From Sphingobium sp. CCH11-B1 (lineage in GTDB: Bacteria > Pseudomonadota > Alphaproteobacteria > Sphingomonadales > Sphingomonadaceae), in the NCBI RefSeq assembly GCF_001556865.1, contig NZ_LSJY01000133.1:1-61039 (forward strand): a DNA stretch of 61,039 nucleotides. The letters run 5' to 3'. Positions 1 through 61,039 of this stretch are shown here, piece after piece. The notes under the pieces were generated by a model, which was not told the DNA's origin, did no database searches, and saw only the letters and a program-made list of their open reading frames with translations. Numbering within the stretch: position 1 is the first letter of the stretch; each line of letters opens with the position of its first letter. The position numbers were made by a program, and so were the translations under genes.

Positions 1-58
1 CACAACCTTCAGCCGCAGTGAACCATCACTTGCTGCTGGACAATCATCATAGGAGAGG

Positions 59-499
59 ATGATGAGCGTGGAACTGGAACGGAAGGTACGGGAATTTTGC
101 GATGCCTGGGGCGACGGCAGCGATGCCAGCAGGCCCGATGTCGAGAAGATCCTGTCGATGATGGCGGAGGACGCCGAATGGCAACTCTGGGTTCCCGGCG
201 GTCCCGTGGTGAAGGGCAAGACGGCATTGCGCGCCGAGATCGAGCGGCAGATGGCCTTTGCCACCAACAATAAATGCAATGAGGTGAACATCCTCTCCAA
301 CGACCGGATGGTGATGCAGGAGCGGTCCGACACCGCGATCATCATGGGACGGCCCTGTCCGCATCAGATGGTCGCGATCTACGAGTTCGACGATGACGGG
401 CTGATTTCGCGTTGGCGCGAATATCTCGATATGGCCGACCTCACGCGCAAGATGGGCATAGACGAGGCCGCGGCAGGCGGGACGGAGGTGCCGGCCTGA
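59..499 (+). CDS. SnoaL / limonene-epoxide-hydrolase-like NTF2-fold protein
   Basis: A 146-residue protein of the small alpha+beta NTF2 cone fold. It resembles the SnoaL/limonene-1,2-epoxide hydrolase group: an N-terminal helix (about residues 5-20, 'REFCDAWGDG'), 'DAEWQLWVPGGPVVKGKTALRAEI' around 38-62, and a C-terminal strand pair ending 'YEFDDDGLISRWREYLDM'. In this superfamily such proteins act as isomerases, cyclases, hydrolases or dehydratases on polycyclic or terpenoid substrates, without cofactor. The AGGAGAGG ribosome site abuts two adjacent ATGs (59 and 62); the second has the better spacing. The gene is the rightward edge of the window and is convergent with the oxidase-accessory genes. 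The exact reaction cannot be assigned. Confidence 0.8.
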   Translation: MMSVELERKVREFCDAWGDGSDASRPDVEKILSMMAEDAEWQLWVPGGPVVKGKTALRAEIERQMAFATNNKCNEVNILSNDRMVMQERSDTAIIMGRPCPHQMVAIYEFDDDGLISRWREYLDMADLTRKMGIDEAAAGGTEVPA

Positions 500-504
500 T
501 CGCG

Positions 505-762
505 TCAGGTGCGGAACAGGGCGATCAGGACCAGGCAGGTCAGGGTCGCCCAGCTCTGGAATCCCCAGAGCAGCCAGCGCGGCGCGTGCCGCAACTCCAT
601 GAACTCGCGGCCGACGAGCAGAACTTTCGCAAAGGCGATGACGAGGATTACGGAACGAAGCAGGAAGGCATTGCCCAACGCCATCGTCTCGAATGAGAGA
701 AAGGTCGCGGCGATCAGCATCGCCCAGACCCATGTGATGCGGCTACGCCAGATCATGGCCAT
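505..762 (-). CDS. Cytochrome c oxidase subunit IV-like (NorF-like) small membrane protein
   Basis: An 85-residue protein with three predicted membrane spans (about 8-28, 32-51 and 62-82) and the loop 'KVLLVGREFMELRHAP', which is typical of the prokaryotic cytochrome c oxidase subunit IV / NorF-like family. It starts 12 bases after the subunit III-like gene ends and is the last gene of a three-gene leftward operon. An AGGAAA ribosome site lies 9 bases before the ATG at 762. Such proteins usually accompany heme-copper oxidases or nitric oxide reductases, but no catalytic subunit I gene is present here, so its partner is unknown. Confidence 0.72.
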   Translation of the reverse strand: MAMIWRSRITWVWAMLIAATFLSFETMALGNAFLLRSVILVIAFAKVLLVGREFMELRHAPRWLLWGFQSWATLTCLVLIALFRT

Positions 763-774
763 GAAACAGTTTTC

Positions 775-1356
775 CTAGAGTAGGTAGAGGAGGGCGAAGA
801 GGATGATCCAGAGCAGGTCCACCAGATGCCAGAAGGCGCCGCTCCCCTCGATCAGGGCAACGCCCCCCTGCATCCGGCCGGATCGGTCGAAGCGTGACAG
901 AGTGAAGCACAGCACGCCCAGCCCGATCAGTACATGCACCAGATGGATGCCGGTAAACATATAATAATAAATCGAAAAACTGTTGCTGTTGAGCGTGAAG
1001 CCCTGCGCGATCTTGGCAGAATATTCGAACGCCTTGACGACCACGAAGCCGTTGCCGAGCAGGATCGCCCCCAGCAGCAACCGGCGCGCCCTGTCGTCGC
1101 CCCGGCGGACCGCCGCAACGGCCTGCGCGACGAAGAAGCTGCTGGTCAGCAGCAGCAGCGTGTTGAGCAGGCCCAGGCGCCGGTCGAGCAGCGCCTGCGA
1201 ACTTTCGAACAGCGCCAGTTCCTGCTGCCGGGCGAGTGCATAGGTGACGAAGAAGACGGCAAAGACGATGAGATCGCCGCCAATGAACACCCATACGCCT
1301 TCCTCGCCCGGCACATGGCCGCGCGGAGGCGAAGCGGCGGCTTGCGGCGTCGCCAT
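775..1356 (-). CDS. Cytochrome c oxidase subunit III family (NorE-like) protein
   Basis: A 193-residue heme-copper oxidase subunit III-type membrane protein. About five spans are visible: 'VWVFIGGDLIVFAVFFVTYAL' (21-42), 'LGLLNTLLLLTSSFFVAQAV' (61-80), 'LLLGAILLGNGFVVVKAFEY' (93-112), a span with 'YYMFTGIHLVHVLIGLGVLC' (131-150), and a C-terminal one (179-193). The signature 'GxHxxHVxxG' and the C-terminal 'FWHLVDLLWIILF' are family hallmarks. The length is that of the short NorE-like branch, not full CtaE. The start codon shares a base with the stop of the upstream gene (TAATG), so translation is probably coupled. I rejected a longer in-frame start near 2160 because it would run through the upstream gene. 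Confidence 0.85.
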   Translation of the reverse strand: MATPQAAASPPRGHVPGEEGVWVFIGGDLIVFAVFFVTYALARQQELALFESSQALLDRRLGLLNTLLLLTSSFFVAQAVAAVRRGDDRARRLLLGAILLGNGFVVVKAFEYSAKIAQGFTLNSNSFSIYYYMFTGIHLVHVLIGLGVLCFTLSRFDRSGRMQGGVALIEGSGAFWHLVDLLWIILFALLYLL

Positions 1357-2057
1357 TATTCGCCGCCCAGCGCGTCGCGCTTGATCGCGCCGAGCATGGC
1401 GACAATCATCAGGTTGAACCAGATGCCGAACACGACCGCAGGCAGCCAGAAGGCCAGGGCGCCATTCCAGGCGAAGGGGCCGGTCTTGAACAGGCCGATT
1501 GCCAGTCCGGGCAGCAGCAGCACACCGGTCCACAGGTTCATATAGCCCAGCCAGCGCGGCAGGATCGGTTGCGCGCGGCGATCGCCCAGAATGACGAAGC
1601 CGGTCAGAAGATTCTGCACGAAAGCGGGCACCGCCGGCATGACGAACAGCAGGAAGGCGATATCGCTCAGCGTGCTGACGACAGCGTCCGGCCGGTCGAG
1701 CCGATAGGCGGCCGCCGTGAAGATCAATCCGGCGAAGAACAAGGTGACGAAGCCGAAGGCCACGACCATCACAAAGGCCCAGGTCAGGGGCGAAACCGGC
1801 CCTTCGATCTTCTTCATGAAGGTCGCGATCGCGGCAAGGAATGGGAAGAACAGTACGGAAGAAGAGGCGATCAGAATGGCGCCCGCCAATATGCCGATTT
1901 GGTGGCTGCGATAATAGGCTGCGACCTCTGCGGCGGGCATGGACGGGTCCAGCGGCGGGAACATGTGCGCGACCGGCCATATGCCGACGAACATCATTGT
2001 CCCGGCTATTGCGCCCATATAGGTGCATAGCTTCATCGTCATGCTCTTGGTCGTCAT
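1356..2057 (-). CDS. Multi-pass membrane protein of unknown function in oxidase-like operon
   Basis: A 233-residue protein with six to seven hydrophobic spans (roughly 12-32, 53-80, 91-117, 130-152, 170-190, 200-225). The extracytoplasmic loop 'FPPLDPSMPAAEVAAYYRSHQIGI' resembles that of uncharacterised DUF4386-like membrane proteins. I do not recognise a catalytic motif. It is the first gene of the leftward operon with the subunit III and IV-like genes, which suggests a membrane or redox role linked to the oxygenase pathways. The ATG at 2057 has a purine-rich ribosome site (GGCGGGGGAGAGC) before it. The gap to the divergent SnoaL gene carries one copy of the repeated dyad (2119-2134). Confidence 0.7.
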   Translation of the reverse strand: MTTKSMTMKLCTYMGAIAGTMMFVGIWPVAHMFPPLDPSMPAAEVAAYYRSHQIGILAGAILIASSSVLFFPFLAAIATFMKKIEGPVSPLTWAFVMVVAFGFVTLFFAGLIFTAAAYRLDRPDAVVSTLSDIAFLLFVMPAVPAFVQNLLTGFVILGDRRAQPILPRWLGYMNLWTGVLLLPGLAIGLFKTGPFAWNGALAFWLPAVVFGIWFNLMIVAMLGAIKRDALGGE

Positions 2058-2118
2058 GCGCTCTCCCCCGCCACTTTCTTGTGCGAGCGAAGATTGTGGA
2101 GCGATCGTGCCAAGGCCA

Positions 2119-2134
2119 CCCGCCCATAGATAGG
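2119..2134. promoter_or_regulatory. Putative operator, dyad copy E (CCCGCC-CATA-GATAGG)
   Basis: The right half GATAGG is exact and the left half CCCGCC keeps the outer CC and the inner C of CCTATC. It lies in the divergent gap between the membrane-protein operon (start 2057) and the SnoaL/phosphotransferase operon (start 2205), with the exact half on the strand of the rightward operon. The call rests on recurrence of the motif at the same half-site spacing elsewhere in the window. Confidence 0.5.
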
Positions 2135-2204
2135 GTTCCTGACAGCGATCCCACCTGCACAAGGGCAATTCACGGCCATGGGCCTGGAAGCATCGGAGAG
2201 GGTG

Positions 2205-2597
2205 ATGAGCGATATCGAGGCGAACAAGGCGGTGGCCCGCCGCTATATGCGGGCGGTGGAGGAGGGCGATGTCGACACGATCGAGGCCCTTCAGCATCCC
2301 GACTGCCAGTGGTGGATATTGGGCCATGGCGACATGAGCCGGGCCGACTTCATCGCCAGCGTGAAGGGCGGATTGCTGAGCGCGGAGAAGCGCACGGCCG
2401 AAGTAATCGCAATCACCGCCGAAGGGGATCGGGTGGCGGTGGAAGTCCGGGGCGAGATGGTCTTTCCGGATCGGGTCTATCGCAACGACTATCATAATCT
2501 GCTGATCATCCGGGATGGGCAGATCGTATCCGGCAAGGAATATATGGATACCCGCGCCGTGGCCGAGGCCTTTTCGGCGGGGGAGGGCGCGCAGTGA
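2205..2597 (+). CDS. SnoaL-like NTF2-fold protein
   Basis: A 130-residue ketosteroid-isomerase-related protein: N-terminal helix 'NKAVARRYMRAVEEGDVDTIEALQHPDCQWWI' (about 5-38) and C-terminal strands ending 'IRDGQIVSGKEYMDTRAVAEAF', the classic 'DGKIxxxxxYxDT' ending of the SnoaL family. A GGAGAGG ribosome site 3 bases upstream selects the ATG at 2205 over an in-frame one at 2178. The stop overlaps the GTG start of the next gene (GTGA), so the two are translationally coupled. It probably acts as isomerase, dehydratase or cyclase on a pathway intermediate; the reaction is not determinable. Confidence 0.82.
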   Translation: MSDIEANKAVARRYMRAVEEGDVDTIEALQHPDCQWWILGHGDMSRADFIASVKGGLLSAEKRTAEVIAITAEGDRVAVEVRGEMVFPDRVYRNDYHNLLIIRDGQIVSGKEYMDTRAVAEAFSAGEGAQ

Positions 2598-3967
2598 CGA
2601 ATGCCGCGCCGCTCAACAATTATGATGATGCCGCAATCGGCCGGATCACCGCCTTTGTCGAGCAACTGACCGGCGGCAAGGTCGTCGGGCTGGAACGCCT
2701 CGTCCGCTGGCGCCCGTCCTGGTTCGTCGACATAGAAAGGGAAGGGACGGTCCGCCGCCTGCACCTGCGCGGCGACCGGGGCGGCGACGTATCGATCTTC
2801 CCCGACCTCAAGCGCGAGGCGGACGTTATCGCCGTGCTGCACGGTCAGGGGCTGCCGGTGCCGGATATTTGCGGCTACCTCTCCGATCCGCCCTGCATCG
2901 TGATGGAGGCGATCGAAGGGACGCGCGATTTCTCGGCGTTCGATGCCGCGACGAAAAGCGCCATCGGCCGCGTCTATATGGAGGCAGTCGCCGCGATGCA
3001 TCGGTTACCGGTCGAACCCTTCATGGCCGTCGGCGTGCATCGGCCCGAGGGCGCGGAGGCGATCGCGCTGGTCGGCCTCGACGCCTATATGGCGCATTAT
3101 CGGCGGACGAAGAGCCGACCCGAGCCGTTGCTGGAATTTGTCATCGGCTGGCTGCGCCGCAATGTACCGCGGCACCGCGATCGCGCCAGCTTCATCCAGT
3201 TCGATTCGGGCCAATATCTGGTCGATCAGGGAGCGATGACCAAGCTCTACGATTTCGAATTTTCGATGATCGGCGATCCGCTGGTCGACATCGCCACCAT
3301 GGGGATGCGCAACAGCTATGAGCCGCTGGGTGCGCCGCTGCCGGAACTGGTCCGCTATTATGAGGAAGCGACGGGCGAGCCGGTCGATCATGACGCGGTG
3401 GTGTTCCATGTCCTGCAATTCTCGCTGCTCGGCACGATGCAGTTCACCGGGACGGTCGGCGAGCCATGCCCCGGCGATCCGCATTCGGTCTATCTCATGT
3501 TCGATCTTGCGCTGCGCCGCTCCATCTTGCTGGCGCTGTCGCATCTGACCGGCGATGCGCTGCCCGAACTGCCGCCGCTGGAACAGCGCACGGGCGACAA
3601 TGCGCCGCTTCTGGCCAAGCTGGTCGATACGCTCGGGGCGTTGCCGGTGACGGGGGAGGCGGCGGAGACGCACAAGGCGCAGGTCGCCGAACTGATCGAA
3701 TGGGTACAGCGCGCCGACGATCATGGGGCGGACATCGTGGCGCGCAACATCGCCGATGTGTCCGCGCTTCTCGGCCGCCGCTTCGACCGCTGGGCCGATG
3801 CCGCCGAGGCGCTGGAAGCGTATATACTCGAGGCGGGACCGGACGAAGACGCCGCGCTTATCGCTCTGCTCGCGACCATCGAGGGGCGGCGGCTGCAACT
3901 GTTCGGACCAACCGCGCTGGGCGAGGCGGCGCGCCATGTCGTCCTGCCGGCGACGCGCTCCGACTGA
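2594..3967 (+). CDS. APH-type phosphotransferase family protein, divergent catalytic loop
   Basis: A 457-residue protein with the aminoglycoside-phosphotransferase/choline-kinase fold. The lysine-bearing N-lobe is around 'RRLHLRGDRGGDVSIFPDLKREADV' (54-78) and the metal-binding 'LYDFEFSMIGDPLVDIA' is at 218-234. The catalytic loop, usually HGD-x4-N, reads 'QFDSGQYLVD' (202-211): the Asp is kept, but His-Gly and Asn are changed. A helical C-terminal tail of about 190 residues follows, longer than in the three paralogs here. It starts at a GTG overlapping the upstream stop. Family members phosphorylate small hydroxylated molecules; the substrate here is unknown and activity is uncertain. Confidence 0.78.
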   Translation: MTNAAPLNNYDDAAIGRITAFVEQLTGGKVVGLERLVRWRPSWFVDIEREGTVRRLHLRGDRGGDVSIFPDLKREADVIAVLHGQGLPVPDICGYLSDPPCIVMEAIEGTRDFSAFDAATKSAIGRVYMEAVAAMHRLPVEPFMAVGVHRPEGAEAIALVGLDAYMAHYRRTKSRPEPLLEFVIGWLRRNVPRHRDRASFIQFDSGQYLVDQGAMTKLYDFEFSMIGDPLVDIATMGMRNSYEPLGAPLPELVRYYEEATGEPVDHDAVVFHVLQFSLLGTMQFTGTVGEPCPGDPHSVYLMFDLALRRSILLALSHLTGDALPELPPLEQRTGDNAPLLAKLVDTLGALPVTGEAAETHKAQVAELIEWVQRADDHGADIVARNIADVSALLGRRFDRWADAAEALEAYILEAGPDEDAALIALLATIEGRRLQLFGPTALGEAARHVVLPATRSD

Positions 3968-3981
3968 AGGGCGGTCGCGCC

Positions 3982-4010
3982 TTTGCCATTGGACAGGTCA
4001 GTCCCTGTCC
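3982..4010. promoter_or_regulatory. Putative operator region: degenerate dyad copy O plus inverted repeat GGACAGG/CCTGTCC
   Basis: The segment 3982-3997 ends GGACAGG and fits the right half of the window-wide dyad with one change (GACAGG for GATAGG); the left half is poor. It overlaps a perfect 7-bp inverted repeat, GGACAGG (3991-3997) and CCTGTCC (4004-4010) with a 6-base spacer. Both sit in the 80-base gap before the SDR gene at 4048. A small hairpin in the message is an alternative reading. Confidence 0.35.
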
Positions 4011-4047
4011 CTCATGGCGACGTCAATACTGAGGAAAGGAGCAGGAC

Positions 4048-4890
4048 ATGAGCGAAAAGATAGTGCTGGTGACAGGTGCGACGCGCGGGCTGGGGCGCGG
4101 CATGGCGCGGGGCCTGGCTTCACGCGGTCATGTGGTGGCGATCACGGGACGCGATCAGGTGCAGCTTGCCGCGGTCGTGGAAGAAATCGAACAGTCGGGC
4201 GGCAAGGGCATCTCGCTGTTATGCGATCACCGGGATGATGATGCGGTCGAAAGAGCGTTCGCGCAACTGGCCGAGCGGACGGATGGCAGGCTAGACCTGC
4301 TCGTCAACAATGCCACCGCCGTTTACGGGCTCGATCTGGTCGCGCCGGGCGGCTTCTGGGAAAAGCCGCTGAGGCTCGCGGACATGATCACCATCGGCCT
4401 GCGCTCCAGCTATGTCGCGGCCTATCATGCGGCGCCGTTGATGGTGGCGGCGGGCAGGGGTCTGATCGCCAGCATTTCCTTCTATGGCGCGGTATCCTAT
4501 TTCCACGGGCCGGCTTATGGCGCGGCCAAGGCGGGAACGGACAAGATGACCGCCGACATGGCGGTCGATCTTGCGCCGCATGGTGTATCCGTCGTGTCTC
4601 TCTGGCCGGGCTTCATCCTGACCGACGCGGTGAAGGCCATGTCGCCCGACATGATCCCCGAAGACCTGCGCGCCGCCATGCCCCATTGGGAAACGCCGGA
4701 ATTTTCAGGCCTTGTCCTCGATCGCTTGGCGCAGGACCCGGACCTTGCCGCCCTTTCGGGCCAGGCGCTGATCGGCGCGGAACTGGGGGAGCGGTACGGC
4801 ATCAGGGATACGGACGGGAAGCAGCCCCTGTCCTATCGGGCGACGATGGGGGCGCCGACGCCTTTCGCGCCGCCCGTCCGGCAGGACTGA
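4048..4890 (+). CDS. Short-chain dehydrogenase/reductase (DHRS1-like)
   Basis: A 280-residue SDR. Nucleotide binding is seen in 'VTGATRGLGRG' (8-18) and 'VNNAT' (86-90), the catalytic residues in Ser144 ('ISFYG'), Tyr157 and Lys161 ('YGAAK'). The extended C-terminal segment and the 'WPGFILTD' turn resemble the DHRS1-like branch more than the classical 250-residue enzymes. It would oxidise or reduce a secondary alcohol/ketone with NAD(P). A GGAAAGGAG ribosome site precedes ATG 4048. It lies between the phosphotransferase and the EthD-like gene on the same strand, so cotranscription is likely. Confidence 0.88.
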   Translation: MSEKIVLVTGATRGLGRGMARGLASRGHVVAITGRDQVQLAAVVEEIEQSGGKGISLLCDHRDDDAVERAFAQLAERTDGRLDLLVNNATAVYGLDLVAPGGFWEKPLRLADMITIGLRSSYVAAYHAAPLMVAAGRGLIASISFYGAVSYFHGPAYGAAKAGTDKMTADMAVDLAPHGVSVVSLWPGFILTDAVKAMSPDMIPEDLRAAMPHWETPEFSGLVLDRLAQDPDLAALSGQALIGAELGERYGIRDTDGKQPLSYRATMGAPTPFAPPVRQD

Positions 4891-4924
4891 GAGAACAGAA
4901 ATCAGGAGAGGAAAGGCAAAAGCG

Positions 4925-5707
4925 ATGATCGATGCCGTGCTGGTCGTGCTGACCAAAGCCGTTCCGGGCCGGGAGGCCGATATGGAGGATTGGTACAGCA
5001 ACATCCATATTCGCGATGCGCTGCGTTTCCGGGGATCGGTCACGGCACAGCGTTTCCGGCTTGCCGGGGAGCAACCCTGTCCGCCCGAAGGCTTCGACTG
5101 GCAATATCTCGCCCTCTACGACGTATTCGATCCGGTGCGCTTCAGTCGCGAGCATCTGGACAATGCGCTGACGTCGCGGATGCAGGTATCGGACGCCATC
5201 GATGACAGCCTGCTCTATGACTTTCATTATTATCCGCTGCTCTTTCAGGACAATGATCCGGACGTCGGGCATTCCGGCGGCGTCATCCTGGAGGAACTGA
5301 ACCCGCCTGCGGACAGCGACGACCACTTCAGACGATTTTATGCGGAAAACTATTTTCGTGAAGCGGCCGTTCGACCCGGCGTCAAATCGGCTGCTTTCCT
5401 GACCTTTCGCACCTTTGGCCAGATGATCCCGATGACGCCCGACCATCGCTATGTCGCGATCTACAGGATCAACGATCCGGCGGCGGCCCTGGAAGCGTGG
5501 CGAGGCGCCGACACCCTGCTGGCGACCAACGGCCTGCTCCAGCCTGATGGGATACGCATCACTCAATGGGATCCTGCGACACCCCGCCTTACCAAGGACG
5601 ATGTCCAGCATCCGACCGCCGTTGGCCTGGCGGAGGAGGAGCGTGCCCGTGCGCATATGGGAGATCGGGTACGCACGGGCGGCGCGGAAAAGCTGGCGAT
5701 GCGCTGA
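4925..5707 (+). CDS. Tandem ferredoxin-like (dimeric alpha/beta barrel, EthD/DUF4286-like) protein
   Basis: A 260-residue protein made of two related halves. Each begins with a strand of the dimeric alpha/beta-barrel type ('MIDAVLVVLTKAVPGREADMEDWYSNIHI', 1-29, and 'GGVILEELNPPADSDDHFRRFYAENYF', about 119-145) and later has a strand such as 'WQYLALYDVFDP' or 'HRYVAIYRINDP'. The 'W(Y)xxxHIRD' pattern is typical of EthD/DUF4286-like proteins often found in aromatic or steroid catabolic clusters. Function in the family is poorly defined (stress-responsive or small lyase/monooxygenase-like). It follows the SDR by 34 bases, probably in one operon. Confidence 0.7.
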   Translation: MIDAVLVVLTKAVPGREADMEDWYSNIHIRDALRFRGSVTAQRFRLAGEQPCPPEGFDWQYLALYDVFDPVRFSREHLDNALTSRMQVSDAIDDSLLYDFHYYPLLFQDNDPDVGHSGGVILEELNPPADSDDHFRRFYAENYFREAAVRPGVKSAAFLTFRTFGQMIPMTPDHRYVAIYRINDPAAALEAWRGADTLLATNGLLQPDGIRITQWDPATPRLTKDDVQHPTAVGLAEEERARAHMGDRVRTGGAEKLAMR

Positions 5708-5711
5708 TCCG

Positions 5712-6344
5712 TCAGGTGATCGGGGGATGGTCGACAATGGCGCGCATCCGGCAATAGGCCGGACGCGCCGTCATCCGCCCGACATAGGCCGCGATGTTCT
5801 TATGCCCTTCCACGTCGACGGACATGAACAATCGCGTGGTGGTGAATGGAAAGGTCATCATGATGTCGGCCGCCGTGAACCGGTCGCCCGCCATATAGGG
5901 GGCATGCGTCAGCCGGTCGTCGACAAGTTTCAGCAGGCGCGCCGAATGAGCCCGACCTGCGACGCGGGAGGGATGATCCTGCGCGATGCCTGCCCGTTCT
6001 GCCATGATCTCCATCACCAGCGCGGGCATCAGGGAGGATTCGGTGAAATGGAACCAGAAAAGATAGTCAGCATAGTCGGAGTCGCCGGGATTGGCGCGGA
6101 GCGCACCGTTCCCCTGCGTCGTGGCGAGATAGTCCATGACCGCCCCGCTTTCGGCGATGCGTTGTCCGTCGGCCTCGATCACTGGCGAAGAACCCAGCGG
6201 ATGCAAAGCCTTGTAGGCCGGTTCCGCCGCGAGCATTTCCAGCCGCGCAAAGAAGCGAATGTCATAGGGACACTCCACTTCCTCCATCAACCAGACCGCA
6301 CGTTCAGAGCGGGACCGGTCGAGTTGAAAGATGGTGACGCTCAT
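5712..6344 (-). CDS. Glutathione S-transferase family protein
   Basis: A 210-residue GST. The N-terminal thioredoxin-like domain includes the likely activating Ser region 'RSRSERAVWLMEE' (10-22), the cis-proline loop 'GSSPVIEADG' (Pro54) and the glutathione-binding 'AESGAVMDYL' (64-73). The C-terminal all-helical domain has the N-capping motif 'FTAADIMMTF'. GSTs in sphingomonad catabolic clusters conjugate or remove glutathione, isomerise ring-cleavage products or break ether bonds. It is convergent with the EthD-like gene (5-base gap) and divergent from the SDR at 6498; the divergent gap carries dyad copy A. Confidence 0.88.
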   Translation of the reverse strand: MSVTIFQLDRSRSERAVWLMEEVECPYDIRFFARLEMLAAEPAYKALHPLGSSPVIEADGQRIAESGAVMDYLATTQGNGALRANPGDSDYADYLFWFHFTESSLMPALVMEIMAERAGIAQDHPSRVAGRAHSARLLKLVDDRLTHAPYMAGDRFTAADIMMTFPFTTTRLFMSVDVEGHKNIAAYVGRMTARPAYCRMRAIVDHPPIT

Positions 6345-6400
6345 AAAAGGCTCTCCGCTTGAAGAGCGCCATAGATGCGCGGCTTATCAATTCCGCCAAA

Positions 6401-6416
6401 CCTATCTTTGTCTAGG
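6401..6416. promoter_or_regulatory. Putative operator, dyad copy A (CCTATC-TTTG-TCTAGG)
   Basis: The left half CCTATC is exact and the right half TCTAGG keeps TAGG. The copy is centred between the divergent GST (start 6344) and SDR (start 6498) genes, 57 and 82 bases from their start codons. It has the same half-site spacing as the perfect copy at 60647-60662. Confidence 0.55.
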
Positions 6417-6497
6417 TATCGCCGGGCACCTGCCGTGGCAGCGTCCCGCTGCGGCGGAAGCCCGATGGTGCCGCGCCCATGACAGACAGGAGAGAAG

Positions 6498-7316
6498 ATG
6501 CCCATGACGGATTTATCGGGACGGGTCGCTATCGTCACCGGATCGGGGGCCAATATCGGGGAGGCCTGCGCACGGGCCCTGGCAAGGGCCGGCGCGACGG
6601 TGATCCTGGCGGATATTGCGGCTGAACGGGCGCAAGCCGTCGCCCAGTCTATTCGGGCCTCGGGCGGGCAGGCACATGGGATGGCCCTCGATCTCGCACA
6701 GGAGGACAGCATCACGGCGCTGGTCGTAGATGTGATGCGGCAGCATCAGCGCATCGACATCCTCCACAACAATGCCGCCGACACGCGGCTGGAGCAGATG
6801 GCGGTCGATGGCTCGCTTCTCGATCTCGACGCCGCGACCTGGGATCGCGCCTTTCATGTCAATGCGCGGGGCACGATGCTGATGATCAAGGCGGTCGCGC
6901 CGCACATGATTGCGGGCGGCGGCGGCTCCATCATCAACACCTCGACCGGGGTGGCGCTGACCGGCGACATCAACAATCCGTCCTATTCCGCGTCCAAGGC
7001 AGCCGTGAACGCGCTGACCCGCAATGCGGCGGTGCAGTTCGGCCGGTTTAACATCCGGGTCAACGCGGTCGCGCCGGGCCTCGTGCTCTCCCCGCTGGCC
7101 CGGGAGATGATGACCCCTGAGCAGATCGCCATGATCCAGCGGCATGTCCTGCTCCCGCGCGAGAGCGTGCCGGAAGATATTGCCGGTGCGGTGCTGTTCC
7201 TGGCGTCGGATGGCGCGGCCTTCATCACCGGGCAGGTGATCGGCGTGGATGGCGGGATCGTTCATCATACGCCCTATGTCGCCGATATGCTGGAAGGCAT
7301 GAGCCGGGCGCACTGA
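6498..7316 (+). CDS. Classical short-chain dehydrogenase/reductase
   Basis: A 272-residue SDR with 'VTGSGANIG' (13-21), 'NNAAD' (91-95), Ser149, Tyr163 and Lys167 ('YSASK') and the C-terminal 'ITGQVIGVDGG'. It is closely similar to the next SDR (7772) in the segment 'RIDILHNNAA...W..AF.VNARG.ML', suggesting tandem duplication. AGGAGAG precedes two possible ATGs (6498 and 6504); the second leaves a 9-base spacer and may be the true start. It probably oxidises a ring or side-chain hydroxyl. It heads an SDR-VOC-SDR operon divergent from the GST gene. Confidence 0.9.
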   Translation: MPMTDLSGRVAIVTGSGANIGEACARALARAGATVILADIAAERAQAVAQSIRASGGQAHGMALDLAQEDSITALVVDVMRQHQRIDILHNNAADTRLEQMAVDGSLLDLDAATWDRAFHVNARGTMLMIKAVAPHMIAGGGGSIINTSTGVALTGDINNPSYSASKAAVNALTRNAAVQFGRFNIRVNAVAPGLVLSPLAREMMTPEQIAMIQRHVLLPRESVPEDIAGAVLFLASDGAAFITGQVIGVDGGIVHHTPYVADMLEGMSRAH

Positions 7317-7332
7317 GCAGATAGAGGGCGGG

Positions 7333-7713
7333 ATGGGCATCTTCACGCATATCTGCCTTGGCAGCAACGACTTGGAAAGGTCCGCCCGTTTCTTCGATGC
7401 GGTGCTTGCGCCGCTGGGGATCGTCAATCTCGGTCCGTTTCTGGATCAGGGCGTCGGCTATGGGCGACGGGTGCCCGAATTGCTGATCCTGCGCCCGCTT
7501 CAGGGCCCGGCGACATGCGGCAATGGTGCGACTTTGGGATTGAAGGCGCCGGATCGCCGCGCGGTCGATGATTTTCATCGCGCTGGTCTGGCTGCGGGCG
7601 GCGAGGATGCCGGGCCGCCGGGGCCCCGCGGCGCCGTGCCCCACGCCTATGGCGCCTATCTGCTGGACCCCGACGGCAACAAGATCTGCGCCTATTGTTT
7701 CGATCCGCCCTAG
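7333..7713 (+). CDS. VOC superfamily (glyoxalase/bleomycin-resistance-like) protein
   Basis: A 126-residue single vicinal-oxygen-chelate module. It starts 'FTHICLGSNDLERSARFFDAVLAPLG' (4-29), carrying the usual first metal-ligand His, and ends 'HAYGAYLLDPDGNKICAYCFDPP' with the typical 'DPDGNKI' strand. Proteins of this size are lyases, epimerases or dioxygenase-like enzymes. It sits 16 bases after one SDR and before a second, so it likely acts on a product made by them. The substrate is unknown. Confidence 0.82.
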   Translation: MGIFTHICLGSNDLERSARFFDAVLAPLGIVNLGPFLDQGVGYGRRVPELLILRPLQGPATCGNGATLGLKAPDRRAVDDFHRAGLAAGGEDAGPPGPRGAVPHAYGAYLLDPDGNKICAYCFDPP

Positions 7714-7771
7714 GCGGTTAGGTATCGCTGGTTGGCGCTCAGCGTTTGTCACGTGGATAGAAGGAAGCGAA

Positions 7772-8599
7772 ATGGTGGGATCCTTGGTTGGTCGCGTAGC
7801 GATCGTGACGGGCGCGGCGCAGGGCATCGGCCTGGAGGTGGCGACCGTGCTGGCCGAGAGGGGGGCGACCGTGATCCTTTCCGACATATTGGCGGATCGG
7901 GTGGAGGCGGCGGCGGATTCGTTGCGCGCCAAGAATCTCCGTGCCGAAGCGGAGACGTTCGACCTGACCGACGAGGACAGCGTTTCCGCTGCGGTTGCGC
8001 GGATCGCGGGCCGGCACGGGCGGATCGACATACTCCACAATAATGCCGCCTATCAGACGACCGAGCAGCGCCGGCTCGATCGCGATGTCGTCCATCTCGA
8101 CACCGGCGCCTGGGACAAGGCCTTTGCCGTCAATGCCCGGGGACCGATGCTGCTGTGCAAACATGCGCTGCCGGTTATGATCGCGGGGGGCGGCGGGTCG
8201 CTCATCCATTCCGCGTCCGGTTTCGGCCTGCTGGGGGAAATGACGCTCACGGCCTACGGCGCGTCCAAGGCGGCGCTCATCAACCTCAGCCGCTTCCTTG
8301 CGACCCAATATGGCAAGCAGGGCATCCGCTCCAATGTCATCGCCATCGGCTTCGTCCTCAGCGAGACGGCCGTCGAAACGACGCCGCAAGCGGTCAAGGA
8401 TGTATTGCTCGACCATCATCTCAACCCGGAGCTGGGCAGCCCGCGCGACATCGCCCATGTCGTCGCCTTCCTGGCGTCGGACGAGTCCCGCTTCATCAAC
8501 GGCGCAATGATCCCGGTGGACGGCGGTTTTACCGCGCATCAGCCCACGATGGTCGATTTTCAGCGACTGTTTACCGCATCGGGGAGCAATCAGTTATAG
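7772..8599 (+). CDS. Classical short-chain dehydrogenase/reductase
   Basis: A 275-residue SDR with 'VTGAAQGIG' (12-20), 'NNAAY' (90-94), Ser147/149, Tyr162 and Lys166 ('YGASK'), and 'INGAMIPVDGGF'. ATG 7772 is preceded by AAGGAAG and matches the usual SDR N-terminus; an upstream extension to 7568 would overlap the VOC gene and has no homologous sequence. It is a paralog of the SDR at 6498. Its 3' end is 13 bases from the end of the convergent phosphotransferase gene, with no obvious terminator between. Confidence 0.9.
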   Translation: MVGSLVGRVAIVTGAAQGIGLEVATVLAERGATVILSDILADRVEAAADSLRAKNLRAEAETFDLTDEDSVSAAVARIAGRHGRIDILHNNAAYQTTEQRRLDRDVVHLDTGAWDKAFAVNARGPMLLCKHALPVMIAGGGGSLIHSASGFGLLGEMTLTAYGASKAALINLSRFLATQYGKQGIRSNVIAIGFVLSETAVETTPQAVKDVLLDHHLNPELGSPRDIAHVVAFLASDESRFINGAMIPVDGGFTAHQPTMVDFQRLFTASGSNQL

Positions 8600-8612
8600 T
8601 CGGTCAGCGCCG

Positions 8613-9719
8613 TCAAAACAGCGCGTCGACAAGCTTTGCGGTTTCGAGATCCTCATAGGCGGTGGTCAGCCGGAGATGGTTCATGACGTTGATCTCCCAG
8701 CCATAATTGACGACGGGGGTCGTCAGCCAGCCGATATAGACGCCCCATATCAGGGTTCGCCGATATTCAGCCCAGGCATCGTCGAGGGCAGGAGGGCGTG
8801 CGACGCCTTCCTGCCCCAGGCGATCCAGATAATAGCCCAGAAGATCGCGCTCATGCGCCCGCCGGTCCGCAATGGAAAGGCCGGTGGTCACGATATAGTT
8901 GACGTCGTGCATCGCGTAGCCGCGCACCATGAGCTGCCAGTCGAGCAGGCCCGCCGTTCCGTCGGGCAGGCGGTAGCTGTTGCCGAGATGGGTGTCGCCA
9001 TGCAGCAGCGTCTGAGGCAGGGTCGATTGATGTCGTTGCACCCCCTGCACCCCTGCAAGCAGCCTGTCGGGCGTCGTGCGCAACCGCTGCACCATTTCCC
9101 GTTTGAAATTTTCCGTCTCGACCTCATGCGCGATATAGGCGGGCGCGAGTTCATTCATCATCGTTGCGACCGCGCCTTCGACATGGGTTTCGACCCAGGC
9201 CAGATCCGCGCCGAAGCGGGGTGATTCCCAGAAGCGCGCGTGCAGCCGGGCCAGCTGATCCAGCAAGGCCCGCACATCGTCCGGCCCGGTCCGCATGGTG
9301 GTATTGGGGAAGGTCGCGCCCCGCACGCCCAGATCTTCGAGCAACAGCCCGAAATGCGTGGTGGAGGCATTGAAGTCGCCACCGAAACAGCGCGGCGCCT
9401 CGATCGCGAGTTCCGGCCGAATGCCCCGGTAGAAGGCCACTTCATTGGCGTAGAAGGGGGCCATGATCTCATCGACCGCCCGGGTCAGCTTGAGCACCAG
9501 GCGGTTGGGCAGGTCAGGGGCCGTGTCATCGCTATAATCGACCTCGATTGCCACGCGCCCCGCCGTCGACACCATCTGCTCGCCATAGGTTTTGGCGTCG
9601 ATGATGCGCATGTCGGTGACGGTTGCGCCCGTGCCCGCCGTGGCCAGTAGCTGATTGATATAATCGACGGTGATTCCGTCCGTGGATGTAGGATGTTTCA
9701 AGGCCATAAGCATACTCAT
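8613..9719 (-). CDS. APH-type phosphotransferase family protein
   Basis: A 368-residue kinase-fold protein with an intact catalytic loop 'LLHGDTHLGNSY' (238-249: Asp242, Asn247) and metal motif 'LLDWQ' (Asp260). The N-lobe contains 'NRLVLKLTR' (72-80), where Lys77 is the likely ATP-binding lysine. The pattern 'LLEDL' and 'LLDWQLMVRGYAMHDVNYIV' is that of the ecdysteroid-kinase/acyl-CoA-dehydrogenase-10-like branch of APH proteins. It would phosphorylate a hydroxyl of a small, probably hydrophobic molecule. It is divergent from the Rieske oxygenase gene, and the shared gap has dyad copy B. It is one of four such genes within 15 kb. Confidence 0.85.
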   Translation of the reverse strand: MSMLMALKHPTSTDGITVDYINQLLATAGTGATVTDMRIIDAKTYGEQMVSTAGRVAIEVDYSDDTAPDLPNRLVLKLTRAVDEIMAPFYANEVAFYRGIRPELAIEAPRCFGGDFNASTTHFGLLLEDLGVRGATFPNTTMRTGPDDVRALLDQLARLHARFWESPRFGADLAWVETHVEGAVATMMNELAPAYIAHEVETENFKREMVQRLRTTPDRLLAGVQGVQRHQSTLPQTLLHGDTHLGNSYRLPDGTAGLLDWQLMVRGYAMHDVNYIVTTGLSIADRRAHERDLLGYYLDRLGQEGVARPPALDDAWAEYRRTLIWGVYIGWLTTPVVNYGWEINVMNHLRLTTAYEDLETAKLVDALF

Positions 9720-9764
9720 CGGAGCAGAGGGCTATCAGCTTGCCGGGACTATGACAGTGATGAC

Positions 9765-9780
9765 CCTATCCAATTGCAGG
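9765..9780. promoter_or_regulatory. Putative operator, dyad copy B (CCTATC-CAAT-TGCAGG)
   Basis: An exact CCTATC left half with AGG kept on the right. It lies in the divergent gap between the phosphotransferase (start 9719) and the Rieske oxygenase (start 9847). A possible -35 hexamer TTGAAC (9785-9790) begins four bases after the dyad, the position expected for a LuxR-type activator site; the matching -10 is not clear. Confidence 0.55.
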
Positions 9781-9846
9781 TTCCTTGAACCGTGATGTGG
9801 CCAGTCTGATTGAAACGGAGCCTGCGGGCTTTTACAGGAGAGAGCT

Positions 9847-11061
9847 ATGCGTGAAGCTGCGTTGGAATTGCTCAACCGGACGATGGAGGAGCAGTTGAAG
9901 CGATCCGAGCATCCCAGCGATTTTCCGGCCCTTCCTCCGATTCCAGCCGGCCGCTACACCGACCCGCGTTTCGAAGCGCTGGAAAAAGAAAGGCTTTGGA
10001 ATCGCACCTGGCTGCTGGCCGGCATTGCATCCGACCTGCCGGCACCCGGTTCCTACCGCCTGTTCCAGCATCTGGACCGCTCGGTCATTCTCTCCCACGG
10101 CAAGGACGGTCGAATCCGGGCCTTTCACAATGCCTGCCGGCACCGCGGTTCCCCGCTTCTGCTTGAGCCACAGGGGCGCGCCATGCGCTTCATCTGCCCC
10201 TATCACGCCTGGGGCTACGACCTTGAAGGCACCCTCAAATCGGTTCCCAGCCAGCATGATTTCGCTTGTCTCGACAAGGCGGAAAACGGTCTGATCGAAG
10301 TGAAGTGCGATACCTATCGCGGCTTCATCTTCATCAATTTCGATGATGACGCTGAGCCGTTGCAGAATTTCCTGGGAGAATTCGTGGCGCTGACGGAAGG
10401 ATATCCGCTGGAATGCATGGTGGTGAAGGATTATTTCTTCGTCGAAATGGCGTGCAACTGGAAGATTGCCTATCATAATTTCCTTGAGATCTATCATGTC
10501 AACACCGTCCATCCCACGACATTAGCGCCGCATCTGGATTCGCGCAGTTTCGTGATCGCGCTTTATGAAGGCGGTCATATGCGGTTCGGAACGCGGAAGA
10601 AGGGCGGGGAGTCGCTGTTCAAGACCCCGCCGGTCAAACCGGACGACATCGCGCCGGTTTTCCTCGAAAATACGGTTGCGCTGCCGACCTTTCCCAACAC
10701 ATTTTTCTCGCTCGATCCGGTGGGATTCAACCTGCAATGCTTCTGGCCGATGGGGTCCGACCGGTCTGTCATGGAAGTGCGCCAGATGGGATGGGCGACC
10801 GACAGCGAAGAGGACAAGCTCTACTGGCAGGGGATGCGCGCGGCGACCGAACATATTCTGTCCGAGGATCTGTGCCTGTTCGAAAATATCCAGCAATCGC
10901 TGCGCAACGGGACGATCCCTTCGATCTGGGCCGGCTATCAGGAGCGCGCGCTTTACTGGTTCGAGGAAGAAATCGATCGGCGCATCGGGCCGGACCATGT
11001 ACCGACGGACTTGCGCGTTCAGCCGCGCATCGCGTCCTTCATGGCGCCGCGCAGCGGCTGA
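9847..11061 (+). CDS. Rieske non-heme iron oxygenase, alpha subunit
   Basis: A 404-residue ring-hydroxylating oxygenase subunit. The Rieske [2Fe-2S] ligands are Cys97-x-His99 ('CRHRG') and Cys117-xx-His120 ('CPYHAW'). The mononuclear iron site is in 'NFLEIYHVNTVHP' (His217, His222; Glu214 where many enzymes have the bridging Asp). The enzyme inserts oxygen into an aromatic ring or steroid-like substrate using electrons from a ferredoxin. No beta subunit is adjacent, so it may be an alpha-only (KshA/carbazole-type) oxygenase. GGAGAG lies 5 bases before ATG 9847. It is flanked on both sides by phosphotransferase genes. Confidence 0.92.
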   Translation: MREAALELLNRTMEEQLKRSEHPSDFPALPPIPAGRYTDPRFEALEKERLWNRTWLLAGIASDLPAPGSYRLFQHLDRSVILSHGKDGRIRAFHNACRHRGSPLLLEPQGRAMRFICPYHAWGYDLEGTLKSVPSQHDFACLDKAENGLIEVKCDTYRGFIFINFDDDAEPLQNFLGEFVALTEGYPLECMVVKDYFFVEMACNWKIAYHNFLEIYHVNTVHPTTLAPHLDSRSFVIALYEGGHMRFGTRKKGGESLFKTPPVKPDDIAPVFLENTVALPTFPNTFFSLDPVGFNLQCFWPMGSDRSVMEVRQMGWATDSEEDKLYWQGMRAATEHILSEDLCLFENIQQSLRNGTIPSIWAGYQERALYWFEEEIDRRIGPDHVPTDLRVQPRIASFMAPRSG

Positions 11062-11090
11062 CCGCGCGCCGAAACGCCGCCATTAAATCG

Positions 11091-11125
11091 ATGCCCCTGC
11101 CGCGGTTCGAGCGCGGCAGGGGCAT
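11091..11125. terminator. Bidirectional terminator-like hairpin
   Basis: A perfect 14-bp inverted repeat (11091-11104 with 11112-11125) and a 7-base loop lie between the convergent Rieske gene (end 11061) and phosphotransferase gene (end 11131). There is no long U-tract on either side, though the leftward transcript runs into TTTAAT. Position between two gene ends supports a terminator role. Confidence 0.7.
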
Positions 11126-11130
11126 GATCG

Positions 11131-12279
11131 TCATTCGCCCAGCAATTTCCAGCTGTCCAGGTCCTCGCCCGCAGCGAAGAACCGCTCGTTCATCGGCAGG
11201 CCGTTCTGGCCCCAATAGTCCATGTTCGCCACCCAGGCCTGGATGCCGTACATCACCCAGCGCGGCACCTGTTCCGTCCAGATGGTGTCGAGATCGATGA
11301 CATTGGTCGCGCCTTCCCGGATCAGGCAGTCGCGGTAATGGGCGATCAGGTCGCGATGATTTTGGCGACGCTCCTCGATCGTCAGCGATCCGACGGTGAA
11401 ATAGGTGAGGTCGCGCCATGGGCGCCCGCGCCGGCCCAGTTGCCAGTCGACCCACATGCGCTCGCCATTGGGCAGGATATAGGTGTTGCCCTGGTGGCAG
11501 TCGCCCAGGATGATGCAATAGGGCGCGTCGAAGGCGCGCTCGAAGGCGACCAGCCGGTCATAGGCGCGCTCGACCCTGCGCGCGTCGTCCAGATAATGTC
11601 TGGGCGCGATGGCGCGGAAATTGGGGTCTTTCAGATTCTCTTCGATCCAGTGCCACATGATGCGGACCTGGTCATAATCGACCGGCACCGCCATGGATGT
11701 CGGCAGCCAGGGCGCCGCTTCGGGCGTGATCAACGGGCTTTCCCACAGGCCCGCATGCAGCTTTGCCAGGTCCGCCAGCGCGGTCGCGACCCTGTCGACG
11801 CCGGCATGCTGGGTCGAGTGGCCGAACGTGCCGCCTCGATCGATGAGGTCTTCCAGCACGATGACGCCCCGCGCCGAGCCGTCATCGTCCCAGTCGGCAT
11901 AATAGCATGCGGCTGTATTGGCTGTGAGTTTGTCCGTCAGGAAATGATAGAAGCGCGCTTCAAGCGCATGGATGTCGACATTGTCGAACATGCCCGACCA
12001 GTTCGATTTGATGCACAGATTGCGCGGCAAGCCGCCGGCCCGCCCGGCATCATTCCAGTCCACCGCGACGCGCAACTTGGTGGTGTGGCTGTCGAACAAC
12101 TGCACGACCTCCATCGATTGCGCGACGACGCCCGGATATTTGTTGGCCAACAATGATCCCAGCCATGCGGCGTCCGGCGTGAAGCGGCCGTGGGGCAGGG
12201 ACGCGGTGCGGGCGGGATAGGGACGGGGGACAAGATGCCGATCGATGACGGCAGGGGGGGCGATGGCAGGCTCGCTCAT
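11131..12279 (-). CDS. APH-type phosphotransferase family protein, His-less catalytic loop
   Basis: A 382-residue kinase-fold protein. The catalytic loop reads 'ILGDCHQGNTY' (257-267): Asp260 and Asn265 are conserved, but the His of HGD is Leu258. The metal motif is 'VDWQ' (Asp278). The C-terminal segment 'RRGRPWRDLTYFTVGSLTIEERR' is nearly the same as in the paralog at 13578, so these two are recent duplicates. The predicted role is phosphorylation of a small hydroxylated pathway compound. It is the last gene of a leftward series that begins near 17113, or has its own promoter in the 140-base gap upstream, where a weak dyad copy (12389-12404) is found. Confidence 0.83.
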   Translation of the reverse strand: MSEPAIAPPAVIDRHLVPRPYPARTASLPHGRFTPDAAWLGSLLANKYPGVVAQSMEVVQLFDSHTTKLRVAVDWNDAGRAGGLPRNLCIKSNWSGMFDNVDIHALEARFYHFLTDKLTANTAACYYADWDDDGSARGVIVLEDLIDRGGTFGHSTQHAGVDRVATALADLAKLHAGLWESPLITPEAAPWLPTSMAVPVDYDQVRIMWHWIEENLKDPNFRAIAPRHYLDDARRVERAYDRLVAFERAFDAPYCIILGDCHQGNTYILPNGERMWVDWQLGRRGRPWRDLTYFTVGSLTIEERRQNHRDLIAHYRDCLIREGATNVIDLDTIWTEQVPRWVMYGIQAWVANMDYWGQNGLPMNERFFAAGEDLDSWKLLGE

Positions 12280-12388
12280 GCATTATCCTCTCTCTCTCTT
12301 TTAAGCCGCGCCGCCGCTCTGCGTCTGTGCAGTCATCCGGCACGATCCCGATGCGGAGGCAATTTTGATCGACGGAAGACGAGTCGAG

Positions 12389-12404
12389 CCTGCCGGGTGG
12401 TAGG
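12389..12404. promoter_or_regulatory. Weak candidate operator, dyad copy K (CCTGCC-GGGT-GGTAGG)
   Basis: Four of six bases match the left half and five of six match the right half of CCTATC-N4-GATAGG. It lies in the 140-base gap between the epoxide hydrolase gene and the phosphotransferase gene at 12279. Orientation is opposite to most other copies, so this call is tentative. Confidence 0.25.
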
Positions 12405-12419
12405 AGATTGCGGCAGGCG

Positions 12420-13562
12420 CTATCTTCGCATCGCGCCAAAACAGGCCCGCAATTCCGCGACAAACAGCGCCGGCTGCTCGAAGGCGGCGAAATGGCCGCC
12501 GACATCCAGCTCATTCCAGTGAATGAGACGCAGGTAGCTGCGTTCGGCCCAGCGCCGTGATGGACGGAAAATCTCCTGCGCGAAGATGCTGACGCCGACC
12601 GGCAGGTGCAATTGACGCGCCTGAAACGCATTGGCGCTTTCCCAATAGAGCCGCGCGGACGACGCGCCGCTGTTGGTGAGCCAGTAGATGCTGATCACGT
12701 CCAGCATTTCGTCCCGTGTCAGCGCATTCTCCGGCACGCCCTGATTGTCGGTCCACGCCTGGAACTTCTCGTAGATCCAGGCGGCTTGCGCCACGGGCGA
12801 GTCCGCCAGCCCATAGCCGATCGTCTGCGGTCGGGTGCCCTGCAGCTTGGCGTAGCCGGAATCATGCTCCTGATAATATTGCATCCGTTCGACCGTTCTG
12901 GCCTCGGCCGGTGTCAGGTCGGCAAAGTCGTTTTCCTCCGGGAATACCAGCGGCATGTTGAGATGGACGCCGATACATTCGGGCGGCGCGGCCATGGCGA
13001 TGGCGGTTGTGATCGCCGCGCCCCAGTCGCCGCCCTGCGCGGCGAAGCGGTCATAACCGAGGCGGCGCATGAGCTGGATCCAGCTTTGCGCGATCCTCTC
13101 GACGCCCCAGCCTGCGGCCGTCGGCTTGTCCGAAAAGCCGTAGCCTGGCAGCGAGGGGATGACGACATGGAAGGCTGGCGCGTCCGGCGCGCCATGGGCG
13201 GCGGGATCGGTTAGCGGTCCGAGCACCTTCAGAAACTCCAGCACCGATCCCGGCCAGCCATGGGTCAGGATCAGCGGCAGCGCGTCCGGCCGGGGGCTGC
13301 GTACATGGATGAAGTGAATGGAAAGGTCATCGATCGAGGTCGTGAACTGTGGCAGGGCGTTGAGCGTACTTTCACACCGCCGCCAGTCATAGCCGTCTGC
13401 CCAATAGGCGCACAGATCACGCAGCGCCGCCAGCGGCACGCCCTGACTCCAGTCGCTGACCGTCTCCGCCTCGGGCCAGCGCGTACGGCGCAACCTGAGG
13501 CGCAGATCGTCCAGTGCCGCCTCGGGAACATCGGCGCGGAAGGCCGTGACGGCGTCGGTCAT
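12420..13562 (-). CDS. Epoxide hydrolase family alpha/beta hydrolase
   Basis: A 380-residue enzyme of the microsomal-type epoxide hydrolase family. The N-terminal EHN segment 'FRADVPEAALDDLRLRLRRTRWPE' (8-31) is followed by the alpha/beta core with oxyanion motif 'HGWPGS' (101-106), nucleophile Asp179 in 'GGDWGA', and catalytic His357 in 'GGHFAAFEQP'. It opens an epoxide to a trans-diol, or hydrolyses a related strained substrate. It could process an epoxide made by the P450 or an oxygenase here. The start at 13562 is followed by the classic EHN beginning. Fifteen bases separate it from the upstream phosphotransferase gene, suggesting cotranscription. Confidence 0.9.
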   Translation of the reverse strand: MTDAVTAFRADVPEAALDDLRLRLRRTRWPEAETVSDWSQGVPLAALRDLCAYWADGYDWRRCESTLNALPQFTTSIDDLSIHFIHVRSPRPDALPLILTHGWPGSVLEFLKVLGPLTDPAAHGAPDAPAFHVVIPSLPGYGFSDKPTAAGWGVERIAQSWIQLMRRLGYDRFAAQGGDWGAAITTAIAMAAPPECIGVHLNMPLVFPEENDFADLTPAEARTVERMQYYQEHDSGYAKLQGTRPQTIGYGLADSPVAQAAWIYEKFQAWTDNQGVPENALTRDEMLDVISIYWLTNSGASSARLYWESANAFQARQLHLPVGVSIFAQEIFRPSRRWAERSYLRLIHWNELDVGGHFAAFEQPALFVAELRACFGAMRR

Positions 13563-13577
13563 CCGATCATCCTTACG

Positions 13578-14672
13578 TCAAAATTGCACGCCGAGCGCGG
13601 CGACCGTGCCCAAATCCTCGCCCGCCACGAAGATGCGCTCGACGATGTGCATGCCCTTCTGGCCCCATTCGTCCATGTTCGCGATCCACGCCTGCATCGC
13701 ATAGGGCGGCCAGCGGCGATAATATTCCCATAGCGTGTCGTCGTCCGGGACGCCGAGTGCCCCCGTTTCGATCAGGCAGTTCCGATAGTGGCGCAGCAAT
13801 TCCCGGTCATGCGCGCGCCGCTCCTCGATCGTGAGCGCCCCCAGCACGAAATAGGTGAAGTCGCGGATCGGCCGACCCTTGCGGACCAGTTGCCAGTCGA
13901 GCCACACCCGCTCGCCATCGGGGCGGACATAGCTGTTGCCCTGGTGGCTGTCGCCATGGACTAGGCACCACGGCCCCTGTTCCTTGGTCTGCGCGAAATC
14001 GATCAGCGCGTTGTAGACGCCATGCAGGCGCGAGAGATCGCCCTTGATCCAGCCCGGCAGGAAGGCCTGATAGTCCGGCTTGGAATGGTTCTGCTCGGCA
14101 AAGCCGTACATCATGGTCAGTTGCTGCGTGTCCACCGGCGTCGCCATGGAGACGGGAAGCCAGTCGGCCGCGTGTAGGACCGGGCTGTCCCAGAAGGCGC
14201 CATGGATGCGGGCAAGGCTGGCGACCGCGCGGGCCGCTTCCTCCACGCCCATATGGTCGGTGCTGATGCCGAAATGGCCGCCCTCGACGGTGAGATCCTC
14301 CATCACGACCAGGCCCTGACCGCTGTCGGGACGTGGATCCCATGCCTCGAAATAGGAGCGCGGGGCAGGAAATGCGACGTGGCGGCGGAAATCCTCGTAG
14401 AAGCGCGCTTCGAGGCGGCAAATGCCCTGGCTGTCGAACTGCGCCCAATTGGCCTTAAGGCAGACATTGTCGGGGATGCCCGCCGCCTTGCCGACATCGT
14501 TGAGGGTCAGCTTCACCTGATATTTGGTGGTGTGGCTGTTGCGGAGGAAAACCTGCTCCATCCCCTCGACCACGATGCCGGGATAGCGCGGTTGCATGAT
14601 CTGCGTCAGCCACTGCGCCGTCACATGGTCCAAATGCGCGGGGATGCCGACCGGATTGGGTATGTTCGACAT
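13578..14672 (-). CDS. APH-type phosphotransferase family protein
   Basis: A 364-residue kinase-fold protein with an intact catalytic loop 'LVHGDSHQGNSY' (237-248: Asp241, Asn246) and metal motif 'WLDWQ' (Asp259). The segment 'VRKGRPIRDFTYFVLGALTIEERR' marks it as a close paralog of 11131. Only 3 bases separate its start from the stop of the FAD oxidoreductase, so they are surely cotranscribed. In that setting it probably phosphorylates an alcohol of the pathway, which could activate it for elimination or trap it inside the cell. Confidence 0.87.
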   Translation of the reverse strand: MSNIPNPVGIPAHLDHVTAQWLTQIMQPRYPGIVVEGMEQVFLRNSHTTKYQVKLTLNDVGKAAGIPDNVCLKANWAQFDSQGICRLEARFYEDFRRHVAFPAPRSYFEAWDPRPDSGQGLVVMEDLTVEGGHFGISTDHMGVEEAARAVASLARIHGAFWDSPVLHAADWLPVSMATPVDTQQLTMMYGFAEQNHSKPDYQAFLPGWIKGDLSRLHGVYNALIDFAQTKEQGPWCLVHGDSHQGNSYVRPDGERVWLDWQLVRKGRPIRDFTYFVLGALTIEERRAHDRELLRHYRNCLIETGALGVPDDDTLWEYYRRWPPYAMQAWIANMDEWGQKGMHIVERIFVAGEDLGTVAALGVQF

Positions 14673-14675
14673 CGC

Positions 14676-16253
14676 TTATCTGATCTTCTTGAGTTCGCGC
14701 AGCGCCCGGTTGGCGGCGATCCGTCCGGCAATGCCGGACACGCCCCCGCCCGGGTGCGCGCCCGCGCCGCCGATCAGGAAGCCGGGGAAGGGCGGCTTGG
14801 GACCACCGAAACCGGTGGCCGGCCGATGGACGCCCGAACGCAGCGCGCCGAAATCGATATGGGTCACGCAGCCATTGGTCACGTTGAGCCGCGTCTCGCG
14901 TTCCCGCGCGGTTTCGACGAAGCGGCCGACCTCCGTGCCCAAACCTTCATAAAATTCACCCAAATGACTGATGACAGATGTCATGGTCCGGTCCTTGAGT
15001 GCGGGCGACCAGCCCTCCCGCGCGTCCACGGCCACCCCCGGCAGATAGACATAGGCGAGCGAGCCGCCCGGAGGCGCCTGCGTCGGATCGGAATTGGACA
15101 AGGGGCTGAGCGACATGGCGTGCCGGTCGGGAATATCGCCGCGCCGCGCCATGGCGAAGGACTCGCGCACTTCCTCCGGCGTGCCGATCAGGCCCACCGC
15201 CTTGTTGAGATCGGCGTCGTCATGCCGCAGATCCTGATGCTTCTTCAGGCTGAGCGGCCCCGACATGGCGATATTGGCAAGGAAGGGCGCCGCGTTCGAG
15301 CGGTTCGCCGGGGCATGTTCGATCCGCTGGGTCAGCGCTCGCGGCACGCCACCGGGCGTCGTGAGGCGCATGGCCGTACGGGGATCGCAGGTTGCGATGA
15401 CCATCTTCGCGCGGATGACCCGGCCGTCCTCCAGCCGCACCCCTTTTGCCGCGCCGTCATCGACGATGATCTCCGCCACCGGCGCATTGAGTTCGATCCT
15501 CGCGCCCGACGCCTCGATGCTGCGCGCGAGCGCGTCGGCGAAGGATTGCAGGCTGCCGATCGGCTTGCCGGTGCCATATTTGTGGGTGACGGCGAAGATC
15601 ATGTAGGCGGCGGCATTGCCGTCGTCATCGACCGGGCCGGCCCCCGCCGCGATGCCCAGCAGCAGGGCGATCGTCGCCGGATGCTCGAACCGTTCGCAGG
15701 CGATCTGGTCCGCCGTCGCCTTCGACATGGCAATCAGCTCGTCCTTCAACCGGACATTGCGGACGGCGCTGCCGATCATCTTCGACAGGTTCTTGACGTC
15801 CGGCCGCCCCGGCTCCGCCATCATCAGCGGAAAGCCGATGTCCATCATGACGTTCAGTGTCTTCATGAACTCCAGATAGGCCTTGCCGTCATTGCGGTTG
15901 ATGCGGGCAATATCCTCCGCCGTGCGGTGATAGTCGTAGAAGAGCGCGATCGAGCTGCCGTCGGGATGGAGATAGGCGTAGGTCGGATCGGGATCGACCG
16001 TGCGCAGGCCATATTTGGGCAGGTCGAAATCCTCGATAATGCCGGATTTACGGGCGAACAGCAGTTCGACGGCGCAGGGCGTCACCAGATGGTCGGGGGC
16101 TTCGGGGATCATATAGCCCGAACTGGTCATGCCGCCGACTTTGGCCAGACGCTCCACCACGACGACCTTCTTGCCGGCCTTTGCCAGATATCCGGCGGCG
16201 GCCATGCCGTTATGTCCTGCGCCGATGACGACGACGTCGACCTGATCCATCAT
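14676..16253 (-). CDS. FAD-dependent oxidoreductase, phytoene-desaturase/carotenoid-isomerase-like
   Basis: A 525-residue flavoprotein. The N-terminal dinucleotide-binding site is 'VVVIGAGHNGMAAAGYLAKAGKKVVVVER' (7-35), and the C-terminal FAD motif 'GFLIGGAGAHPGGGVSGIAGRIAANRAL' is typical of the CrtI/pyridine nucleotide-disulfide oxidoreductase-like amine oxidase family. Such enzymes desaturate or isomerise hydrophobic molecules. ATG 16253 (or 16250) follows GGAAGAGGT and fits the family start; a longer in-frame start at 16313 was rejected. Neighbouring genes suggest it dehydrogenates a cyclic intermediate. No carotenoid genes are near, so a catabolic role is more likely. Confidence 0.85.
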   Translation of the reverse strand: MMDQVDVVVIGAGHNGMAAAGYLAKAGKKVVVVERLAKVGGMTSSGYMIPEAPDHLVTPCAVELLFARKSGIIEDFDLPKYGLRTVDPDPTYAYLHPDGSSIALFYDYHRTAEDIARINRNDGKAYLEFMKTLNVMMDIGFPLMMAEPGRPDVKNLSKMIGSAVRNVRLKDELIAMSKATADQIACERFEHPATIALLLGIAAGAGPVDDDGNAAAYMIFAVTHKYGTGKPIGSLQSFADALARSIEASGARIELNAPVAEIIVDDGAAKGVRLEDGRVIRAKMVIATCDPRTAMRLTTPGGVPRALTQRIEHAPANRSNAAPFLANIAMSGPLSLKKHQDLRHDDADLNKAVGLIGTPEEVRESFAMARRGDIPDRHAMSLSPLSNSDPTQAPPGGSLAYVYLPGVAVDAREGWSPALKDRTMTSVISHLGEFYEGLGTEVGRFVETARERETRLNVTNGCVTHIDFGALRSGVHRPATGFGGPKPPFPGFLIGGAGAHPGGGVSGIAGRIAANRALRELKKIR

Positions 16254-16276
16254 TACCTCTTCCCTTTTTTGCCCGG

Positions 16277-17113
16277 TCAGCCGTTCGCCGCGGCGGTATA
16301 GGCCTTGCCCCATTCGGCCAGCGCGACGAGGCGGGTCTTGCGGTCGGCCTGGATCTGCGGGATTTTCTCCTCGTCCGGACCATCGGGAACGATCACCAAC
16401 GGTTCCTTGCCCAGGCTGGCAAGGGCGAGCGCGCAGACATCGGCCGGATCATAGGCCATGGAATAATCCATTCCCAGCCCCTCGGTCGCGCGGCGCAGGG
16501 TCGGGGTATCCATGATGGGGGCCGCGATACCGACGATATCGACATTCTGTCCTTCCAGCTCGGCCCAGAGCGATTCGACGAAGTTGAGCTCGAACGCCTT
16601 GGTCGCGGAATACATGACCAGCCAGGGCTGCCCGCCAAGGCCCGCGCCGGACGACATAATAACGACGCCACCCTTGCCGCGCTTCAGGAAGCGATTGCCA
16701 AAGCCATGCACCGCTTCCAGCACATTGGCGGCATTCATGGTCAGCAGCCGCAGCGAGCGATCGACGGGTTCGCCGAAGAAACTGTTGCCTGCGCCGTCCG
16801 CACCAGCATTGGATATGTAGAGGCCGATGTCCAGATCGGCGGTCGCCTCTAGCAGTCGGCTTCCGGCGCCCTGTTCGGTGAGGTCGGCGGTGATGGCACG
16901 ATATTCGATGCCATGCTCGGTTGCCAGCCGCTGACCCAGCGCATCGAGCGCTTCCTGCCGACGCGAGACCAGCACCAGATGGATGCCCATGGCGGCCAGC
17001 TGTTCCGCATAGCAGGCGCCGGTCCCTTCGGACGCGCCAGCGATGATGGCCCAAGGCCCATATTTCTCGGCGAAAGCCGCGCGGTCGAAGGGCGGAAGGT
17101 CGATTTTACGCAT
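16277..17113 (-). CDS. Short-chain dehydrogenase/reductase (17-beta-HSD12-like)
   Basis: A 278-residue SDR with a 20-residue N-terminal lead, then 'IAGASEGTG' (24-32), 'ISNAG' (100-104), Ser154/155, Tyr168 and Lys172 ('YSATK'). The GASEGTG glycine motif, the lead sequence 'FAEKYGPWAIIAGAS' and the C-terminal region resemble hydroxysteroid-dehydrogenase-12-type SDRs. It probably interconverts a hydroxyl and a ketone. It is the first gene of the leftward run 17113-13578; the divergent gap to 17336 carries a strong inverted repeat. Confidence 0.88.
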   Translation of the reverse strand: MRKIDLPPFDRAAFAEKYGPWAIIAGASEGTGACYAEQLAAMGIHLVLVSRRQEALDALGQRLATEHGIEYRAITADLTEQGAGSRLLEATADLDIGLYISNAGADGAGNSFFGEPVDRSLRLLTMNAANVLEAVHGFGNRFLKRGKGGVVIMSSGAGLGGQPWLVMYSATKAFELNFVESLWAELEGQNVDIVGIAAPIMDTPTLRRATEGLGMDYSMAYDPADVCALALASLGKEPLVIVPDGPDEEKIPQIQADRKTRLVALAEWGKAYTAAANG

Positions 17114-17281
17114 CGGTGCAAGTCCTCTCTTGGAGCCGGCCTTATCGGCGCTGTCGCGATTGCGCGGACCCTAGAAGAGGAGCGTCGGCTTACAGCCTAT
17201 CGGGAGGCAGGTCGCGTCGAAACGAAAATGCAACGGTCCGCAAGACGGTGGGACGGGTAGGACCGCCCGCACGTGCTTGCC

Positions 17282-17307
17282 ATATAATGACAATAATGTC
17301 ATTATAT
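17282..17307. promoter_or_regulatory. 26-bp inverted repeat, putative TetR-type operator
   Basis: Perfect 10-base arms, ATATAATGAC (17282-17291) and GTCATTATAT (17298-17307), around AATAAT. It is strikingly AT-rich inside GC-rich DNA and sits in the 222-base gap between the divergent SDR (17113) and HsaA-like (17336) genes. The rightward operon ends with a TetR gene (18977), the natural candidate ligand. TATAAT sequences within both arms may also serve as -10 boxes. Confidence 0.75.
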
Positions 17308-17335
17308 CTGGAAACGGCGAGGAGCGATAATTCGG

Positions 17336-18586
17336 ATGCGATCTGAAACGGTAGAAGAACCTCCGGCGCACAAGCGGCCCGTGGCCTTCGTGGCCGACCC
17401 CGTAGGCATCGCCGCGTCGCTGCGGCCCTTGCTGGAGAACCATGCCGCCGCGTGCGAACGCGAGCGGCGGATCGTTCCGGCGGTGATGGAGGCGTTGCGC
17501 GCATCCGGCCTGTTCCAAATCACGGCGCCCGAACGCGCCGGTGGGCCAGGCCACAGGCTGACCACCCATATCGAGACAGTTGCCGAACTGGCCAAGGGCT
17601 GCGTCGGCACTGCTTGGGCCTATGGTCTGCTGTCAGGAATTACCGGAACGGCGTTCGCGCTGCCGCCGGCCATGACGGAGCGGCTGTTCCAGACCGGCGA
17701 GGAACTGTTTTGCAGTGCCTCCGCGCCTTCGGGCAAAGCGGTTGCGGTGTCGGGCGGCTATCGCGTGTCGGGGCGCTGGGGTTATGGATCGGGGTGCCTG
17801 CACGCCGATTGGGCGCTGAACGGCGTCATGATCGAAACGGATGGGGGTGTTGAACCGGCTCTGGTATTTCTGGATCTGCGCGACCCTGCTTGTTCGATCG
17901 AGGACAATTGGCATGTCGCCGGCATGGCCGGTTCCGGCAGCAACATGATCGTCGCGCGGGATCTGCTCGTGCCGGAGGAACTGATCCTCTGGTCATCGCG
18001 TACGCCACCGGCCGAGGCGATCCTGGCGATGGAGGGGTTGGAACCGCGCGACCGATGGCCGATGGAGCCGCTATTCCCGCTGGGCGTGCTCGCGCCGATG
18101 CTGGGCGCGGCGACGGCATTGCTCGAAGGCGTGGTTCAGGCGATGCCCAGGCGACAGATAGTGGGCTGGACCTATGCCGGGCAGAGCGGTTCGGAGGCTC
18201 TGGTCGGCATGACCGGCCGCGCGGCGATGGAGATCGATTCGGCTTGGTTGCATGTGCGCCGTGCCGCCGGGATGTTGGACGAAACCGCGCAGCACCGCGT
18301 ACTCACCGGCTTCGACAAGGCGCGGATCCAGGCCGATTGCGGCTATGCGATGGAATTGTTGCGCGCGGCGGGCAACCGGTTGATGGATATCGCCGGGCCG
18401 GGCGCCTTCGCCCTTTCCAGCCCCTTGCAGCGGATCTGGCGCGACCTGAGCGTCGGCACCCGTCACAATGCGTTGAACGGACAGCTTTCCATCGAGCTAT
18501 ATGGCCGGGCAATTACCGGCCTGCGATCCAATATCGCCCTGCTGCCCGACATCACGCCGGCCCCGATCTGGGCGGAACCGAAATGA
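17336..18586 (+). CDS. Acyl-CoA dehydrogenase-fold flavin monooxygenase, HsaA-like
   Basis: A 416-residue protein of the group D flavin monooxygenase/acyl-CoA dehydrogenase fold: N-terminal helices ('IVPAVMEALRASGLFQITAPERAGG', about 46-70), middle beta domain with 'VSGRWGYGSGCLHADWAL' and 'DNWHVAGMAGSGSNMIVARDLLVPEE', and C-terminal helices. The 'W.V.GM.GSGS' pattern is that of HsaA/HpaB-type hydroxylases, which use reduced FMN or FAD from a separate reductase, and not of true acyl-CoA dehydrogenases, whose catalytic Glu is missing. A likely job is ortho-hydroxylation of a phenolic intermediate. The nearest reductase candidate is the FMN reductase at 44459. It heads an operon with an NTF2 protein and a TetR regulator. 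Confidence 0.8.
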   Translation: MRSETVEEPPAHKRPVAFVADPVGIAASLRPLLENHAAACERERRIVPAVMEALRASGLFQITAPERAGGPGHRLTTHIETVAELAKGCVGTAWAYGLLSGITGTAFALPPAMTERLFQTGEELFCSASAPSGKAVAVSGGYRVSGRWGYGSGCLHADWALNGVMIETDGGVEPALVFLDLRDPACSIEDNWHVAGMAGSGSNMIVARDLLVPEELILWSSRTPPAEAILAMEGLEPRDRWPMEPLFPLGVLAPMLGAATALLEGVVQAMPRRQIVGWTYAGQSGSEALVGMTGRAAMEIDSAWLHVRRAAGMLDETAQHRVLTGFDKARIQADCGYAMELLRAAGNRLMDIAGPGAFALSSPLQRIWRDLSVGTRHNALNGQLSIELYGRAITGLRSNIALLPDITPAPIWAEPK

Positions 18587-18603
18587 CAGGAGAAGGACAT
18601 ATC

Positions 18604-18969
18604 ATGACACAACCGACCGCACAGGAAATCGCGACATTCCTGAAGACCCAGGCCGAGATGTTCAGCGAGGGCCGTATCGACGATTTCATGGCGGCCTTCC
18701 GCGCAATCGCGCCGGGCGGATTCAAGGTGCAGGACCCGGCCACCGGTCCGGTGCAGGAAGGATGGGACAAGCTGGAGGCCCTGTGCGCGCAATATGTCGG
18801 ATGGAAACTGTTCGTCGAGGATGTGAAGGTGAGCGGCAACGAAGCCGTCATCTATGTCCGCAACGAAGGTGAATATGACGGGCATCCTGTCTGCGTGCAC
18901 AGCATCGAACATTATATATTCGGCGAGGATGGCAGCCTGCTTGCGCGCTATTTCCACCCGATGCAATAG
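18604..18969 (+). CDS. Small NTF2/SnoaL-like protein
   Basis: A 121-residue NTF2-fold protein: helix 'EIATFLKTQAEMFSEGRIDDFMAAFRAIAPGGF' (6-39), central 'GWDKLEALCAQYVGWKLFVEDVKVSGNEAVIYVRNEGEYDG', and a last strand 'SIEHYIFGEDGSLLARYFHPM'. ATG 18604 is preceded by GGAGAAGGA. It sits 17 bases after the HsaA-like gene and 7 bases before the TetR gene. It may be a small isomerase or hydrolase acting on the oxygenase product; no catalytic residues can be named with confidence. Confidence 0.8.
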   Translation: MTQPTAQEIATFLKTQAEMFSEGRIDDFMAAFRAIAPGGFKVQDPATGPVQEGWDKLEALCAQYVGWKLFVEDVKVSGNEAVIYVRNEGEYDGHPVCVHSIEHYIFGEDGSLLARYFHPMQ

Positions 18970-18976
18970 GGAAGCG

Positions 18977-19684
18977 ATGTCCGACGCCGCGCCTGCTCCC
19001 GCTGATGTCGATCCGCGCACGGCGGCGGCTGCGATCAGGCGCACCCGGATGCGCGAGCGGCTGCTGGACGCCGTGCTCGACCTGTATCAGCCGGGGCAGG
19101 GCAGCGGTAGTCTGGTGATCGATGACGTGATTTGCGCGGCGGGCGTATCGCGCGGCAGCTTCTACAAATATTTCGAGTCCCTCGACGCTGCGGTGAATGA
19201 ACTGGGCGAGCGGATGACCGCGGACCTGATTGCCGATTTCCGCAGGCTGTTCGACGATGTGACGGACCCGCTGGTCCGGGCGGTCGGCGGCGCGGTGATG
19301 GCGATGGCGCGGGCTTGGCATGATCCGCGCTGGGGCGGCTTTACCTGCCGCGTCGACTATGTCGATTATTTCGCGCGGGCGAGCATGTTCGACCTGCTGG
19401 TGCGCGATGCGCTGAAGGCCGCGCGGGATGGCGGGCAGATGCAGTTCCGGTCGATCGACGTGGCAGTGGATCTGATCGTCGGCATGACGATCGAGGCGCG
19501 GCGGCGCCTGATGCTCCGGTCGGTCGAGCCACGCGCCTATATCGACGAGATGATCGAGCGCACGTTCGCCGGTCTGGGAGCAGACCCCGCCGCCATTGCA
19601 GCGGCCAGCACGCAGGGATGGGATATGATGATGCGGGCCGCGCGCGGCTTTGGCTGGTGGCGGAGCGGGGAGGGGTTCGGCTGA
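18977..19684 (+). CDS. TetR/AcrR family transcriptional regulator
   Basis: A 235-residue regulator. The N-terminal helix-turn-helix is 'LVIDDVICAAGVSRGSFYKYFESLDAAVNEL' (about 46-76), with the family's 'GVSRGSFYKYF' recognition helix; the C-terminal ligand domain is helical. It is the third gene of the operon starting at 17336, and the perfect inverted repeat at 17282-17307 upstream of that operon is its most likely binding site, giving autoregulation and control of the divergent SDR/FAD/phosphotransferase run. ATG 18977 is chosen over an upstream in-frame start because AGGGAAG precedes it. Confidence 0.88.
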   Translation: MSDAAPAPADVDPRTAAAAIRRTRMRERLLDAVLDLYQPGQGSGSLVIDDVICAAGVSRGSFYKYFESLDAAVNELGERMTADLIADFRRLFDDVTDPLVRAVGGAVMAMARAWHDPRWGGFTCRVDYVDYFARASMFDLLVRDALKAARDGGQMQFRSIDVAVDLIVGMTIEARRRLMLRSVEPRAYIDEMIERTFAGLGADPAAIAAASTQGWDMMMRAARGFGWWRSGEGFG

Positions 19685-19737
19685 CCGGCCTACCCGGACT
19701 GCAATCGGAGAGCGTCAACTCAGAAAAAGCCGAGGCG

Positions 19738-20184
19738 CTAGAGCTGGGTCCAGCAGGGCGTCCCGGCCTTGTTCAGCGGACCACAGCTCGCGATGCGGGT
19801 CGCGCCGTTGGACGCGATCAGAACCAGCCAGTCGCCGCTATCCTCGCAGCGTAGCGCCCAGGCCGCGTTAGTGCCGATATCTCCCCTGAACAGGGATTTG
19901 GACGTGCGCGAGCATGTCTGCCCTGCATCATGCATGAGCTTGGCAAAGGCAGCGCTGCGGCCGCTCGCATTCTGGGTTTCGATGGCGTTACTGTAGCTGT
20001 TACGGCTGCTGCCCTGCCGCGTGACTTCGGCATAGCCGATTCGGGCGAGCAACAGGGCCGCGATGATCGATGTGGGTATCAACGTCCACAGCATCGCCCG
20101 GCGAACATTGCCGCCAGCATGGCCGCAAGCGCGGCACCACCCGCCATAACCGTTCTGCGGCGTTTTGCATTTCGGGCATTTCAT
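19738..20184 (-). CDS. Zinc-ribbon, single-span membrane protein of unknown function
   Basis: A 148-residue protein with an N-terminal zinc ribbon (Cys3-xx-Cys6 ... Cys17-xx-Cys20), one transmembrane helix (31-50) and an exported or cytosolic C-terminal domain with four more Cys residues, including 'LRCEDSGDWLVLIASNG' and 'SCGPLNKAGTPCW'. I do not recognise the C-terminal domain. It stands alone, convergent with the TetR gene and divergent from the GntR gene, and does not look metabolic. It may be a housekeeping gene caught between catabolic blocks. Confidence 0.65.
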   Translation of the reverse strand: MKCPKCKTPQNGYGGWCRACGHAGGNVRRAMLWTLIPTSIIAALLLARIGYAEVTRQGSSRNSYSNAIETQNASGRSAAFAKLMHDAGQTCSRTSKSLFRGDIGTNAAWALRCEDSGDWLVLIASNGATRIASCGPLNKAGTPCWTQL

Positions 20185-20257
20185 GCAGCGACCCTATAGC
20201 GGTTCGCTGTCCCGACACCCTATCCTTGGAGAGGAACGGACCGTTTCACCGTGCTGC

Positions 20258-20269
20258 ATTCTATAGAAT
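20258..20269. promoter_or_regulatory. 12-bp perfect palindrome ATTCTATAGAAT, putative GntR operator (copy 1)
   Basis: A perfect 12-base palindrome lies 21 bases before the ATG at 20291 of the GntR regulator. The same 12 bases recur at 38374-38385 before another operon. The size, symmetry and AT centre are typical of FCD-type GntR operators, so autoregulation is likely. Confidence 0.7.
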
Positions 20270-20290
20270 ATGGAATCGCAGGATACATCC

Positions 20291-21010
20291 ATGGTCTATT
20301 GGACATCCGCTCTTGAACGGCTTGACTCGCCCGAGATTTTGCAATCCCCGGCGACGCGGCGCCAGGCCGTGGCGGCGGTGTTGCGATCGAGGATCGTGGC
20401 GGGTGTCATTCCGCCCGGCGCGCTGCTGCGGGAAACGGCGCTGGCGCAGGACCTGAATGTCAGCGCGACGCCGGTCAGGGAAGCGCTGGGCACACTGGCG
20501 TCCGAAGGGCTGGTCGAAGTCGAAACCCACCGGTTGAAGCGGGCAACGCCGATCGACCCTGACGTGACCCGTGACCTGATCCGCGTGCAGGCCGAACTGT
20601 GGCGGCTGGGTTATGCCTGGGGCATGCCCCGCATCGGCGCTGCGGAGATCCGGACGCTGAAACGAGCGATCGCGCGCTATAGCGCGGCATTGGCGAGCGG
20701 CGAATATATGGCCGCGATCGTGGCCGGGCTCGATTTCCACACGATCTTCATCAAGGCCTCGGAGAGCCGTGAATTGTTGCGGTCGACGCTGGACCGGCGC
20801 GGGCTGATCGCCCGCTTCATTTTTCTGCATGGCATCACGACCCTCCGCGAAAGCGGCCTCCGCGAGCATGAGGCGATACTGCAGGCCTTTCTGGCGGGCG
20901 ATCAGGATGGCGTGCTGGCCTGCCTCGACCGGATGGCGGCGCGCCTGATCGCCCTGTGCGATGCCGAGGCCATGGCGGGCGGCGATCTGGACCAACTCCA
21001 AAAGGATTGA
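20291..21010 (+). CDS. GntR family (FCD-type) transcriptional regulator
   Basis: A 239-residue FadR-like regulator. The winged helix-turn-helix spans about 25-85, with 'LLRETALAQDLNVSATPVREALGTLASEGLVEVE' matching the GntR consensus (VSxTPVREAL). The C-terminal part has the all-helical FCD ligand domain with the His-rich metal or ligand sites 'GLDFHTIFI' and 'LREHEAIL'. I prefer ATG 20291, because the in-frame ATG at 20270 directly abuts the palindrome and has no ribosome site. It is 2 bases from the acyl-CoA dehydrogenase gene, so they are cotranscribed. Likely ligand: an acid or CoA-pathway intermediate. Confidence 0.87.
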   Translation: MVYWTSALERLDSPEILQSPATRRQAVAAVLRSRIVAGVIPPGALLRETALAQDLNVSATPVREALGTLASEGLVEVETHRLKRATPIDPDVTRDLIRVQAELWRLGYAWGMPRIGAAEIRTLKRAIARYSAALASGEYMAAIVAGLDFHTIFIKASESRELLRSTLDRRGLIARFIFLHGITTLRESGLREHEAILQAFLAGDQDGVLACLDRMAARLIALCDAEAMAGGDLDQLQKD

Positions 21011-21012
21011 CA

Positions 21013-22176
21013 ATGGATTTCGAACTGCCCGAAGAATATCGCTCTTTCCGCGACATTGTGCGCCGCTGGGTGAACAGCGAAGTGCCCAAGGACTGGGCGC
21101 GCGCGCTGGAAAAGGACGAGCATCATTATCCCTTTGCGCTGTGGGACAAGTTCACCGAAGCGGGTTTCCACGGCGTCGGCATAGCGGAGGATTATGACGG
21201 GCAGGGCGGCGACGTCGTCATGCAGATGCTGCTGGCGCGGGAACTGGCCCGGTCGCTGGGCGGACTGGCATGGATATGGGGCATCACCAGCTTTGCAGGG
21301 TCCAAATCCATCGGGCTTTACGGGTCGGCCGAACAAAAAGCGAAATATCTCCCGCTGATCGCGACGGGCCAGCTGAAGGCTGCGATCGCCTTCACCGAGC
21401 CGGGCGGCGGCACGGACCTCCTCGGCGCGATGGCCACCACGGCTGACCGGGTCGATGGCGGGTGGAGGCTCAATGGCGAGAAGATCTGGTCCTCCTCTGC
21501 CCATGTCGCCGATTATCTGCTGGTGATCGCGCGAAGCGACAGGGGCGTCGAGAAGAAGCATCAGGGCCTGACCCTCTTCTGGGTGCCGACGAAGACGCCG
21601 GGCGTGACGATCACGCCACTGGCCAAGCTGGGTATGCGGTCGATGGGCAGCTGCTCCGTTCATTTCGAGAATGCGCTCGTCGCGGACGAGCATGTTCTGG
21701 GTGAACCCGACAAGGCCTGGTACATGCTGCTGCCCACGCTCAACAACGAGCGCATCATGGTAGGCGCCTTCTGCCTGGGCGTCATCGATGGCGTGCTGGA
21801 AGACGCGCTCGACTATATGAAACAGCGCAAGGCCTTTGGCGGGATCATCGGCCGCTTCCAGAGCCTGCAACATTATGTCGCCGACATCGCGACCATGCAG
21901 AAGACGACCGAACTGATGCTGCATTATTGCGCGCACAAGCAGAGCCGGGGCGAGAATGTCGGCGTCGAGGCCAATATGCTCAAGCTCATGGCTTCCGAAA
22001 ACGCCAATGCCGCGGCGGACATGGGCATCCAGATATTGGGTGGCATGGGCTATTCGGCGGAAACCGACATGCAGCGTTACTGGCGCGACAGCCGCCTGTG
22101 GCGCATCGGTCCCATCACCAACGAAATGGTGCGCAATGGCATCGCGGAAAGCCTGGGGCTGCCGCGATCCTTCTGA
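21013..22176 (+). CDS. Acyl-CoA dehydrogenase
   Basis: A 387-residue FAD enzyme with all three domains: N-terminal helices (1-110), beta domain with the substrate/FAD segments 'IAFTEPGGGTDLLGAM' (about 128-143) and 'GWRLNGEKIWSSSAHVADYLLVIAR' (156-180), and C-terminal helices with 'QILGGMGYSAETDMQRYWRDSRLWRIGPITNEMVR'. The 'TNE' Glu aligns with the catalytic base of many family members. It has exactly the same length as, and strong similarity to, the enzyme at 43233. Its reaction would be alpha,beta-desaturation of an acyl-CoA formed from the degraded ring or side chain. AAAGGA precedes the ATG. Confidence 0.92.
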   Translation: MDFELPEEYRSFRDIVRRWVNSEVPKDWARALEKDEHHYPFALWDKFTEAGFHGVGIAEDYDGQGGDVVMQMLLARELARSLGGLAWIWGITSFAGSKSIGLYGSAEQKAKYLPLIATGQLKAAIAFTEPGGGTDLLGAMATTADRVDGGWRLNGEKIWSSSAHVADYLLVIARSDRGVEKKHQGLTLFWVPTKTPGVTITPLAKLGMRSMGSCSVHFENALVADEHVLGEPDKAWYMLLPTLNNERIMVGAFCLGVIDGVLEDALDYMKQRKAFGGIIGRFQSLQHYVADIATMQKTTELMLHYCAHKQSRGENVGVEANMLKLMASENANAAADMGIQILGGMGYSAETDMQRYWRDSRLWRIGPITNEMVRNGIAESLGLPRSF

Positions 22177-22184
22177 AGGACAGG
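22169..22184. promoter_or_regulatory. Candidate operator, dyad copy X (CCTTCT-GAAG-GACAGG)
   Basis: The right half GACAGG differs from GATAGG at one base and the outer CCT is kept on the left. The copy spans the end of the acyl-CoA dehydrogenase gene and lies 73 bases before the P450 start, in the orientation seen upstream of other rightward genes. Confidence 0.35.
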
Positions 22185-22256
22185 TGTCTGGCGCGTGGGC
22201 GGTGGCTCAATGTCCGCCCGAAATTTCCGGCAAAGACGACAAGGAGAGCAAGTGCG

Positions 22257-23480
22257 ATGATGTTTCCCGAGCAACCGATCCCCGATCATGTGCCGCTCGA
22301 ACTGGTGAGCCAGGATTTCCCCTTCATCTTCGGCATGACGACGACAGAGGATCCGTTCGATGATCTGGCGATGCAGGTGCATGAGGGGCCTGACATCATC
22401 TACGCCACCCACGCCTATCCGGGGGGCACGCCCGCCTGGGTGCCGCGCCGCATGGCGCATCTGCGCGAGATATATCTCGACACCGATCATTTCTCCTCGA
22501 CCGACTTTTCGCCTTTCTCCAAGCTGGTGGGGGGGAACTGGATCAACTCGCCAGCGGAACTCGACCCGCCTGCCCACGGGCCTTTTCGCCAGATGGTCAA
22601 CCCGGCCTTCACACCCAAGGCGATGGCGGCGCTGGAAGACAAGATCCGGCTCTATGCGGTGGAATATATCGATGCCTTCGCCCCGCGCGGCCAGTGCGAA
22701 TTCATGGGCGATTTTGCCTTTGAATTCCCCATCAAGGTGTTCATGGAACTGATGGGCCTGCCGCACGATCGGATGAGCGAGTTCATGGAATGGGAAATGA
22801 ACCTGCTCCACAATCATGACCTGTCCAAGATCGCGGAGGCGACGCGTAGCGTGCTTGCCTATCTGGGCGGAGAGATCGAGGACAGGCGGGCCAATCCACG
22901 CGAAGACCTCATCAGTTTCGGCGTAAAGGGACAGATCAATGGCCGGGCGCTGACCGACGACGAACTGCTGGGCTTCATGTTCAATCTGTTCATTGGCGGT
23001 CTGGACACGGTTTCGACCAATATGGGCCTGCATTTCCGGCATCTGGGCAGCCATCCGCAGGATCAGACCTTTCTGCGCGCCAATCCGTCGGAAATCCCGC
23101 ACGCCATAGATGAGCTGATGCGGGCTTATGGCGCGGTGACCACCTTCAGAACCTGCAAGAAGGAAACCGAAGTGGCCGGCATCCGCTTCATGCCCGGCGA
23201 CAAGGTGGCGATGTCGACCACGCTCGCCGGCCGTGATCCGGCCGAGTTCGACGCGCCTGCCGAGGTTCGGCTCGACCGGCGGCCACGGCATGTCGGTTTC
23301 GGCTTCGGCATCCATACCTGCGTCGGCATGCATCTGGCGCGGCGCGAGCTGCGGATCGCAATGGAGGAGTTTCTCGCCCGCATTCCCGACTTCCGCATCG
23401 CGCCCGGCCATCAGGTGGAATGCCATCTCGGGATGATCCAGCCGGTCGCTCTGCCGCTGGTGTGGACGCCCGCAAGCTGA
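22257..23480 (+). CDS. Cytochrome P450 (bacterial class I type)
   Basis: A 407-residue soluble P450. The I-helix oxygen site is 'FIGGLDTVSTN' (245-255), the K-helix ExxR is Glu286-Leu-Met-Arg289, and the heme loop is 'FGFGIHTCVGMHLAR' with Cys355 as thiolate ligand. It hydroxylates an unactivated carbon or epoxidises a double bond, taking electrons from a ferredoxin; the [3Fe-4S] ferredoxin at 31659 and reductase at 28401 are the candidate partners in the window. ATG 22257 (or 22260) follows AAGGAGAG. It is convergent with the nitroreductase gene, with a hairpin between. Confidence 0.94.
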   Translation: MMFPEQPIPDHVPLELVSQDFPFIFGMTTTEDPFDDLAMQVHEGPDIIYATHAYPGGTPAWVPRRMAHLREIYLDTDHFSSTDFSPFSKLVGGNWINSPAELDPPAHGPFRQMVNPAFTPKAMAALEDKIRLYAVEYIDAFAPRGQCEFMGDFAFEFPIKVFMELMGLPHDRMSEFMEWEMNLLHNHDLSKIAEATRSVLAYLGGEIEDRRANPREDLISFGVKGQINGRALTDDELLGFMFNLFIGGLDTVSTNMGLHFRHLGSHPQDQTFLRANPSEIPHAIDELMRAYGAVTTFRTCKKETEVAGIRFMPGDKVAMSTTLAGRDPAEFDAPAEVRLDRRPRHVGFGFGIHTCVGMHLARRELRIAMEEFLARIPDFRIAPGHQVECHLGMIQPVALPLVWTPAS

Positions 23481-23482
23481 AT

Positions 23483-23518
23483 GGCGGGAGGCGTTCGCCT
23501 TGTGGCGGACGCCTCGCC
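23483..23518. terminator. Terminator-like hairpin between convergent genes
   Basis: Arms 23483-23499 and 23504-23518 pair almost completely (one bulged base, one wobble) around the loop TTGT, directly after the P450 stop and before the end of the leftward nitroreductase gene. No U-tract follows, so it may work in both directions with Rho or as an mRNA end-stabiliser. Confidence 0.6.
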
Positions 23519-23523
23519 CGACA

Positions 23524-24123
23524 TCAGAGGTCGAGACAGGCCTCTTCGAAATCGAGCCGGGGGTTGCGGGGAAAGAGCCCGGTCGGGTCGCCATAGCCGA
23601 TATTGCACAGGAAATTGCTCTTCCACCGGCCGTCCGGGAAAAATTCCGCATCGGTGCCAGCCTGATCGAAGCCGGACATCGGGCCGCAATCCAGGCCTAG
23701 CGCCCGCGCCGCCATGATGAGATAGGCGCCTTGCAGTGTCGAAGAACGCGCCACTGTGTCCGCGATCAGCGCGTCCTTGCCCTCGAACGTGCTGCGCATG
23801 TCGTGGGAGGGGAAAAGTTTGTCGTAAAATTCGTAGAACCGGGTATCGCCTGCAATGATCACGGTGCAGGGCGCCTGCATCACCTTGTCCACATTGCCCG
23901 CGCTCAGATGGGGTTTGAGGCGCGCCTTCGCGGCCTCCGAGCGGACGAAGACGAAGCGGCCCGGATTGCTGTTTGCCGTCGTAGGCCCCCATTTGGCGAG
24001 ATCGTACAGGCGTCGGACGGTCTCGTCCGAAAGCGGCCGGGCGCTCCATTGATTATGGGTGCGAGCGTCGCGGAACAGCAGGTCCAGCATGGCGTCTCTG
24101 GCAATATCGGGCGTGTCCGGCAT
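23524..24123 (-). CDS. Nitroreductase family protein, RutE/HadB-like
   Basis: A 199-residue FMN-dependent nitroreductase-fold protein. It has 'DLLFRDARTHNQWSARPLSDETVRRLYDLAKWGPTTANSNPGRFVFV' (14-60) with the FMN-binding 'RTHNxW' and 'GPTxxNxxP' motifs, and the C-terminal 'NIGYGDPTGLFPRNPRLDFEE' typical of the malonic semialdehyde reductase RutE/HadB branch. It would reduce a semialdehyde or enone with NAD(P)H. It is the third gene of a leftward operon with a gamma-carbonic-anhydrase-like protein and an MDR reductase, with gaps of 4 and 10 bases. Confidence 0.87.
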   Translation of the reverse strand: MPDTPDIARDAMLDLLFRDARTHNQWSARPLSDETVRRLYDLAKWGPTTANSNPGRFVFVRSEAAKARLKPHLSAGNVDKVMQAPCTVIIAGDTRFYEFYDKLFPSHDMRSTFEGKDALIADTVARSSTLQGAYLIMAARALGLDCGPMSGFDQAGTDAEFFPDGRWKSNFLCNIGYGDPTGLFPRNPRLDFEEACLDL

Positions 24124-24133
24124 GATCGCTCTC

Positions 24134-24718
24134 TTATCCTGTGGTGGCTTCGCCGATGCCCCGGTCATCCCAGCCTGCAGCTTCGCGTGCAAGAATAGCA
24201 TCGGCTTCGTCACCCAGCTTCGCCATGTCGGCATGCTCCCAGATGCGATGCGCCCCTGTGGCATAAGCGCGCCCATTGTCCCGATAGAGCAACGCATCGA
24301 CGATGTTCGCGCGCAGCTTGTCGATGCGGCGGACAACACGGCCGGGCGTGCCCATGACAAGCGAATGGGGTGGAATCACGCTGTCTGGCTGCAGGAAACT
24401 GTGTCCGGCGACGATCGAGCCGCGCCCTATGACGCAGCGTTCCATGATGGTCGCGCCGATGCCGATCAGGCAGGCAGGTTCGATGATGCAGCCATGGACC
24501 ACCGCGCGATGGCCGATGGTGCAATAGTCGCCGATGATCGTGGGATCATCCCAGCCGATATGGACCATCGCATGGTCCTGCACGCTGGCGCAGCGCCCGA
24601 TCGAAACATAGACCCGTTCGGAACGGACGACGGCATAGGGCCAGAGGCTGCAATCGTCGCCCAGCCGCACATCACCGAACAGGCGGGCGGTGGGATCGAT
24701 ATAGGCGGGAGTCCTCAT
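24134..24718 (-). CDS. Gamma-carbonic anhydrase / PaaY-like hexapeptide protein
   Basis: A 194-residue left-handed beta-helix protein built of hexapeptide repeats. The three zinc/iron-ligand histidines of the gamma class are visible: His53 ('MVHIG'), His70 ('TIGHR') and His75 ('VVHGC'). In catabolic clusters this family includes PaaY-type thioesterases that rescue CoA from dead-end thioesters, which fits here better than CO2 hydration. ATG 24718 begins 4 bases after the stop of the MDR gene, indicating coupling; an in-frame start at 24799 would overlap that gene. Confidence 0.85.
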   Translation of the reverse strand: MRTPAYIDPTARLFGDVRLGDDCSLWPYAVVRSERVYVSIGRCASVQDHAMVHIGWDDPTIIGDYCTIGHRAVVHGCIIEPACLIGIGATIMERCVIGRGSIVAGHSFLQPDSVIPPHSLVMGTPGRVVRRIDKLRANIVDALLYRDNGRAYATGAHRIWEHADMAKLGDEADAILAREAAGWDDRGIGEATTG

Positions 24719-24722
24719 GGGA

Positions 24723-25643
24723 TCAGCGGGTGATGACGATCTTGCCATAGGGACTGCCGGCCTGCGCCGCCCAGGCGTCGGCGGCATCGGCAAAGGCATA
24801 GCGGCGCGTGTCGACGGTCAGGCCCTGTGTCATCGCCATGGCGATCAGCCGGTCATAGGCGGCGCGGCGCTCGCTGGCCGGCCGTTGTCCGGTGCCGACG
24901 CCGATATGGCTGCGGAAGACGAGATCGCGCAGGGACAGCGTGACCGTTGGTCCGGCCTGCACACCGATGCTCGTCATGCGCGCGCCGGGCCGCGTGGCGC
25001 GCATTGCCGCTTGCGCGGGTGGACCATAGATGATGTCGAGCACGACGTCATAGCCGCCTTCCGAGACCGCTTTCAGCGCCGCCTCGTCATCGCCCTCGCC
25101 CAACAGGGCGATCGCATCGGCATGACCGGCGGCCTGCATGGCCTCCAGCCGTTCGCGGCCGCGCGCCGCCGCCACGACGCGGCCCGCGCCCAGCAGCCGG
25201 GCGACCTGCGCGCCGATCTGCCCGACAGGGCCGGTCGCGCCGAGAATGAGGACGGACTCGCCCTTCGCGATCCGCGCCTCTTCCAGAGGGATCAGCGCGC
25301 CGGTGCCGGAGATGGCGAGGGCGATCAGCTGGTCGTCGGAAAGGCCGTCGGGAGCAGGCCAGATTTCCTCCTCGGCCACAAGCGTGCGTTCCGCGATCGC
25401 GCCGAAGGGCGGCCTGCTATGGCCGAAGTAGACGCGGCTTCCATCATCCAGATGCCCGACACCCTCGCCGCCGGGCACATAGGGCGCATCGACGGGACCG
25501 AAAAAGCCCTTCGCGCGCATGAGGTCCGTGGGTCCGATTCCGGCGGCCGCGACGTCGATGACGCGATGGCCGGGCTGCGCGGTCGGTTCGGGATGATCGG
25601 CCAGCGCGAAGCCGCCATCGCTGTCGATCAGGGCGGCCCGCAT
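24723..25643 (-). CDS. Medium-chain dehydrogenase/reductase (quinone oxidoreductase type)
   Basis: A 306-residue zinc-independent MDR protein: GroES-like N-terminal half ('MRAALIDSDGGFALADHPEPTAQPGHRVIDVAAAGIGPTDLMRAKG', 1-46; 'PYVPGGEGVG') and Rossmann half with 'VLILGATGPVGQIGAQVARLLGAGRVVAAARG'. No structural zinc Cys cluster is seen. Members reduce enones or quinones with NADPH. It heads the three-gene leftward operon. The short non-coding gap before it contains a terminator hairpin belonging to the neighbouring operon. Confidence 0.86.
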   Translation of the reverse strand: MRAALIDSDGGFALADHPEPTAQPGHRVIDVAAAGIGPTDLMRAKGFFGPVDAPYVPGGEGVGHLDDGSRVYFGHSRPPFGAIAERTLVAEEEIWPAPDGLSDDQLIALAISGTGALIPLEEARIAKGESVLILGATGPVGQIGAQVARLLGAGRVVAAARGRERLEAMQAAGHADAIALLGEGDDEAALKAVSEGGYDVVLDIIYGPPAQAAMRATRPGARMTSIGVQAGPTVTLSLRDLVFRSHIGVGTGQRPASERRAAYDRLIAMAMTQGLTVDTRRYAFADAADAWAAQAGSPYGKIVITR

Positions 25644-25691
25644 GGCATTCCCCTATGGTAGTGATGGATGCGGCCTAGCGGCGGAAAAGAG

Positions 25692-25721
25692 AGGGTCGCC
25701 CACTGGGAAAGGGGCGACCCT
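25692..25721 (-). terminator. Rho-independent terminator (bidirectional)
   Basis: A 10-bp stem pairs GGGTCGCCC (25693-25701, extended by A25692) with GGGCGACCC (25712-25720, extended by T25721) around a 10-base loop. TTTTTT follows on the plus strand, and TCTCTTTT follows on the minus strand, where it ends the long operon whose last gene stops at 25732. This is the clearest intrinsic terminator in the window. Confidence 0.85.
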
Positions 25722-25731
25722 TTTTTCGACC

Positions 25732-26958
25732 TCAATAGGCGCCCGGCGGAGAGATCGGATCGGCGCCGGTCAGGTTCCGGCCATAGATTTCATAGCCGAT
25801 GGTCGGGATATTCTGGATGTGCCGCAGCGCCATCGAAATGTCCCGCCAGTAGCGGTTGATCGGCTTGTCCAGTGCGAAGCCCGAAGAACCGGCCTGGAAC
25901 ATCAGCGACTCGCTGGCGCCATGAACCAGTTCGATCATCTGCGCGCCGCCTGCGCGCTGCTTCGCCTTTTCCGCCAGGGTGAATTCTTCGCCCAGACCGA
26001 CGCGATCCAGCTTGGCAGTCAGGTCGAACAGGATCAGCTTTGCGGTGTCGATCATCGCCGCCGCCTCGCCCAGATCGCGCATATAGGCGCCTGACTTGGT
26101 GCGCGGGCCGATAATCGTCGTCAGCACCGGCTTTTTGGGAGCCTCGGCGGTGACGATCTCCAACATGGCCTCGACCGCGCCGATCAACTGAGCAATGCCC
26201 GTGGTGCGGACGACCGGGACGGCGGGCAGCAGATCGGAGGGCGCGCCGAAATGGCGCTTGGTCCGGTCGATCTGGCCGGCGCGTTCATCCATCAGCACCA
26301 TCTGGGCTTCGGGAATGAATACATCCTTGGCGACCGCCGTGTCGGAGCCGGTGCCCTGCATGCCGGAAACGAACCATGTGTCCTGGATGGTCATGCTGTC
26401 CATCGGCAGATAGCACATGCTGATGCCCGGAACGACCGGGCCGTCATACCCCTCCAGCACGACGCCCTGTTGCGCCCAGTTCGACTGCCGCGACCCGGAC
26501 ATATAAGGCCATGAGCCGTTGATGATCCAGCCGCCGTCAACCTTGCGGGCCTTGCCGGGCGGGTTGTAGGCGCCACAGACCGGCTGGGGACCGTCGCCGA
26601 ACACAGCGTCCTGCACGCCGTCGGGCGCAAGGCTGGTGATCCAGCTTGTGCCGTTGATGATCTGGATCACCCAGCTGATCGCCGGATCGCCCTTGGCGAT
26701 TTCCATCTGCACCCGGCAGAAATCTGTCGGGGAAAGGCCCATGCCGCCCAGCCGTTGCGGCAGCAGCATGCGCAGGAAGCCTTCTTCCTTCAGCATTTTG
26801 TCGACAGTGGGCGTGGGGCTGCGCCGCTTTTCGCCCTCGGGCGCTTCGCCCTGCAGGAAAGCGCGCAAGCTGCGCGCCTTTTCCACCATCGCGTCAGCGA
26901 CAGCCTTTTCGGCAAAACCGCACTGGATCTCATTATCCACCTTGGGGGCAGTAGCCAT
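25732..26958 (-). CDS. Acyl-CoA dehydrogenase-fold flavin monooxygenase, HsaA-like
   Basis: A 408-residue protein of the acyl-CoA dehydrogenase/HsaA fold: helices with 'MLKEEGFLRMLLPQRLGGMGLSP' (about 55-77), beta domain with 'VDGGWIINGSWPYMSGSRQSNWA' and 'IQDTWFVSGMQGTGSDTAVAKDVFIPE', C-terminal helices with 'PINRYWRDISMALRHIQN'. The 'TW.VSGM.GTGSDT' block is the hallmark of two-component flavin hydroxylases and of related dehydratases, not of beta-oxidation enzymes. It is the last gene of the Rieske operon, so it probably hydroxylates a diol or phenol made upstream. AAGGA before ATG 26958 selects this start. Confidence 0.82.
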   Translation of the reverse strand: MATAPKVDNEIQCGFAEKAVADAMVEKARSLRAFLQGEAPEGEKRRSPTPTVDKMLKEEGFLRMLLPQRLGGMGLSPTDFCRVQMEIAKGDPAISWVIQIINGTSWITSLAPDGVQDAVFGDGPQPVCGAYNPPGKARKVDGGWIINGSWPYMSGSRQSNWAQQGVVLEGYDGPVVPGISMCYLPMDSMTIQDTWFVSGMQGTGSDTAVAKDVFIPEAQMVLMDERAGQIDRTKRHFGAPSDLLPAVPVVRTTGIAQLIGAVEAMLEIVTAEAPKKPVLTTIIGPRTKSGAYMRDLGEAAAMIDTAKLILFDLTAKLDRVGLGEEFTLAEKAKQRAGGAQMIELVHGASESLMFQAGSSGFALDKPINRYWRDISMALRHIQNIPTIGYEIYGRNLTGADPISPPGAY

Positions 26959-26962
26959 CAGT

Positions 26963-27595
26963 TCATCCTTTCTCATGTTCGCTATGGTGTCCGGCGATCT
27001 GCAATGCCCAGTCGCACAATCGATCGGGGGCGCTGTTCCAGATGGCCAGCCAATCCGGGGTGGCGGGAATGATGAGCGTGCTCAGTTGCAGGCGGACCAT
27101 GGTGTCGCAGAAGGCGTCCCGGTTGATCCGCTGGCCGATCAGGCTGTCGAAATGGTCGAAGACGGGCGCTAGCGCACGCTGGACGGCGGCCTTGTGGCGG
27201 CCGAAATGACTGCGCAGGAAATTGAGATGGAAGGCAGGTTCGACCTCGAAAATGCCTTCGGGCGAACGCTCGATCGTAAAGCGGCCGTAAAAGCGCATCA
27301 CCGCGCGAAAGCGCTCGATCGGTTCGGCGATGCCTTCGCCCGATTCCACAATGCCTTTTTCAAAGCTGCTGCAAACATATTCGCTAAAGGCCGCCAGCAC
27401 TTCTTCCTTGGACGCGAAATAACGGTAGAGCGTGCCGCGCGAAACGCCGCTGCTTTCGCTGATGTCGCTCATCGACAGGCGCCGCGCGCCGATGGAGTTG
27501 ATCGCGCGCAACGTGCCGTCCATGATCTTCTGGACGCTGCCGGACTGATCCGTCGCGACGATTTCACTCCAGTCGGTGTGCGGCATCAATTTCAT
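26963..27595 (-). CDS. TetR/AcrR family transcriptional regulator
   Basis: A 210-residue TetR protein. The helix-turn-helix is 'LSMSDISESSGVSRGTLYRYFASKEEVLAAF' (40-70), a textbook match. Its ATG overlaps the stop of the SDR (ATGA), and 4 bases separate it from the HsaA-like gene, so it is embedded in the operon that starts at 31559. The inverted repeat at 31599-31629, before that operon, is its best candidate site and would give feedback control by a pathway metabolite. Confidence 0.9.
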   Translation of the reverse strand: MKLMPHTDWSEIVATDQSGSVQKIMDGTLRAINSIGARRLSMSDISESSGVSRGTLYRYFASKEEVLAAFSEYVCSSFEKGIVESGEGIAEPIERFRAVMRFYGRFTIERSPEGIFEVEPAFHLNFLRSHFGRHKAAVQRALAPVFDHFDSLIGQRINRDAFCDTMVRLQLSTLIIPATPDWLAIWNSAPDRLCDWALQIAGHHSEHEKG

Positions 27596-28404
27596 GTCTG
27601 GGCTTCCATCTCGGCGAGGTTGTGCGGAACGCTGACATAGCCCGGTAGATGCTGACCGCCATCCACATTGATCAGCTCGCCATTGACGAAGCGCGACATC
27701 TCGGACGCCAGGAACAGGACGACCGGGCCGATGTCCTTTTCGGGATCGCCCGCGCGTTTGAGCGGGTTGCTGGCTGTCGCCATCTCAAGAAAGCCGGGGA
27801 CGTTTTCCGCGAGGTCTGCAAACACCTGCCCCATGCCGGTCGGCGCGATGGCGTTGGTGCGGATGTTGAAGCGTCCCCATTCGACCGCGGCGGTCCGGGT
27901 AAGCCCCAGGATCGCACCCTTGTTCATATTATAGTCGGCGTGGAGCCAGGCGCCGGTCTGAGCGTCGATCGAATAGAAGTTGATGATTGAACCGCCGCCG
28001 CGCGCTTTCATATGCGGGAAGGCGGCGCGCATGGCCCACCAGCTGCCCCAGGTACCGATCTCCAGCGTCCGCTGGAGCATCTCGTCCGTCTTCTGTTCGA
28101 GGAGGACGTTGGGCGAAAGCTGCGACGCGTTGTTGACCAATATGTCCAGCCCGCCAAATTCGCTGACGGCGCGCTCGATCATCGCCTCTACTTCGGTCTT
28201 GACGCCCATGTCGGCGGACATGCCGACGGAGCGGACGCCGAAGCTTTGCGTGATGTCCGCGGCGACCGTTTCAGCGGCGGCGCCATCCCGGCCGGTGATC
28301 AGGAGATGCGCGCCCGCCTGTGCAAGGCAGCGGGAAATCCCGTAACCCAGCCCCTTCGCGCCGCCCGTGACGATTGCGACCTTGTCCTTCACCAATCCCG
28401 TCAC
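27592..28404 (-). CDS. Short-chain dehydrogenase/reductase (possible cis-diol dehydrogenase role)
   Basis: A 270-residue SDR with 'VTGGAKGLG' (12-20), 'VNNAS' (90-94), Ser145 ('NFYSID'), Tyr158 and Lys162 ('YNMNK'), and 'VNGELINVDGG'. It starts at a GTG that overlaps the stop of the reductase gene (GTGA), with AGGAGT upstream; a longer ATG start at 28464 would lie inside that gene. Its place right behind a Rieske alpha/beta oxygenase and reductase suggests it may oxidise the cis-dihydrodiol product to a catechol, but the sequence alone cannot show this. Confidence 0.88.
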   Translation of the reverse strand: MTGLVKDKVAIVTGGAKGLGYGISRCLAQAGAHLLITGRDGAAAETVAADITQSFGVRSVGMSADMGVKTEVEAMIERAVSEFGGLDILVNNASQLSPNVLLEQKTDEMLQRTLEIGTWGSWWAMRAAFPHMKARGGGSIINFYSIDAQTGAWLHADYNMNKGAILGLTRTAAVEWGRFNIRTNAIAPTGMGQVFADLAENVPGFLEMATASNPLKRAGDPEKDIGPVVLFLASEMSRFVNGELINVDGGQHLPGYVSVPHNLAEMEAQT

Positions 28405-29555
28405 GCTGCCACTCCTGTCATCTGCTCGCTCAGGGCACGGTCCATGTCCATGCGGTCCTGGCAATAGTCTTTCGTGAAAACATAGCCGCGGATCGTTCCG
28501 TCCGCGTCTTTATAATGATATTTCAGCCCGCGCTCGTCATTGGCGACTTCCTGCCATTGCCCGTCCACGCCGACAGGAGCGGGCAGCAGGACGACAGGAT
28601 AGGCGGTGGTCTTGACCTGGACCGACAGCGGCGGGAAGCGGATGTCCGTCGGCGTGCCCAACGCACTGGGCGCGATGGCGCGGGCCGCCGCCATGATCGG
28701 GGTGACATAGGCCGCCAGTCCCTGCGGATATTCGGCGCAATCGCCGATGGCATAGATGGCGGGATCGCTGGTGCGGCCGGTCTGATCGACCTTGATGCCG
28801 CGCGCGACCTCCAGCCCGGCCTCCTGCGCAAGCGCGATATGCGGGCGCAACCCGACGGCGGACAGAACAGCCGCAGCCTCAATCACCAGGCCGTCGTCCA
28901 GTTCGGCTCTGATCCCCTTTCCGCCCTTGTGGATGGCCAGAACCTTGCGGCCCAGATGCCATTCAACGCCCTTTTCGGACAGGGCGTCGCGGATCATCTG
29001 GCCCACCCCCGGCGGCACGAGTTGGGCGAGAGGATGGCCGAGCATGTCGACGACCACCGGCTGATAGCCGCTCGCGGAAAGGTCGTTGGCAAATTCGGTG
29101 CCGACGAGGCCACCGCCCATCACCAGCAAGCGCGCGCCGTCCGGCAATCTTTCGCGAAATTCGCGATAATTGTCGAGATTGTTGACCGCAAGCGCGCGGT
29201 GCGCGGCGTCCCCATCGATCGGCGGGCGAACCGGATCGGCGCCCAGCGCCAGCACCAGCCGATCGTAGAAGATCGGGCCGCCGGTCGTCAGGACGGCCTT
29301 GTCCTGCCGGTCGATCGCTTCGACGATACGGCCGGCCCGAAGGTCGAGCTTCAACTGCGCGACCATCTTTTCCGCCAGCGTGGTGATAAGCGTATCGGCA
29401 ACCTTGCCCTTGGCGAGTGCGGTCGACAAAGCGGGCTTGGAGTAGAAATGCCCGTCATCCTGCGTGACCAGCGTCAGCCGGGCGTCCGGCGCGAGCTTAC
29501 GAAGCTCACGCAGAACGCCATAGCCGGCAAGGCCGCTGTGCGGGGTTCCCGTCAC
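28401..29555 (-). CDS. Ferredoxin/rubredoxin reductase-type FAD oxidoreductase with abnormal N-terminus
   Basis: A 384-residue protein of the rubredoxin reductase group: 'YGVLRELRKLAPDARLTLVTQDDGHFYSKPALSTALAKGK' (12-51), NAD site 'LLVMGGGLVGTEFANDLSASGYQPVVVD', and FAD-closing 'IYAIGDCAEYP'. It should pass electrons from NAD(P)H to a ferredoxin or rubredoxin serving the adjacent Rieske oxygenase. The N-terminus is odd: the first FAD strand (normally a hydrophobic stretch ending G-x-G-x-x-G) is replaced by 'MTGTPHSGLAG', with His at the first Gly position, and an in-frame TAG sits directly before the GTG start. See the finding on this point. Confidence 0.83.
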   Translation of the reverse strand: MTGTPHSGLAGYGVLRELRKLAPDARLTLVTQDDGHFYSKPALSTALAKGKVADTLITTLAEKMVAQLKLDLRAGRIVEAIDRQDKAVLTTGGPIFYDRLVLALGADPVRPPIDGDAAHRALAVNNLDNYREFRERLPDGARLLVMGGGLVGTEFANDLSASGYQPVVVDMLGHPLAQLVPPGVGQMIRDALSEKGVEWHLGRKVLAIHKGGKGIRAELDDGLVIEAAAVLSAVGLRPHIALAQEAGLEVARGIKVDQTGRTSDPAIYAIGDCAEYPQGLAAYVTPIMAAARAIAPSALGTPTDIRFPPLSVQVKTTAYPVVLLPAPVGVDGQWQEVANDERGLKYHYKDADGTIRGYVFTKDYCQDRMDMDRALSEQMTGVAA

Positions 29556-29569
29556 CTAAGCCGCTCCGG

Positions 29570-30145
29570 TCAGAGGAAGATGGCGAAGTTGGACATGCCC
29601 AGCGTCGACTGGTCGACGATGATTTCACGGCTGGCCAGCTTGTAAGCACCGTCGACCAGCCGCCAGATGTCGCGGCGTTCGGCGCTGATCGTCTCGTTAT
29701 CCGGATTGTCCAGGCGGCTGCGCTCGACATAGAGGTAGCTCACCACCTCGTACTCGCCAGCCGTTTCGCTCTCGGCGACGCGGACATTGGTGACGAAGCG
29801 GCGCGTGCGCGATGGTGGATCTTCGGCCCAGGCGCTCTTCGCCAGGCGACCGGTCCGCATCAGGATGGAGCCGTAATTCTCGTCGAAATGCTTCATCGTG
29901 CGCACCACGTCGCGGTCCTTGTTCGGGCCGTTGCGGGTGAGCCGAAGAGGAGCGGTGTAGCTCAGATCCTGTTCCAGATAGGCCACCCAGTCGTCGAACC
30001 GGCGTTCGTCGAGCGCGGCGGCTTCGTCATAGAGGGTTTCGAGCAGGCGGTTATAGACTTCCGACCCGAGCGGCACCCGCTTGATGGAAACAAGACCGCG
30101 CAGCACGCTGGTCTTGTCGATGGCGGCGGTCGCGTAGTTCACCAT
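29570..30145 (-). CDS. Rieske dioxygenase beta (small) subunit
   Basis: A 191-residue SnoaL-like small subunit of aromatic-ring dioxygenases. Recognisable segments are 'VYNRLLETLYDEAAALDERRFDDWVAYLEQDLSYTAPLRLTR' (30-71), 'RTRRFVTNVRV' and the C-terminal 'WRLVDGAYKLASREIIVDQSTLGMSNFAIFL', which closely follow the BphA2/NahAd-type pattern. It forms an alpha3-beta3 hexamer with the product of the gene 28 bases upstream and has a structural role. Its presence separates this oxygenase from the alpha-only one at 9847. Confidence 0.93.
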   Translation of the reverse strand: MVNYATAAIDKTSVLRGLVSIKRVPLGSEVYNRLLETLYDEAAALDERRFDDWVAYLEQDLSYTAPLRLTRNGPNKDRDVVRTMKHFDENYGSILMRTGRLAKSAWAEDPPSRTRRFVTNVRVAESETAGEYEVVSYLYVERSRLDNPDNETISAERRDIWRLVDGAYKLASREIIVDQSTLGMSNFAIFL

Positions 30146-30173
30146 GATATCTGTCCTCTCTCGTCGCGACGGC

Positions 30174-31559
30174 TCAGGCTTCGGCCATCAGATTATAATA
30201 GGCCATCCACCAGGCCCATTGCGTGTCGTCCTTGGTGAAGCCAGGATAGAGATCGCCGCCGCCGACCCAGCCTTCGGGACGCTCATAGCCGTGCAGCGCC
30301 TGATATTTGAGCGTGACGGTCTTGCTCATATGACCACGCGAGTTGCGCATGATCTGCGGCCAGGTATCGGCGTCATCCTGCTCGATCGTGCCCGATGTGC
30401 CGGTCGACCAGATGGCGTTCTGGAGCATGTCGCGCTTCACATCTTCCGGCGCATCCTTTTCCGCGAAGATGAAGTTCACGAACTCCACCTTGTCCGGCCC
30501 CTTGGGCACATAGGTGTGCAGCGACAGAGCGCCCGAGGCGCCGCCATCCGTGCGGGGGGCGAAGATGAAAGCGATCAGGATGTTGGGGAACATGCCGCCG
30601 ACCTGGGGCGGGATGTTGGCCAACTGCTTGACCTGGTCCTCCGACAGATTCTTGAAAAGCTGTGGGATTAACTCCTTGGTGATGCCCGGCGGCGGCAGCA
30701 GGTGGAGCCGCTCTTCGGTCGACTTGCCTTCGAAGCTGACGTCGGCGAACATCTTGAAGGTCTGGGCCGCCTCCAGGCAACGCAGCGTATGGCCCTGCGG
30801 CACCGAAAGGTCGACGCCATACATGCCCGGCGCGGTGTCATAGATCGACTCGGCCGTGCCTCCCATGATGCCGCCTTCCATCAGCGAACGATGCAGGGTC
30901 AGGGTATGGAAGCCGTCCGATCCGGACTGTTCGCCGGGAATCTTCCAGTTGCACGGCAGCACGAAACGCTGTGGCGGGCCAAGCATCTCAAGGCCATTGT
31001 CCGTACGGCAGAAAAGCTGATCGAGATAGAATTTGGCGTCGCCCAGATAATCCTCGAACGACAGATCCTTGTTCCAGGTGGCGAAGATCAGGCCACCATA
31101 GAGATGGACCCGGGCCTTTTTGAGCCCCAGTTCATCCTTGGAGCGCTTGTTGCCGTGCATCTGCTCCTTTTCGATCGGGGCGCCGATGAAGCTGCCGTCC
31201 GCGCGGAAGGCCCAGCCATGGTAAATGCAGCGATGAGCGTGGGCATTGCCCGCTTCGGCCGTGCACACCTTCATGCCGCGATGGGGGCAGACGTTCAGCA
31301 TGACGTGGATTTCGCCGCTGCGGTCGCGCGAGACGATCACATTGTCTTCGGCCATGTCGCGCATGACATAGTCGCCGGCCTTGGGAATTTCCGATTCATG
31401 GCCAAGGAGCAGCCAAGTGCGGGCGAACACGCGCTCCATCTCCAGCTCATACAGCTCCTTGTCATTCATCACGCGCAGCGACACCTCGTTCATGTCGCGG
31501 TTGATGAGATCGTCAAGCGTCGTTCCGTCGCTCAGCGTCAGCCCGGCATTGTGCAGCAT
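30174..31559 (-). CDS. Rieske dioxygenase alpha (large) subunit
   Basis: A 461-residue ring-hydroxylating dioxygenase subunit. The Rieske cluster ligands are Cys91-x-His93 and Cys111-xx-His114 ('CPHRG', 'CIYHGW'). The catalytic iron site is in 'GSDGFHTLTLHRSL': His218 and His223, with the bridging Asp215. The size and the adjacent beta subunit mark it as a naphthalene/biphenyl-type dioxygenase that makes cis-dihydrodiols. It is the first gene of the six-gene operon ending at 25732. Upstream, TTGAAC and TATAAC hexamers 17 bases apart (minus strand, about 31618-31590) form a good sigma-70 promoter overlapped by an inverted repeat. Confidence 0.95.
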   Translation of the reverse strand: MLHNAGLTLSDGTTLDDLINRDMNEVSLRVMNDKELYELEMERVFARTWLLLGHESEIPKAGDYVMRDMAEDNVIVSRDRSGEIHVMLNVCPHRGMKVCTAEAGNAHAHRCIYHGWAFRADGSFIGAPIEKEQMHGNKRSKDELGLKKARVHLYGGLIFATWNKDLSFEDYLGDAKFYLDQLFCRTDNGLEMLGPPQRFVLPCNWKIPGEQSGSDGFHTLTLHRSLMEGGIMGGTAESIYDTAPGMYGVDLSVPQGHTLRCLEAAQTFKMFADVSFEGKSTEERLHLLPPPGITKELIPQLFKNLSEDQVKQLANIPPQVGGMFPNILIAFIFAPRTDGGASGALSLHTYVPKGPDKVEFVNFIFAEKDAPEDVKRDMLQNAIWSTGTSGTIEQDDADTWPQIMRNSRGHMSKTVTLKYQALHGYERPEGWVGGGDLYPGFTKDDTQWAWWMAYYNLMAEA

Positions 31560-31598
31560 CTTGCTCTCCTGAAGAATTTCCTTGATTGAGTCGTGTTA

Positions 31599-31629
31599 TA
31601 CATATTGAACTAAATCTGTTCAAGATGTA
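31599..31629. promoter_or_regulatory. Divergent promoter with 12-base inverted repeat (putative TetR operator)
   Basis: Arms TACATATTGAAC (31599-31610) and GTTCAAGATGTA (31618-31629) pair at 11 of 12 positions around TAAATCT. Each arm holds a TTGAAC -35 box: leftward TTGAAC-N17-TATAAC for the Rieske operon and rightward TTGAAC-N17-TAATGT for the ferredoxin gene. The dyad may therefore be a regulator site, two interlocked promoters, or both. A very similar element is at 48444-48470. Confidence 0.72.
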
Positions 31630-31658
31630 ATGTGCGATCAAGAAGAAGGAGAGGCAGG

Positions 31659-31865
31659 ATGAGCCAGAAACTGAAAGTGGTGATCGATAAGGCGGCATGC
31701 TGCGGCTATGGCGTGTGCGCCGAAATTTGCCCCGAAGTGTACAAGCTTGACGCCAATGGCATCGTATATGTTGACGACGAAATCGTTCCCGAAGGACTGG
31801 AGGAGCAGGCCCGGGAAGGCGCCGAGGCCTGTCCGCAGTCCGCCCTTGCTGTCGAAGCCGCCTGA
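31659..31865 (+). CDS. [3Fe-4S] ferredoxin (P450/Rieske electron donor type)
   Basis: A 68-residue acidic ferredoxin. The cluster ligands are Cys14-x5-Cys20-x3-Cys24-Pro and Cys58-Pro, the three-iron arrangement of actinobacterial and sphingomonad P450 ferredoxins; an extra Cys15 lies beside the first ligand. It should carry one electron from a reductase (28401 is the candidate) to an oxygenase: the P450 at 22257 or one of the Rieske enzymes, whose operon is divergent from it. AAGGAGAGG before ATG 31659 decides the start. Confidence 0.92.
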   Translation: MSQKLKVVIDKAACCGYGVCAEICPEVYKLDANGIVYVDDEIVPEGLEEQAREGAEACPQSALAVEAA

Positions 31866-31902
31866 GTCGACCCGAGCATGCGCGGGTACTGGGCGCGGAT
31901 GT

Positions 31903-31918
31903 CCTGTCACAGGATAGG
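31903..31918. promoter_or_regulatory. Putative operator, dyad copy F (CCTGTC-ACAG-GATAGG)
   Basis: An almost perfect copy: the right half is exact and the left half has one change. It lies in the gap between the ferredoxin gene (end 31865) and the OYE gene, 60 bases before ATG 31979 and on its strand. It suggests that the OYE gene has its own promoter under the common regulator. Confidence 0.6.
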
Positions 31919-31978
31919 TTTTCGGCGCCCATCCGCTGATGCACGGTCTTTTGACAAGCAGAGGAGAGGATCGCTTTG

Positions 31979-33127
31979 ATGGGGCAGGCCGAAATTTTAT
32001 ACACACCGTTCACGATGGGCTCGCTGCACCTGCGCAACCGGTTCGTGATGGCGCCGATGACGCGCAATTTCTCGCCGGGCGGCATCCCCTCGGACGGCGT
32101 GGCGGGCTATTATCGACGACGGGCCGAAGCCGATGTAGGCCTGATCATTACCGAAGGGGTGGGCGTGGACCATCCCGCCGCCGTGGGACGTGAAACCATG
32201 GGGGGTGGTGCTTCGCCCGTCCTGCATGGCGACGAAGCGCTCGCGCGCTGGCGCACCATCGTGGACGGCGTGCATGCGGCGGGCGGCCTCATCATCCCTC
32301 AGTTGTGGCATCAGGGCGTCATACGCGTGCCGGGCACGGGCTATCATCCCGATGCGCCCTCGGCGCGCCCCTCGGGCATTTGGGGGCCGACCGACAGGGC
32401 GATGGTCTCTCCCGACTATCTGGAACAGGTGCGCACGCCCACCACCCCGCTGACCGAAAGCGAGATCGGCGACCTGATCGCCGCCTTCGCCCGCAGCGCA
32501 GCCAATGCGAAGGCGGTGGGCTTCGATGGCGTGGCCCTGCATGGCGCGCATGGCTATCTGATCGACAGTTTCCTGTGGCGCCATACCAATGTGCGGGACG
32601 ACCGCTGGGGCGGCGGGATCGCTGAGCGGGCGCGCTTCGCGGTCGAACTGATACGGGCGATCCGGGCCGTGACCGCGCCCGACTTTCCGGTCATCTTCCG
32701 CTTCTCCCAGTGGAAGCTGCAGGATTATGACGCGCGCAATGCGGAGACGCCGGCGGAACTGGAAGCGATGCTTGCTCCGCTCGTTGAGGCGGGGGTGGAT
32801 ATATTCGACGCCAGCACCCGCATTTTCACGGCGCCGGCCTTCGAGGGTTCCGACATGGGGCTGGCGGGTTGGATCAGGAAGCTGACTGGCAAGCCGACCA
32901 TAGCGGTCGGCGGCGTGGGCCTCAGCAAGGATCTGCAATCCTCCTTCGCGCAGCCGACCGTCATGACCAACAATCTGGCGCTGGTGGCCGACAGGATGGC
33001 GCGGGGTGAATTCGACCTGATCGCGGTCGGCCGCGCCCTCCTGATGGACGCGCAATGGGTGGCGAAGATGCGCGATGGCGGCGCGGTCAATCCGTTCCGG
33101 CTGGACGCCTACGCCACGCTTGACTGA
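31979..33127 (+). CDS. NADH:flavin oxidoreductase, old yellow enzyme family
   Basis: A 382-residue FMN TIM-barrel protein. It has 'LRNRFVMAPMTRNF' (18-31), the substrate-binding pair His188/His191 in 'GVALHGAHGYLIDSFLW', and 'VGRALLMD' near the C-terminus for FMN phosphate. The 'HGAHGYL' pattern with His-xx-His fits the OYE/2,4-dienoyl reductase superfamily. It would reduce an enone, for example a ring ketone. An in-frame TTG at 31976 precedes ATG 31979; GAGGAGAGG 9 bases upstream selects the ATG. It is convergent with the SDR gene, with a hairpin between. Confidence 0.92.
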   Translation: MGQAEILYTPFTMGSLHLRNRFVMAPMTRNFSPGGIPSDGVAGYYRRRAEADVGLIITEGVGVDHPAAVGRETMGGGASPVLHGDEALARWRTIVDGVHAAGGLIIPQLWHQGVIRVPGTGYHPDAPSARPSGIWGPTDRAMVSPDYLEQVRTPTTPLTESEIGDLIAAFARSAANAKAVGFDGVALHGAHGYLIDSFLWRHTNVRDDRWGGGIAERARFAVELIRAIRAVTAPDFPVIFRFSQWKLQDYDARNAETPAELEAMLAPLVEAGVDIFDASTRIFTAPAFEGSDMGLAGWIRKLTGKPTIAVGGVGLSKDLQSSFAQPTVMTNNLALVADRMARGEFDLIAVGRALLMDAQWVAKMRDGGAVNPFRLDAYATLD

Positions 33128-33133
33128 CGGAAG

Positions 33134-33159
33134 GACGCTCCGGCATGGGCCGGGGCGTC
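33134..33159. terminator. Terminator-like hairpin between convergent genes
   Basis: Arms GACGCTCCGGC (33134-33144) and GCCGGGGCGTC (33149-33159) pair over 11 positions with one G-T wobble around ATGG, between the OYE stop and the SDR stop (the right arm overlaps the SDR stop codon). No U-tract is present. Confidence 0.55.
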
Positions 33160-33883
33160 AATGGCTGTCCGCTGCGGCATAGACCTGGATGCGCGCGATA
33201 TTGGTGCGTTCGGACTGCTGCGCGATGACGGCGACGGCTTCGGCAATGTCGCGGGGTTGCATCGGCGGGATGAAGCTGTCCCAGGACGGCTGCCCCCTGG
33301 CCTTCATATCCTCGAAAATCTCGGTGCTGGTCGTGCCCGGCGCGACGATCCCTACCTTGACGCCCGATCCGGCAAGCTCGACGCGAAGACAGTCGGTAAA
33401 GGCCTCCAGCGCGCGCTTGAGGCCGCCATAAACGCCCACGCCGGGTGCGGTGATGTTCGCCCCGATGCTGGATATATTGATGATCTGGCCTTTGCCGGCC
33501 GCCTTCATTGTCCGCGCGAAAAGGGTGCTGGCGCGCACCACTGCCTCATAGTTGATCGCGATCATGGGGCGGAGTTGGTCGAGGTCGAATGCGTCGATCG
33601 GCGCGGCATGCAGCATACCGGCATTGTTGACCAATATGTCGGCCCGGCTGAATCGACCCAAGACGAAATCGTGCAACCTTTGCGGCGCGTCCGGATCCGC
33701 CATATCGGCTGCGTAGGCCGTGCTGCCACGGCCCAGTTCATCGGCCAGTGCGGTGAGGCGATCGGCGCGGCGTGCGACCAGCACCAGGGTTGCGCCCGCT
33801 TCAGCAAGCGCACGGGCGCTGGCCGCGCCGATGCCCGACGATGCGCCGGTGACGATGGCGATTTGCCCTTCCAGATTCTCCAT
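33158..33883 (-). CDS. Short-chain dehydrogenase/reductase
   Basis: A 241-residue SDR with 'VTGASSGIG' (11-19), 'VNNAG' (85-89), Ser138/139, Tyr152 and Lys156 ('YGGLK'), of the SDH-like branch that includes NADP-dependent 3-hydroxy acid dehydrogenases (YdfG type). The C-terminus 'TNIARIQVYAAADSH' is typical of this branch ('NIxEIxIrPt'). ATG 33883 is preceded by AGAGGACACC. It is the last gene of a leftward run with an MDR reductase and a SnoaL protein. Confidence 0.88.
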   Translation of the reverse strand: MENLEGQIAIVTGASSGIGAASARALAEAGATLVLVARRADRLTALADELGRGSTAYAADMADPDAPQRLHDFVLGRFSRADILVNNAGMLHAAPIDAFDLDQLRPMIAINYEAVVRASTLFARTMKAAGKGQIINISSIGANITAPGVGVYGGLKRALEAFTDCLRVELAGSGVKVGIVAPGTTSTEIFEDMKARGQPSWDSFIPPMQPRDIAEAVAVIAQQSERTNIARIQVYAAADSH

Positions 33884-33905
33884 GACGTGGTGTCCTCTTC
33901 CCAGA

Positions 33906-34907
33906 TCAGACGAGACGGACGAGCCGCTTGCCGTCATTTTCGCCGCGATAAAGACCGGCCAGCGCGTCCGGGCAGGCCTCGATCCCCTCCAATATGTCCT
34001 CGCGCCATGTGAGGCGGCCCTGCGAGATCCATGTCCGCAATTGGGCCGTCGCTTCGGCATAGCGATCGAGATGGTCGAAGATGACGAAGCCCTCCATGCG
34101 GGCGCGCTTGACCAGCAGATGCCGTTCGACGCGCGGCCCCATCGGCCATGGATCCCAGCGGTCGATCGATGCCGTTCCGCACACTATGACGCGCGCGCGT
34201 TGGGCCAGATGCGGCAGAACCGAATCGCTGATCGCCCCTGCGACATTGTCGAAATAGATGTCGATGCCCTCCGGCGCGTGCTCGGCGATCGCTGCCTCCA
34301 CATTCCCGGCATGATAATCGACGGCGTGGTCATAGCCATATTCCTCCACGCAGCGCCGCACCTTGGTCGGCCCGCCCGCGATTCCGATCGTGCGGCAACC
34401 CAGGATGCGGGCGATCTGGCCGACGGCCGAACCGACGGCGCCGGCCGCCGTCGATACCGCGATGGTCTCGCCCGCGCGGGGCTGGCCGACGAGTGTGAGC
34501 GCGAGATAGGCCGTCATGCCGTTGATGCCCAGAATGCCGAGCGACGCCCGCATCTCGGCCGCGGTGGTGCGCTGCACGACCTGATCGGCTGCGACGCAGG
34601 CATAGTCCTGCCAGCCGAACCAGCCGGATACATGCTCACCGACAGTATAGTCGGGATGTGCGGAGGCCACGACCTCGCCCGAGGCAAGGCTGCGCATGAC
34701 CGAACCGATGGCGACGGGCGCGGCGTAATTGCCTGCATCGGCGATCCAGCCGCGCATGGCGGGTTCGATCGAGAGATAATGATTCCGCACCAGGATCTGG
34801 CCCGGCGCGGGCTGTTGGATCGGCGCATGCCCGATCGCGAAATTTTCCGCCTGCGCGATTCCCGCCGGACGCGACGTCAACAGGACCTGACGGTTGAATT
34901 CAGTCAT
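33906..34907 (-). CDS. NADP-dependent oxidoreductase (CurA / leukotriene B4 dehydrogenase-like MDR)
   Basis: A 333-residue MDR protein of the prostaglandin-reductase/YncB branch: 'RNHYLSIEPAMRGWIADAGNYAAPVAIGSVMRS' (40-72), and the nucleotide site 'VSTAAGAVGSAVGQIARILGCRTIGIAGG' with 'AAGAVGS'. Such enzymes reduce the carbon-carbon double bond of alpha,beta-unsaturated ketones with NADPH. ATG 34907 overlaps the end of the upstream SnoaL gene by 8 bases, implying coupling; the longer start at 35048 would lie inside that gene. It probably saturates an enone intermediate. Confidence 0.88.
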   Translation of the reverse strand: MTEFNRQVLLTSRPAGIAQAENFAIGHAPIQQPAPGQILVRNHYLSIEPAMRGWIADAGNYAAPVAIGSVMRSLASGEVVASAHPDYTVGEHVSGWFGWQDYACVAADQVVQRTTAAEMRASLGILGINGMTAYLALTLVGQPRAGETIAVSTAAGAVGSAVGQIARILGCRTIGIAGGPTKVRRCVEEYGYDHAVDYHAGNVEAAIAEHAPEGIDIYFDNVAGAISDSVLPHLAQRARVIVCGTASIDRWDPWPMGPRVERHLLVKRARMEGFVIFDHLDRYAEATAQLRTWISQGRLTWREDILEGIEACPDALAGLYRGENDGKRLVRLV

Positions 34908-35343
34908 CCAGCCCCGCCTTGACCATGGTGAATTTCCGACGGGAAATCTTCCAGCCGTCCGATGTGCGGACCAGGCAATCGTCATAATAGCCGGACGCGC
35001 GATGGGTGACGCCGCCTTGGGCCGCCTCCGGCAGGATTGCGTCGACATAGCTGCGCGCGTGCACTTGGTCGTCGCGCTTCTCTATCACGATATTGGTGAT
35101 GCGGTGCAGCGTCGGCCCCATGTGGCGGTGCGCATCGGCCATATATTCGGCGATTTCGCGCGGCCCGCGCCAATGTCCGAAGCTGCCGTAATCGGTCTCG
35201 CAATCCTGGGCGAAGCAGGTCCGGAAAAGCGGCCAGTCCCGCGTGTCTATGCCGGTGGCGTAACGCAGCAGCACATGTTTGATCGCGCGTTCATCGTCGG
35301 CGCCGACGGGCAAGCGTCTCACCAGACCGCCATGTGCAGACAT
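34900..35343 (-). CDS. SnoaL-like NTF2-fold protein
   Basis: A 147-residue protein of the bile-acid-dehydratase/SnoaL_4 type: 'DERAIKHVLLRYATGIDTRDWPLFRTCFAQDCETDYG' (16-52), 'THRASGYYDDCLVRTSDGWKISRRKFTMVKAG' at the end. The 'YA.GID.RDW.LF..CFA.D' pattern is shared with the proteins at 37897 and 58208. The family includes dehydratases and dioxygenase-beta-like proteins. GGGGAGG before ATG 35343 selects this start over one at 35424. It is the first gene of a coupled leftward set (SnoaL-MDR-SDR). Confidence 0.85.
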   Translation of the reverse strand: MSAHGGLVRRLPVGADDERAIKHVLLRYATGIDTRDWPLFRTCFAQDCETDYGSFGHWRGPREIAEYMADAHRHMGPTLHRITNIVIEKRDDQVHARSYVDAILPEAAQGGVTHRASGYYDDCLVRTSDGWKISRRKFTMVKAGLDD

Positions 35344-35396
35344 GTTTTCCTCCCCTTGTTTCCCGAAGAAACATAAAGCCCCTTTGGCCAATCTTG

Positions 35397-35412
35397 CCCG
35401 CCAAAGGATAGG
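35397..35412. promoter_or_regulatory. Putative operator, dyad copy G (CCCGCC-AAAG-GATAGG)
   Basis: The right half GATAGG is exact; the left half keeps three positions, as in copy E. It is 53 bases before the SnoaL start at 35343. Here the exact half is on the strand opposite to the gene, unlike most copies. Confidence 0.45.
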
Positions 35413-35484
35413 ATTGGGCGGCATCTTCCCGCGACTCGTCGCGTTTACTTGGCTAGTGTTGAGGCACCCGTTTCTCGCTCCCCG

Positions 35485-37857
35485 CTATTGCTTAGGCTTA
35501 GGCTTAGGCTTAGGCTTAGGCTTAGGCTTAGGCAGGGCATAGGCGATCAACGCATCGCTCGCACCTGACAGCATGGCGCCATGTCCGCCCGCTGCGATGA
35601 CCACGAACTGTCGGCCGCTGGCATTCGACCAATAGGTGGTGGGGGAGGCGTTGCCGCCCGCCGGCAAGCGCGCCTTCCACAGCAGCCGCCCGGTGGTGGT
35701 TTCATAGGCGCGGAACATATGTTCCTGCGTCGCGCCGATAAAGGTTAGGCCGCTCGCGGTCGCGACCGATCCGCCGATATTGGGCACGCCCATGGGGATC
35801 GGCACGAAGGTCGGCAGGGCCAGAGGGCCGCTGTCGCGCGAGGTGCCGAACAGCCGGCTCCACACCAGCTTCCCTGTTTTCAGGTCGACCGCGTTGATGC
35901 GGCCATAGGGGGGCTGCTGGCACGGAATGGCGAGCGGGGAAAGGAACGGCGCGATATGGGCGGCATAGGGCACGCCCTGCTGGGCGACGGGGCCGCCGAC
36001 ATCGCTCATATGGGCGGCGGTCATCGGCCTGATGCCCTGCCGGTCCGCAACGGCGCGAGGGATCAGGCGGTTATAATTGCCGACCTGATTGTTGTTGACG
36101 ATCATCAGGCCGCGCCGGAGATCTACCGATACGCCGCCCCAGTCGATGCCGCCCAGATAGCCGGGCCAGGTGAGGGTTGGATGCTCGGTCGACAGCGGGG
36201 TCATGTCCCCATCGAAGCGGGCCTGGCGGAAGCGGATGCGGCACATCGCCTGGTCGATCGGCGTCAGGCCCCACATCCCCTTTTCCGTCGGGCGCGGACC
36301 GCCAAAATTGGGCATGCCAACCGAATAGGGCTGGGTTTTCGAAAGGCGTTCGCCGGGAACGGCGCCCTGCGGGACGGGGCGTTCCTCCACCGGCAGAATG
36401 GGCCTGCCAGTCGCCCGGTCGAGGAAGAAAATTTCTCCGCGCTTGGTCGGCTGGAGCAGGCCGCGCACGCCGCCGGGCAGGTCGACCAGCGTGGGCTGGG
36501 CAGGCACGTCATAGTCCCAAAGGTCATGATGGGTCGTCTGGAAGGACCAGCGCACCGCCCCGCTTTCCGCGTCGAGCGCCAGCACGGCGCTGGAATAGCG
36601 ATCGTCATTCGCGGTGCGATGTCCGCCGAAATAGTCCGGCGTCGCGTTTCCTGTCGGCACATAGACGAGGCCCAGCCTGTCGTCCGAACTCATCGGCGCC
36701 CAGCTATTGGGTGTGCCCGGCGTAAAGACGCCGCCGGGCGGCGGCGGGCCGTGATCGTCGGGGCGGCCGATGTCGAAGGCCCAGGAAAAATCGCCCGTGA
36801 CGGCATCGAACGCCCGGATCACGCCTGAAGGCTCCCTGATTTTCTGACCGTCCATCACCCAGCCGCCCAGAACGAGGCGGCCGCGAACGAGGGCGGGGGG
36901 CGAGGTGACGAAATAATAGCCCTTGTCGACCGTGCCCAGTCCCGTTTTCAGATCGACCTGTCCGCCCTGCCCGAAGCCGGGGCATAGCCTACCGGTGGCG
37001 GCATCGAGTGCGATCAGCCGGGCGTCGAGCGTCGCGGTGTAGATGCGTTCGGCGCAATCGCCCTGGGCTTGTGGGACGCGATAATAGGTGACGCCGCGGC
37101 AGACGAGGCCATAGACGCCGGCGAGATCGGCCTTGGGCTGGTGCCGCCATAATTGCCGGCCCGTTTCGGGATCGAGCGCGATCACATCATTATTGCCCGC
37201 GCACAGGAAAAGGCGATTGCCCACCTTCAGGGGGTTGACCTGAAAGGCAGTGCCCTGCTTGCCATCTGTCAGCTTGCCGGTGTGGTAGGTCCATGCCCTT
37301 TCGAGATTGCCGACATTCGCGGGCGTGATCTGGGCCAATGGCGAGTAGCGCGACCCGCCCCGGTCGTTGCCATAGGCGACCCAGTCGCCCTCGGCCGGGC
37401 TTGCCGGTCCCGCTCCCCAGCGCGCGCTGGCCGCTGGGGACGAACGATCCGCCCAGAAAGCGCCGCCGATCCCTCCCATGAGGAGCAGCGGAAGAGCCGG
37501 CCACAGGACGCGGCCGCCGGGCAGGGGGCGGCCAAGACCGACATGCTGCCGATAAAAGGGGGTGAGCATGTAGAAGCCCATGGCGACGGGCATGGCCAAC
37601 CGAGGCGCCAGCGCCCAGCCGTCCAGTCCGACTTCCCAGAGCGACCAACCCAGATTGGCGATGAGAAAGGCCCAATAGAGGGTGATCGAGAGCGGCGAAC
37701 GGCGCCAGCCGAGAAACGCGGTGACCGTCATGACGAGGCCGGACACGCAATACCAGATCGACCCGCGGAGCAGCGCGAGCTGCCCGCCCAGCCAGAGCAG
37801 CGACAGACCTGCGAGAAGCAGAAGCAGAACGAACAGCATGTTCAGAAAGCGGCGCAT
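35485..37857 (-). CDS. Membrane-bound PQQ-dependent dehydrogenase (glucose/quinate family) with Pro-Lys tail
   Basis: A 790-residue quinoprotein. Five transmembrane helices occupy about residues 1-135, then an eight-bladed propeller with PQQ motifs such as 'NLERAWTYHTGKL', 'DYDVPAQPTLVDLPGG' and 'WPGYLGGIDWGGVSVDLRRGLMIVNNNQVG'. The family (Gcd, QuiA) oxidises a sugar, cyclic alcohol or acid in the periplasm and feeds electrons to ubiquinone. No PQQ synthesis genes are in the window. The last residues are seven Pro-Lys pairs plus Gln, encoded by a hexamer repeat, unusual for this family. It probably oxidises a hydroxylated substrate before uptake. Confidence 0.92.
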   Translation of the reverse strand: MRRFLNMLFVLLLLLAGLSLLWLGGQLALLRGSIWYCVSGLVMTVTAFLGWRRSPLSITLYWAFLIANLGWSLWEVGLDGWALAPRLAMPVAMGFYMLTPFYRQHVGLGRPLPGGRVLWPALPLLLMGGIGGAFWADRSSPAASARWGAGPASPAEGDWVAYGNDRGGSRYSPLAQITPANVGNLERAWTYHTGKLTDGKQGTAFQVNPLKVGNRLFLCAGNNDVIALDPETGRQLWRHQPKADLAGVYGLVCRGVTYYRVPQAQGDCAERIYTATLDARLIALDAATGRLCPGFGQGGQVDLKTGLGTVDKGYYFVTSPPALVRGRLVLGGWVMDGQKIREPSGVIRAFDAVTGDFSWAFDIGRPDDHGPPPPGGVFTPGTPNSWAPMSSDDRLGLVYVPTGNATPDYFGGHRTANDDRYSSAVLALDAESGAVRWSFQTTHHDLWDYDVPAQPTLVDLPGGVRGLLQPTKRGEIFFLDRATGRPILPVEERPVPQGAVPGERLSKTQPYSVGMPNFGGPRPTEKGMWGLTPIDQAMCRIRFRQARFDGDMTPLSTEHPTLTWPGYLGGIDWGGVSVDLRRGLMIVNNNQVGNYNRLIPRAVADRQGIRPMTAAHMSDVGGPVAQQGVPYAAHIAPFLSPLAIPCQQPPYGRINAVDLKTGKLVWSRLFGTSRDSGPLALPTFVPIPMGVPNIGGSVATASGLTFIGATQEHMFRAYETTTGRLLWKARLPAGGNASPTTYWSNASGRQFVVIAAGGHGAMLSGASDALIAYALPKPKPKPKPKPKPKQ
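35491..35532. repeat. Tandem hexamer repeat, seven copies of CTTAGG
   Basis: Seven perfect head-to-tail copies of a 6-base unit over 42 bases form the last codons of the PQQ dehydrogenase gene. Read on the coding strand, each unit is CCTAAG and encodes Pro-Lys. Perfect repetition at the DNA level, including synonymous positions, points to recent slippage expansion. Confidence 0.95.
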
Positions 37858-37896
37858 CGAGCTCCCCCTCGGAATCCGGAAAGGCGTGGCAGGAAT

Positions 37897-38352
37897 TCAG
37901 GCGGGCAATTGGGCCGCCAGCCAGTCCGGCACATTCATCCGATAGCATTTCTGTTCGTAGAGGCGGCTGATCTTCCAGCCCTGCGCGGTGCGGACGAAGT
38001 CGTGATGATACCAAAGGCCGAAGACCAAAGTATCGGTCGTTTCGCCATTGCTGACCGTCATCGGATTGTAGCAGGCGGTTTTGGTCTGCGCCCGGTCGCC
38101 GGCGATTTGATATTGGGTGGTGGACACGGCATGTTGAAAGGCGAGAATTGGCGTCAGGCTTGCCGAGAGAAATGCCTTGATGTCCGCAAGGCTTCCGACG
38201 ACGCCCACCATTTCGGAATAGTCGATCACAGCATCGTCGGTAAAATAGCGGTCCAGCGCGTCCCAGTCGCGCGTATCCACTGCGTAGCAATAGCCTACGA
38301 TCAGGTCCTGAACTTCGAACCGGTCCGACATCTCCTGCAGGGTCAGTGTCAT
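37897..38352 (-). CDS. SnoaL-like NTF2-fold protein
   Basis: A 151-residue SnoaL_4-type protein: 'DRFEVQDLIVGYCYAVDTRDWDALDRYFTDDAVIDYSEMVG' (10-50) and 'DTLVFGLWYHHDFVRTAQGWKISRLYEQKCYRMNVPDWL' near the C-terminus. It shares the 'Y..AVDTRDW..L...F..DA' helix with 34900 and 58208. It is likely a dehydratase or isomerase of a pathway intermediate. It lies 39 bases before the PQQ dehydrogenase gene on the same strand, and its promoter region holds the second copy of the 12-bp palindrome. Confidence 0.85.
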   Translation of the reverse strand: MTLTLQEMSDRFEVQDLIVGYCYAVDTRDWDALDRYFTDDAVIDYSEMVGVVGSLADIKAFLSASLTPILAFQHAVSTTQYQIAGDRAQTKTACYNPMTVSNGETTDTLVFGLWYHHDFVRTAQGWKISRLYEQKCYRMNVPDWLAAQLPA

Positions 38353-38373
38353 GGCCTCTCCTCCGTCTCACTC

Positions 38374-38385
38374 ATTCTATAGAAT
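38374..38385. promoter_or_regulatory. 12-bp perfect palindrome ATTCTATAGAAT, putative GntR operator (copy 2)
   Basis: Identical to the palindrome at 20258-20269. It is 21 bases from the start codon of the leftward SnoaL gene (38352), inside the divergent gap that also contains dyad copy I. Identity of all 12 bases at two regulatory positions supports a shared regulator, most simply the GntR protein encoded at 20291. Confidence 0.68.
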
Positions 38386-38415
38386 CTCTGCTGGCACAGG
38401 GGAGGAGGTTCGCCG

Positions 38416-38431
38416 CCTTCCATTAGGTAGG
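38416..38431. promoter_or_regulatory. Candidate operator, dyad copy I (CCTTCC-ATTA-GGTAGG)
   Basis: Four of six bases match the left half and five of six the right half. It lies in the divergent gap 38353-38513, 82 bases before the SnoaL-like gene at 38514 and in the orientation of other copies upstream of rightward genes. Confidence 0.4.
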
Positions 38432-38513
38432 TGCCGAGCGCGGTGGCTAGGGGGAAGAAACCACAGCCCTCGGGATCGATCCCGCGGACCGTTTTTTGAT
38501 CAAGGAGACTATT

Positions 38514-39038
38514 ATGGGCCTCGCCCCGTTCACGGAAGCCGATTTCGTCCTGTCCAAGGAGAAGCGGGCAGACATCACAGCCGGGCTGACCGAGCGGCAG
38601 GCGTTCATGGTCAATCACTGGATGGACCTGCATGAAGTCATCAATCGCGGCGATTGGGACGGAATGGACGCATTCTTCAATACCGATACAATGACCTACG
38701 ACAACCCGAACCGGCCCGACCTTGGCACCTATCATGTGTGGAAGACCTCGCCGCAGGGCCTCTACAAGACCTTCCCGCCCAGCATCTATCGCACGCTGAA
38801 GGCGTGGGGACGCGGCGAGGACGAGATCTGCGTGCTGTGCCATCATCATGGCAAGCATACCGGCGGCCCCTATATGGGCGTCCAGCCCACCGGGAACGAC
38901 CTTAACGTCCTGTGGTTCTCTTGGCTGCGTTTCCGGGGCGACAAGATCGATCACATCTATTCGATCTCCGACGTGCTGACGATGCTGAAGGATCTGGAAG
39001 TCATCAACGTTCCCCAGCCCGTCGACCCCTATAAGTGA
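38514..39038 (+). CDS. SnoaL-like ester cyclase / polyketide-cyclase-type protein
   Basis: A 174-residue NTF2-fold protein, longer than the others here: 'ERQAFMVNHWMDLHEVINRGDWDGMDAFFNTDTMTYDNPNRPDLG' (about 26-70) and 'LNVLWFSWLRFRGDKIDHIYSISDVLTMLKDLEVI' near the end. The segment 'EICVLCHHHGKHTGG' holds a His cluster. Ester-cyclase-type SnoaL proteins act as aldol cyclases, hydratases or isomerases. AAGGAG selects ATG 38514. The hairpin at 39046-39080 follows the stop, so it may be expressed more strongly than the hydrolase gene downstream. Confidence 0.8.
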   Translation: MGLAPFTEADFVLSKEKRADITAGLTERQAFMVNHWMDLHEVINRGDWDGMDAFFNTDTMTYDNPNRPDLGTYHVWKTSPQGLYKTFPPSIYRTLKAWGRGEDEICVLCHHHGKHTGGPYMGVQPTGNDLNVLWFSWLRFRGDKIDHIYSISDVLTMLKDLEVINVPQPVDPYK

Positions 39039-39045
39039 CCGACAG

Positions 39046-39080
39046 GCCGAACCGGCGCGGCGAGGGCGCGCCGGTTCGGC
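39046..39080 (+). terminator. Strong intergenic hairpin (attenuator or terminator)
   Basis: A perfect 14-bp GC-rich stem (39046-39059 with 39067-39080) and a 7-base loop lie just after the SnoaL-like gene and before the alpha/beta hydrolase gene at 39112 on the same strand. No U-tract follows; partial termination or protection of the upstream message are both possible. Confidence 0.6.
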
Positions 39081-39111
39081 GAAGGAGGGCGTCGGTGTTT
39101 GGAATGGAAGG

Positions 39112-40182
39112 ATGCGCAAGGGCATGAAGCGCTCGGTCGAACTGAAGATCGATGTCAGCGAGGCGGCAGCCCTCGGCATGACCGCCCATGTGGCGATCAC
39201 GGTTCATCTTCCGGATATGACGGCACTGGCCAATCCCATGACCGTCTGCTTCGCTTTTCCCGGCGGTGGCTATTGCCGGCGCTATTACAGCTTCGACATG
39301 CCGGATGGGTCGGGCGGCGGGGAAGCGGGTTTCCATTGCGATCGCGGGTGGATTTTCATCGCCTGCGATCATCTGGGATTTGGCGAGTCCACTATCCCGG
39401 AAGGCAATGCCCTCAATCTCGATAATGTGGCGGCGGCCAATGACGCGATGGTGCGCCAGGTCATGGCCCGGCTGGAAGCGGGCACGCTCGTCGATGGACT
39501 GGACCCGATCGTCGACGCCACATGCCTTGGCATCGGCCAGTCGATGGGCGGATGCTTCACGGTCGTCGCGCAGGGCAATCACGAGACATTCCATGGCATC
39601 GGCGTGCTGGGCTATAGCGGCGTCCATACTGTCGTGCCGACCCGGCCGGGACAGCCGCCCGCCGCGTGGCCCTGGATTTCGCGCCGTTCGTCGCTCGATG
39701 CGCCGCATGTGCTGAATGCGGCGGCGCTGGCGCAGGCGCCGGGCGTGACGCTGGGCGACGCCGAAGCGCTCCAGGCGGCGGCAAGGGCAGGCGAGCATCC
39801 TTTCCAATGGTCCTTCCATCATGATGACGAGCCTGCGGACATCGTCACGCTCGACATGATGGCGTCGGCAGGGCTGGTCGATCCGCTGCCCGAATGGCGT
39901 TCGGCGACCACGCCGCCCTGCGGCGTATATATGGTCGCGCCGGGCGCGGTGGCGCTCGAAGCGGCGGTTGTATGCGTCCCCGTGCTGATCGCGATGGGCG
40001 AGCGCGATGTCGTCCCCGATCCCTTGGGCGAACCCCGGGCCTATAAGAGCGCGGAAGACATCCAGCTCTTCATATGTCCCCGCATGGCGCACATGCATAA
40101 TTTCGCGCCGACCCGCGTCCGCTTCTGGGAGCGCATTCACAATTGGGGTGATGGCGTTGCGGCGCAGCGGCGGCAGGGTTGA
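39112..40182 (+). CDS. Alpha/beta hydrolase fold protein
   Basis: A 356-residue hydrolase. The oxyanion region is 'CFAFPGGGYCRRYY' (46-59), the nucleophile elbow 'GIGQSMGGCF' (Ser about 144), an acid candidate 'MGERDVVPDP' (near 304-313), and the catalytic His in 'PRMAHMHNFAPTR'. The lid region is large. It may cleave a ring-fission product or an ester/thioester. The start at 39112 has GAAGGAGGG some 30 bases upstream but no close ribosome site; ATG 39124 is an alternative. Its 3' end nearly meets the convergent SDR. Confidence 0.82.
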   Translation: MRKGMKRSVELKIDVSEAAALGMTAHVAITVHLPDMTALANPMTVCFAFPGGGYCRRYYSFDMPDGSGGGEAGFHCDRGWIFIACDHLGFGESTIPEGNALNLDNVAAANDAMVRQVMARLEAGTLVDGLDPIVDATCLGIGQSMGGCFTVVAQGNHETFHGIGVLGYSGVHTVVPTRPGQPPAAWPWISRRSSLDAPHVLNAAALAQAPGVTLGDAEALQAAARAGEHPFQWSFHHDDEPADIVTLDMMASAGLVDPLPEWRSATTPPCGVYMVAPGAVALEAAVVCVPVLIAMGERDVVPDPLGEPRAYKSAEDIQLFICPRMAHMHNFAPTRVRFWERIHNWGDGVAAQRRQG

Positions 40183-40197
40183 GCGCAGCCGCCGATT

Positions 40198-40953
40198 TCA
40201 GAGGCTGAAGCCGCCATCGACGATCAGGGTCTGGCCGGTCATATATTGCGCCTTGGCCGAAGCCAGGAAGGCCACGGCCTCGGCAATATCCTCCCCGCTG
40301 CCGAAGCGTTGCAGGGCAATGCGTTTGCGCTGCGTTTCCCAGATTTCCGGCGAATAAAGCGACGTGAGGAACTCGGCGCCAAGCCCGGCGTCGATGATTC
40401 CCGGAGCGACCATGTTCGCCCTGATGCCATAACGGCCTTCCTCCTTGGCGATGGCGCGGCCCAACGCCTCCATTCCGGCCTTGGGCACGGAGGACAGGGC
40501 GTCGCCGGGGGGGAAGCAGTAATTCGCGACCGAAACGACGGTGACGAAATTGCCGAAGCCCTGGGCGCGGAAATATGGCAGGGTGGCGGACACGATACGG
40601 GTGAAGCCGACCAGTTCGATCTCGATGACTTCACGCCATTGCTCCTCGCAGATCTGGCTGACGAAGGGCTGGGCTATATCGACCCCGCTGGCGAAGATCA
40701 TCGTGCCGATGGCGCCGAATTGCTCGACCGTATCGCGGATGCCGGTCTCTATCGAAGCGCGATCGGAAAGATCGCAGGGGACGGACAGCGTCTCGCAAGA
40801 ACCGTTTGGCAGGGACGCTGCGACCGCCGACGCCTTTTCACGGCTGGACCGATAGCCGATGGCGAGTTGATCCCATTCGGTCGACAGGCGTCTGCAGATC
40901 GCGCTGCCAAGGCCGCCGGTTCCGCCGACGACGAAGGCCGCGCCTTTCGTCAT
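40198..40953 (-). CDS. SDR-fold protein lacking the catalytic tyrosine
   Basis: A 251-residue SDR-like protein with glycine motif 'VVGGTGGLG' (8-16), Ser141 ('VVSVAN') and Lys158, but the position of the catalytic Tyr is Ser154 ('LSSVPKAG' in place of YxxxK); the spacing Ser141-154-Lys158 is canonical, so this is a substitution and not a misalignment. 'NNAG' is also changed to 'FASG' (87-90). The C-terminal 'MTGQTLIVDGG' is normal. It may be an enoyl-reductase-like or non-redox SDR, for example a hydratase or lyase, or an inactive partner. Its start overlaps the upstream hydrolase stop (ATGA). Confidence 0.85.
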   Translation of the reverse strand: MTKGAAFVVGGTGGLGSAICRRLSTEWDQLAIGYRSSREKASAVAASLPNGSCETLSVPCDLSDRASIETGIRDTVEQFGAIGTMIFASGVDIAQPFVSQICEEQWREVIEIELVGFTRIVSATLPYFRAQGFGNFVTVVSVANYCFPPGDALSSVPKAGMEALGRAIAKEEGRYGIRANMVAPGIIDAGLGAEFLTSLYSPEIWETQRKRIALQRFGSGEDIAEAVAFLASAKAQYMTGQTLIVDGGFSL

Positions 40954-41804
40954 AGCGGCAGATGAAGTGCGAGGTGGTGGAGCAGGCGATCGGCAAAGGC
41001 GTCGTTGCGGTCGCCGGTGAACATATGGCCGACGCCGTGGGCGATCTCGACCTCCAGTTGCGGGGCGAGCGAACGAAATTGCCGGACGCTTTCGTCCGAG
41101 ACAATCTCGCTCAGTTCAGCTTTCACGAGGACGAGGGGCGATTGCGCGCGGCGCGCTGCGATGATGAGCGCTTCCCCTTCCGAAGGGGGATGCAGAAATT
41201 CCGGCGCCGTCGTGCGGGGATCCCAGTGCCAGAACAGGCGTCCATCCGCTTCGCGCATCGATTTGGCGAGACCTGACACGTCAGGCAGGCGGGGCTGGCC
41301 AAGATGGGTGTGGAGGACGTCGGCCGCTTCCTCCAGCGATGCAAAACCGGAGTCGCTGGCGCGAAAGAAGCCACGAATGTCATCCACGCCGTCGTCGACC
41401 ATATAGGGCGCGACGTCGGCGAGCATGATAAGGCGCACCAGATCGGCACGGCGCGACCCACCGACCAGCGCGGATTGGCCACCGCGCGAGGCCCCCACCA
41501 GCGCGATCGGCCTGTCGAAGGCCTGGATGATGGACTCGACATCGCGACCATAGGCTTCCAGCAGATAGTCGCCGTCGGCGGCCCATCCGCTGTCGCCGTG
41601 GCCGCGCAGATCGAAGGTCAGCCCGTAATAGCCCGCCTGCGCCACCCGCCTGGCAGACCCGGCCCAGGATCGGCGGCTCTGGCCGCCGCCATGGAAGAAG
41701 CAGACGGGCGGCGCGGCAGGGTCGCCATAGGCGTCCGCAACCATCTCCAGCCCGTCACCCGGCACGCTTATCCGCGTGGGAACAGTCATGCCGGGCGCCT
41801 GCAT
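40950..41804 (-). CDS. Alpha/beta hydrolase (meta-cleavage-product-hydrolase-like)
   Basis: A 284-residue hydrolase with oxyanion motif 'CFFHGGGQSRRSW' (35-47), 'LTFDLRGHGDSGWA' (62-75), nucleophile Ser106 in 'GASRGG', and catalytic His near 260 in 'GVGHMFTGD'. The pattern is that of the C-C hydrolase/haloperoxidase group that cleaves meta-fission products or esters. Its start overlaps the stop of the VOC gene (TAATG) and its stop overlaps the SDR start, so it is tightly coupled. It likely acts downstream of a dioxygenase. Confidence 0.87.
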   Translation of the reverse strand: MQAPGMTVPTRISVPGDGLEMVADAYGDPAAPPVCFFHGGGQSRRSWAGSARRVAQAGYYGLTFDLRGHGDSGWAADGDYLLEAYGRDVESIIQAFDRPIALVGASRGGQSALVGGSRRADLVRLIMLADVAPYMVDDGVDDIRGFFRASDSGFASLEEAADVLHTHLGQPRLPDVSGLAKSMREADGRLFWHWDPRTTAPEFLHPPSEGEALIIAARRAQSPLVLVKAELSEIVSDESVRQFRSLAPQLEVEIAHGVGHMFTGDRNDAFADRLLHHLALHLPL

Positions 41805-42358
41805 TACTCAGCGGCGACCGGCGGAACGATTTCCGCGAATGACGGATGCTCGCCGGGACCCTTATAGGCGAATTTGCCGGGTGCATGGTGCCACTTGCCG
41901 TCGTTACGGCTCTCATAGGGCGAAGCGACCTCGATCAGCGCGCCGTGCGTGCTCTTGTGGCCGACCCAGCTCCATTTCTGCCAGGTCATGTCCGGATCGT
42001 TGAAGGTTTGGCCGCCGCCGGGCAGGTGCAGCCCTTCCGCCTTCAGCTTTTCCATCGCGCCCGGCACGTCGTCGGTCGCGTAGCAGAGGTGGTGGACATG
42101 CTCGCCCACTTTCTCGAGGCGATCGCCCATCGGGGTGCCAGGGGCCGGTTGAATGAACTGGATTTCCGTGCCGCCATTGTTGACGAAGGTCGCCCACTTC
42201 ATACCGGCGTCGTCGCCGCTGGAAAATTCATCATATTTGACGAGGCGCTCTTCCAGCGACGCAGGATCGAGCACGCGCAGGATCTTGGTCCAATCCTCGA
42301 TAGCCTTGTCCAGATCGCGCACGACCATGCACACATGGGCAAAAGGTCCGCTAGGCAT
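41804..42358 (-). CDS. VOC superfamily protein (glyoxalase/epimerase-like)
   Basis: A 184-residue vicinal-oxygen-chelate protein: 'FAHVCMVVRDLDKAIEDWTKIL' (6-27) with a first His ligand, 'GEHVHHLCYATDDVPGAMEKLKAEG' (about 85-109) with a second His pair, and 'STHGALIEVASPY' with the Glu ligand. This arrangement is like methylmalonyl-CoA epimerase and related lyases. It is coupled to the alpha/beta hydrolase by a TAATG overlap. The role may be epimerisation or isomerisation of an acid or CoA intermediate. Confidence 0.83.
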   Translation of the reverse strand: MPSGPFAHVCMVVRDLDKAIEDWTKILRVLDPASLEERLVKYDEFSSGDDAGMKWATFVNNGGTEIQFIQPAPGTPMGDRLEKVGEHVHHLCYATDDVPGAMEKLKAEGLHLPGGGQTFNDPDMTWQKWSWVGHKSTHGALIEVASPYESRNDGKWHHAPGKFAYKGPGEHPSFAEIVPPVAAE

Positions 42359-42378
42359 TGATATTCTCCTCTGATCTT

Positions 42379-42768
42379 TTAAATTTCCACCGTCGCCGTG
42401 CCCGAATTGACCGTGCCGCGGCCATCGACATCCAGCGAGAATTCGCAGGTCACCGTATCGCCTTCGATCGCCGCGATCCTGCCCGTCACCACCGCTCGGT
42501 CGCCGCCATAGACATTGTCCAGAAAGCGCGAATCCATCGATTTGATCCGCCCGCCCGGGAAGGCGCGCATCAGCATGTTCATCATATAGGCGACGTTGAT
42601 CGGACCCTGGTTGATGACCCGGTCACCCAGACCCTTGGCCTTCACCACCTCGACATCGAGATGGATGGGATTGGGATCGGCGAGGAACCCCGCCCACTGC
42701 TTCATGGCTTGCGGGCTAACGCTCTCGATCGTGAAGGGCGGCAGCGTGTCTCCGACGGCATGGCTCAT
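42379..42768 (-). CDS. MaoC-like hydratase/dehydratase (second half of a split pair)
   Basis: A 129-residue hot-dog-fold protein with the MaoC hydratase motif 'ADPNPIHLDVEVVKAKGLGDRVINQGPINVAYM' (about 31-63), carrying the catalytic Asp and His of the R-hydratase family. ATG 42768 overlaps the stop of the upstream MaoC-N-like gene (ATGA), so the two probably form a heterodimer like the ChsH1/ChsH2 or HTD-type enoyl-CoA hydratases used in steroid degradation. It hydrates an enoyl-CoA made by the acyl-CoA dehydrogenase next to it. Confidence 0.87.
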   Translation of the reverse strand: MSHAVGDTLPPFTIESVSPQAMKQWAGFLADPNPIHLDVEVVKAKGLGDRVINQGPINVAYMMNMLMRAFPGGRIKSMDSRFLDNVYGGDRAVVTGRIAAIEGDTVTCEFSLDVDGRGTVNSGTATVEI

Positions 42769-43223
42769 GCGGCGAACTCCTTGCGGGGCAATACCCACAC
42801 ATTATCGGTTTCCAGCACCTGCGTTCCATCAAGCAGGTGCAGGCGGAGGCGATAGGTCAGCACGTCCATGACGCCCAGCTTGCGGCTGCGTTTGCGGACC
42901 AGGCTGAGTATCTCCCCTGTTACCTTGTAGCTTTCGCCCACCTTCAGCGGCGCATCGAACCGTACGCCGCTGCTGCCCATCATCGGGCCATCCTCGACAT
43001 CGAATTCACACGCTTCGCAGACGCCTGCCACCGTCTTGCCCATGGCGACCTGGGTGGCGATATAATAGTAGATGGGATGAGCGCTACCGTCGGTGGCTGG
43101 TTCGACGCCGGTCGACCGGCACAGGGCGGCATTCTCTTCCGCCGTGATGGTGAAGACCTTGTCGCCATCGAGCGATGTGCCGGCGGCGTCGGGAGCAGGG
43201 GGGAGATCGTCAAGATCGCTCAT
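42765..43223 (-). CDS. MaoC-like N-terminal-domain hydratase subunit
   Basis: A 152-residue hot-dog-fold protein of the MaoC N-terminal (FAS1 dehydratase-region) type: 'DKVFTITAEENAALCRSTG' (21-39), 'AHPIYYYIATQVAMG' and 'GVRFDAPLKVGESYKVTGEILSLVRKRSRKLGVMDVLTYRLRL'. It lacks the D-x4-H hydratase motif, so it would act as the non-catalytic partner of the protein encoded at 42379, with which it overlaps. It follows the acyl-CoA dehydrogenase gene by 9 bases, giving the usual dehydrogenase-hydratase order. Confidence 0.85.
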   Translation of the reverse strand: MSDLDDLPPAPDAAGTSLDGDKVFTITAEENAALCRSTGVEPATDGSAHPIYYYIATQVAMGKTVAGVCEACEFDVEDGPMMGSSGVRFDAPLKVGESYKVTGEILSLVRKRSRKLGVMDVLTYRLRLHLLDGTQVLETDNVWVLPRKEFAA

Positions 43224-43232
43224 GGTCTGTCC

Positions 43233-44396
43233 TTAGAAAGAACGCGGCAGGCCGAGGCTCTCGGCAATTGTGTTGCGCACCATTTCGTTGCTGATCGGCG
43301 TCATCCGCAGGATGCGATGGTCGCGCCAGTAACGCTGCATGTCGGTTTCCGCCGAATAGCCCATGCCGCCCAATATCTGGATGCCAAGGTCCGCGGCCTT
43401 CACGGCATTCTCCGTGGCGACCATCTTGAGCATATTGGCCTCGGTTCCGCACGGCATGCCGTTGCTCTGCATCCAGGCGACGTTGTAAAGCAACAGCTCG
43501 GTCAGCTTCTGCCATGTCGCGATATCTGCGACATAATGCTGCAAAATCTGGAAGCGGCCGATAATGCCGCCGAACGCCTTGCGTTGCAGCATATATTCCA
43601 GCGCGTCTTCCAGCACCCCGTCGATCGCGCCCAGACATTGCGCGCCCACCATGATCCGCTCATTATTGAGTGTGGGCAACATCGCATACCAAGCCTGTCC
43701 AGGCTCACCCAGTACGTCCTCGTCGGGAACGAAGACATCCTCATAATGAACCTCGCACGATCCCATGGCGCGCATGCCCAGCTTGGGCAGGAGCGAGGCG
43801 GTGATGCCGGGCGATTTGGCGTCGACGAAGAACATGGTGAGGCCATGATGCTTCTTCTCGGCATTTTTATCGGTGCGGGCGAGGACGAGCAGCCTGTCGG
43901 CCGCCTTTGCCCCCGTGGTCCACATCTTGGCGCCGTTCAGCGTCCAGCCGCCGTCGACCTTTTCGGCATGGGTCTTCATCGCGCCCAGAACGTCGGTGCC
44001 GCCGTCGGGTTCGGTCATCGACAGCGAGACGCGCAGCTTGCCCTGCGCCATGGGGCGCAGCCAGCGATTCTTCTGCTCCTCCGTGCCGACCGCGCCGATC
44101 GTCTTCGCCCCGCCGAAGGAGGTGAGGCCCCAAACCCACAGCAGGCCGCCGGCCGTCCGTGCGAATTCGCGAGCGAAGATCATCTGCATCATGACGTCGC
44201 CGCCCAGGCCGTCATATTCCTCTGGAATGCCGATCCCGAAAAATCCCTGCTCGGCGATCTTGTCCCAAAGCGCGTAGGGATAATTTTCTTCGTCGGCTTC
44301 CAGCGCGCGCATCCAGTCCTTGGGGGCTTGGGCATCGACCCAGCGGCGGACAATGTCCCTGAACGCCTGCTGTTCCTCGGTGAGTGAAAAATCCAT
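43233..44396 (-). CDS. Acyl-CoA dehydrogenase
   Basis: A 387-residue FAD enzyme, the same length as and closely similar to 21013 from the first residues ('MDF.L.EE...FRDIVRRWV') to the last ('GLPRSF'). Key segments are 'VSLSMTEPDGGTDVLGAM' (about 126-143), 'GWTLNGAKMWTTGAKAADRLLVLAR' and 'RYWRDHRILRMTPISNEMVR', with a Glu in the catalytic position. It desaturates an acyl-CoA that the adjacent MaoC pair would hydrate. ATG 44396 fits the paralog's start; ATG 44402 is an alternative. Dyad copy C lies 53 bases upstream. Confidence 0.92.
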   Translation of the reverse strand: MDFSLTEEQQAFRDIVRRWVDAQAPKDWMRALEADEENYPYALWDKIAEQGFFGIGIPEEYDGLGGDVMMQMIFAREFARTAGGLLWVWGLTSFGGAKTIGAVGTEEQKNRWLRPMAQGKLRVSLSMTEPDGGTDVLGAMKTHAEKVDGGWTLNGAKMWTTGAKAADRLLVLARTDKNAEKKHHGLTMFFVDAKSPGITASLLPKLGMRAMGSCEVHYEDVFVPDEDVLGEPGQAWYAMLPTLNNERIMVGAQCLGAIDGVLEDALEYMLQRKAFGGIIGRFQILQHYVADIATWQKLTELLLYNVAWMQSNGMPCGTEANMLKMVATENAVKAADLGIQILGGMGYSAETDMQRYWRDHRILRMTPISNEMVRNTIAESLGLPRSF

Positions 44397-44449
44397 CGTC
44401 ATTCCCGTTAGTGGCACTGCGACTAAGCGCCCTGCGGATGCATTGCGAA

Positions 44450-44465
44450 CCTATCCAACTATAGG
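44450..44465. promoter_or_regulatory. Putative operator, dyad copy C (CCTATC-CAAC-TATAGG)
   Basis: The left half is exact and the right half has one mismatch (TATAGG). It lies in the 62-base gap before the acyl-CoA dehydrogenase gene and overlaps the stop codon of the upstream FMN reductase gene. It would let the segment 44396-40198 be transcribed separately. Confidence 0.6.
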
Positions 44466-45013
44466 GCAGGCCGTCGGCAGAAACTGAACAACTGGTCCAC
44501 CATCATAGCCAACTGGCCGGGAATAGGTGCGTTTTCGATTGGATCGCCTTCGCCGCCGATGGTGTTGATGGCGATGCCCAGCGGTGTCGGCCAGCCCCGC
44601 AGCGCGTGGGTAATGACCCGCAGTTGCTGGAGCGTGGCGACCGCGGCCTGCCAGCCGGCCGCTGTTGCCACGCAGCCCACGGGAAGACCATCGAAATAGC
44701 AACGCTCGTCCCGGCTCATATCCTCGACATAATCGAGCGCATTTTTCACAAAGCCGGAGATCGCTCCGTGGTAACCCGGTGAGCCGATGATGACGGCATC
44801 CGCCGACCGCAGGATGTCGACATAGCGTTTTGCCGCATCTGGACGATCCGGATTTTCGGGCGCGTAAGACGGGAAGTCGATGTCCGCGCCGGCAAGCAGC
44901 GTCGTGCGTGCGCCGCGTTCCTCTGCGATGGCAAGCGCCTTGCGAAGCGCTCGCTCGGTGGAGGAATAGGCGCGCATTGTGCCGCCAATGGCGACGAAAT
45001 GAAGTTGGGTCAT
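44459..45013 (-). CDS. NADPH-dependent FMN reductase family protein
   Basis: A 184-residue flavodoxin-like reductase: 'FVAIGGTMRAYSSTERALRKALAIAEERGA' (6-35) with the FMN-phosphate loop, 'DAVIIGSPGYHGAISGFVKNALDYVE' (72-97), matching SsuE/MsuE-type proteins. It reduces free FMN with NAD(P)H, and so could supply the HsaA-like monooxygenases at 17336 and 25732, which otherwise lack a reductase. It is the last gene of a leftward group with an SDR, a hydrolase, an extradiol dioxygenase and an FAH protein. Confidence 0.9.
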   Translation of the reverse strand: MTQLHFVAIGGTMRAYSSTERALRKALAIAEERGARTTLLAGADIDFPSYAPENPDRPDAAKRYVDILRSADAVIIGSPGYHGAISGFVKNALDYVEDMSRDERCYFDGLPVGCVATAAGWQAAVATLQQLRVITHALRGWPTPLGIAINTIGGEGDPIENAPIPGQLAMMVDQLFSFCRRPAL

Positions 45014-45014
45014 A

Positions 45015-45791
45015 TCAGATCGACAATCCTCCCTCGACAGGGATCACCGATCCGGTGACATAGGCGCCCGCCCGCGAGGCGAGATAGATGGCTGCGCCCG
45101 CCAGATCTTCCGGCGTACCGACGCGGCCGCGGGGCACCATCGATTCCACCATCGTGCGCATCTCGCTGGAGGTGATGACGGTCATCTCGGATTCGAAGAA
45201 TCCGGGTGCGATGACGTTGACGGTGATGTTGTCGCGGCCCAGCCGCTTGGCGAGGCCTTTCGCCATCCAGTGGATGGCGCTCTTCGACGCCTGATAGGCA
45301 TAATTTTCCTTGGGGCCAACCTTGAGCGCGCCGACAGACCCGATGTTGATGATCGATGCGGGACGCTCCGCCGTGCCGCCCGCGCGGAGCAGGGGCAGAA
45401 ATTTCCGAAGCGTGAAGAAAGGGGCCTTCAGGTTCAGGTCGATGACCGGATCCCATTCGTCCTCGCCATAATCGTCGATGGGCGCGTCGGCCATGGTCCC
45501 GGCGTTGTTCACCAGGACATGCACGGCCTGTTCTTGGGTGGACACCGCCGCGACCAGAGCCTCGATCCCAGCAAGTGTCGAAAGATCTGCGACCAGGCCG
45601 GTACAGCGGCCGCCAGTGGTAGCGGAAATCTCCGCCGCGGCCGCGGTCACCTTGGCCTGCGTGCGGGCACAGATATAGACTGTGGCGTCCGCCGCAGCCA
45701 GGCCGGTCGCGATATGACGGCCGATGCCGGTCGACCCGCCGGTAACAACGGCGACGCGGTCCTGTAGCGAGAACAGCTCGGCGGCATTCAT
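45015..45791 (-). CDS. Classical short-chain dehydrogenase/reductase
   Basis: A 258-residue SDR with 'VTGGSTGIG' (16-24), 'VNNAG' (94-98), Ser152 ('INIGSV'), Tyr166 and Lys170 ('YQASK') and 'GAYVTGSVIPVEGG'. It shares length and motif details with the SDR at 58759, so they are paralogs of the RhlG/gluconate-5-dehydrogenase-like branch. Its ATG overlaps the stop of the hydrolase gene (ATGA), and it ends 2 bases before the FMN reductase start. It probably oxidises a hydroxyacyl or ring alcohol. Confidence 0.9.
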   Translation of the reverse strand: MNAAELFSLQDRVAVVTGGSTGIGRHIATGLAAADATVYICARTQAKVTAAAAEISATTGGRCTGLVADLSTLAGIEALVAAVSTQEQAVHVLVNNAGTMADAPIDDYGEDEWDPVIDLNLKAPFFTLRKFLPLLRAGGTAERPASIINIGSVGALKVGPKENYAYQASKSAIHWMAKGLAKRLGRDNITVNVIAPGFFESEMTVITSSEMRTMVESMVPRGRVGTPEDLAGAAIYLASRAGAYVTGSVIPVEGGLSI

Positions 45792-46528
45792 GCCGGAGCT
45801 CCCGCGCCGGAAATCTTCAGAATGAGGTCGGTCGTTCCCTCTGGATCGCCCACCAGCAGGGCGTGATCGCCCGGATGGTCATGGATGGTCCAGCCCAGCT
45901 CGCGCGCCCGGTCGTGCATCGCCGTCATCACCGTGACGGCCGCCGCGATATAGTCGACGGGCCGGTCGATAGCCTCGGCACCTACGGGGATGACGCAGGC
46001 GGTCGCCTTCATCGGCTGGTCCGACAAATTGTCTAGCAGCCATTTCTCCCGCGCCGGGTCCATGAGATGGGGATGCTCCTTGGCCGCCGCCCGCTGCATT
46101 TCATGCACGCCCGACCCTACCGGGCCTTCGCCTGCTTCGAGCATCGCATCCAGCGCGGCGAGCTGGTCTTCCGGGACATAGCCCATGAGGGATCCGATCC
46201 GTTCCCCCGACCGGGGCACGATGGCGTCGAGATAGATGATGGATGCGATGCGGTCGCCCACCTCCGCGATCACGCCGGGCGCGACCGTGCCCGCATAGCT
46301 GTGCGCGACCAGCACGACGTCGCGCAGATCCTCATATTTGAAGACATTGACGATGTCGCGCACATGAGTCGCATTGCCCACATCGCGGCCGATCAGATGC
46401 TCGCGCTCGCCAAAGCCGGTGAAGGTCGGCGTGTAGACCTTGTGGCCCCCGGCCTCCAGAATTTCGCGGACATATTTCCATGTCCAGCCGCCCATGCCGC
46501 CGCCGTGAAGAAGTAGGAATGTGGTCAT
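45788..46528 (-). CDS. Alpha/beta hydrolase (esterase/hydroxynitrile-lyase-like)
   Basis: A 246-residue hydrolase with an immediate oxyanion motif 'FLLLHGGGMGGWTW' (4-17), 'FTGFGEREHL' (36-45), nucleophile Ser77 in 'AHSYAG' and catalytic His near 226 in 'HPGDHALLVGDPEG'. This compact form resembles the salicylate-esterase/hydroxynitrile-lyase group. Next to the extradiol dioxygenase (5-base gap), it may hydrolyse the ring-fission product or an ester formed from it. Confidence 0.87.
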   Translation of the reverse strand: MTTFLLLHGGGMGGWTWKYVREILEAGGHKVYTPTFTGFGEREHLIGRDVGNATHVRDIVNVFKYEDLRDVVLVAHSYAGTVAPGVIAEVGDRIASIIYLDAIVPRSGERIGSLMGYVPEDQLAALDAMLEAGEGPVGSGVHEMQRAAAKEHPHLMDPAREKWLLDNLSDQPMKATACVIPVGAEAIDRPVDYIAAAVTVMTAMHDRARELGWTIHDHPGDHALLVGDPEGTTDLILKISGAGAPA

Positions 46529-46533
46529 GACGA

Positions 46534-47490
46534 TCAGGCCTCCGCCGGTTCAGTGTTCTGGATGAATTCGGGGAATGGATCGGGTCCCCACAGGAACATG
46601 CTGTCCTCTGGCGCATGGTTGGCGGCCGGCCAGTCGACATCATGCGGAATGAAGTCGATATCGGCTGAATATTCGCTGAAACTGCCCCAGGGATCACGCA
46701 CATAATAGAAATAATTGGCGCCCAGCACATGCTGGCCCACGCCCCAGTTGGGGCCATAGCCCGCCCGGGCCATGGTCGCGCCGCCCAGGCCCACTTCCAT
46801 CACCGACCCGACGTCCCAGCTATTGTGATGCATGCCTCGCCGATCGGACAGGACGAGGGCCAGCAGGTGATGATCGCTGCCATGGGGGCCGTGCAGGAAG
46901 GCGACGGCCGGCTCGCTCTTGTCGGACAGGCGCAGGCCGAGCGTCTTCTCATAGAAGTCGATCGCGGCATTCACGTCGGTCGCGAAGATCGCGAAATGCG
47001 AAAGGCGGCGCGGATGAACCTTGGGCGCTTTGCTGTTAGGGATCGCGCCGGATTGGCCCGGCGCCGCGCTGACGAAGGTGAAATGGCTCTTTTCCGATGG
47101 CGTTGCCTTGTCTGCGACACGAACGTTGATCGGCAGGCCATCGAAGCCTGCGAACCAGATGCCGTCGGCTTCCGCGCCTTCGGGCGCCTTGATCCGGGTG
47201 ACGCCGCAGCCGTCGAGATGGGCGGCAAAGGCATCCGCTTCGTCCGGATAGATGCCGAAGCTCAGATAGCGCAGCCGCTTGGCGTCGCCGCCCTGGCTCA
47301 GCACGGCCCAGCGATGCGGATTGCCGACCGCATATAATTCCAGCGTGTCATCCCGCTCGCGGACGTCGAGCCCGAAGAGCGTGTAGAATTTCCGCGCGGC
47401 TTCCAGATCGGGCACTTCGACCGCGAAATGATCGATGGAATGGACGCCCAAACTATTGGCGCGGCGTCCCGACGGGCTGTTTTGGTTCAT
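46534..47490 (-). CDS. Type I extradiol (meta-cleaving) dioxygenase
   Basis: A 318-residue two-module VOC dioxygenase. The C-terminal module holds the iron ligands: His165 ('RLSHFAIFA'), His221 ('MHHNSWDVGS') and Glu273 ('SFSEYSADIDFI'), the 2-His-1-carboxylate pattern of catechol 2,3-dioxygenases; the first module is degenerate, as usual. It cleaves the ring of a catechol-type intermediate beside the hydroxyls. The next genes downstream encode a hydrolase, an SDR and an FMN reductase, and the FAH-family gene lies upstream. It is the key ring-opening enzyme of the window. Confidence 0.92.
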   Translation of the reverse strand: MNQNSPSGRRANSLGVHSIDHFAVEVPDLEAARKFYTLFGLDVRERDDTLELYAVGNPHRWAVLSQGGDAKRLRYLSFGIYPDEADAFAAHLDGCGVTRIKAPEGAEADGIWFAGFDGLPINVRVADKATPSEKSHFTFVSAAPGQSGAIPNSKAPKVHPRRLSHFAIFATDVNAAIDFYEKTLGLRLSDKSEPAVAFLHGPHGSDHHLLALVLSDRRGMHHNSWDVGSVMEVGLGGATMARAGYGPNWGVGQHVLGANYFYYVRDPWGSFSEYSADIDFIPHDVDWPAANHAPEDSMFLWGPDPFPEFIQNTEPAEA

Positions 47491-47542
47491 CCTTCCCTCC
47501 TTGGCTGGCCAGGCACCGACAGAACGGCGCCCGGCCTTTCGA

Positions 47543-48394
47543 TCATGCTGCCTTGATGGGGTTCACCAACAGGCCGATCTTCTCGATTTCCACTTCGCAC
47601 ACATCGCCATCCTTCATGAACAGCGGAGGCTTGCGGGCCAGGCCGATGCCCGACGGGGTTCCCATGACCAGGACGTCGCCCGCTTCCAGCGTGAAGCAGG
47701 TGGAGAGGAGGGCGACCGTGTCGACGACATCGAACACCATGTCGGAGGTGTTCGCGCTCTGCACCACCTGGCCGTTGAGGCGGGTTTCGATCTTGAGGCC
47801 GGCACCGCCCGCAGGCAGTTCGTCGGCGGTTACCAGCCAGGGACCGAAGGCGCCGGTATCGTCGAAATTCTTGCCGACCGTCCACTGCGGCGTCTTGAGC
47901 TGATAGTCGCGGATCGAACCGTCGTTGAACACCGAATAGGCGACGATATGCGAGAGCGCGTCGTCCTTGCTGATATCCTTGCCGCCCTTGCCGACGACCG
48001 CGACCATTTCCGCCTCATAATCGAGTTGATCGGAACAGGGCGGTTTGATGATCGGTGCGCCATGGCCGATGAGGCTCGAATTGAAACGGCCGAATATCGT
48101 CGGGAATTCGGGCACGGTGAATCCGCCTTCAGCCGCGTGATCCTTGTAGTTGAGACCTAGGCAGAGGATCTTGGGCGCCTTGACGAGGGGCGGCAGGAAA
48201 GTGAGGTCTTCAACCTGCACTTCCTCGCCCTCTGCGCTGACTTTCGCGCCGGCATCCGTCAGGGCGCTGCCGCCGCTGGCGATCAACACATCCAGATCAT
48301 AGAGGGCAGCGTCGCCGAACAGCGCCTTGACGCCCGCGCCCGTGTCCACTGCCAGACCGACCGCGCCGTTCTTCGTTACCTTGGCCAACCGCAT
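47543..48394 (-). CDS. Fumarylacetoacetate hydrolase family protein
   Basis: A 283-residue FAH-fold enzyme: 'ILCLGLNYKDHAAEGGFTVPEFPTIFGRFNSSLIGHGAPI' (77-115), metal ligands Glu127/Glu129 in 'LDYEAEMVAVVGKGGKDIS', and 'DVLVMGTPSGIGLARKPPLFMKDGDVCEVEIEKIG' near the end. Members are acylpyruvate hydrolases, hydroxymuconate isomerases or decarboxylases, and typically process meta-cleavage products. AGGAGG 7 bases before ATG 48394 selects this start; a TTG at 48400 is in frame. It is divergent from the GntR gene. Confidence 0.92.
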   Translation of the reverse strand: MRLAKVTKNGAVGLAVDTGAGVKALFGDAALYDLDVLIASGGSALTDAGAKVSAEGEEVQVEDLTFLPPLVKAPKILCLGLNYKDHAAEGGFTVPEFPTIFGRFNSSLIGHGAPIIKPPCSDQLDYEAEMVAVVGKGGKDISKDDALSHIVAYSVFNDGSIRDYQLKTPQWTVGKNFDDTGAFGPWLVTADELPAGGAGLKIETRLNGQVVQSANTSDMVFDVVDTVALLSTCFTLEAGDVLVMGTPSGIGLARKPPLFMKDGDVCEVEIEKIGLLVNPIKAA

Positions 48395-48443
48395 ATGCAA
48401 ACCTCCTGAGAATCTGTCCCACCCACTGAACCGAAGGCATGGG

Positions 48444-48485
48444 ATTGAATTAAATATATTTCAAGCTATAAAATACATCTTGTCC
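48444..48485. promoter_or_regulatory. AT-rich promoter/operator element related to the one at 31604-31629
   Basis: The segment 48444-48470 reads ATTGAAT-TAAATATA-TTTCAAG-CTATA and matches 31604-31629 at about 21 of 26 positions with one inserted base. It contains TTGAAT (48445-48450) and TATAAA (48467-48472), 16 bases apart, a plausible promoter for the GntR gene. TACATCTTG follows at 48474-48482 and equals part of the arm at 31621-31629. It may be a shared operator. Confidence 0.5.
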
Positions 48486-48522
48486 AATTGCCATGGGTGG
48501 CGAAGCTGATATAGTTGTTGCG

Positions 48523-49233
48523 ATGACCAAAAAGCTGAGCCTGACCGAACGCGCCTACCGGCAATTGCGCGACGATCTCCTGACCTGTCGGCTGGTGCCG
48601 GGCGCGAAAATCAACATCAAGGATATTACGGAAACGCAGGGCTTCAGTCTCGGGGCGGTGCGCGAAGCCCTGTCGCGGCTTACGTCCGAGGGCTTCGTGA
48701 CGCAGGACGATGCGCGGGGATTTCGGGTGACGCCGATATCGATCGGCGATTTGACCGATCTGGTCAGGGTCCGCAGCGATATTGAGGGGCAATGCCTCCG
48801 CCGCGCGATCGAGAAGGGAGGCCTGGACTGGGAAGCCTCTATCGTCAGCGCGGCCCATAAGTTGGGCAAGACCCCGACCCGCGACCCGCGAGAGGCGGCC
48901 CGTCTGAACGAGGATTATGCCGACGCCCATGCGGCCTTCCATCACGCCCTGGTCGCCGCGTGCGACAGTCCATGGTTGCTCAAGATGCGCGACTGGCTCT
49001 ATGCCCAGTCGGAACGCTATCGCTATCTCACCGTGCCTTTGGCCCATGGCGATCGGGATCTGGTTCATGAACATGCGCAGATCGTCGACGCGGCGCTCGC
49101 GCGGGACGCCGACCGCGCCGAGGCGCTGCTGACGGACCATTTGATGGCGACGGCGCGGCTGCTGATCGACCCGCAGAATGCGCGGGGCGGGACCGATATC
49201 GAATGGGCGGCTGGCGCGGATCGGGCCCTCTGA
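48523..49233 (+). CDS. GntR family (FCD-type) transcriptional regulator
   Basis: A 236-residue FadR-like regulator: winged helix-turn-helix 'LTERAYRQLRDDLLTCRLVPGAKINIKDITETQGFSLGAVREALSRLTSEGFV' (6-58), then the FCD domain with likely metal ligands in 'NEDYADAHAAFHHALVAAC' (Asp/His/His) and 'LVHEHAQIVDAAL'. It is divergent from the FAH gene and so probably controls the ring-cleavage operon 48394-44459. Start: ATG 48523 gives the usual short N-terminus; an in-frame ATG at 48493 is possible and neither has a strong ribosome site. Confidence 0.88.
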   Translation: MTKKLSLTERAYRQLRDDLLTCRLVPGAKINIKDITETQGFSLGAVREALSRLTSEGFVTQDDARGFRVTPISIGDLTDLVRVRSDIEGQCLRRAIEKGGLDWEASIVSAAHKLGKTPTRDPREAARLNEDYADAHAAFHHALVAACDSPWLLKMRDWLYAQSERYRYLTVPLAHGDRDLVHEHAQIVDAALARDADRAEALLTDHLMATARLLIDPQNARGGTDIEWAAGADRAL

Positions 49234-49240
49234 TCCCATA

Positions 49241-50023
49241 TCAGCTCTGCCGGTTCTGACCGGTGCCACCGCCGCTGGCGGGCATCAGCATGTTGCTCAT
49301 ACCGCCATCGACCAGCAGGTCGACACCGCTGATGTGGCTTGCATGAGGGCCGATCAGAAACAGGATCGCCTGCGCGACATCCTCGGCCACGCCAAGTTTG
49401 CGCAGGGGAATATTGGCTTCCCGCTGGTCGCGCCGCGACGGATCTTCATATCCCGCAGCGGTCATCGGCGTGTAGGTGGGGCCGGGCGACACCGTATTGC
49501 ATCGGATACCGTCCGGCCCCCATTCGATGCTGAGCTGGCGTATCATCATCAACAAGGCGGCCTTGCTGGAGGAATAAAAGCCAAGCGCGGGCGTAGGCTG
49601 GGTGGCCGACATGGACGCGGTCGCGACGAAGGCGCCCTTGCTCTCCTTCAGGTGCGGATGGGCGGCCTTGCCGAGCAGCCAGGACGAGCGGGTGTTGATG
49701 GCGAAGATGCGATCGAAATCGCCGATCGGCAGTTCGGCCAATGCACCGCCCATGATGATGCCGGCATTGCTGATGACGGCGTCGATCCCATCCATATGCG
49801 CGAGCGCCGCCGCGACAATCCGGTCGCCGCAATCCGGTTCGGCCAGATCGACCACGCAGGTCGCGGCGGCGGGGCCGACCGCATCGGCCACCACCTGCAG
49901 ATTGGCGGCATCCCGATCCGCGAGCAGCATCCGGTGTTCACCCGGAATCATCGACCCGGCCGCCAGCAGTTCGGCGCAGGCTCTGCCGATGCCGCTTGCA
50001 GCACCCGTGATGATCACCCGCAT
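49241..50023 (-). CDS. Classical short-chain dehydrogenase/reductase
   Basis: A 260-residue SDR with 'ITGAASGIG' (5-13), 'ISNAG' (84-88), Ser137/139, Tyr150 and Lys154 ('YSSSK'), and 'ISGVDLLVDGGMSNML'. The nucleotide fold begins at residue 2, and the resemblance to 3-alpha-hydroxysteroid dehydrogenase-type SDRs ('VIITGAASGIGRACAELL') is notable, though it does not prove the substrate. It follows the acyl-CoA ligase gene (42-base gap) on the same strand and is convergent with the GntR gene. Confidence 0.88.
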   Translation of the reverse strand: MRVIITGAASGIGRACAELLAAGSMIPGEHRMLLADRDAANLQVVADAVGPAAATCVVDLAEPDCGDRIVAAALAHMDGIDAVISNAGIIMGGALAELPIGDFDRIFAINTRSSWLLGKAAHPHLKESKGAFVATASMSATQPTPALGFYSSSKAALLMMIRQLSIEWGPDGIRCNTVSPGPTYTPMTAAGYEDPSRRDQREANIPLRKLGVAEDVAQAILFLIGPHASHISGVDLLVDGGMSNMLMPASGGGTGQNRQS

Positions 50024-50064
50024 GTCACTCTCCCTACACTTTCATGGCGTCGATGCGCCGTGTT

Positions 50065-51735
50065 TCAGTCCTTCAGGCCCAGTTCGTCCATCAACGCGCC
50101 GCGCAGCTTGAACTTCTGGATTTTCGATGCCGACATCGGCCATTCGTCGATGAAACGGATATGCCGCGGAACCTTGAAGGAAGCGAGGCGCTGCCGGGTA
50201 TAGGCGATGAGTTCCTCCGCCTCGACCTCCACATCGCCTTCGCGTTCGATGTAGGCGGCGGGGATTTCCGCCAGCCGCTCGTCCGGCAGCCCGACGACCT
50301 GCGCGAGACGAACCGCCGGATGGGTGGCCAGCACCGCCTCGACCTCGGCCGCGGCGACATTTTCCCCACCCACTTTCAGCATATCCTTGAACCGGCCGTG
50401 GAACATGACGTGGCCATGTTCGTCGATCGAGCCGATATCGGCGCTATGATACCAGCCATCGGCATCGAGCGCCTCTGCGGTCTTCTGCGGGTCCTTGTAA
50501 TAGCCGTCGAACAGATTGTAGCCGCGAATGAGGATTTCGCCGCGTTCGTCCACGCCCTTTTCCGCGCCGGTTTCGGGATCGACGATCTTCATCTCTATGC
50601 CCGCAAGGGGGAAACCAAGTTTCTTGAAGCCCATTTCCGGTTCCATCGCATAGCCGCCGGTGGTGACGATGCCGGTCGCCTCGGTCATGCCCATGGTGCC
50701 CACTTGGAGCATGTTTGGGGCTTTCTCCCGATAGGCCTGGCCTACGCGATCAGGCATGAAGGCGAAGCAGCTATTTTGCAGGCGCACCGACGACATGTCG
50801 GTCTTGGCCCAGTCGGGATGGGTGATCATGGCCTGATGGAAAGTGACGAAGGGCAGGAACATCATCGTCACCCGTTCATCCTCGATCTGCCGCAGACTCT
50901 CCCCGGCATCGAAATGCGGCTGGCCGATGAAGGTGCCGCCCACGTCGATCGCGCCCAGCATGCAGAGCATCGCAGCGATATGGAATAAAGGCAGCGGCGA
51001 CCAGGCGCGCTCGTCGGGCTGGAAGGACCAGCGATAGCGAGCGAGATTCGATGCCTCCCGAGTGACGGCCTCATGGCTGAGCAGGCACCCTTTGGGGTTG
51101 GCCGATGTCCCTGACGTATACAGGATCATCGCGGTGTCGCGGACCCTGACGGTCAGACGGGATGCATGTACCTCTACTTCCTCCACTTCCTGCACCGCCG
51201 CATCGAAGGTTGCCTGATCTACGAAACCGGGGACCGAACGGCCACCCAGCATCACGATCCGCTCGAGCAGAGGCGCGCCCGCAAGCGTGAGTGAGGAGGA
51301 GTCCGCGGCATCGGGCAGGTCGGGGAAAGCCTCAACCAGCCGTTGACCGAAATCGATATGCTCACTGATCATATCATTGGTGATGATCGCCGCCAGATCG
51401 GCATTTTGCGCGACATAGGCCATTTCAGGCGCCTTGTACCGTGCGTTCATCAGCACGGAGACAGCGCCGCACATCGCATTGGCGAACAGGGTCTCGACAA
51501 ATTCGATGCTGGACGGCAACAGGATGCCGACATGGTCGCCGCGCGCGATGCCCAGCGCCTTCAGGCCGCGCGCGCGCTTCAGGACGCTCTGTACGACATC
51601 GTCATATGTCTTGCGTTCTCCCGGGAATACCAATGCTTCCTTGTCGGATGCCTTGTCCCACCCTTTGAGAAGCAGATCGCCCAGAGTGGTTGCAGAAATA
51701 CGGAATGGGGCGCAATCTTCGCCTTGTGTGACCAC
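50065..51735 (-). CDS. AMP-forming acyl-CoA synthetase (ligase)
   Basis: A 556-residue ANL-superfamily enzyme: AMP/phosphate loop 'ILYTSGTSANPKGC' (204-217), 'GMTEATGIVTTGG' around 350, 'GYYKDPQKTAEALDADGWYHSADIG' and hinge 'GRFKDMLKVGGENVAAAEVE', and C-terminal 'MSASKIQKFKLR' with the catalytic Lys. It converts a carboxylic acid (side chain or ring-opened acid) to its CoA thioester with ATP, the entry step of the beta-oxidation genes on the right. It is divergent from the thiolase gene; the gap holds dyad copy H. Confidence 0.93.
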   Translation of the reverse strand: MVTQGEDCAPFRISATTLGDLLLKGWDKASDKEALVFPGERKTYDDVVQSVLKRARGLKALGIARGDHVGILLPSSIEFVETLFANAMCGAVSVLMNARYKAPEMAYVAQNADLAAIITNDMISEHIDFGQRLVEAFPDLPDAADSSSLTLAGAPLLERIVMLGGRSVPGFVDQATFDAAVQEVEEVEVHASRLTVRVRDTAMILYTSGTSANPKGCLLSHEAVTREASNLARYRWSFQPDERAWSPLPLFHIAAMLCMLGAIDVGGTFIGQPHFDAGESLRQIEDERVTMMFLPFVTFHQAMITHPDWAKTDMSSVRLQNSCFAFMPDRVGQAYREKAPNMLQVGTMGMTEATGIVTTGGYAMEPEMGFKKLGFPLAGIEMKIVDPETGAEKGVDERGEILIRGYNLFDGYYKDPQKTAEALDADGWYHSADIGSIDEHGHVMFHGRFKDMLKVGGENVAAAEVEAVLATHPAVRLAQVVGLPDERLAEIPAAYIEREGDVEVEAEELIAYTRQRLASFKVPRHIRFIDEWPMSASKIQKFKLRGALMDELGLKD

Positions 51736-51805
51736 GGATGTCCGCTCCTAAAATGCCGGTCAGCTATCGATGATGATCAGATTGCAGCCATCGCGTCTGC
51801 CTGCG

Positions 51806-51821
51806 CCTTTCGTTGGATAGG
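51806..51821. promoter_or_regulatory. Putative operator, dyad copy H (CCTTTC-GTTG-GATAGG)
   Basis: The right half is exact and the left half has one mismatch (CCTTTC). It lies in the divergent gap between the acyl-CoA ligase (start 51735) and the thiolase (start 51888), 66 bases before the latter and on its strand. With copies B and C it shares the longer string TTGGATAGG. Confidence 0.58.
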
Positions 51822-51887
51822 TGCAGCTTTGCCTTCCTGGTCCAAGAGCAAGGGCAGAGATTTTGTATCACTGTGCGGGAATTCACG

Positions 51888-53090
51888 ATGGAAGCCTATG
51901 TCTACGATCATGTCCGGACGCCGCGCGGGAAGGGCCGCCCCGATGGCGCGCTGCACGAGATCACCTCTGTCGAAATGGCGACGCAGCTTTTGAAGGCGCT
52001 CCAGAGCCGCAATGATCTCGACACTGGACTGCTCGACGATGTGATCATCGGCATGGCCCAGCCCGTCGGTGAACAGGGCGGCGTGCTGGCGCGCGCGGCG
52101 GTGTTGCAGGCCGGCTATGCCCAGACGGTCGCGGGCCAGCAGATCCATCGCTTCTGCGCCACCGGGCTGGACGCTGTCAGCCTGATCGCGGCGCAGGTCC
52201 ATTCGGGCATGATCCAGGCCGGCATCGGCGGTGGCGTCGAGTCGATGAGCCGCACGGTAATGGGTTATGACTCGGGCGCCTGGACGTCCGATCCGTCGGT
52301 CGCCTTCAGCAATTATTACGCCCCGCAGGGCATCGGCGCCGACCTGATCGCTACCCTGGACGGCTACACGCGCGAGGATGTCGACAATTTCGCCGTCGAG
52401 AGCCAGCGCAAGGCCGCCCATGCCTGGGAAAACGGCTATTTCAAAAAGGCGATCGTGCCGATCAAGGATGTGCTGGGCGACGTGGTGCTAGATCATGATG
52501 AGCATATGCGACCCGGCACCACGCTGGAAAGCCTCGCCAAGCTCAAGCCCGCCTTCGAAGGGTTCGGCAAGGCCGGGTTCGAAGCGGTCGCGAAGGCCAA
52601 ATATCCAGAAATCGAAGAGCTGAACTATGTCCATCATGGCGGCAATAGCTCCGGTATCGTCGATGGCGCCGGCCTGGTTCTTGTCGGGTCGAAGGAATTT
52701 GGGGAAAAGGCCGGCCTCAAGCCGCGCGGTCGCATCCGGTCCTATGCCAATATCGGGTCTGAGCCGACGATCATGCTGACGGCGCCGGCGGCGGTGTCGC
52801 GCAAGGCGCTCAAGGCGGCCGGCATGACCGAGAAGGACATTGATCTCTGGGAACTGAACGAAGCCTTCGCCAGCGTGGTGATGCGCTTCCAGCGGGAGCT
52901 GAACGTTCCCGACGACAAGATCAACGTCAATGGCGGGGCGATCGCGATGGGTCATCCGCTTGGCGCGACCGGCGCGATGATCCTGGGCACCGTGCTGGAC
53001 GAACTGGAGCGGCGCAACGCGGAAACCGGCCTCATCACCTTGTGCGCGGCCAACGGCCTGGGCACGGCTGCCATCATCGAGCGCGTTTGA
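51888..53090 (+). CDS. Acetyl-CoA acetyltransferase (3-ketoacyl-CoA thiolase)
   Basis: A 400-residue thiolase with nucleophile Cys90 ('HRFCATGLDAV'), His356 ('GGAIAMGHPLGATGA') and second Cys386 ('TLCAANGLGTAA'). The last motif is CAANG, where most thiolases have C-x-G-G-G. It also has 'HHGGNSSGIVDGAG' typical of FadA-like enzymes. It removes acetyl-CoA or propionyl-CoA in the last beta-oxidation step. ATG 51888 (CGGGAA upstream) fits the family; a TTG extension to 51813 was rejected. It heads a five-gene rightward operon. Confidence 0.92.
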   Translation: MEAYVYDHVRTPRGKGRPDGALHEITSVEMATQLLKALQSRNDLDTGLLDDVIIGMAQPVGEQGGVLARAAVLQAGYAQTVAGQQIHRFCATGLDAVSLIAAQVHSGMIQAGIGGGVESMSRTVMGYDSGAWTSDPSVAFSNYYAPQGIGADLIATLDGYTREDVDNFAVESQRKAAHAWENGYFKKAIVPIKDVLGDVVLDHDEHMRPGTTLESLAKLKPAFEGFGKAGFEAVAKAKYPEIEELNYVHHGGNSSGIVDGAGLVLVGSKEFGEKAGLKPRGRIRSYANIGSEPTIMLTAPAAVSRKALKAAGMTEKDIDLWELNEAFASVVMRFQRELNVPDDKINVNGGAIAMGHPLGATGAMILGTVLDELERRNAETGLITLCAANGLGTAAIIERV

Positions 53091-53123
53091 ACGCGCCTAC
53101 CGAACTATAGAGCGGGACATCCC

Positions 53124-55292
53124 ATGAAGACTATGCGACTGGAAAAAGCCGAGGACGGCTTCGCGATCCTGACCCTCGATGCCGAAGGCTCGATGAACGT
53201 CGTCAACGATGCTTTCATCGCCGACATGGAAGCGGCGACGAAGCAGATTGTCGCGGACGAAAGCATCAAGGGCGTCATCCTGACGTCGGCCAAGAAGACG
53301 TTCATGGCCGGTGCGGACCTCAAGCAGTTGGTGAATGGGTTCGGCACGCTGACGCCGCAGGAAGCCTATGCTTTTTCGAAGCGCGCCACCGACATGCACC
53401 GCGCCATCGAACAATCCGGCAAGCCCTGGGTGGCGGCGATTAACGGCCTGGCGCTGGGCGGCGGTTTCGAGTTGGCGCTGGCTTGCCACCGGCGCATCCT
53501 GGTGGATGATGCCAAGGCGCAGGTCGGTTTGCCCGAAGTCAATGTCGGTCTGCTGCCCGGATCGGGCGGCACGGTGCGGTTGGGCATCATCGCGGGAATG
53601 AAGATCGCGCTAGACCTGCTGCTGTCGGGCCGCTCGGTGGGGCCGCAGGAAGCGCTCAAGCTCAAGATCGTGGACGAGGTCGTCCCGGCGGACAAGCTGA
53701 TCGACGCGGCCAAGGCGTGGCTTGCGACCGTGCCTGACCCGGTCAAGCCCTGGGACGTCAAGGGTTGGACGCCGCCGCAGAAGAAGGGCCTAACCGTTCC
53801 TGAGGATTCGGCCGCCTACATGATGTATACGGGCGGTCTCGCCAAGGTGGGTTATAATCAACCCGCGCCGGCCGCGATTCTAAACTCGGTGTTCCACGGC
53901 TTGCAGTTGCCCTTTGACAAGGCGCTGGCGGTGGAGGGGAAATATTTCGCCAAGCTGCTGACCGATCCGGTCGCGCGCAACATCATCCGCACCACCTTCA
54001 TTTCGAAGCAGGCGGCCGAAAAGGGCGCGCGTCGTCCCGAAGGCTTCCCGAAGTTTGAAGCGAAGAAAGTGGGTGTGCTGGGCGCGGGCATGATGGGCGC
54101 GGGCATTGCGTTCGTGTCCGCCAATGCGGGTATCGACGTCGTTCTCATCGACCGCGACACCGCGACCGCGCAGAAGGGCAAGGACTATTCGGCCAAGGTG
54201 CTGGGCAAGCTGGTCGAAAAGGGCAAGCTGACGCAGGACAAGGCGGACGCCGTGCTCGCCCGCATCACCCCGACCGACGACTTCGCGCTGCTCGATGGCT
54301 GCGACATGGTGGTCGAAGCGGTGTTCGAGGATACGGCGATCAAGGCCGAAACCACGAAGAAGGCCGAAGCGGTGCTGCCGGCACAGGCCATTTTCGCGTC
54401 CAACACCTCGACCCTGCCGATCTCGCAGCTCGCCCAGGCGTCGCGGAGCCCGGATCAGTTCATCGGCCTGCACTTCTTCTCGCCGGTCGACCGCATGGGG
54501 CTGGTCGAGGTCATCATGGGCAAGCAGACCAGCAAGGAGACGCTGGCCAAGGGCCTCGACTTCATCGCGCAGTTGCGCAAGACGCCGATCGTCGTCAACG
54601 ACAGCCGTGGCTTCTACACCAGCCGCGTGTTCCAGATGCTGATCCACGAAGGCGCGGCGATGCTGGCGGAGGGCGTTCCCCCCGCGGTGATCGAAAACGC
54701 GGCCAAGGCCGTCGGCATGCCGGTCGGGCCGCTGGCGCTGCTGGACGAACTGACGCTCGACCTGCCGCTCAAGATTGTCGACCAGGCGATCGCCGAGGAA
54801 GGCGATAAATATACGCCACCCGCCGGCACTGCCGTCATGCGGCGGATGAAGGACGAGATCGGCCGGTCCGGCCGGAAGACCGGCGGGGCGTTCTATGATT
54901 ATCCCGAAGGCGGCAAGAAGCATCTGTGGAAGGGCCTGGCCGATCATTTCCCGGTCAAGCAGGACTGGGATGCCGAGGAACTGAAGAAGCGCTATCTCTA
55001 TGCGCAGGCGATGGAAACCGCCCGCTGCCTGGAGGAAAATGTGCTGGAAACTCCGCAGGACGCCGATCTGGGTGCGATCTACGGCTGGGGTTTCCCGGCC
55101 TGGACCGGCGGGACGATCAGCTACATTGACACGATCGGCATTAAGAAGTTCGTTGAGGAATCCGATAGGCTCGCGCAGCTTTATGGCCCGCGCTTCCTGC
55201 CGTCCGCATGGCTGCGCGACAAGGCGGCAAAGGGTGAGGATTTCTACACGCCCGCGAGCGAAACCAGGGTCAAGGAGCCGATGCCGGCATGA
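53124..55292 (+). CDS. FadJ/FadB-like enoyl-CoA hydratase / 3-hydroxyacyl-CoA dehydrogenase fusion
   Basis: A 722-residue bifunctional beta-oxidation enzyme. The N-terminal crotonase domain has 'AGADLKQLVNG' (62-72) and 'NGLALGGGFELALACHRRI' and 'GLPEVNVGLLPGSGGTVRL' with its catalytic Glu residues. The NAD domain starts at 'VGVLGAGMMGAGIAFVSANAG' (about 315-335), and the 3-hydroxyacyl-CoA catalytic His lies in 'GLHFFSPVDRMGLVEVI'. Two C-terminal 3HCDH helices domains follow. It converts enoyl-CoA to 3-ketoacyl-CoA for the thiolase upstream. Its stop overlaps the next start (ATGA). Confidence 0.94.
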   Translation: MKTMRLEKAEDGFAILTLDAEGSMNVVNDAFIADMEAATKQIVADESIKGVILTSAKKTFMAGADLKQLVNGFGTLTPQEAYAFSKRATDMHRAIEQSGKPWVAAINGLALGGGFELALACHRRILVDDAKAQVGLPEVNVGLLPGSGGTVRLGIIAGMKIALDLLLSGRSVGPQEALKLKIVDEVVPADKLIDAAKAWLATVPDPVKPWDVKGWTPPQKKGLTVPEDSAAYMMYTGGLAKVGYNQPAPAAILNSVFHGLQLPFDKALAVEGKYFAKLLTDPVARNIIRTTFISKQAAEKGARRPEGFPKFEAKKVGVLGAGMMGAGIAFVSANAGIDVVLIDRDTATAQKGKDYSAKVLGKLVEKGKLTQDKADAVLARITPTDDFALLDGCDMVVEAVFEDTAIKAETTKKAEAVLPAQAIFASNTSTLPISQLAQASRSPDQFIGLHFFSPVDRMGLVEVIMGKQTSKETLAKGLDFIAQLRKTPIVVNDSRGFYTSRVFQMLIHEGAAMLAEGVPPAVIENAAKAVGMPVGPLALLDELTLDLPLKIVDQAIAEEGDKYTPPAGTAVMRRMKDEIGRSGRKTGGAFYDYPEGGKKHLWKGLADHFPVKQDWDAEELKKRYLYAQAMETARCLEENVLETPQDADLGAIYGWGFPAWTGGTISYIDTIGIKKFVEESDRLAQLYGPRFLPSAWLRDKAAKGEDFYTPASETRVKEPMPA

Positions 55293-56446
55293 AGCGCCTG
55301 ATTTTCGAGCAGGAGCATGAGCAGTTCCGCGACTCCGTCGTCAAGTTCATGACGACGGAGGTGGGCGCTCACGCCGAACGTTTTCGCGAGCAGGGCATGG
55401 TCGACCGTGAGCTGTTCCTGAAGGCGGGCGAGCAGGGCTTGCTGTGCACCTGGGCGGACGAGAAATATGGCGGGGCGGGGATCGACGATTTCCGCTTCGA
55501 GCAGATCATCATCGAGGAGAATATGCGCCATGGCGACATAGGCTTCTACATCAATCTGCATAATGATCTGGTCGCGCCCTATATCGCCAAGCTCGGCACC
55601 GACGAACAGAAGGACCGCTGGATGCCAGGCATCGTCAGCGGCGAGAAGATTCTGGCCGTCGCGATGACGGAACCGTCCACCGGCAGCGACTTGGCGGGTA
55701 TGCGCACCAGCGCGGTGGACAAGGGCGACCATTGGCTGTTGAACGGTGCCAAGACCTATATTTCCAATGGCATTTTGGCCGATCTGGTCGTCGTGGCCGC
55801 GCGGACCGACCCCAATAGCCGCCACGGCCTGGGCCTTATGGTCGTCGAACGCGGCATGGAAGGGTTCGAACGGGGGCGCAAGCTGGCGAAGATGGGGCTT
55901 AAGGCGCAGGACACGGCCGAGCTCTTCTTCAACGATGTCAGGGTGCCCAAGGGGAATGTACTGGGCGATCCGGCCCAAGGCTTCAAATATCTCGCCCGCT
56001 TCCTGGCGCAGGAGCGGCTGGTCGCGGCCATCGGCTTCATGGCGACGGCGCAGACCGCATTCGACATCACGCTCGACTATGTGAAGGAACGCCGGGCCTT
56101 CGGAAAGCCGATTGGCGCGTTCCAGAATACGCGGTTCAAGATGGCTTCGATGCGGGCCGAACTGGACGCGCTTCAGACCTATGTCGACCAGTGCGTGATG
56201 CTGCTCAACGCGGGCGAGTTGACCGCAGAAGACGCGTCGGCGGCCAAACTGCTGACCAGCGAACTGGAAGGCCGGGTGATGGACGAATGCGTCCAGCTTC
56301 ATGGCGGGGCGGGCTATATGGAAGAATATCGCATCAGCCGCATGTATACCGACGCCCGCATCAGCCGCATCTTCGCTGGAACGTCGGAAATCATGCGCGA
56401 AATCATCGGTCGCGGACTGGGCCTGGACGAGCGCAAGCTGTCCTGA
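55289..56446 (+). CDS. Acyl-CoA dehydrogenase
   Basis: A 385-residue FAD enzyme of the long-chain/isovaleryl type: 'VAMTEPSTGSDLAGMRTSAVDKGDHWLLNGAKTYISNG' (about 125-162), 'QLHGGAGYMEEYRISRMYTDARISRIFAGTSEIMREIIGR' with the catalytic-base region GTSEIM. It starts inside the FadJ-like stop codon (ATGA). Unlike the two paralogs at 21013 and 43233, it is a standard beta-oxidation dehydrogenase and completes, with thiolase and FadJ-like protein, a full cycle encoded in one operon. Confidence 0.94.
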   Translation: MKRLIFEQEHEQFRDSVVKFMTTEVGAHAERFREQGMVDRELFLKAGEQGLLCTWADEKYGGAGIDDFRFEQIIIEENMRHGDIGFYINLHNDLVAPYIAKLGTDEQKDRWMPGIVSGEKILAVAMTEPSTGSDLAGMRTSAVDKGDHWLLNGAKTYISNGILADLVVVAARTDPNSRHGLGLMVVERGMEGFERGRKLAKMGLKAQDTAELFFNDVRVPKGNVLGDPAQGFKYLARFLAQERLVAAIGFMATAQTAFDITLDYVKERRAFGKPIGAFQNTRFKMASMRAELDALQTYVDQCVMLLNAGELTAEDASAAKLLTSELEGRVMDECVQLHGGAGYMEEYRISRMYTDARISRIFAGTSEIMREIIGRGLGLDERKLS

Positions 56447-56460
56447 CCGCAAAGCCGGGG

Positions 56461-57348
56461 ATGAGTCGAATGCTTGATGTCGAACAATTACGCGGCTTCC
56501 GGGTGCCGGAAGCGCAGGATGTCTGTGATCCGCGATCCGCTATTCTCTACGCGCTGGGTGTCGGCGCCGGGCTGGGCGCGATCGATGAACGGCATCTGGT
56601 CTTCGAACGCGATCAGGCCGTTTTGCCGACCATGGCGCTGGTTCTGGGAACACCCGGCTTCTGGCCGATGGCGCCGGAACTGGGCTGGGATTGGCCGCGC
56701 ATCCTGCATGGCGAGCAGACGCTGAAACTGGTTCGGCCGCTCGAACTGGGCCAGTTGGTCAACGGCCGGATCGAAATTATCGGTCTCGCGGACAAGGGTT
56801 TAGGCAAGTCCGCTCTCGTGCGGGCAAAACGTGTCATAACCACGCCGACGGACCGGCCGATCGCCGAAATGGAGGAAGTGTGGGTCTTGCGAGGCGCGGG
56901 CGGTTTTGGCGGGCCGTCAAATCTTGATGGGCCTGCGCCGATTGTCATGCCGGATGCGCCCGCAGGCGCCTGTCTCGACCTGCCGACGGCCGCCAATCAG
57001 TCGATGCTCTATCGCCTGACCGGCGACCGTAACCCCCTGCATATCGACCGGGGCACGGCGCAGGCGGCGGGCTTCGATCGGCCGATACTGCATGGCCTCG
57101 CCACCATGGGGCTGGTCGGTCGCGCGCTGATCCATCTGTGCTGCGATGGCGATCCGGGTTTGTTGACCGACATGCGGGTGCGTTTTACCGCGCCGGTCTG
57201 GCCGGGTGAAACGGTTCGGACCGAAATCTGGCGCACTGGTGACACCGTATGGTTTCGGGCCAGCGTGCCCGACAGGAATAGCATCGTTATTGATGGCGGC
57301 GAGGCCCGCATCGGTGGTTTCAAGGAAGAACGGGACGTATTGACGTGA
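56461..57348 (+). CDS. MaoC/type 2 enoyl-CoA hydratase (full-length, two hot-dog domains)
   Basis: A 295-residue double hot-dog protein. The N-terminal half resembles the MaoC-N domain ('ALVLGTPGFWPMAPELGWDWPRILHGEQTLKLVRPL', about 60-95), and the C-terminal half has the hydratase-2 motif 'LYRLTGDRNPLHIDRGTAQAAGFDRPILHGL' (181-211) with catalytic Asp and His. It hydrates trans-2-enoyl-CoA to the R-3-hydroxyacyl-CoA, as in HSD17B4 or steroid side-chain degradation. ATG 56461 or 56470 are both possible. Its stop overlaps the GTG start of the next SDR (GTGA); that SDR may oxidise the R-alcohol. Confidence 0.92.
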   Translation: MSRMLDVEQLRGFRVPEAQDVCDPRSAILYALGVGAGLGAIDERHLVFERDQAVLPTMALVLGTPGFWPMAPELGWDWPRILHGEQTLKLVRPLELGQLVNGRIEIIGLADKGLGKSALVRAKRVITTPTDRPIAEMEEVWVLRGAGGFGGPSNLDGPAPIVMPDAPAGACLDLPTAANQSMLYRLTGDRNPLHIDRGTAQAAGFDRPILHGLATMGLVGRALIHLCCDGDPGLLTDMRVRFTAPVWPGETVRTEIWRTGDTVWFRASVPDRNSIVIDGGEARIGGFKEERDVLT

Positions 57349-58172
57349 ATATATTGGATGGCAAGGTCGCACTGGTGTCCGGCTCTGGACGGGGTATAGG
57401 GAAGGCTATCGCACTGAAACTGGCAAGCGCCGGCGCCCATGTCGTGGTGAACGACCTGGACGAGGATGTGGCAAATGCGACGGCGAGTGAAATCGAAAGC
57501 CTTGGCGTCCGCGCCGTGGTGTGCGTGGGCGACGTGACGGATGCCGATTTCGGCGACAAATTTGTGGGAGCGGCGGTCGCGCATTTCGGCACGATCGACA
57601 TCATCGTGAACAATGCGGGCTATGCTTGGGATTCGGTTCTTCAAAAGACGAGCGACGAGCAGTGGATGGCCATGCTCGATGTTCATCTCAATGCCCCTTT
57701 CCGTATATTGCGCGCCGCGCAACCGGTGATCGCCGCCGCGGCGAAGAAGGAGACCGCCGAACATGGTCGGGCCACACGCCGGACGGTCATCAATATATCG
57801 TCCGTGGCAGGTCTTGGCGGCAATGCCGGTCAGTCGGGCTATGCGGCGGGCAAGGCGGGGATCGTCGGTCTCACCAAGACGGTGATGAAGGAATGGGGGC
57901 GACATAATGTCACCGTCAACGCGGTGGCTTTCGGCGCCATCATGACGCGCATGACCGCGGGCGAGGCGGGCAGCACGACCATCAGCGTCAAGGGTCGGGA
58001 CATCAAGGCCGGCGTCAGCGACGAAATATTGGAAGCCATGGAAAAGGGCATTCCGCTGGGCCGCGCCGGCACGCCGGAAGAAGCCGCCGGCGCCGTCTAC
58101 CTGCTATGCCTGCCCGAAGCCGATTATATCACCGGCGAGGTGATCGTCGCGGGCGGGGGCTGGAAACTCTGA
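57345..58172 (+). CDS. Short-chain dehydrogenase (HSD17B4-type R-3-hydroxyacyl-CoA dehydrogenase candidate)
   Basis: A 275-residue SDR with 'VSGSGRGIG' (11-19), 'VNNAGYAWD' (88-96), Ser152, Tyr166 and Lys170 ('YAAGK'). It starts at a GTG overlapping the stop of the MaoC hydratase gene. This pairing mirrors the fused hydratase-2/dehydrogenase of peroxisomal multifunctional enzyme 2, so oxidation of an R-3-hydroxyacyl-CoA is a reasonable inference. Unlike other SDRs here it lacks the usual 'DGG' ending and ends 'IVAGGGWKL'. Confidence 0.9.
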   Translation: MNILDGKVALVSGSGRGIGKAIALKLASAGAHVVVNDLDEDVANATASEIESLGVRAVVCVGDVTDADFGDKFVGAAVAHFGTIDIIVNNAGYAWDSVLQKTSDEQWMAMLDVHLNAPFRILRAAQPVIAAAAKKETAEHGRATRRTVINISSVAGLGGNAGQSGYAAGKAGIVGLTKTVMKEWGRHNVTVNAVAFGAIMTRMTAGEAGSTTISVKGRDIKAGVSDEILEAMEKGIPLGRAGTPEEAAGAVYLLCLPEADYITGEVIVAGGGWKL

Positions 58173-58181
58173 CGATATGAT

Positions 58182-58203
58182 GGGCGGGCCTTGGCGCCCG
58201 CCC
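58182..58203. terminator. Terminator-like hairpin between convergent genes
   Basis: Arms GGGCGGGC (58182-58189) and GCCCGCCC (58196-58203) form a perfect 8-bp stem around CTTGGC, between the ends of the SDR (58172) and SnoaL (58208) genes. No U-tract follows. Confidence 0.6.
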
Positions 58204-58207
58204 TCGG

Positions 58208-58714
58208 TCAGGCGGGCCAGCCAGGCGTGCGACCCTGCATGGCCAGAAAGATGGAACGCATGGGATCGGGTACGGATCCGGCGCCGATGCCAGTGCCGAA
58301 ATTGATCCCCCGCCGCTCATATATCCGCCATCCCTCGGCCGTGCGCCGCAGCCTGTCCTCATAGCCGCCCACGGCGAGAAGGTCGGTGGGGCGCAGCGGA
58401 TCGGCATCGGGGATATCGAACCACTGCCATGCCATGACGCGGCTGGCTGCGCGCGCTTCGTCGCCGTTCACCTCTATCACCACATTGGTGATGTTATGCG
58501 AACAGCCCATTAGAGCGCCCTGATAACCCATGCACTGGGCATGGATGGCCTCCCGCCCCACGGAACGCGCGCTGCCAAAGTCGATCGATCCATCCTCCGT
58601 GAACACTTCCTCCGCAATGCGGTGAAACTGCATCGAATCTACCAGATGGGCGTAACGATAGAGGCATTCCTCGATCGCGAGGCGGTCCGCCAGCATGGCG
58701 AGGTCGATCATCAT
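58208..58714 (-). CDS. SnoaL-like NTF2-fold protein
   Basis: A 168-residue SnoaL_4-type protein: 'DRLAIEECLYRYAHLVDSMQFHRIAEEVFTEDGSIDFG' (10-47) and 'VGGYEDRLRRTAEGWRIYERRGINFGTG' near the C-terminus. It shares the 'Y..A..VD...F..I...F..D' helix pattern with 34900 and 37897. Possible roles are dehydration or isomerisation of a cyclic intermediate. It is the last gene of a leftward set with an SDR and an MDR reductase. Confidence 0.84.
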   Translation of the reverse strand: MMIDLAMLADRLAIEECLYRYAHLVDSMQFHRIAEEVFTEDGSIDFGSARSVGREAIHAQCMGYQGALMGCSHNITNVVIEVNGDEARAASRVMAWQWFDIPDADPLRPTDLLAVGGYEDRLRRTAEGWRIYERRGINFGTGIGAGSVPDPMRSIFLAMQGRTPGWPA

Positions 58715-58758
58715 GGCGAATATCTTTCTTTACCGGCCGCGAGGGTGGGGGGCTTATT

Positions 58759-59535
58759 TCAGCCGCAGCCAACGACCCCGCCGTCAACCGGAATCTGTGC
58801 GCCGGTGACATAAGCGCCCGCGCGCGAACACAGGAAAATGACGATGCCTGCAATATCGTCCGGCGAACCTAGACGTTGGAGCGGAATATGCGCCAGCAGG
58901 GCAGGATCGACCTGATCCTCATCCCGCATATGCGCCGTCATTTTGGTTGGGAAGAAGCCGGGAATGACCGCATTGACGGTGATGTTACGCGCCGCCAAAT
59001 CGCCGGCCAGATCGCGCGTCATCATATGGACTGCAGCCTTGCTCGCGGCATAGCTGTACGCGCTGAGCCGCTCTGTCTTCATCCCCGCGACCGAACCGAT
59101 GTTGATCACCCGCGCCGGATCGCCAGCCTTTCCGGACGCGCTGAGTTCGGGGAGGAGTTCCCGGACCATGGTGAACGGCGTCTGGACGTTCACGGCCATC
59201 ACGCCCGGCCAAGCCTTGTCGGGGAAGCTGTCGATCGGCCCGCCCCAGGTCTTACCCGCGTTGTTGACCAATATATGGCATTCTCCGACCGCTTCGCGAT
59301 AACGGGCGACGAGGTCGACCGCCGCCTCGGGCGTCGACAGGTCAGCGGGGAGGGGGATGCACGATCCCAGCGTGGCCATCTCCCGGGCGGCATCTTCGCA
59401 GATGTCGGCCTTGCGGGATGTGATCGCGACTGTCGCGCCAGCCCGCAGCAGACCTTCGGCGATCATGCGGCCCAGACCTTGCGCGCCGCCGGTGACCAGC
59501 GCCTTCTTGCCGGTCAGGCTGAACAGATCGCTCAC
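58759..59535 (-). CDS. Classical short-chain dehydrogenase/reductase
   Basis: A 258-residue SDR with 'VTGGAQGLG' (14-22), 'VNNAG' (90-94), Ser148 ('INIGSV'), Tyr162 and Lys166 ('YAASK') and 'GAYVTGAQIPVDGG'. It is a paralog of the SDR at 45015, with the same length and several identical motifs. Its ATG overlaps the stop of the MDR gene (ATGA). It probably oxidises a hydroxyl produced by the MDR partner or its substrate. Confidence 0.9.
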   Translation of the reverse strand: MSDLFSLTGKKALVTGGAQGLGRMIAEGLLRAGATVAITSRKADICEDAAREMATLGSCIPLPADLSTPEAAVDLVARYREAVGECHILVNNAGKTWGGPIDSFPDKAWPGVMAVNVQTPFTMVRELLPELSASGKAGDPARVINIGSVAGMKTERLSAYSYAASKAAVHMMTRDLAGDLAARNITVNAVIPGFFPTKMTAHMRDEDQVDPALLAHIPLQRLGSPDDIAGIVIFLCSRAGAYVTGAQIPVDGGVVGCG

Positions 59536-60533
59536 ATCGTCACCACGACTTTGCCGAACTTGTGCTGGTCGCGCAGATGCAGAAGCGCCTCTTTGGCCTG
59601 GGCAAGCGGATAGGTCGCCTCGATCACCGGCTTGATTGCATGTTGCTCGGCAAAAGCGAGCATTTCCTTGAAGTCCTGCGGATCGCCGACCTGGCTGCCG
59701 ACGATGCTGGCGCTCTTGAGGAAGATGTCGGTGGCGTTGAACTTGATCTCGTTGCCGGCGGTAGACCCGTAGATGACGATCCGCGCGCCCGGATTGATGG
59801 CGCGGACATAATTGGCGAAGCTGGGCGATGGCGCGCCGTCCAGCACCACGTCGATGCCGCCGGTAAGTTTGCCGACCTGCTTGCGCCAGTCGGGATCGGT
59901 GTACAGCAGACCGCCCTTGGCCCCCATTGCCACGGCACGATCGATCACGTCCTGGTTTTCACCGGTGACATAGACATTGGCGCCCTTGGCCACGGCAAAG
60001 GCCAGGCCGAACGTGGCCACGCCGCCGCCTACGCCGCTGATGAGCAGCGTCTCTCCCGCTTCCAGCCGTCCCTTGAACATAAGCGCGCGCCACGAGGTCA
60101 GCGCCGTCAGCGGCATGGCCCCGGCTTCCTCGAAACTCATGAAGGCCGGCTTGGGCGCCAGATTGTCGACCGGCACGCAGATATATTCGGCGATCGTGCC
60201 GGCGAAGGGCATACCGAGCAGGCCGAAATCGGCGGCTGGCGCGTGGCGGTTCGACCCCCAGTTGCGTGCAGGATAGAGCACAACCTCATCGCCCTCGCGG
60301 ACGCAGGTGACGCCCTCGCCGATCATGTCGACGACGCCCGCACCATCACAGCCCAGCGTGATCGGCACCGTCATGCCGGGATATTGCCCGTGGGTGATGA
60401 ACAGTTCACGATGGTTTATGGATGCGGCCCGCAGCGCAACACGCACCTCTCCCGGACCGGGCACTGGCGTGTCGACTTCCGCCACCACGACGGATTCAGG
60501 GCCGTCGATCCGTTCGAGATAAAGGGCCTTCAT
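59532..60533 (-). CDS. Zinc-binding alcohol dehydrogenase family (MDR) oxidoreductase
   Basis: A 333-residue MDR protein: GroES-like part 'MKALYLERIDGPESVVVAEVDTPVPGPGEVRVALRAASINHRELFITHGQYPG' (1-53), 'LGCDGAGVVDMIGEGVTCVREGDEVVLYPARNWG' and Rossmann site 'LLISGVGGGVATFGLAFAVAKGANVYVTG'. The usual catalytic Cys of zinc ADHs is replaced in 'SINHRELF', so it is likely a zinc-free quinone/enoyl reductase. AGGAAAGG before ATG 60533 selects this start over a TTG at 60539. Its promoter region is shared with the LAL regulator and holds the perfect dyad. Confidence 0.88.
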   Translation of the reverse strand: MKALYLERIDGPESVVVAEVDTPVPGPGEVRVALRAASINHRELFITHGQYPGMTVPITLGCDGAGVVDMIGEGVTCVREGDEVVLYPARNWGSNRHAPAADFGLLGMPFAGTIAEYICVPVDNLAPKPAFMSFEEAGAMPLTALTSWRALMFKGRLEAGETLLISGVGGGVATFGLAFAVAKGANVYVTGENQDVIDRAVAMGAKGGLLYTDPDWRKQVGKLTGGIDVVLDGAPSPSFANYVRAINPGARIVIYGSTAGNEIKFNATDIFLKSASIVGSQVGDPQDFKEMLAFAEQHAIKPVIEATYPLAQAKEALLHLRDQHKFGKVVVTM

Positions 60534-60646
60534 GGTCAACCTTTCCTAATATCCTGCTCGCGCCGCGGTCTGTATGGCAACGCTGGCTGCATAACGACCT
60601 CGGCTTCCTAGGTGGAAAGCTGGACATTTTTCCATCTCATTGGGAA

Positions 60647-60662
60647 CCTATCTGCCGATAGG
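60647..60662. promoter_or_regulatory. Putative operator, perfect dyad copy D (CCTATC-TGCC-GATAGG)
   Basis: The only copy with two exact 6-base arms. It lies in the 215-base gap between the divergent MDR gene (start 60533) and the LAL regulator gene (start 60749), 86 bases before the latter. On the minus strand it continues GATAGGTTCCC, like copy C. Its location next to a LuxR-family gene suggests autoregulation. Confidence 0.65.
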
Positions 60663-60748
60663 AAAAAGGGATTGCGTTATAGATTCATCGCGCAGAATAT
60701 ATTTCGCATAACAAACGAATCGCGACAACCGCGCTAGGAGAGAAGAGC

Positions 60749-61039
60749 ATGACCGTTGTGCCCACAGCTATCTTGCCGCCGCGTTCGACTCATATGCCGA
60801 TCCGGCGTGCTGCATTGGTGGCGCTGACGGAAAGAGTGGCGCAGTCGCGCATGACCGTGGTGTCTGCGCCGGCTGGGAGCGGAAAAACCACCGCAATGCT
60901 GTTCTGGGCGGATGAACTCAGGGCGCAGGGGCGCCCCGTTTTGTGGCTCGCGGCAAGGGCAGGCATAGAAAGTAAGCGGTCCTTTCTCCAAGCGCTCAAG
61001 GCCGCAGGTATTGCCGCGGGTATGCCGTGGGATGCACTG
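60749..61039 (+). CDS. MalT-like large ATP-binding LuxR (LAL) regulator, N-terminal fragment cut by window edge
   Basis: The first 97 codons of a gene that runs off the window. The N-terminus 'ILPPRSTHMPIRRAALVALTERVAQSRMTVVSAPAGSGKTT' has the Walker A P-loop APAGSGKTT (40-48) and the spacing after the start typical of MalT/AlkS-type LAL regulators, which continue with a tetratricopeptide-like region and end in a LuxR-type helix-turn-helix (not visible here). 'VLWLAARAGIESKRSFLQALKAAG' also fits the family. AGGAGAG lies upstream of ATG 60749. It is the prime candidate activator for the pathway: its upstream gap contains the only perfect copy of the recurrent dyad. Confidence 0.85.
   Translation, partial: MTVVPTAILPPRSTHMPIRRAALVALTERVAQSRMTVVSAPAGSGKTTAMLFWADELRAQGRPVLWLAARAGIESKRSFLQALKAAGIAAGMPWDAL

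Follow-up and report, generated by a model that had tools for sequence, protein, structure and literature searches.

A conserved 16-bp dyad is the probable operator of a MalT-like LAL regulator in a steroid-like catabolic gene cluster of Sphingobium

The 61,039-nucleotide contig of Sphingobium sp. CCH11-B1 analyzed here (hereafter, the window) raises the question of whether one short inverted repeat ties its scattered catabolic operons into a single regulon and, if so, which protein reads it. An earlier note had proposed that CCTATC-N4-GATAGG recurs at fixed spacing, mostly between genes and above chance. This proposal was borne out by an unbiased search of the intergenic DNA (27 segments, 3.7 kb in total) over 4,096 half-sites and 13 spacings and by shuffled controls: the dyad ranked first among all combinations at every mismatch threshold. 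With at most one, two and three mismatches, it matched 5, 7 and 13 of the 27 segments, as compared to 0.007, 0.13 and 1.37 expected, and its score at the strictest of these thresholds was 27.6, while the best among 40 shuffled sets reached 11.9. Across the whole window, 36 places matched within three mismatches (mean 19.5 and maximum 32 in 100 dinucleotide shuffles). When coding DNA was included in the palindrome scan of the whole window, the dyad was not the top palindrome, because codon-biased palindromes swamp it. The fourth base of the half-site is A, G or T. The spacing is equally distinctive: in 12 related neighbourhoods, a gap of four gave 42 intergenic sites with at most one mismatch and every other gap gave none or one, while coding DNA, tenfold more abundant, held only four such gap-4 sites. 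With two mismatches allowed, gap 4 gave 91 intergenic sites, but the other spacings were not empty (1-20 sites), which counts against the reading that we favor below. The dyad is thus real, non-random and conserved.

We scored the window with a weight matrix built from 169 of the 195 sites, all from other genomes, using gene calls from a custom script, not a published caller, with a 68-aa ORF at 31659 taken out of the gene list by judgement. All ten matches scoring at least 13 were intergenic (shuffles: mean 0.29, maximum 2). Over the 59 sequences scanned, 16 of the 446 rows at this threshold were coding. An exact dyad at 60647-60662 on the plus strand (matrix 22.6) lies in the divergent region between a zinc-binding dehydrogenase gene (60533, minus strand) and a gene for a LAL (MalT-like) regulator, of which the window holds the 5' part (60750-61039, plus strand; truncated by the window end). 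The highest score (22.9) belongs to 51806-51821, between a CoA ligase gene (51735, minus) and a thiolase gene (51873, plus); it carries no strand assignment, as is true of each site below unless a strand is given. We counted sites upstream of the best matches of individual genes in 59 sequences (12 neighbourhoods plus 47 of the 55 loci L070-L124), and found them in 25 for the CoA ligase and in 24 for the thiolase, with some organisms counted twice. The site at 44450-44465 (minus strand, 19.1) precedes an acyl-CoA dehydrogenase gene (44402, minus) and the genes behind it; a site lies before the best matches of this dehydrogenase in 18 of the 59 sequences. At 31903-31918 (18.0), the dyad is 343 nt from a Rieske oxygenase gene (31559, minus) and 60 nt from an old-yellow-enzyme gene (31979, plus). 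Further sites lie between a GST gene (6344, minus) and an SDR gene (6498, plus) at 6401-6416 (14.6), between a kinase-like gene (9713, minus) and a Rieske oxygenase gene (9847, plus) at 9765-9780 (13.0), and between two SnoaL-like genes (38352, minus; 38514, plus) at 38416-38431 (14.3); each of these two SnoaL-like genes has a site before its best matches in 11 of the 59 sequences. A weaker site at 2119-2134 (13.6) separates the gene adjoining a COX3-like gene (2057, minus) from a SnoaL/APH gene pair (2178, plus).

These eight sites were among the 12 listed in the earlier note, which had overlooked two others, 20219-20234 (18.9), upstream of GntR, acyl-CoA dehydrogenase and P450 genes (20291, plus) as well as of a small, doubtful ORF (20094, minus), and 17196-17211 (15.6), between an SDR gene (17113, minus) and an HsaA-like flavin monooxygenase gene (17336, plus). 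Three more of its sites are marginal, since three of the seven window matches scoring 9.5-13 are coding: 12389-12404 (minus, 9.8), uncertain, upstream of an ecdysteroid-kinase-like gene (12279, minus) and with an A at offset 23 from the dyad; 35397-35412 (minus, 9.8), also uncertain, upstream of a SnoaL-like gene (35343, minus) and lacking this A; and 22169-22184 (plus, 10.3), which likewise lacks the A, overlaps the end of one gene ahead of a P450 gene (22257, plus) and is probably not functional. The twelfth, 3982, scored 3.7 and was rejected. The ten supported sites lie 43-87 bases from the nearer start codon, in place of the 45-115 bases first claimed, and the longer string TTGGATAGG said to be shared by 9765, 44450 and 51806 is indeed present there.

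The regulon proposed for the window appears to extend beyond it. For G001, the 3.7-Mb genome that is nearest, a genome-wide pattern scan found 16 sites with at most one mismatch, nine of which, including one in coding DNA at 421098, cluster in one 126-kb stretch that contains the window's counterpart; the counterpart of the 60647 site is the sole exact dyad in this genome. We applied the matrix to 183 kb of the cluster contig and to the seven places outside. Within the 183 kb, 23 of the 24 matches scoring at least 11 were intergenic, where intergenic DNA makes up 8%, and all fell between 294640 and 421958, so that the idea of a regulon is supported but its extent, 23 intergenic sites over ~127 kb, exceeds what was first supposed. 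Four of the seven outside places scored below 12; the others were an intergenic site with an A at offset 23 (C3:288220), a coding site and a site on a contig without a called gene. All 12 LAL neighbourhoods hold intergenic sites with at most two mismatches, and the dyad is the top intergenic palindrome in seven of them at each of two thresholds. An unrelated palindrome outranks it in G332 at both thresholds and in G050 and G157 at the threshold of at most one mismatch.

Which protein probably recognizes the dyad is indicated by its association with the LAL gene. Among named genomes, for which 62 of 67 loci were used (L103, L109, L115, L133 and L135 were omitted as partial matches, and the upstream sequence of the relative L127 was too short to count), the dyad lies upstream of LAL in 45 of 48 orthologues, many of them close kin and not independent, 35 times in exact form, as compared to 31 of 2,400 letter shuffles. 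It was found in none of 12 relatives at 32% identity or less; L114, a 37% relative placed in neither group, has a site with at most one mismatch at -223. The family search gave the same picture, with a site within 350 nt for 12 of 12 orthologues and for none of eight relatives at 33% or less. At least ten sites with at most one mismatch were counted by eye in 8 of 11 LAL-positive but only 10 of 386 LAL-negative genomes (P 5e-10); the LAL-positive genomes G050, G335 and G349 have merely 6-8. In three of those ten LAL-negative genomes that were inspected (G357, G115 and G295), the sites were scattered and none was exact, and they were therefore taken as chance. Two observations fit less well: L102, L111 and L104 share the recognition helix of LAL without a site of at most two mismatches within 350 nt, and relatives at 31-32%, which keep much of that helix (TEGTVKWY) but lack the dyad, count against the favored reading. 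The LAL search scored two candidates per genome, so a weaker extra copy could be missed; L104 (53%; from the organism of G238) came up only in a later, separate locus search. On plasmids, only three records among the matches listed had a place above 50% identity.

The protein has the architecture of a LAL. The full copy in G001 (893 aa) comprises an N-terminal NTPase, with AGSGKTT as Walker A in the consensus of 12 orthologues, a MalT-type TPR region and a C-terminal GerE/LuxR helix-turn-helix (PF00196, E 1e-13, residues 832-885). It matched AAA_22, TPR_MalT and the MalT structure 8bob (E 3e-46). Its 245 bits fall below the NCBIfam MalT cut-off of 537, so it is not a MalT equivalogue, and a domain search found no acyl-homoserine-lactone or receiver domain. 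Neither this LAL nor the motif was found described in our search of the open-licence literature. The dyad, in turn, has the form of a LuxR/GerE-type operator, an inverted repeat of ~16-20 bp with fixed spacing. We conclude that it is very probably the binding site of LAL. As it precedes many catabolic operons in addition to the LAL gene, one protein may switch on the whole steroid-like degradation regulon.

How LAL would act is suggested by promoter geometry. Of 346 rows, 48 carry TTGC or TTGT at offset 9 and make up the LAL set, and the other 298 make up the target set; similarity reduction brought these to 20 and 195. In the target set, 111 of 195 rows have an A at offset 23, and in 87 cases compared by side this base stands on the gene side in 53 and on the far side in 11 (P 3e-11); the -10 region is otherwise barely conserved. 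If the A is the -11A of the promoter, as we infer, the dyad centre falls at -42.5, the position of a class II activator. LuxR-type boxes and NarL 7-2-7 sites are 16-bp inverted repeats whose class II centre is near -42.5, and the likeness to LuxR-type boxes noted earlier holds in geometry. At 51806, 20219 and 38416, an A stands at the predicted -11 in both directions, with starts predicted near 51856 (plus) and 51771 (minus) for the first and near 20269 (plus) for the second; at 44450, the -10 seems displaced by two bases. In the LAL promoter, by contrast, the dyad has its predicted centre at -52.5, farther upstream by one turn of the helix, beside a -35 element of its own. At 60647, this TTGC begins 9 nt downstream of the dyad, a -10-like GAATAT follows 17 bp past that hexamer, and the LAL transcript is predicted to start near 60707. 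The offset-9 column of the LAL set is circular, because its rows were chosen on TTGC or TTGT; in an independent count, 38 of 48 LAL promoters have TTG at offset 9.

Taken together, the best explanation, which we hold with high confidence, is that ACCTATC-N4-GATAGGT is the operator of an autoregulated MalT-like LAL activator of a steroid-like regulon. A dimer of the C-terminal GerE domain would bind both half-sites. At catabolic promoters, the dyad adjoins a poor promoter at a predicted -42.5, so that bound LAL would be a class II activator that recruits RNA polymerase, at times to both sides of a divergent region. At its own promoter, the separate -35 and -10 would permit basal LAL synthesis, followed by self-tuning. 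An effector, probably an intermediate of the steroid-like substrate, may turn LAL on.

Palindromes are bound by TetR proteins, and we also considered that the dyad is the operator through which the cluster's TetR-family protein (26963-27595, minus strand) represses the operons. Orthologues of this protein (E at most 1e-50) are present in 10 of the 397 genomes of the family, every one LAL-positive, and thus in 10 of the 11 LAL-positive genomes. The half-site resembles that of the tet operator, which has a 3-base spacer; at spacing 3, however, there was one intergenic site within one mismatch and three within two. Unlike the LAL promoter, none of the ten TetR loci, which span 2.9-3.6 kb apiece, has a site scoring at least 11, the TetR gene lying inside an operon. 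G332 has LAL and sites but no TetR match at 1e-30, and the fixed upstream distance to the gene-side base fits an activator. We regard this explanation as improbable. Ownership by another regulator of the cluster, one of two GntR/FCD proteins or an AraC protein, is more improbable still: site 20219 precedes a GntR gene and G001 294640 precedes an AraC gene, but at E of at most 1e-30 these proteins were found in only 5, 5 and 6 of the 11 LAL-positive genomes, while every LAL neighbourhood carries sites. That the dyad, which could fold into a six-base stem with a four-base loop, functions in RNA as a hairpin, whether as a terminator or as a leader element, is very unlikely, since it lies upstream of the predicted -10 and in divergent regions, and since unpaired combinations match independence (for the fourth pair, 96 observed versus 87 expected, in a test mildly biased by the 2-mismatch limit on sites), therefore indicating no compensation in the stem. 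Chance recurrence of a short intergenic word, as the background-like sites 3982 and 22169 and the palindromes outranking the dyad in the whole window might suggest, is contradicted for the ten supported sites by enrichment, spacing and conservation and can practically be dismissed.

Returning to the LAL operator, we think it somewhat probable that one conserved LAL activator, reading a dyad code of its own, organizes whole steroid-like catabolic islands of at least 100 kb in sphingomonads and some other alphaproteobacteria, with coenzyme F420 synthesis and F420-dependent oxidoreductases among their functions, and that it follows one rule: -42.5 at targets, and -52.5 with its own -35 at itself. 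If so, the regulon of any such island could be read from sequence alone. A conserved operator and its likely regulator would offer a way to delimit the pathway and predict missing enzymes, including those of the F420 branch, as well as a basis for an inducible sensor, and the two-spacing rule would allow activation by a MalT-type protein to be tested cleanly.

The dyad and its likely regulator can be placed among known systems. The 6-4-6 dyad shares the 7-2-7 geometry and, by prediction, the -42.5 centre of LuxR boxes and NarL sites; its half-site sequence differs. Like MalT of Escherichia coli, LAL has NTPase, MalT TPR and GerE domains, with a full-length profile match below the curated cut-off, but MalT is described in part of one report as binding two decanucleotides in direct repeat (PMC6099782), whereas the dyad is inverted. 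According to the same excerpt, TpdR of Rhodococcus jostii TMP1 is a LAL activator of a catabolic operon, as predicted here, with a direct 15-nt repeat as its proposed site (PMC6099782). For sphingomonad steroid catabolism, the portions of the literature consulted name TetR, AraC, Lrp/AsnC or LuxR-family regulators for particular clusters, and a LuxR-family protein is encoded in the Caenibius progesterone cluster (PMC12239570, in part). The closest likeness is to AlkS of Pseudomonas putida GPo1, presented in an excerpt as a LuxR/MalT-type activator of alkane degradation that is autoregulated and has an inverted-repeat operator before the catabolic promoter and its own (PMC8784404), features predicted here for LAL. 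Whereas the 20-bp AlkS repeat is placed before PalkB and PalkS2 in that excerpt (PMC8784404), the 16-bp dyad precedes more than 20 intergenic regions and has another spacing in the regulator's own promoter. Our best reading is thus of a steroid-like, F420-linked catabolic regulon on which LAL would act like AlkS.

By our own gene calling, the 61-kb window holds 66 genes at ~94% coding density, a dense catabolic region in which Pfam and NCBIfam scans recognized SDRs, Rieske oxygenases, P450, acyl-CoA dehydrogenases and HsaA-like flavin monooxygenases, together with extradiol-type dioxygenase, SnoaL proteins, old yellow enzyme and several kinase-like proteins. Four kinase-like genes (APH/ecdysteroid-kinase-like) share one catabolic cluster (2594-3967 and 8613-14672). 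The gene for the MalT-like regulator LAL starts at 60750 and is truncated by the window end. With up to three mismatches, the dyad CCTATC-N4-GATAGG occurs at 36 places in the window, against a shuffle mean of 19.5. Over the whole window other palindromes score above it, while in the 27 intergenic segments it ranks first at each of three thresholds. Using a weight matrix of 169 of 195 sites, all from other genomes, we found the ten best window matches to be intergenic without exception, although intergenic DNA makes up only 5.4% of the window. Eight of the twelve sites listed by eye in the earlier note are among these ten and the remaining four are not; 17196 and 20219, also among the ten, are additional.

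Of 397 family genomes, 11 carry LAL orthologues (56-100% identity), at 12 places in total; among them is G001, the genome nearest to the window (87% of sampled 31-mers in common). The remaining matches reach at most 33% identity. Between genes in the 12 orthologous neighbourhoods, spacing 4 yielded 42 sites at ≤1 mismatch versus 0-1 at other spacings, and 91 versus 1-20 at ≤2. The dyad was the top intergenic palindrome in seven of the 12 at ≤1 mismatch and again in seven, one of them tied, at ≤2. In G238b a one-letter variant with the same spacing led at both thresholds, and in G238a such a variant led at ≤2. G157 had a variant of this kind first at ≤2 and an unrelated palindrome first at ≤1; unrelated palindromes also headed the ranking in G050 (≤1) and G332 (both thresholds). 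The G349 neighbourhood, only 5 kb long, was uninformative. Counted by eye, at least ten genome-wide sites at ≤1 mismatch were present in 8/11 genomes with LAL versus 10/386 without it; in three of these ten that we inspected, the sites look random.

Named genomes carrying LAL include Sphingobium soli (100% identity), S. xenophagum (98%), Novosphingobium, Croceicoccus, Sphingomonas, Niveispirillum and others. The dyad lies within 350 nt upstream of 45 of their 48 orthologues, exact in 35 and variable in its four central bases. The three orthologues without a dyad in this interval (L102, L104, L111) have 53-54% identity and an intact recognition helix; strong paired sites occur elsewhere in the L102 and L111 loci, and the L104 locus has no site scoring ≥13. 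Sphingobium fontiphilum (G238) carries three LAL copies (L071, L082 and L104; 95%, 60% and 53% identity) on contigs C3, C4 and C5. Its 22 sites at ≤1 mismatch are the maximum in the family sample; two are on C2 and C6, and all the others lie on the three contigs with LAL. A second dyad follows the LAL gene and precedes the next gene, for beta-keto-acid cleavage (L003:10383-11312; gap at G001 C1:331313-331395). A site stands before this gene in 42 of 59 scanned sequences. In a separate set of ten such sites, seven have TTG directly after the dyad.

In the 3.7-Mb G001 genome, the only exact dyad is in the LAL promoter, and nine of 16 places with ≤1 mismatch lie inside C1:294640-421113. A matrix whose training set included G001 sites gave 24 matches ≥11 in 183 kb of this contig, 23 of them intergenic (421098 is coding). 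All fall within 294640-421958, and the regulon therefore appears to span ~127 kb. Nine of them (306174, 319204, 320205, 326558, 356395, 385020, 392681, 416906 and 417932) exceed the training set's 2-mismatch limit and are likewise intergenic. Besides the window's genes, the stretch encodes TonB receptors, a transporter, a 3-ketosteroid-dehydrogenase-like flavoprotein and F420 synthesis genes. The latter (CofC, CofD, FbiC-like CofG/H; L003:231-6517, equal to G001 C1:320231-326517) lie with a luciferase-like monooxygenase behind the dyad at 326558. In Novosphingobium resinovorum and Croceicoccus marinus (L204 and L205), plasmid annotation places cofH, npdG, cofC and a TIGR03619 F420-dependent oxidoreductase next to LAL, the C. 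marinus plasmid additionally carrying cofD and cofE. FbiC was found in 11/11 genomes with LAL versus 56/397 family genomes overall. In N. resinovorum, LAL and part of the cluster reside on pSA2 (L204), a 961-kb plasmid typed as conjugative, suggesting that the regulon may transfer between strains.

We next consider promoter geometry in 195 deduplicated, gene-facing target flanks. A T at offset 0 (offsets run downstream from the dyad) extends the dyad, and the only other prominent downstream column is an A at offset 23 (57%); among 87 non-divergent sites, this A is present on 61% of gene sides versus 13% of far sides. Taken as the -11 base, it would put the dyad centre at -42.5, with A-rich sequence beginning at the predicted +1. 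Apart from this A, targets have a poor -10 hexamer, which fits the expectation for an activator-dependent promoter but leaves the -11 assignment an inference. LAL-promoter-type flanks (20, deduplicated) instead carry TTGC at offset 9, with TTG there in 38 of 48 orthologue promoters, and, 17 bp past the TTGC hexamer, GATAA (offsets 32-36), a spacing that predicts a dyad centre at -52.5. The two predicted arrangements are one helical turn apart, and the A-rich stretch is apparently displaced by 10 bases too.

The dyad could instead belong to a TetR-family protein encoded between SDR and HsaA-like genes (26963-27595, minus strand), a second regulator co-inherited with LAL. It is a serious rival because its co-occurrence with LAL is nearly perfect: the gene was found in 10 of the 11 genomes with LAL and, at E≤1e-50, in none without it (397 family genomes searched, 10 positive). 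However, none of the ten TetR loci has a dyad site, G332 has the dyad and lacks the TetR gene, and the dyad geometry is of the activator type. The cluster's GntR genes are each present in 5/11 genomes with LAL and its AraC gene in 6/11 (E≤1e-30). As for LAL, the proposed binder, its recognition helix LTEGTVKWYMQQIYDKLGVRRR is nearly invariant among the orthologues compared, two of which (L124 and L078) were translated in a wrong frame.

The steroid regulators named in excerpts of published work for other sphingomonad clusters are of the TetR, AraC, Lrp/AsnC and LuxR families (PMC12239570, PMC8700777, PMC12882949); a text search of PMC8044976 and PMC12175502 for LuxR and for regulators gave no result. 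MalT differs from the present system in having direct repeats as its sites (PMC6099782). AlkS comes closest in how it works: this MalT-like activator has an inverted repeat in front of its target promoter and of its own (PMC8784404).
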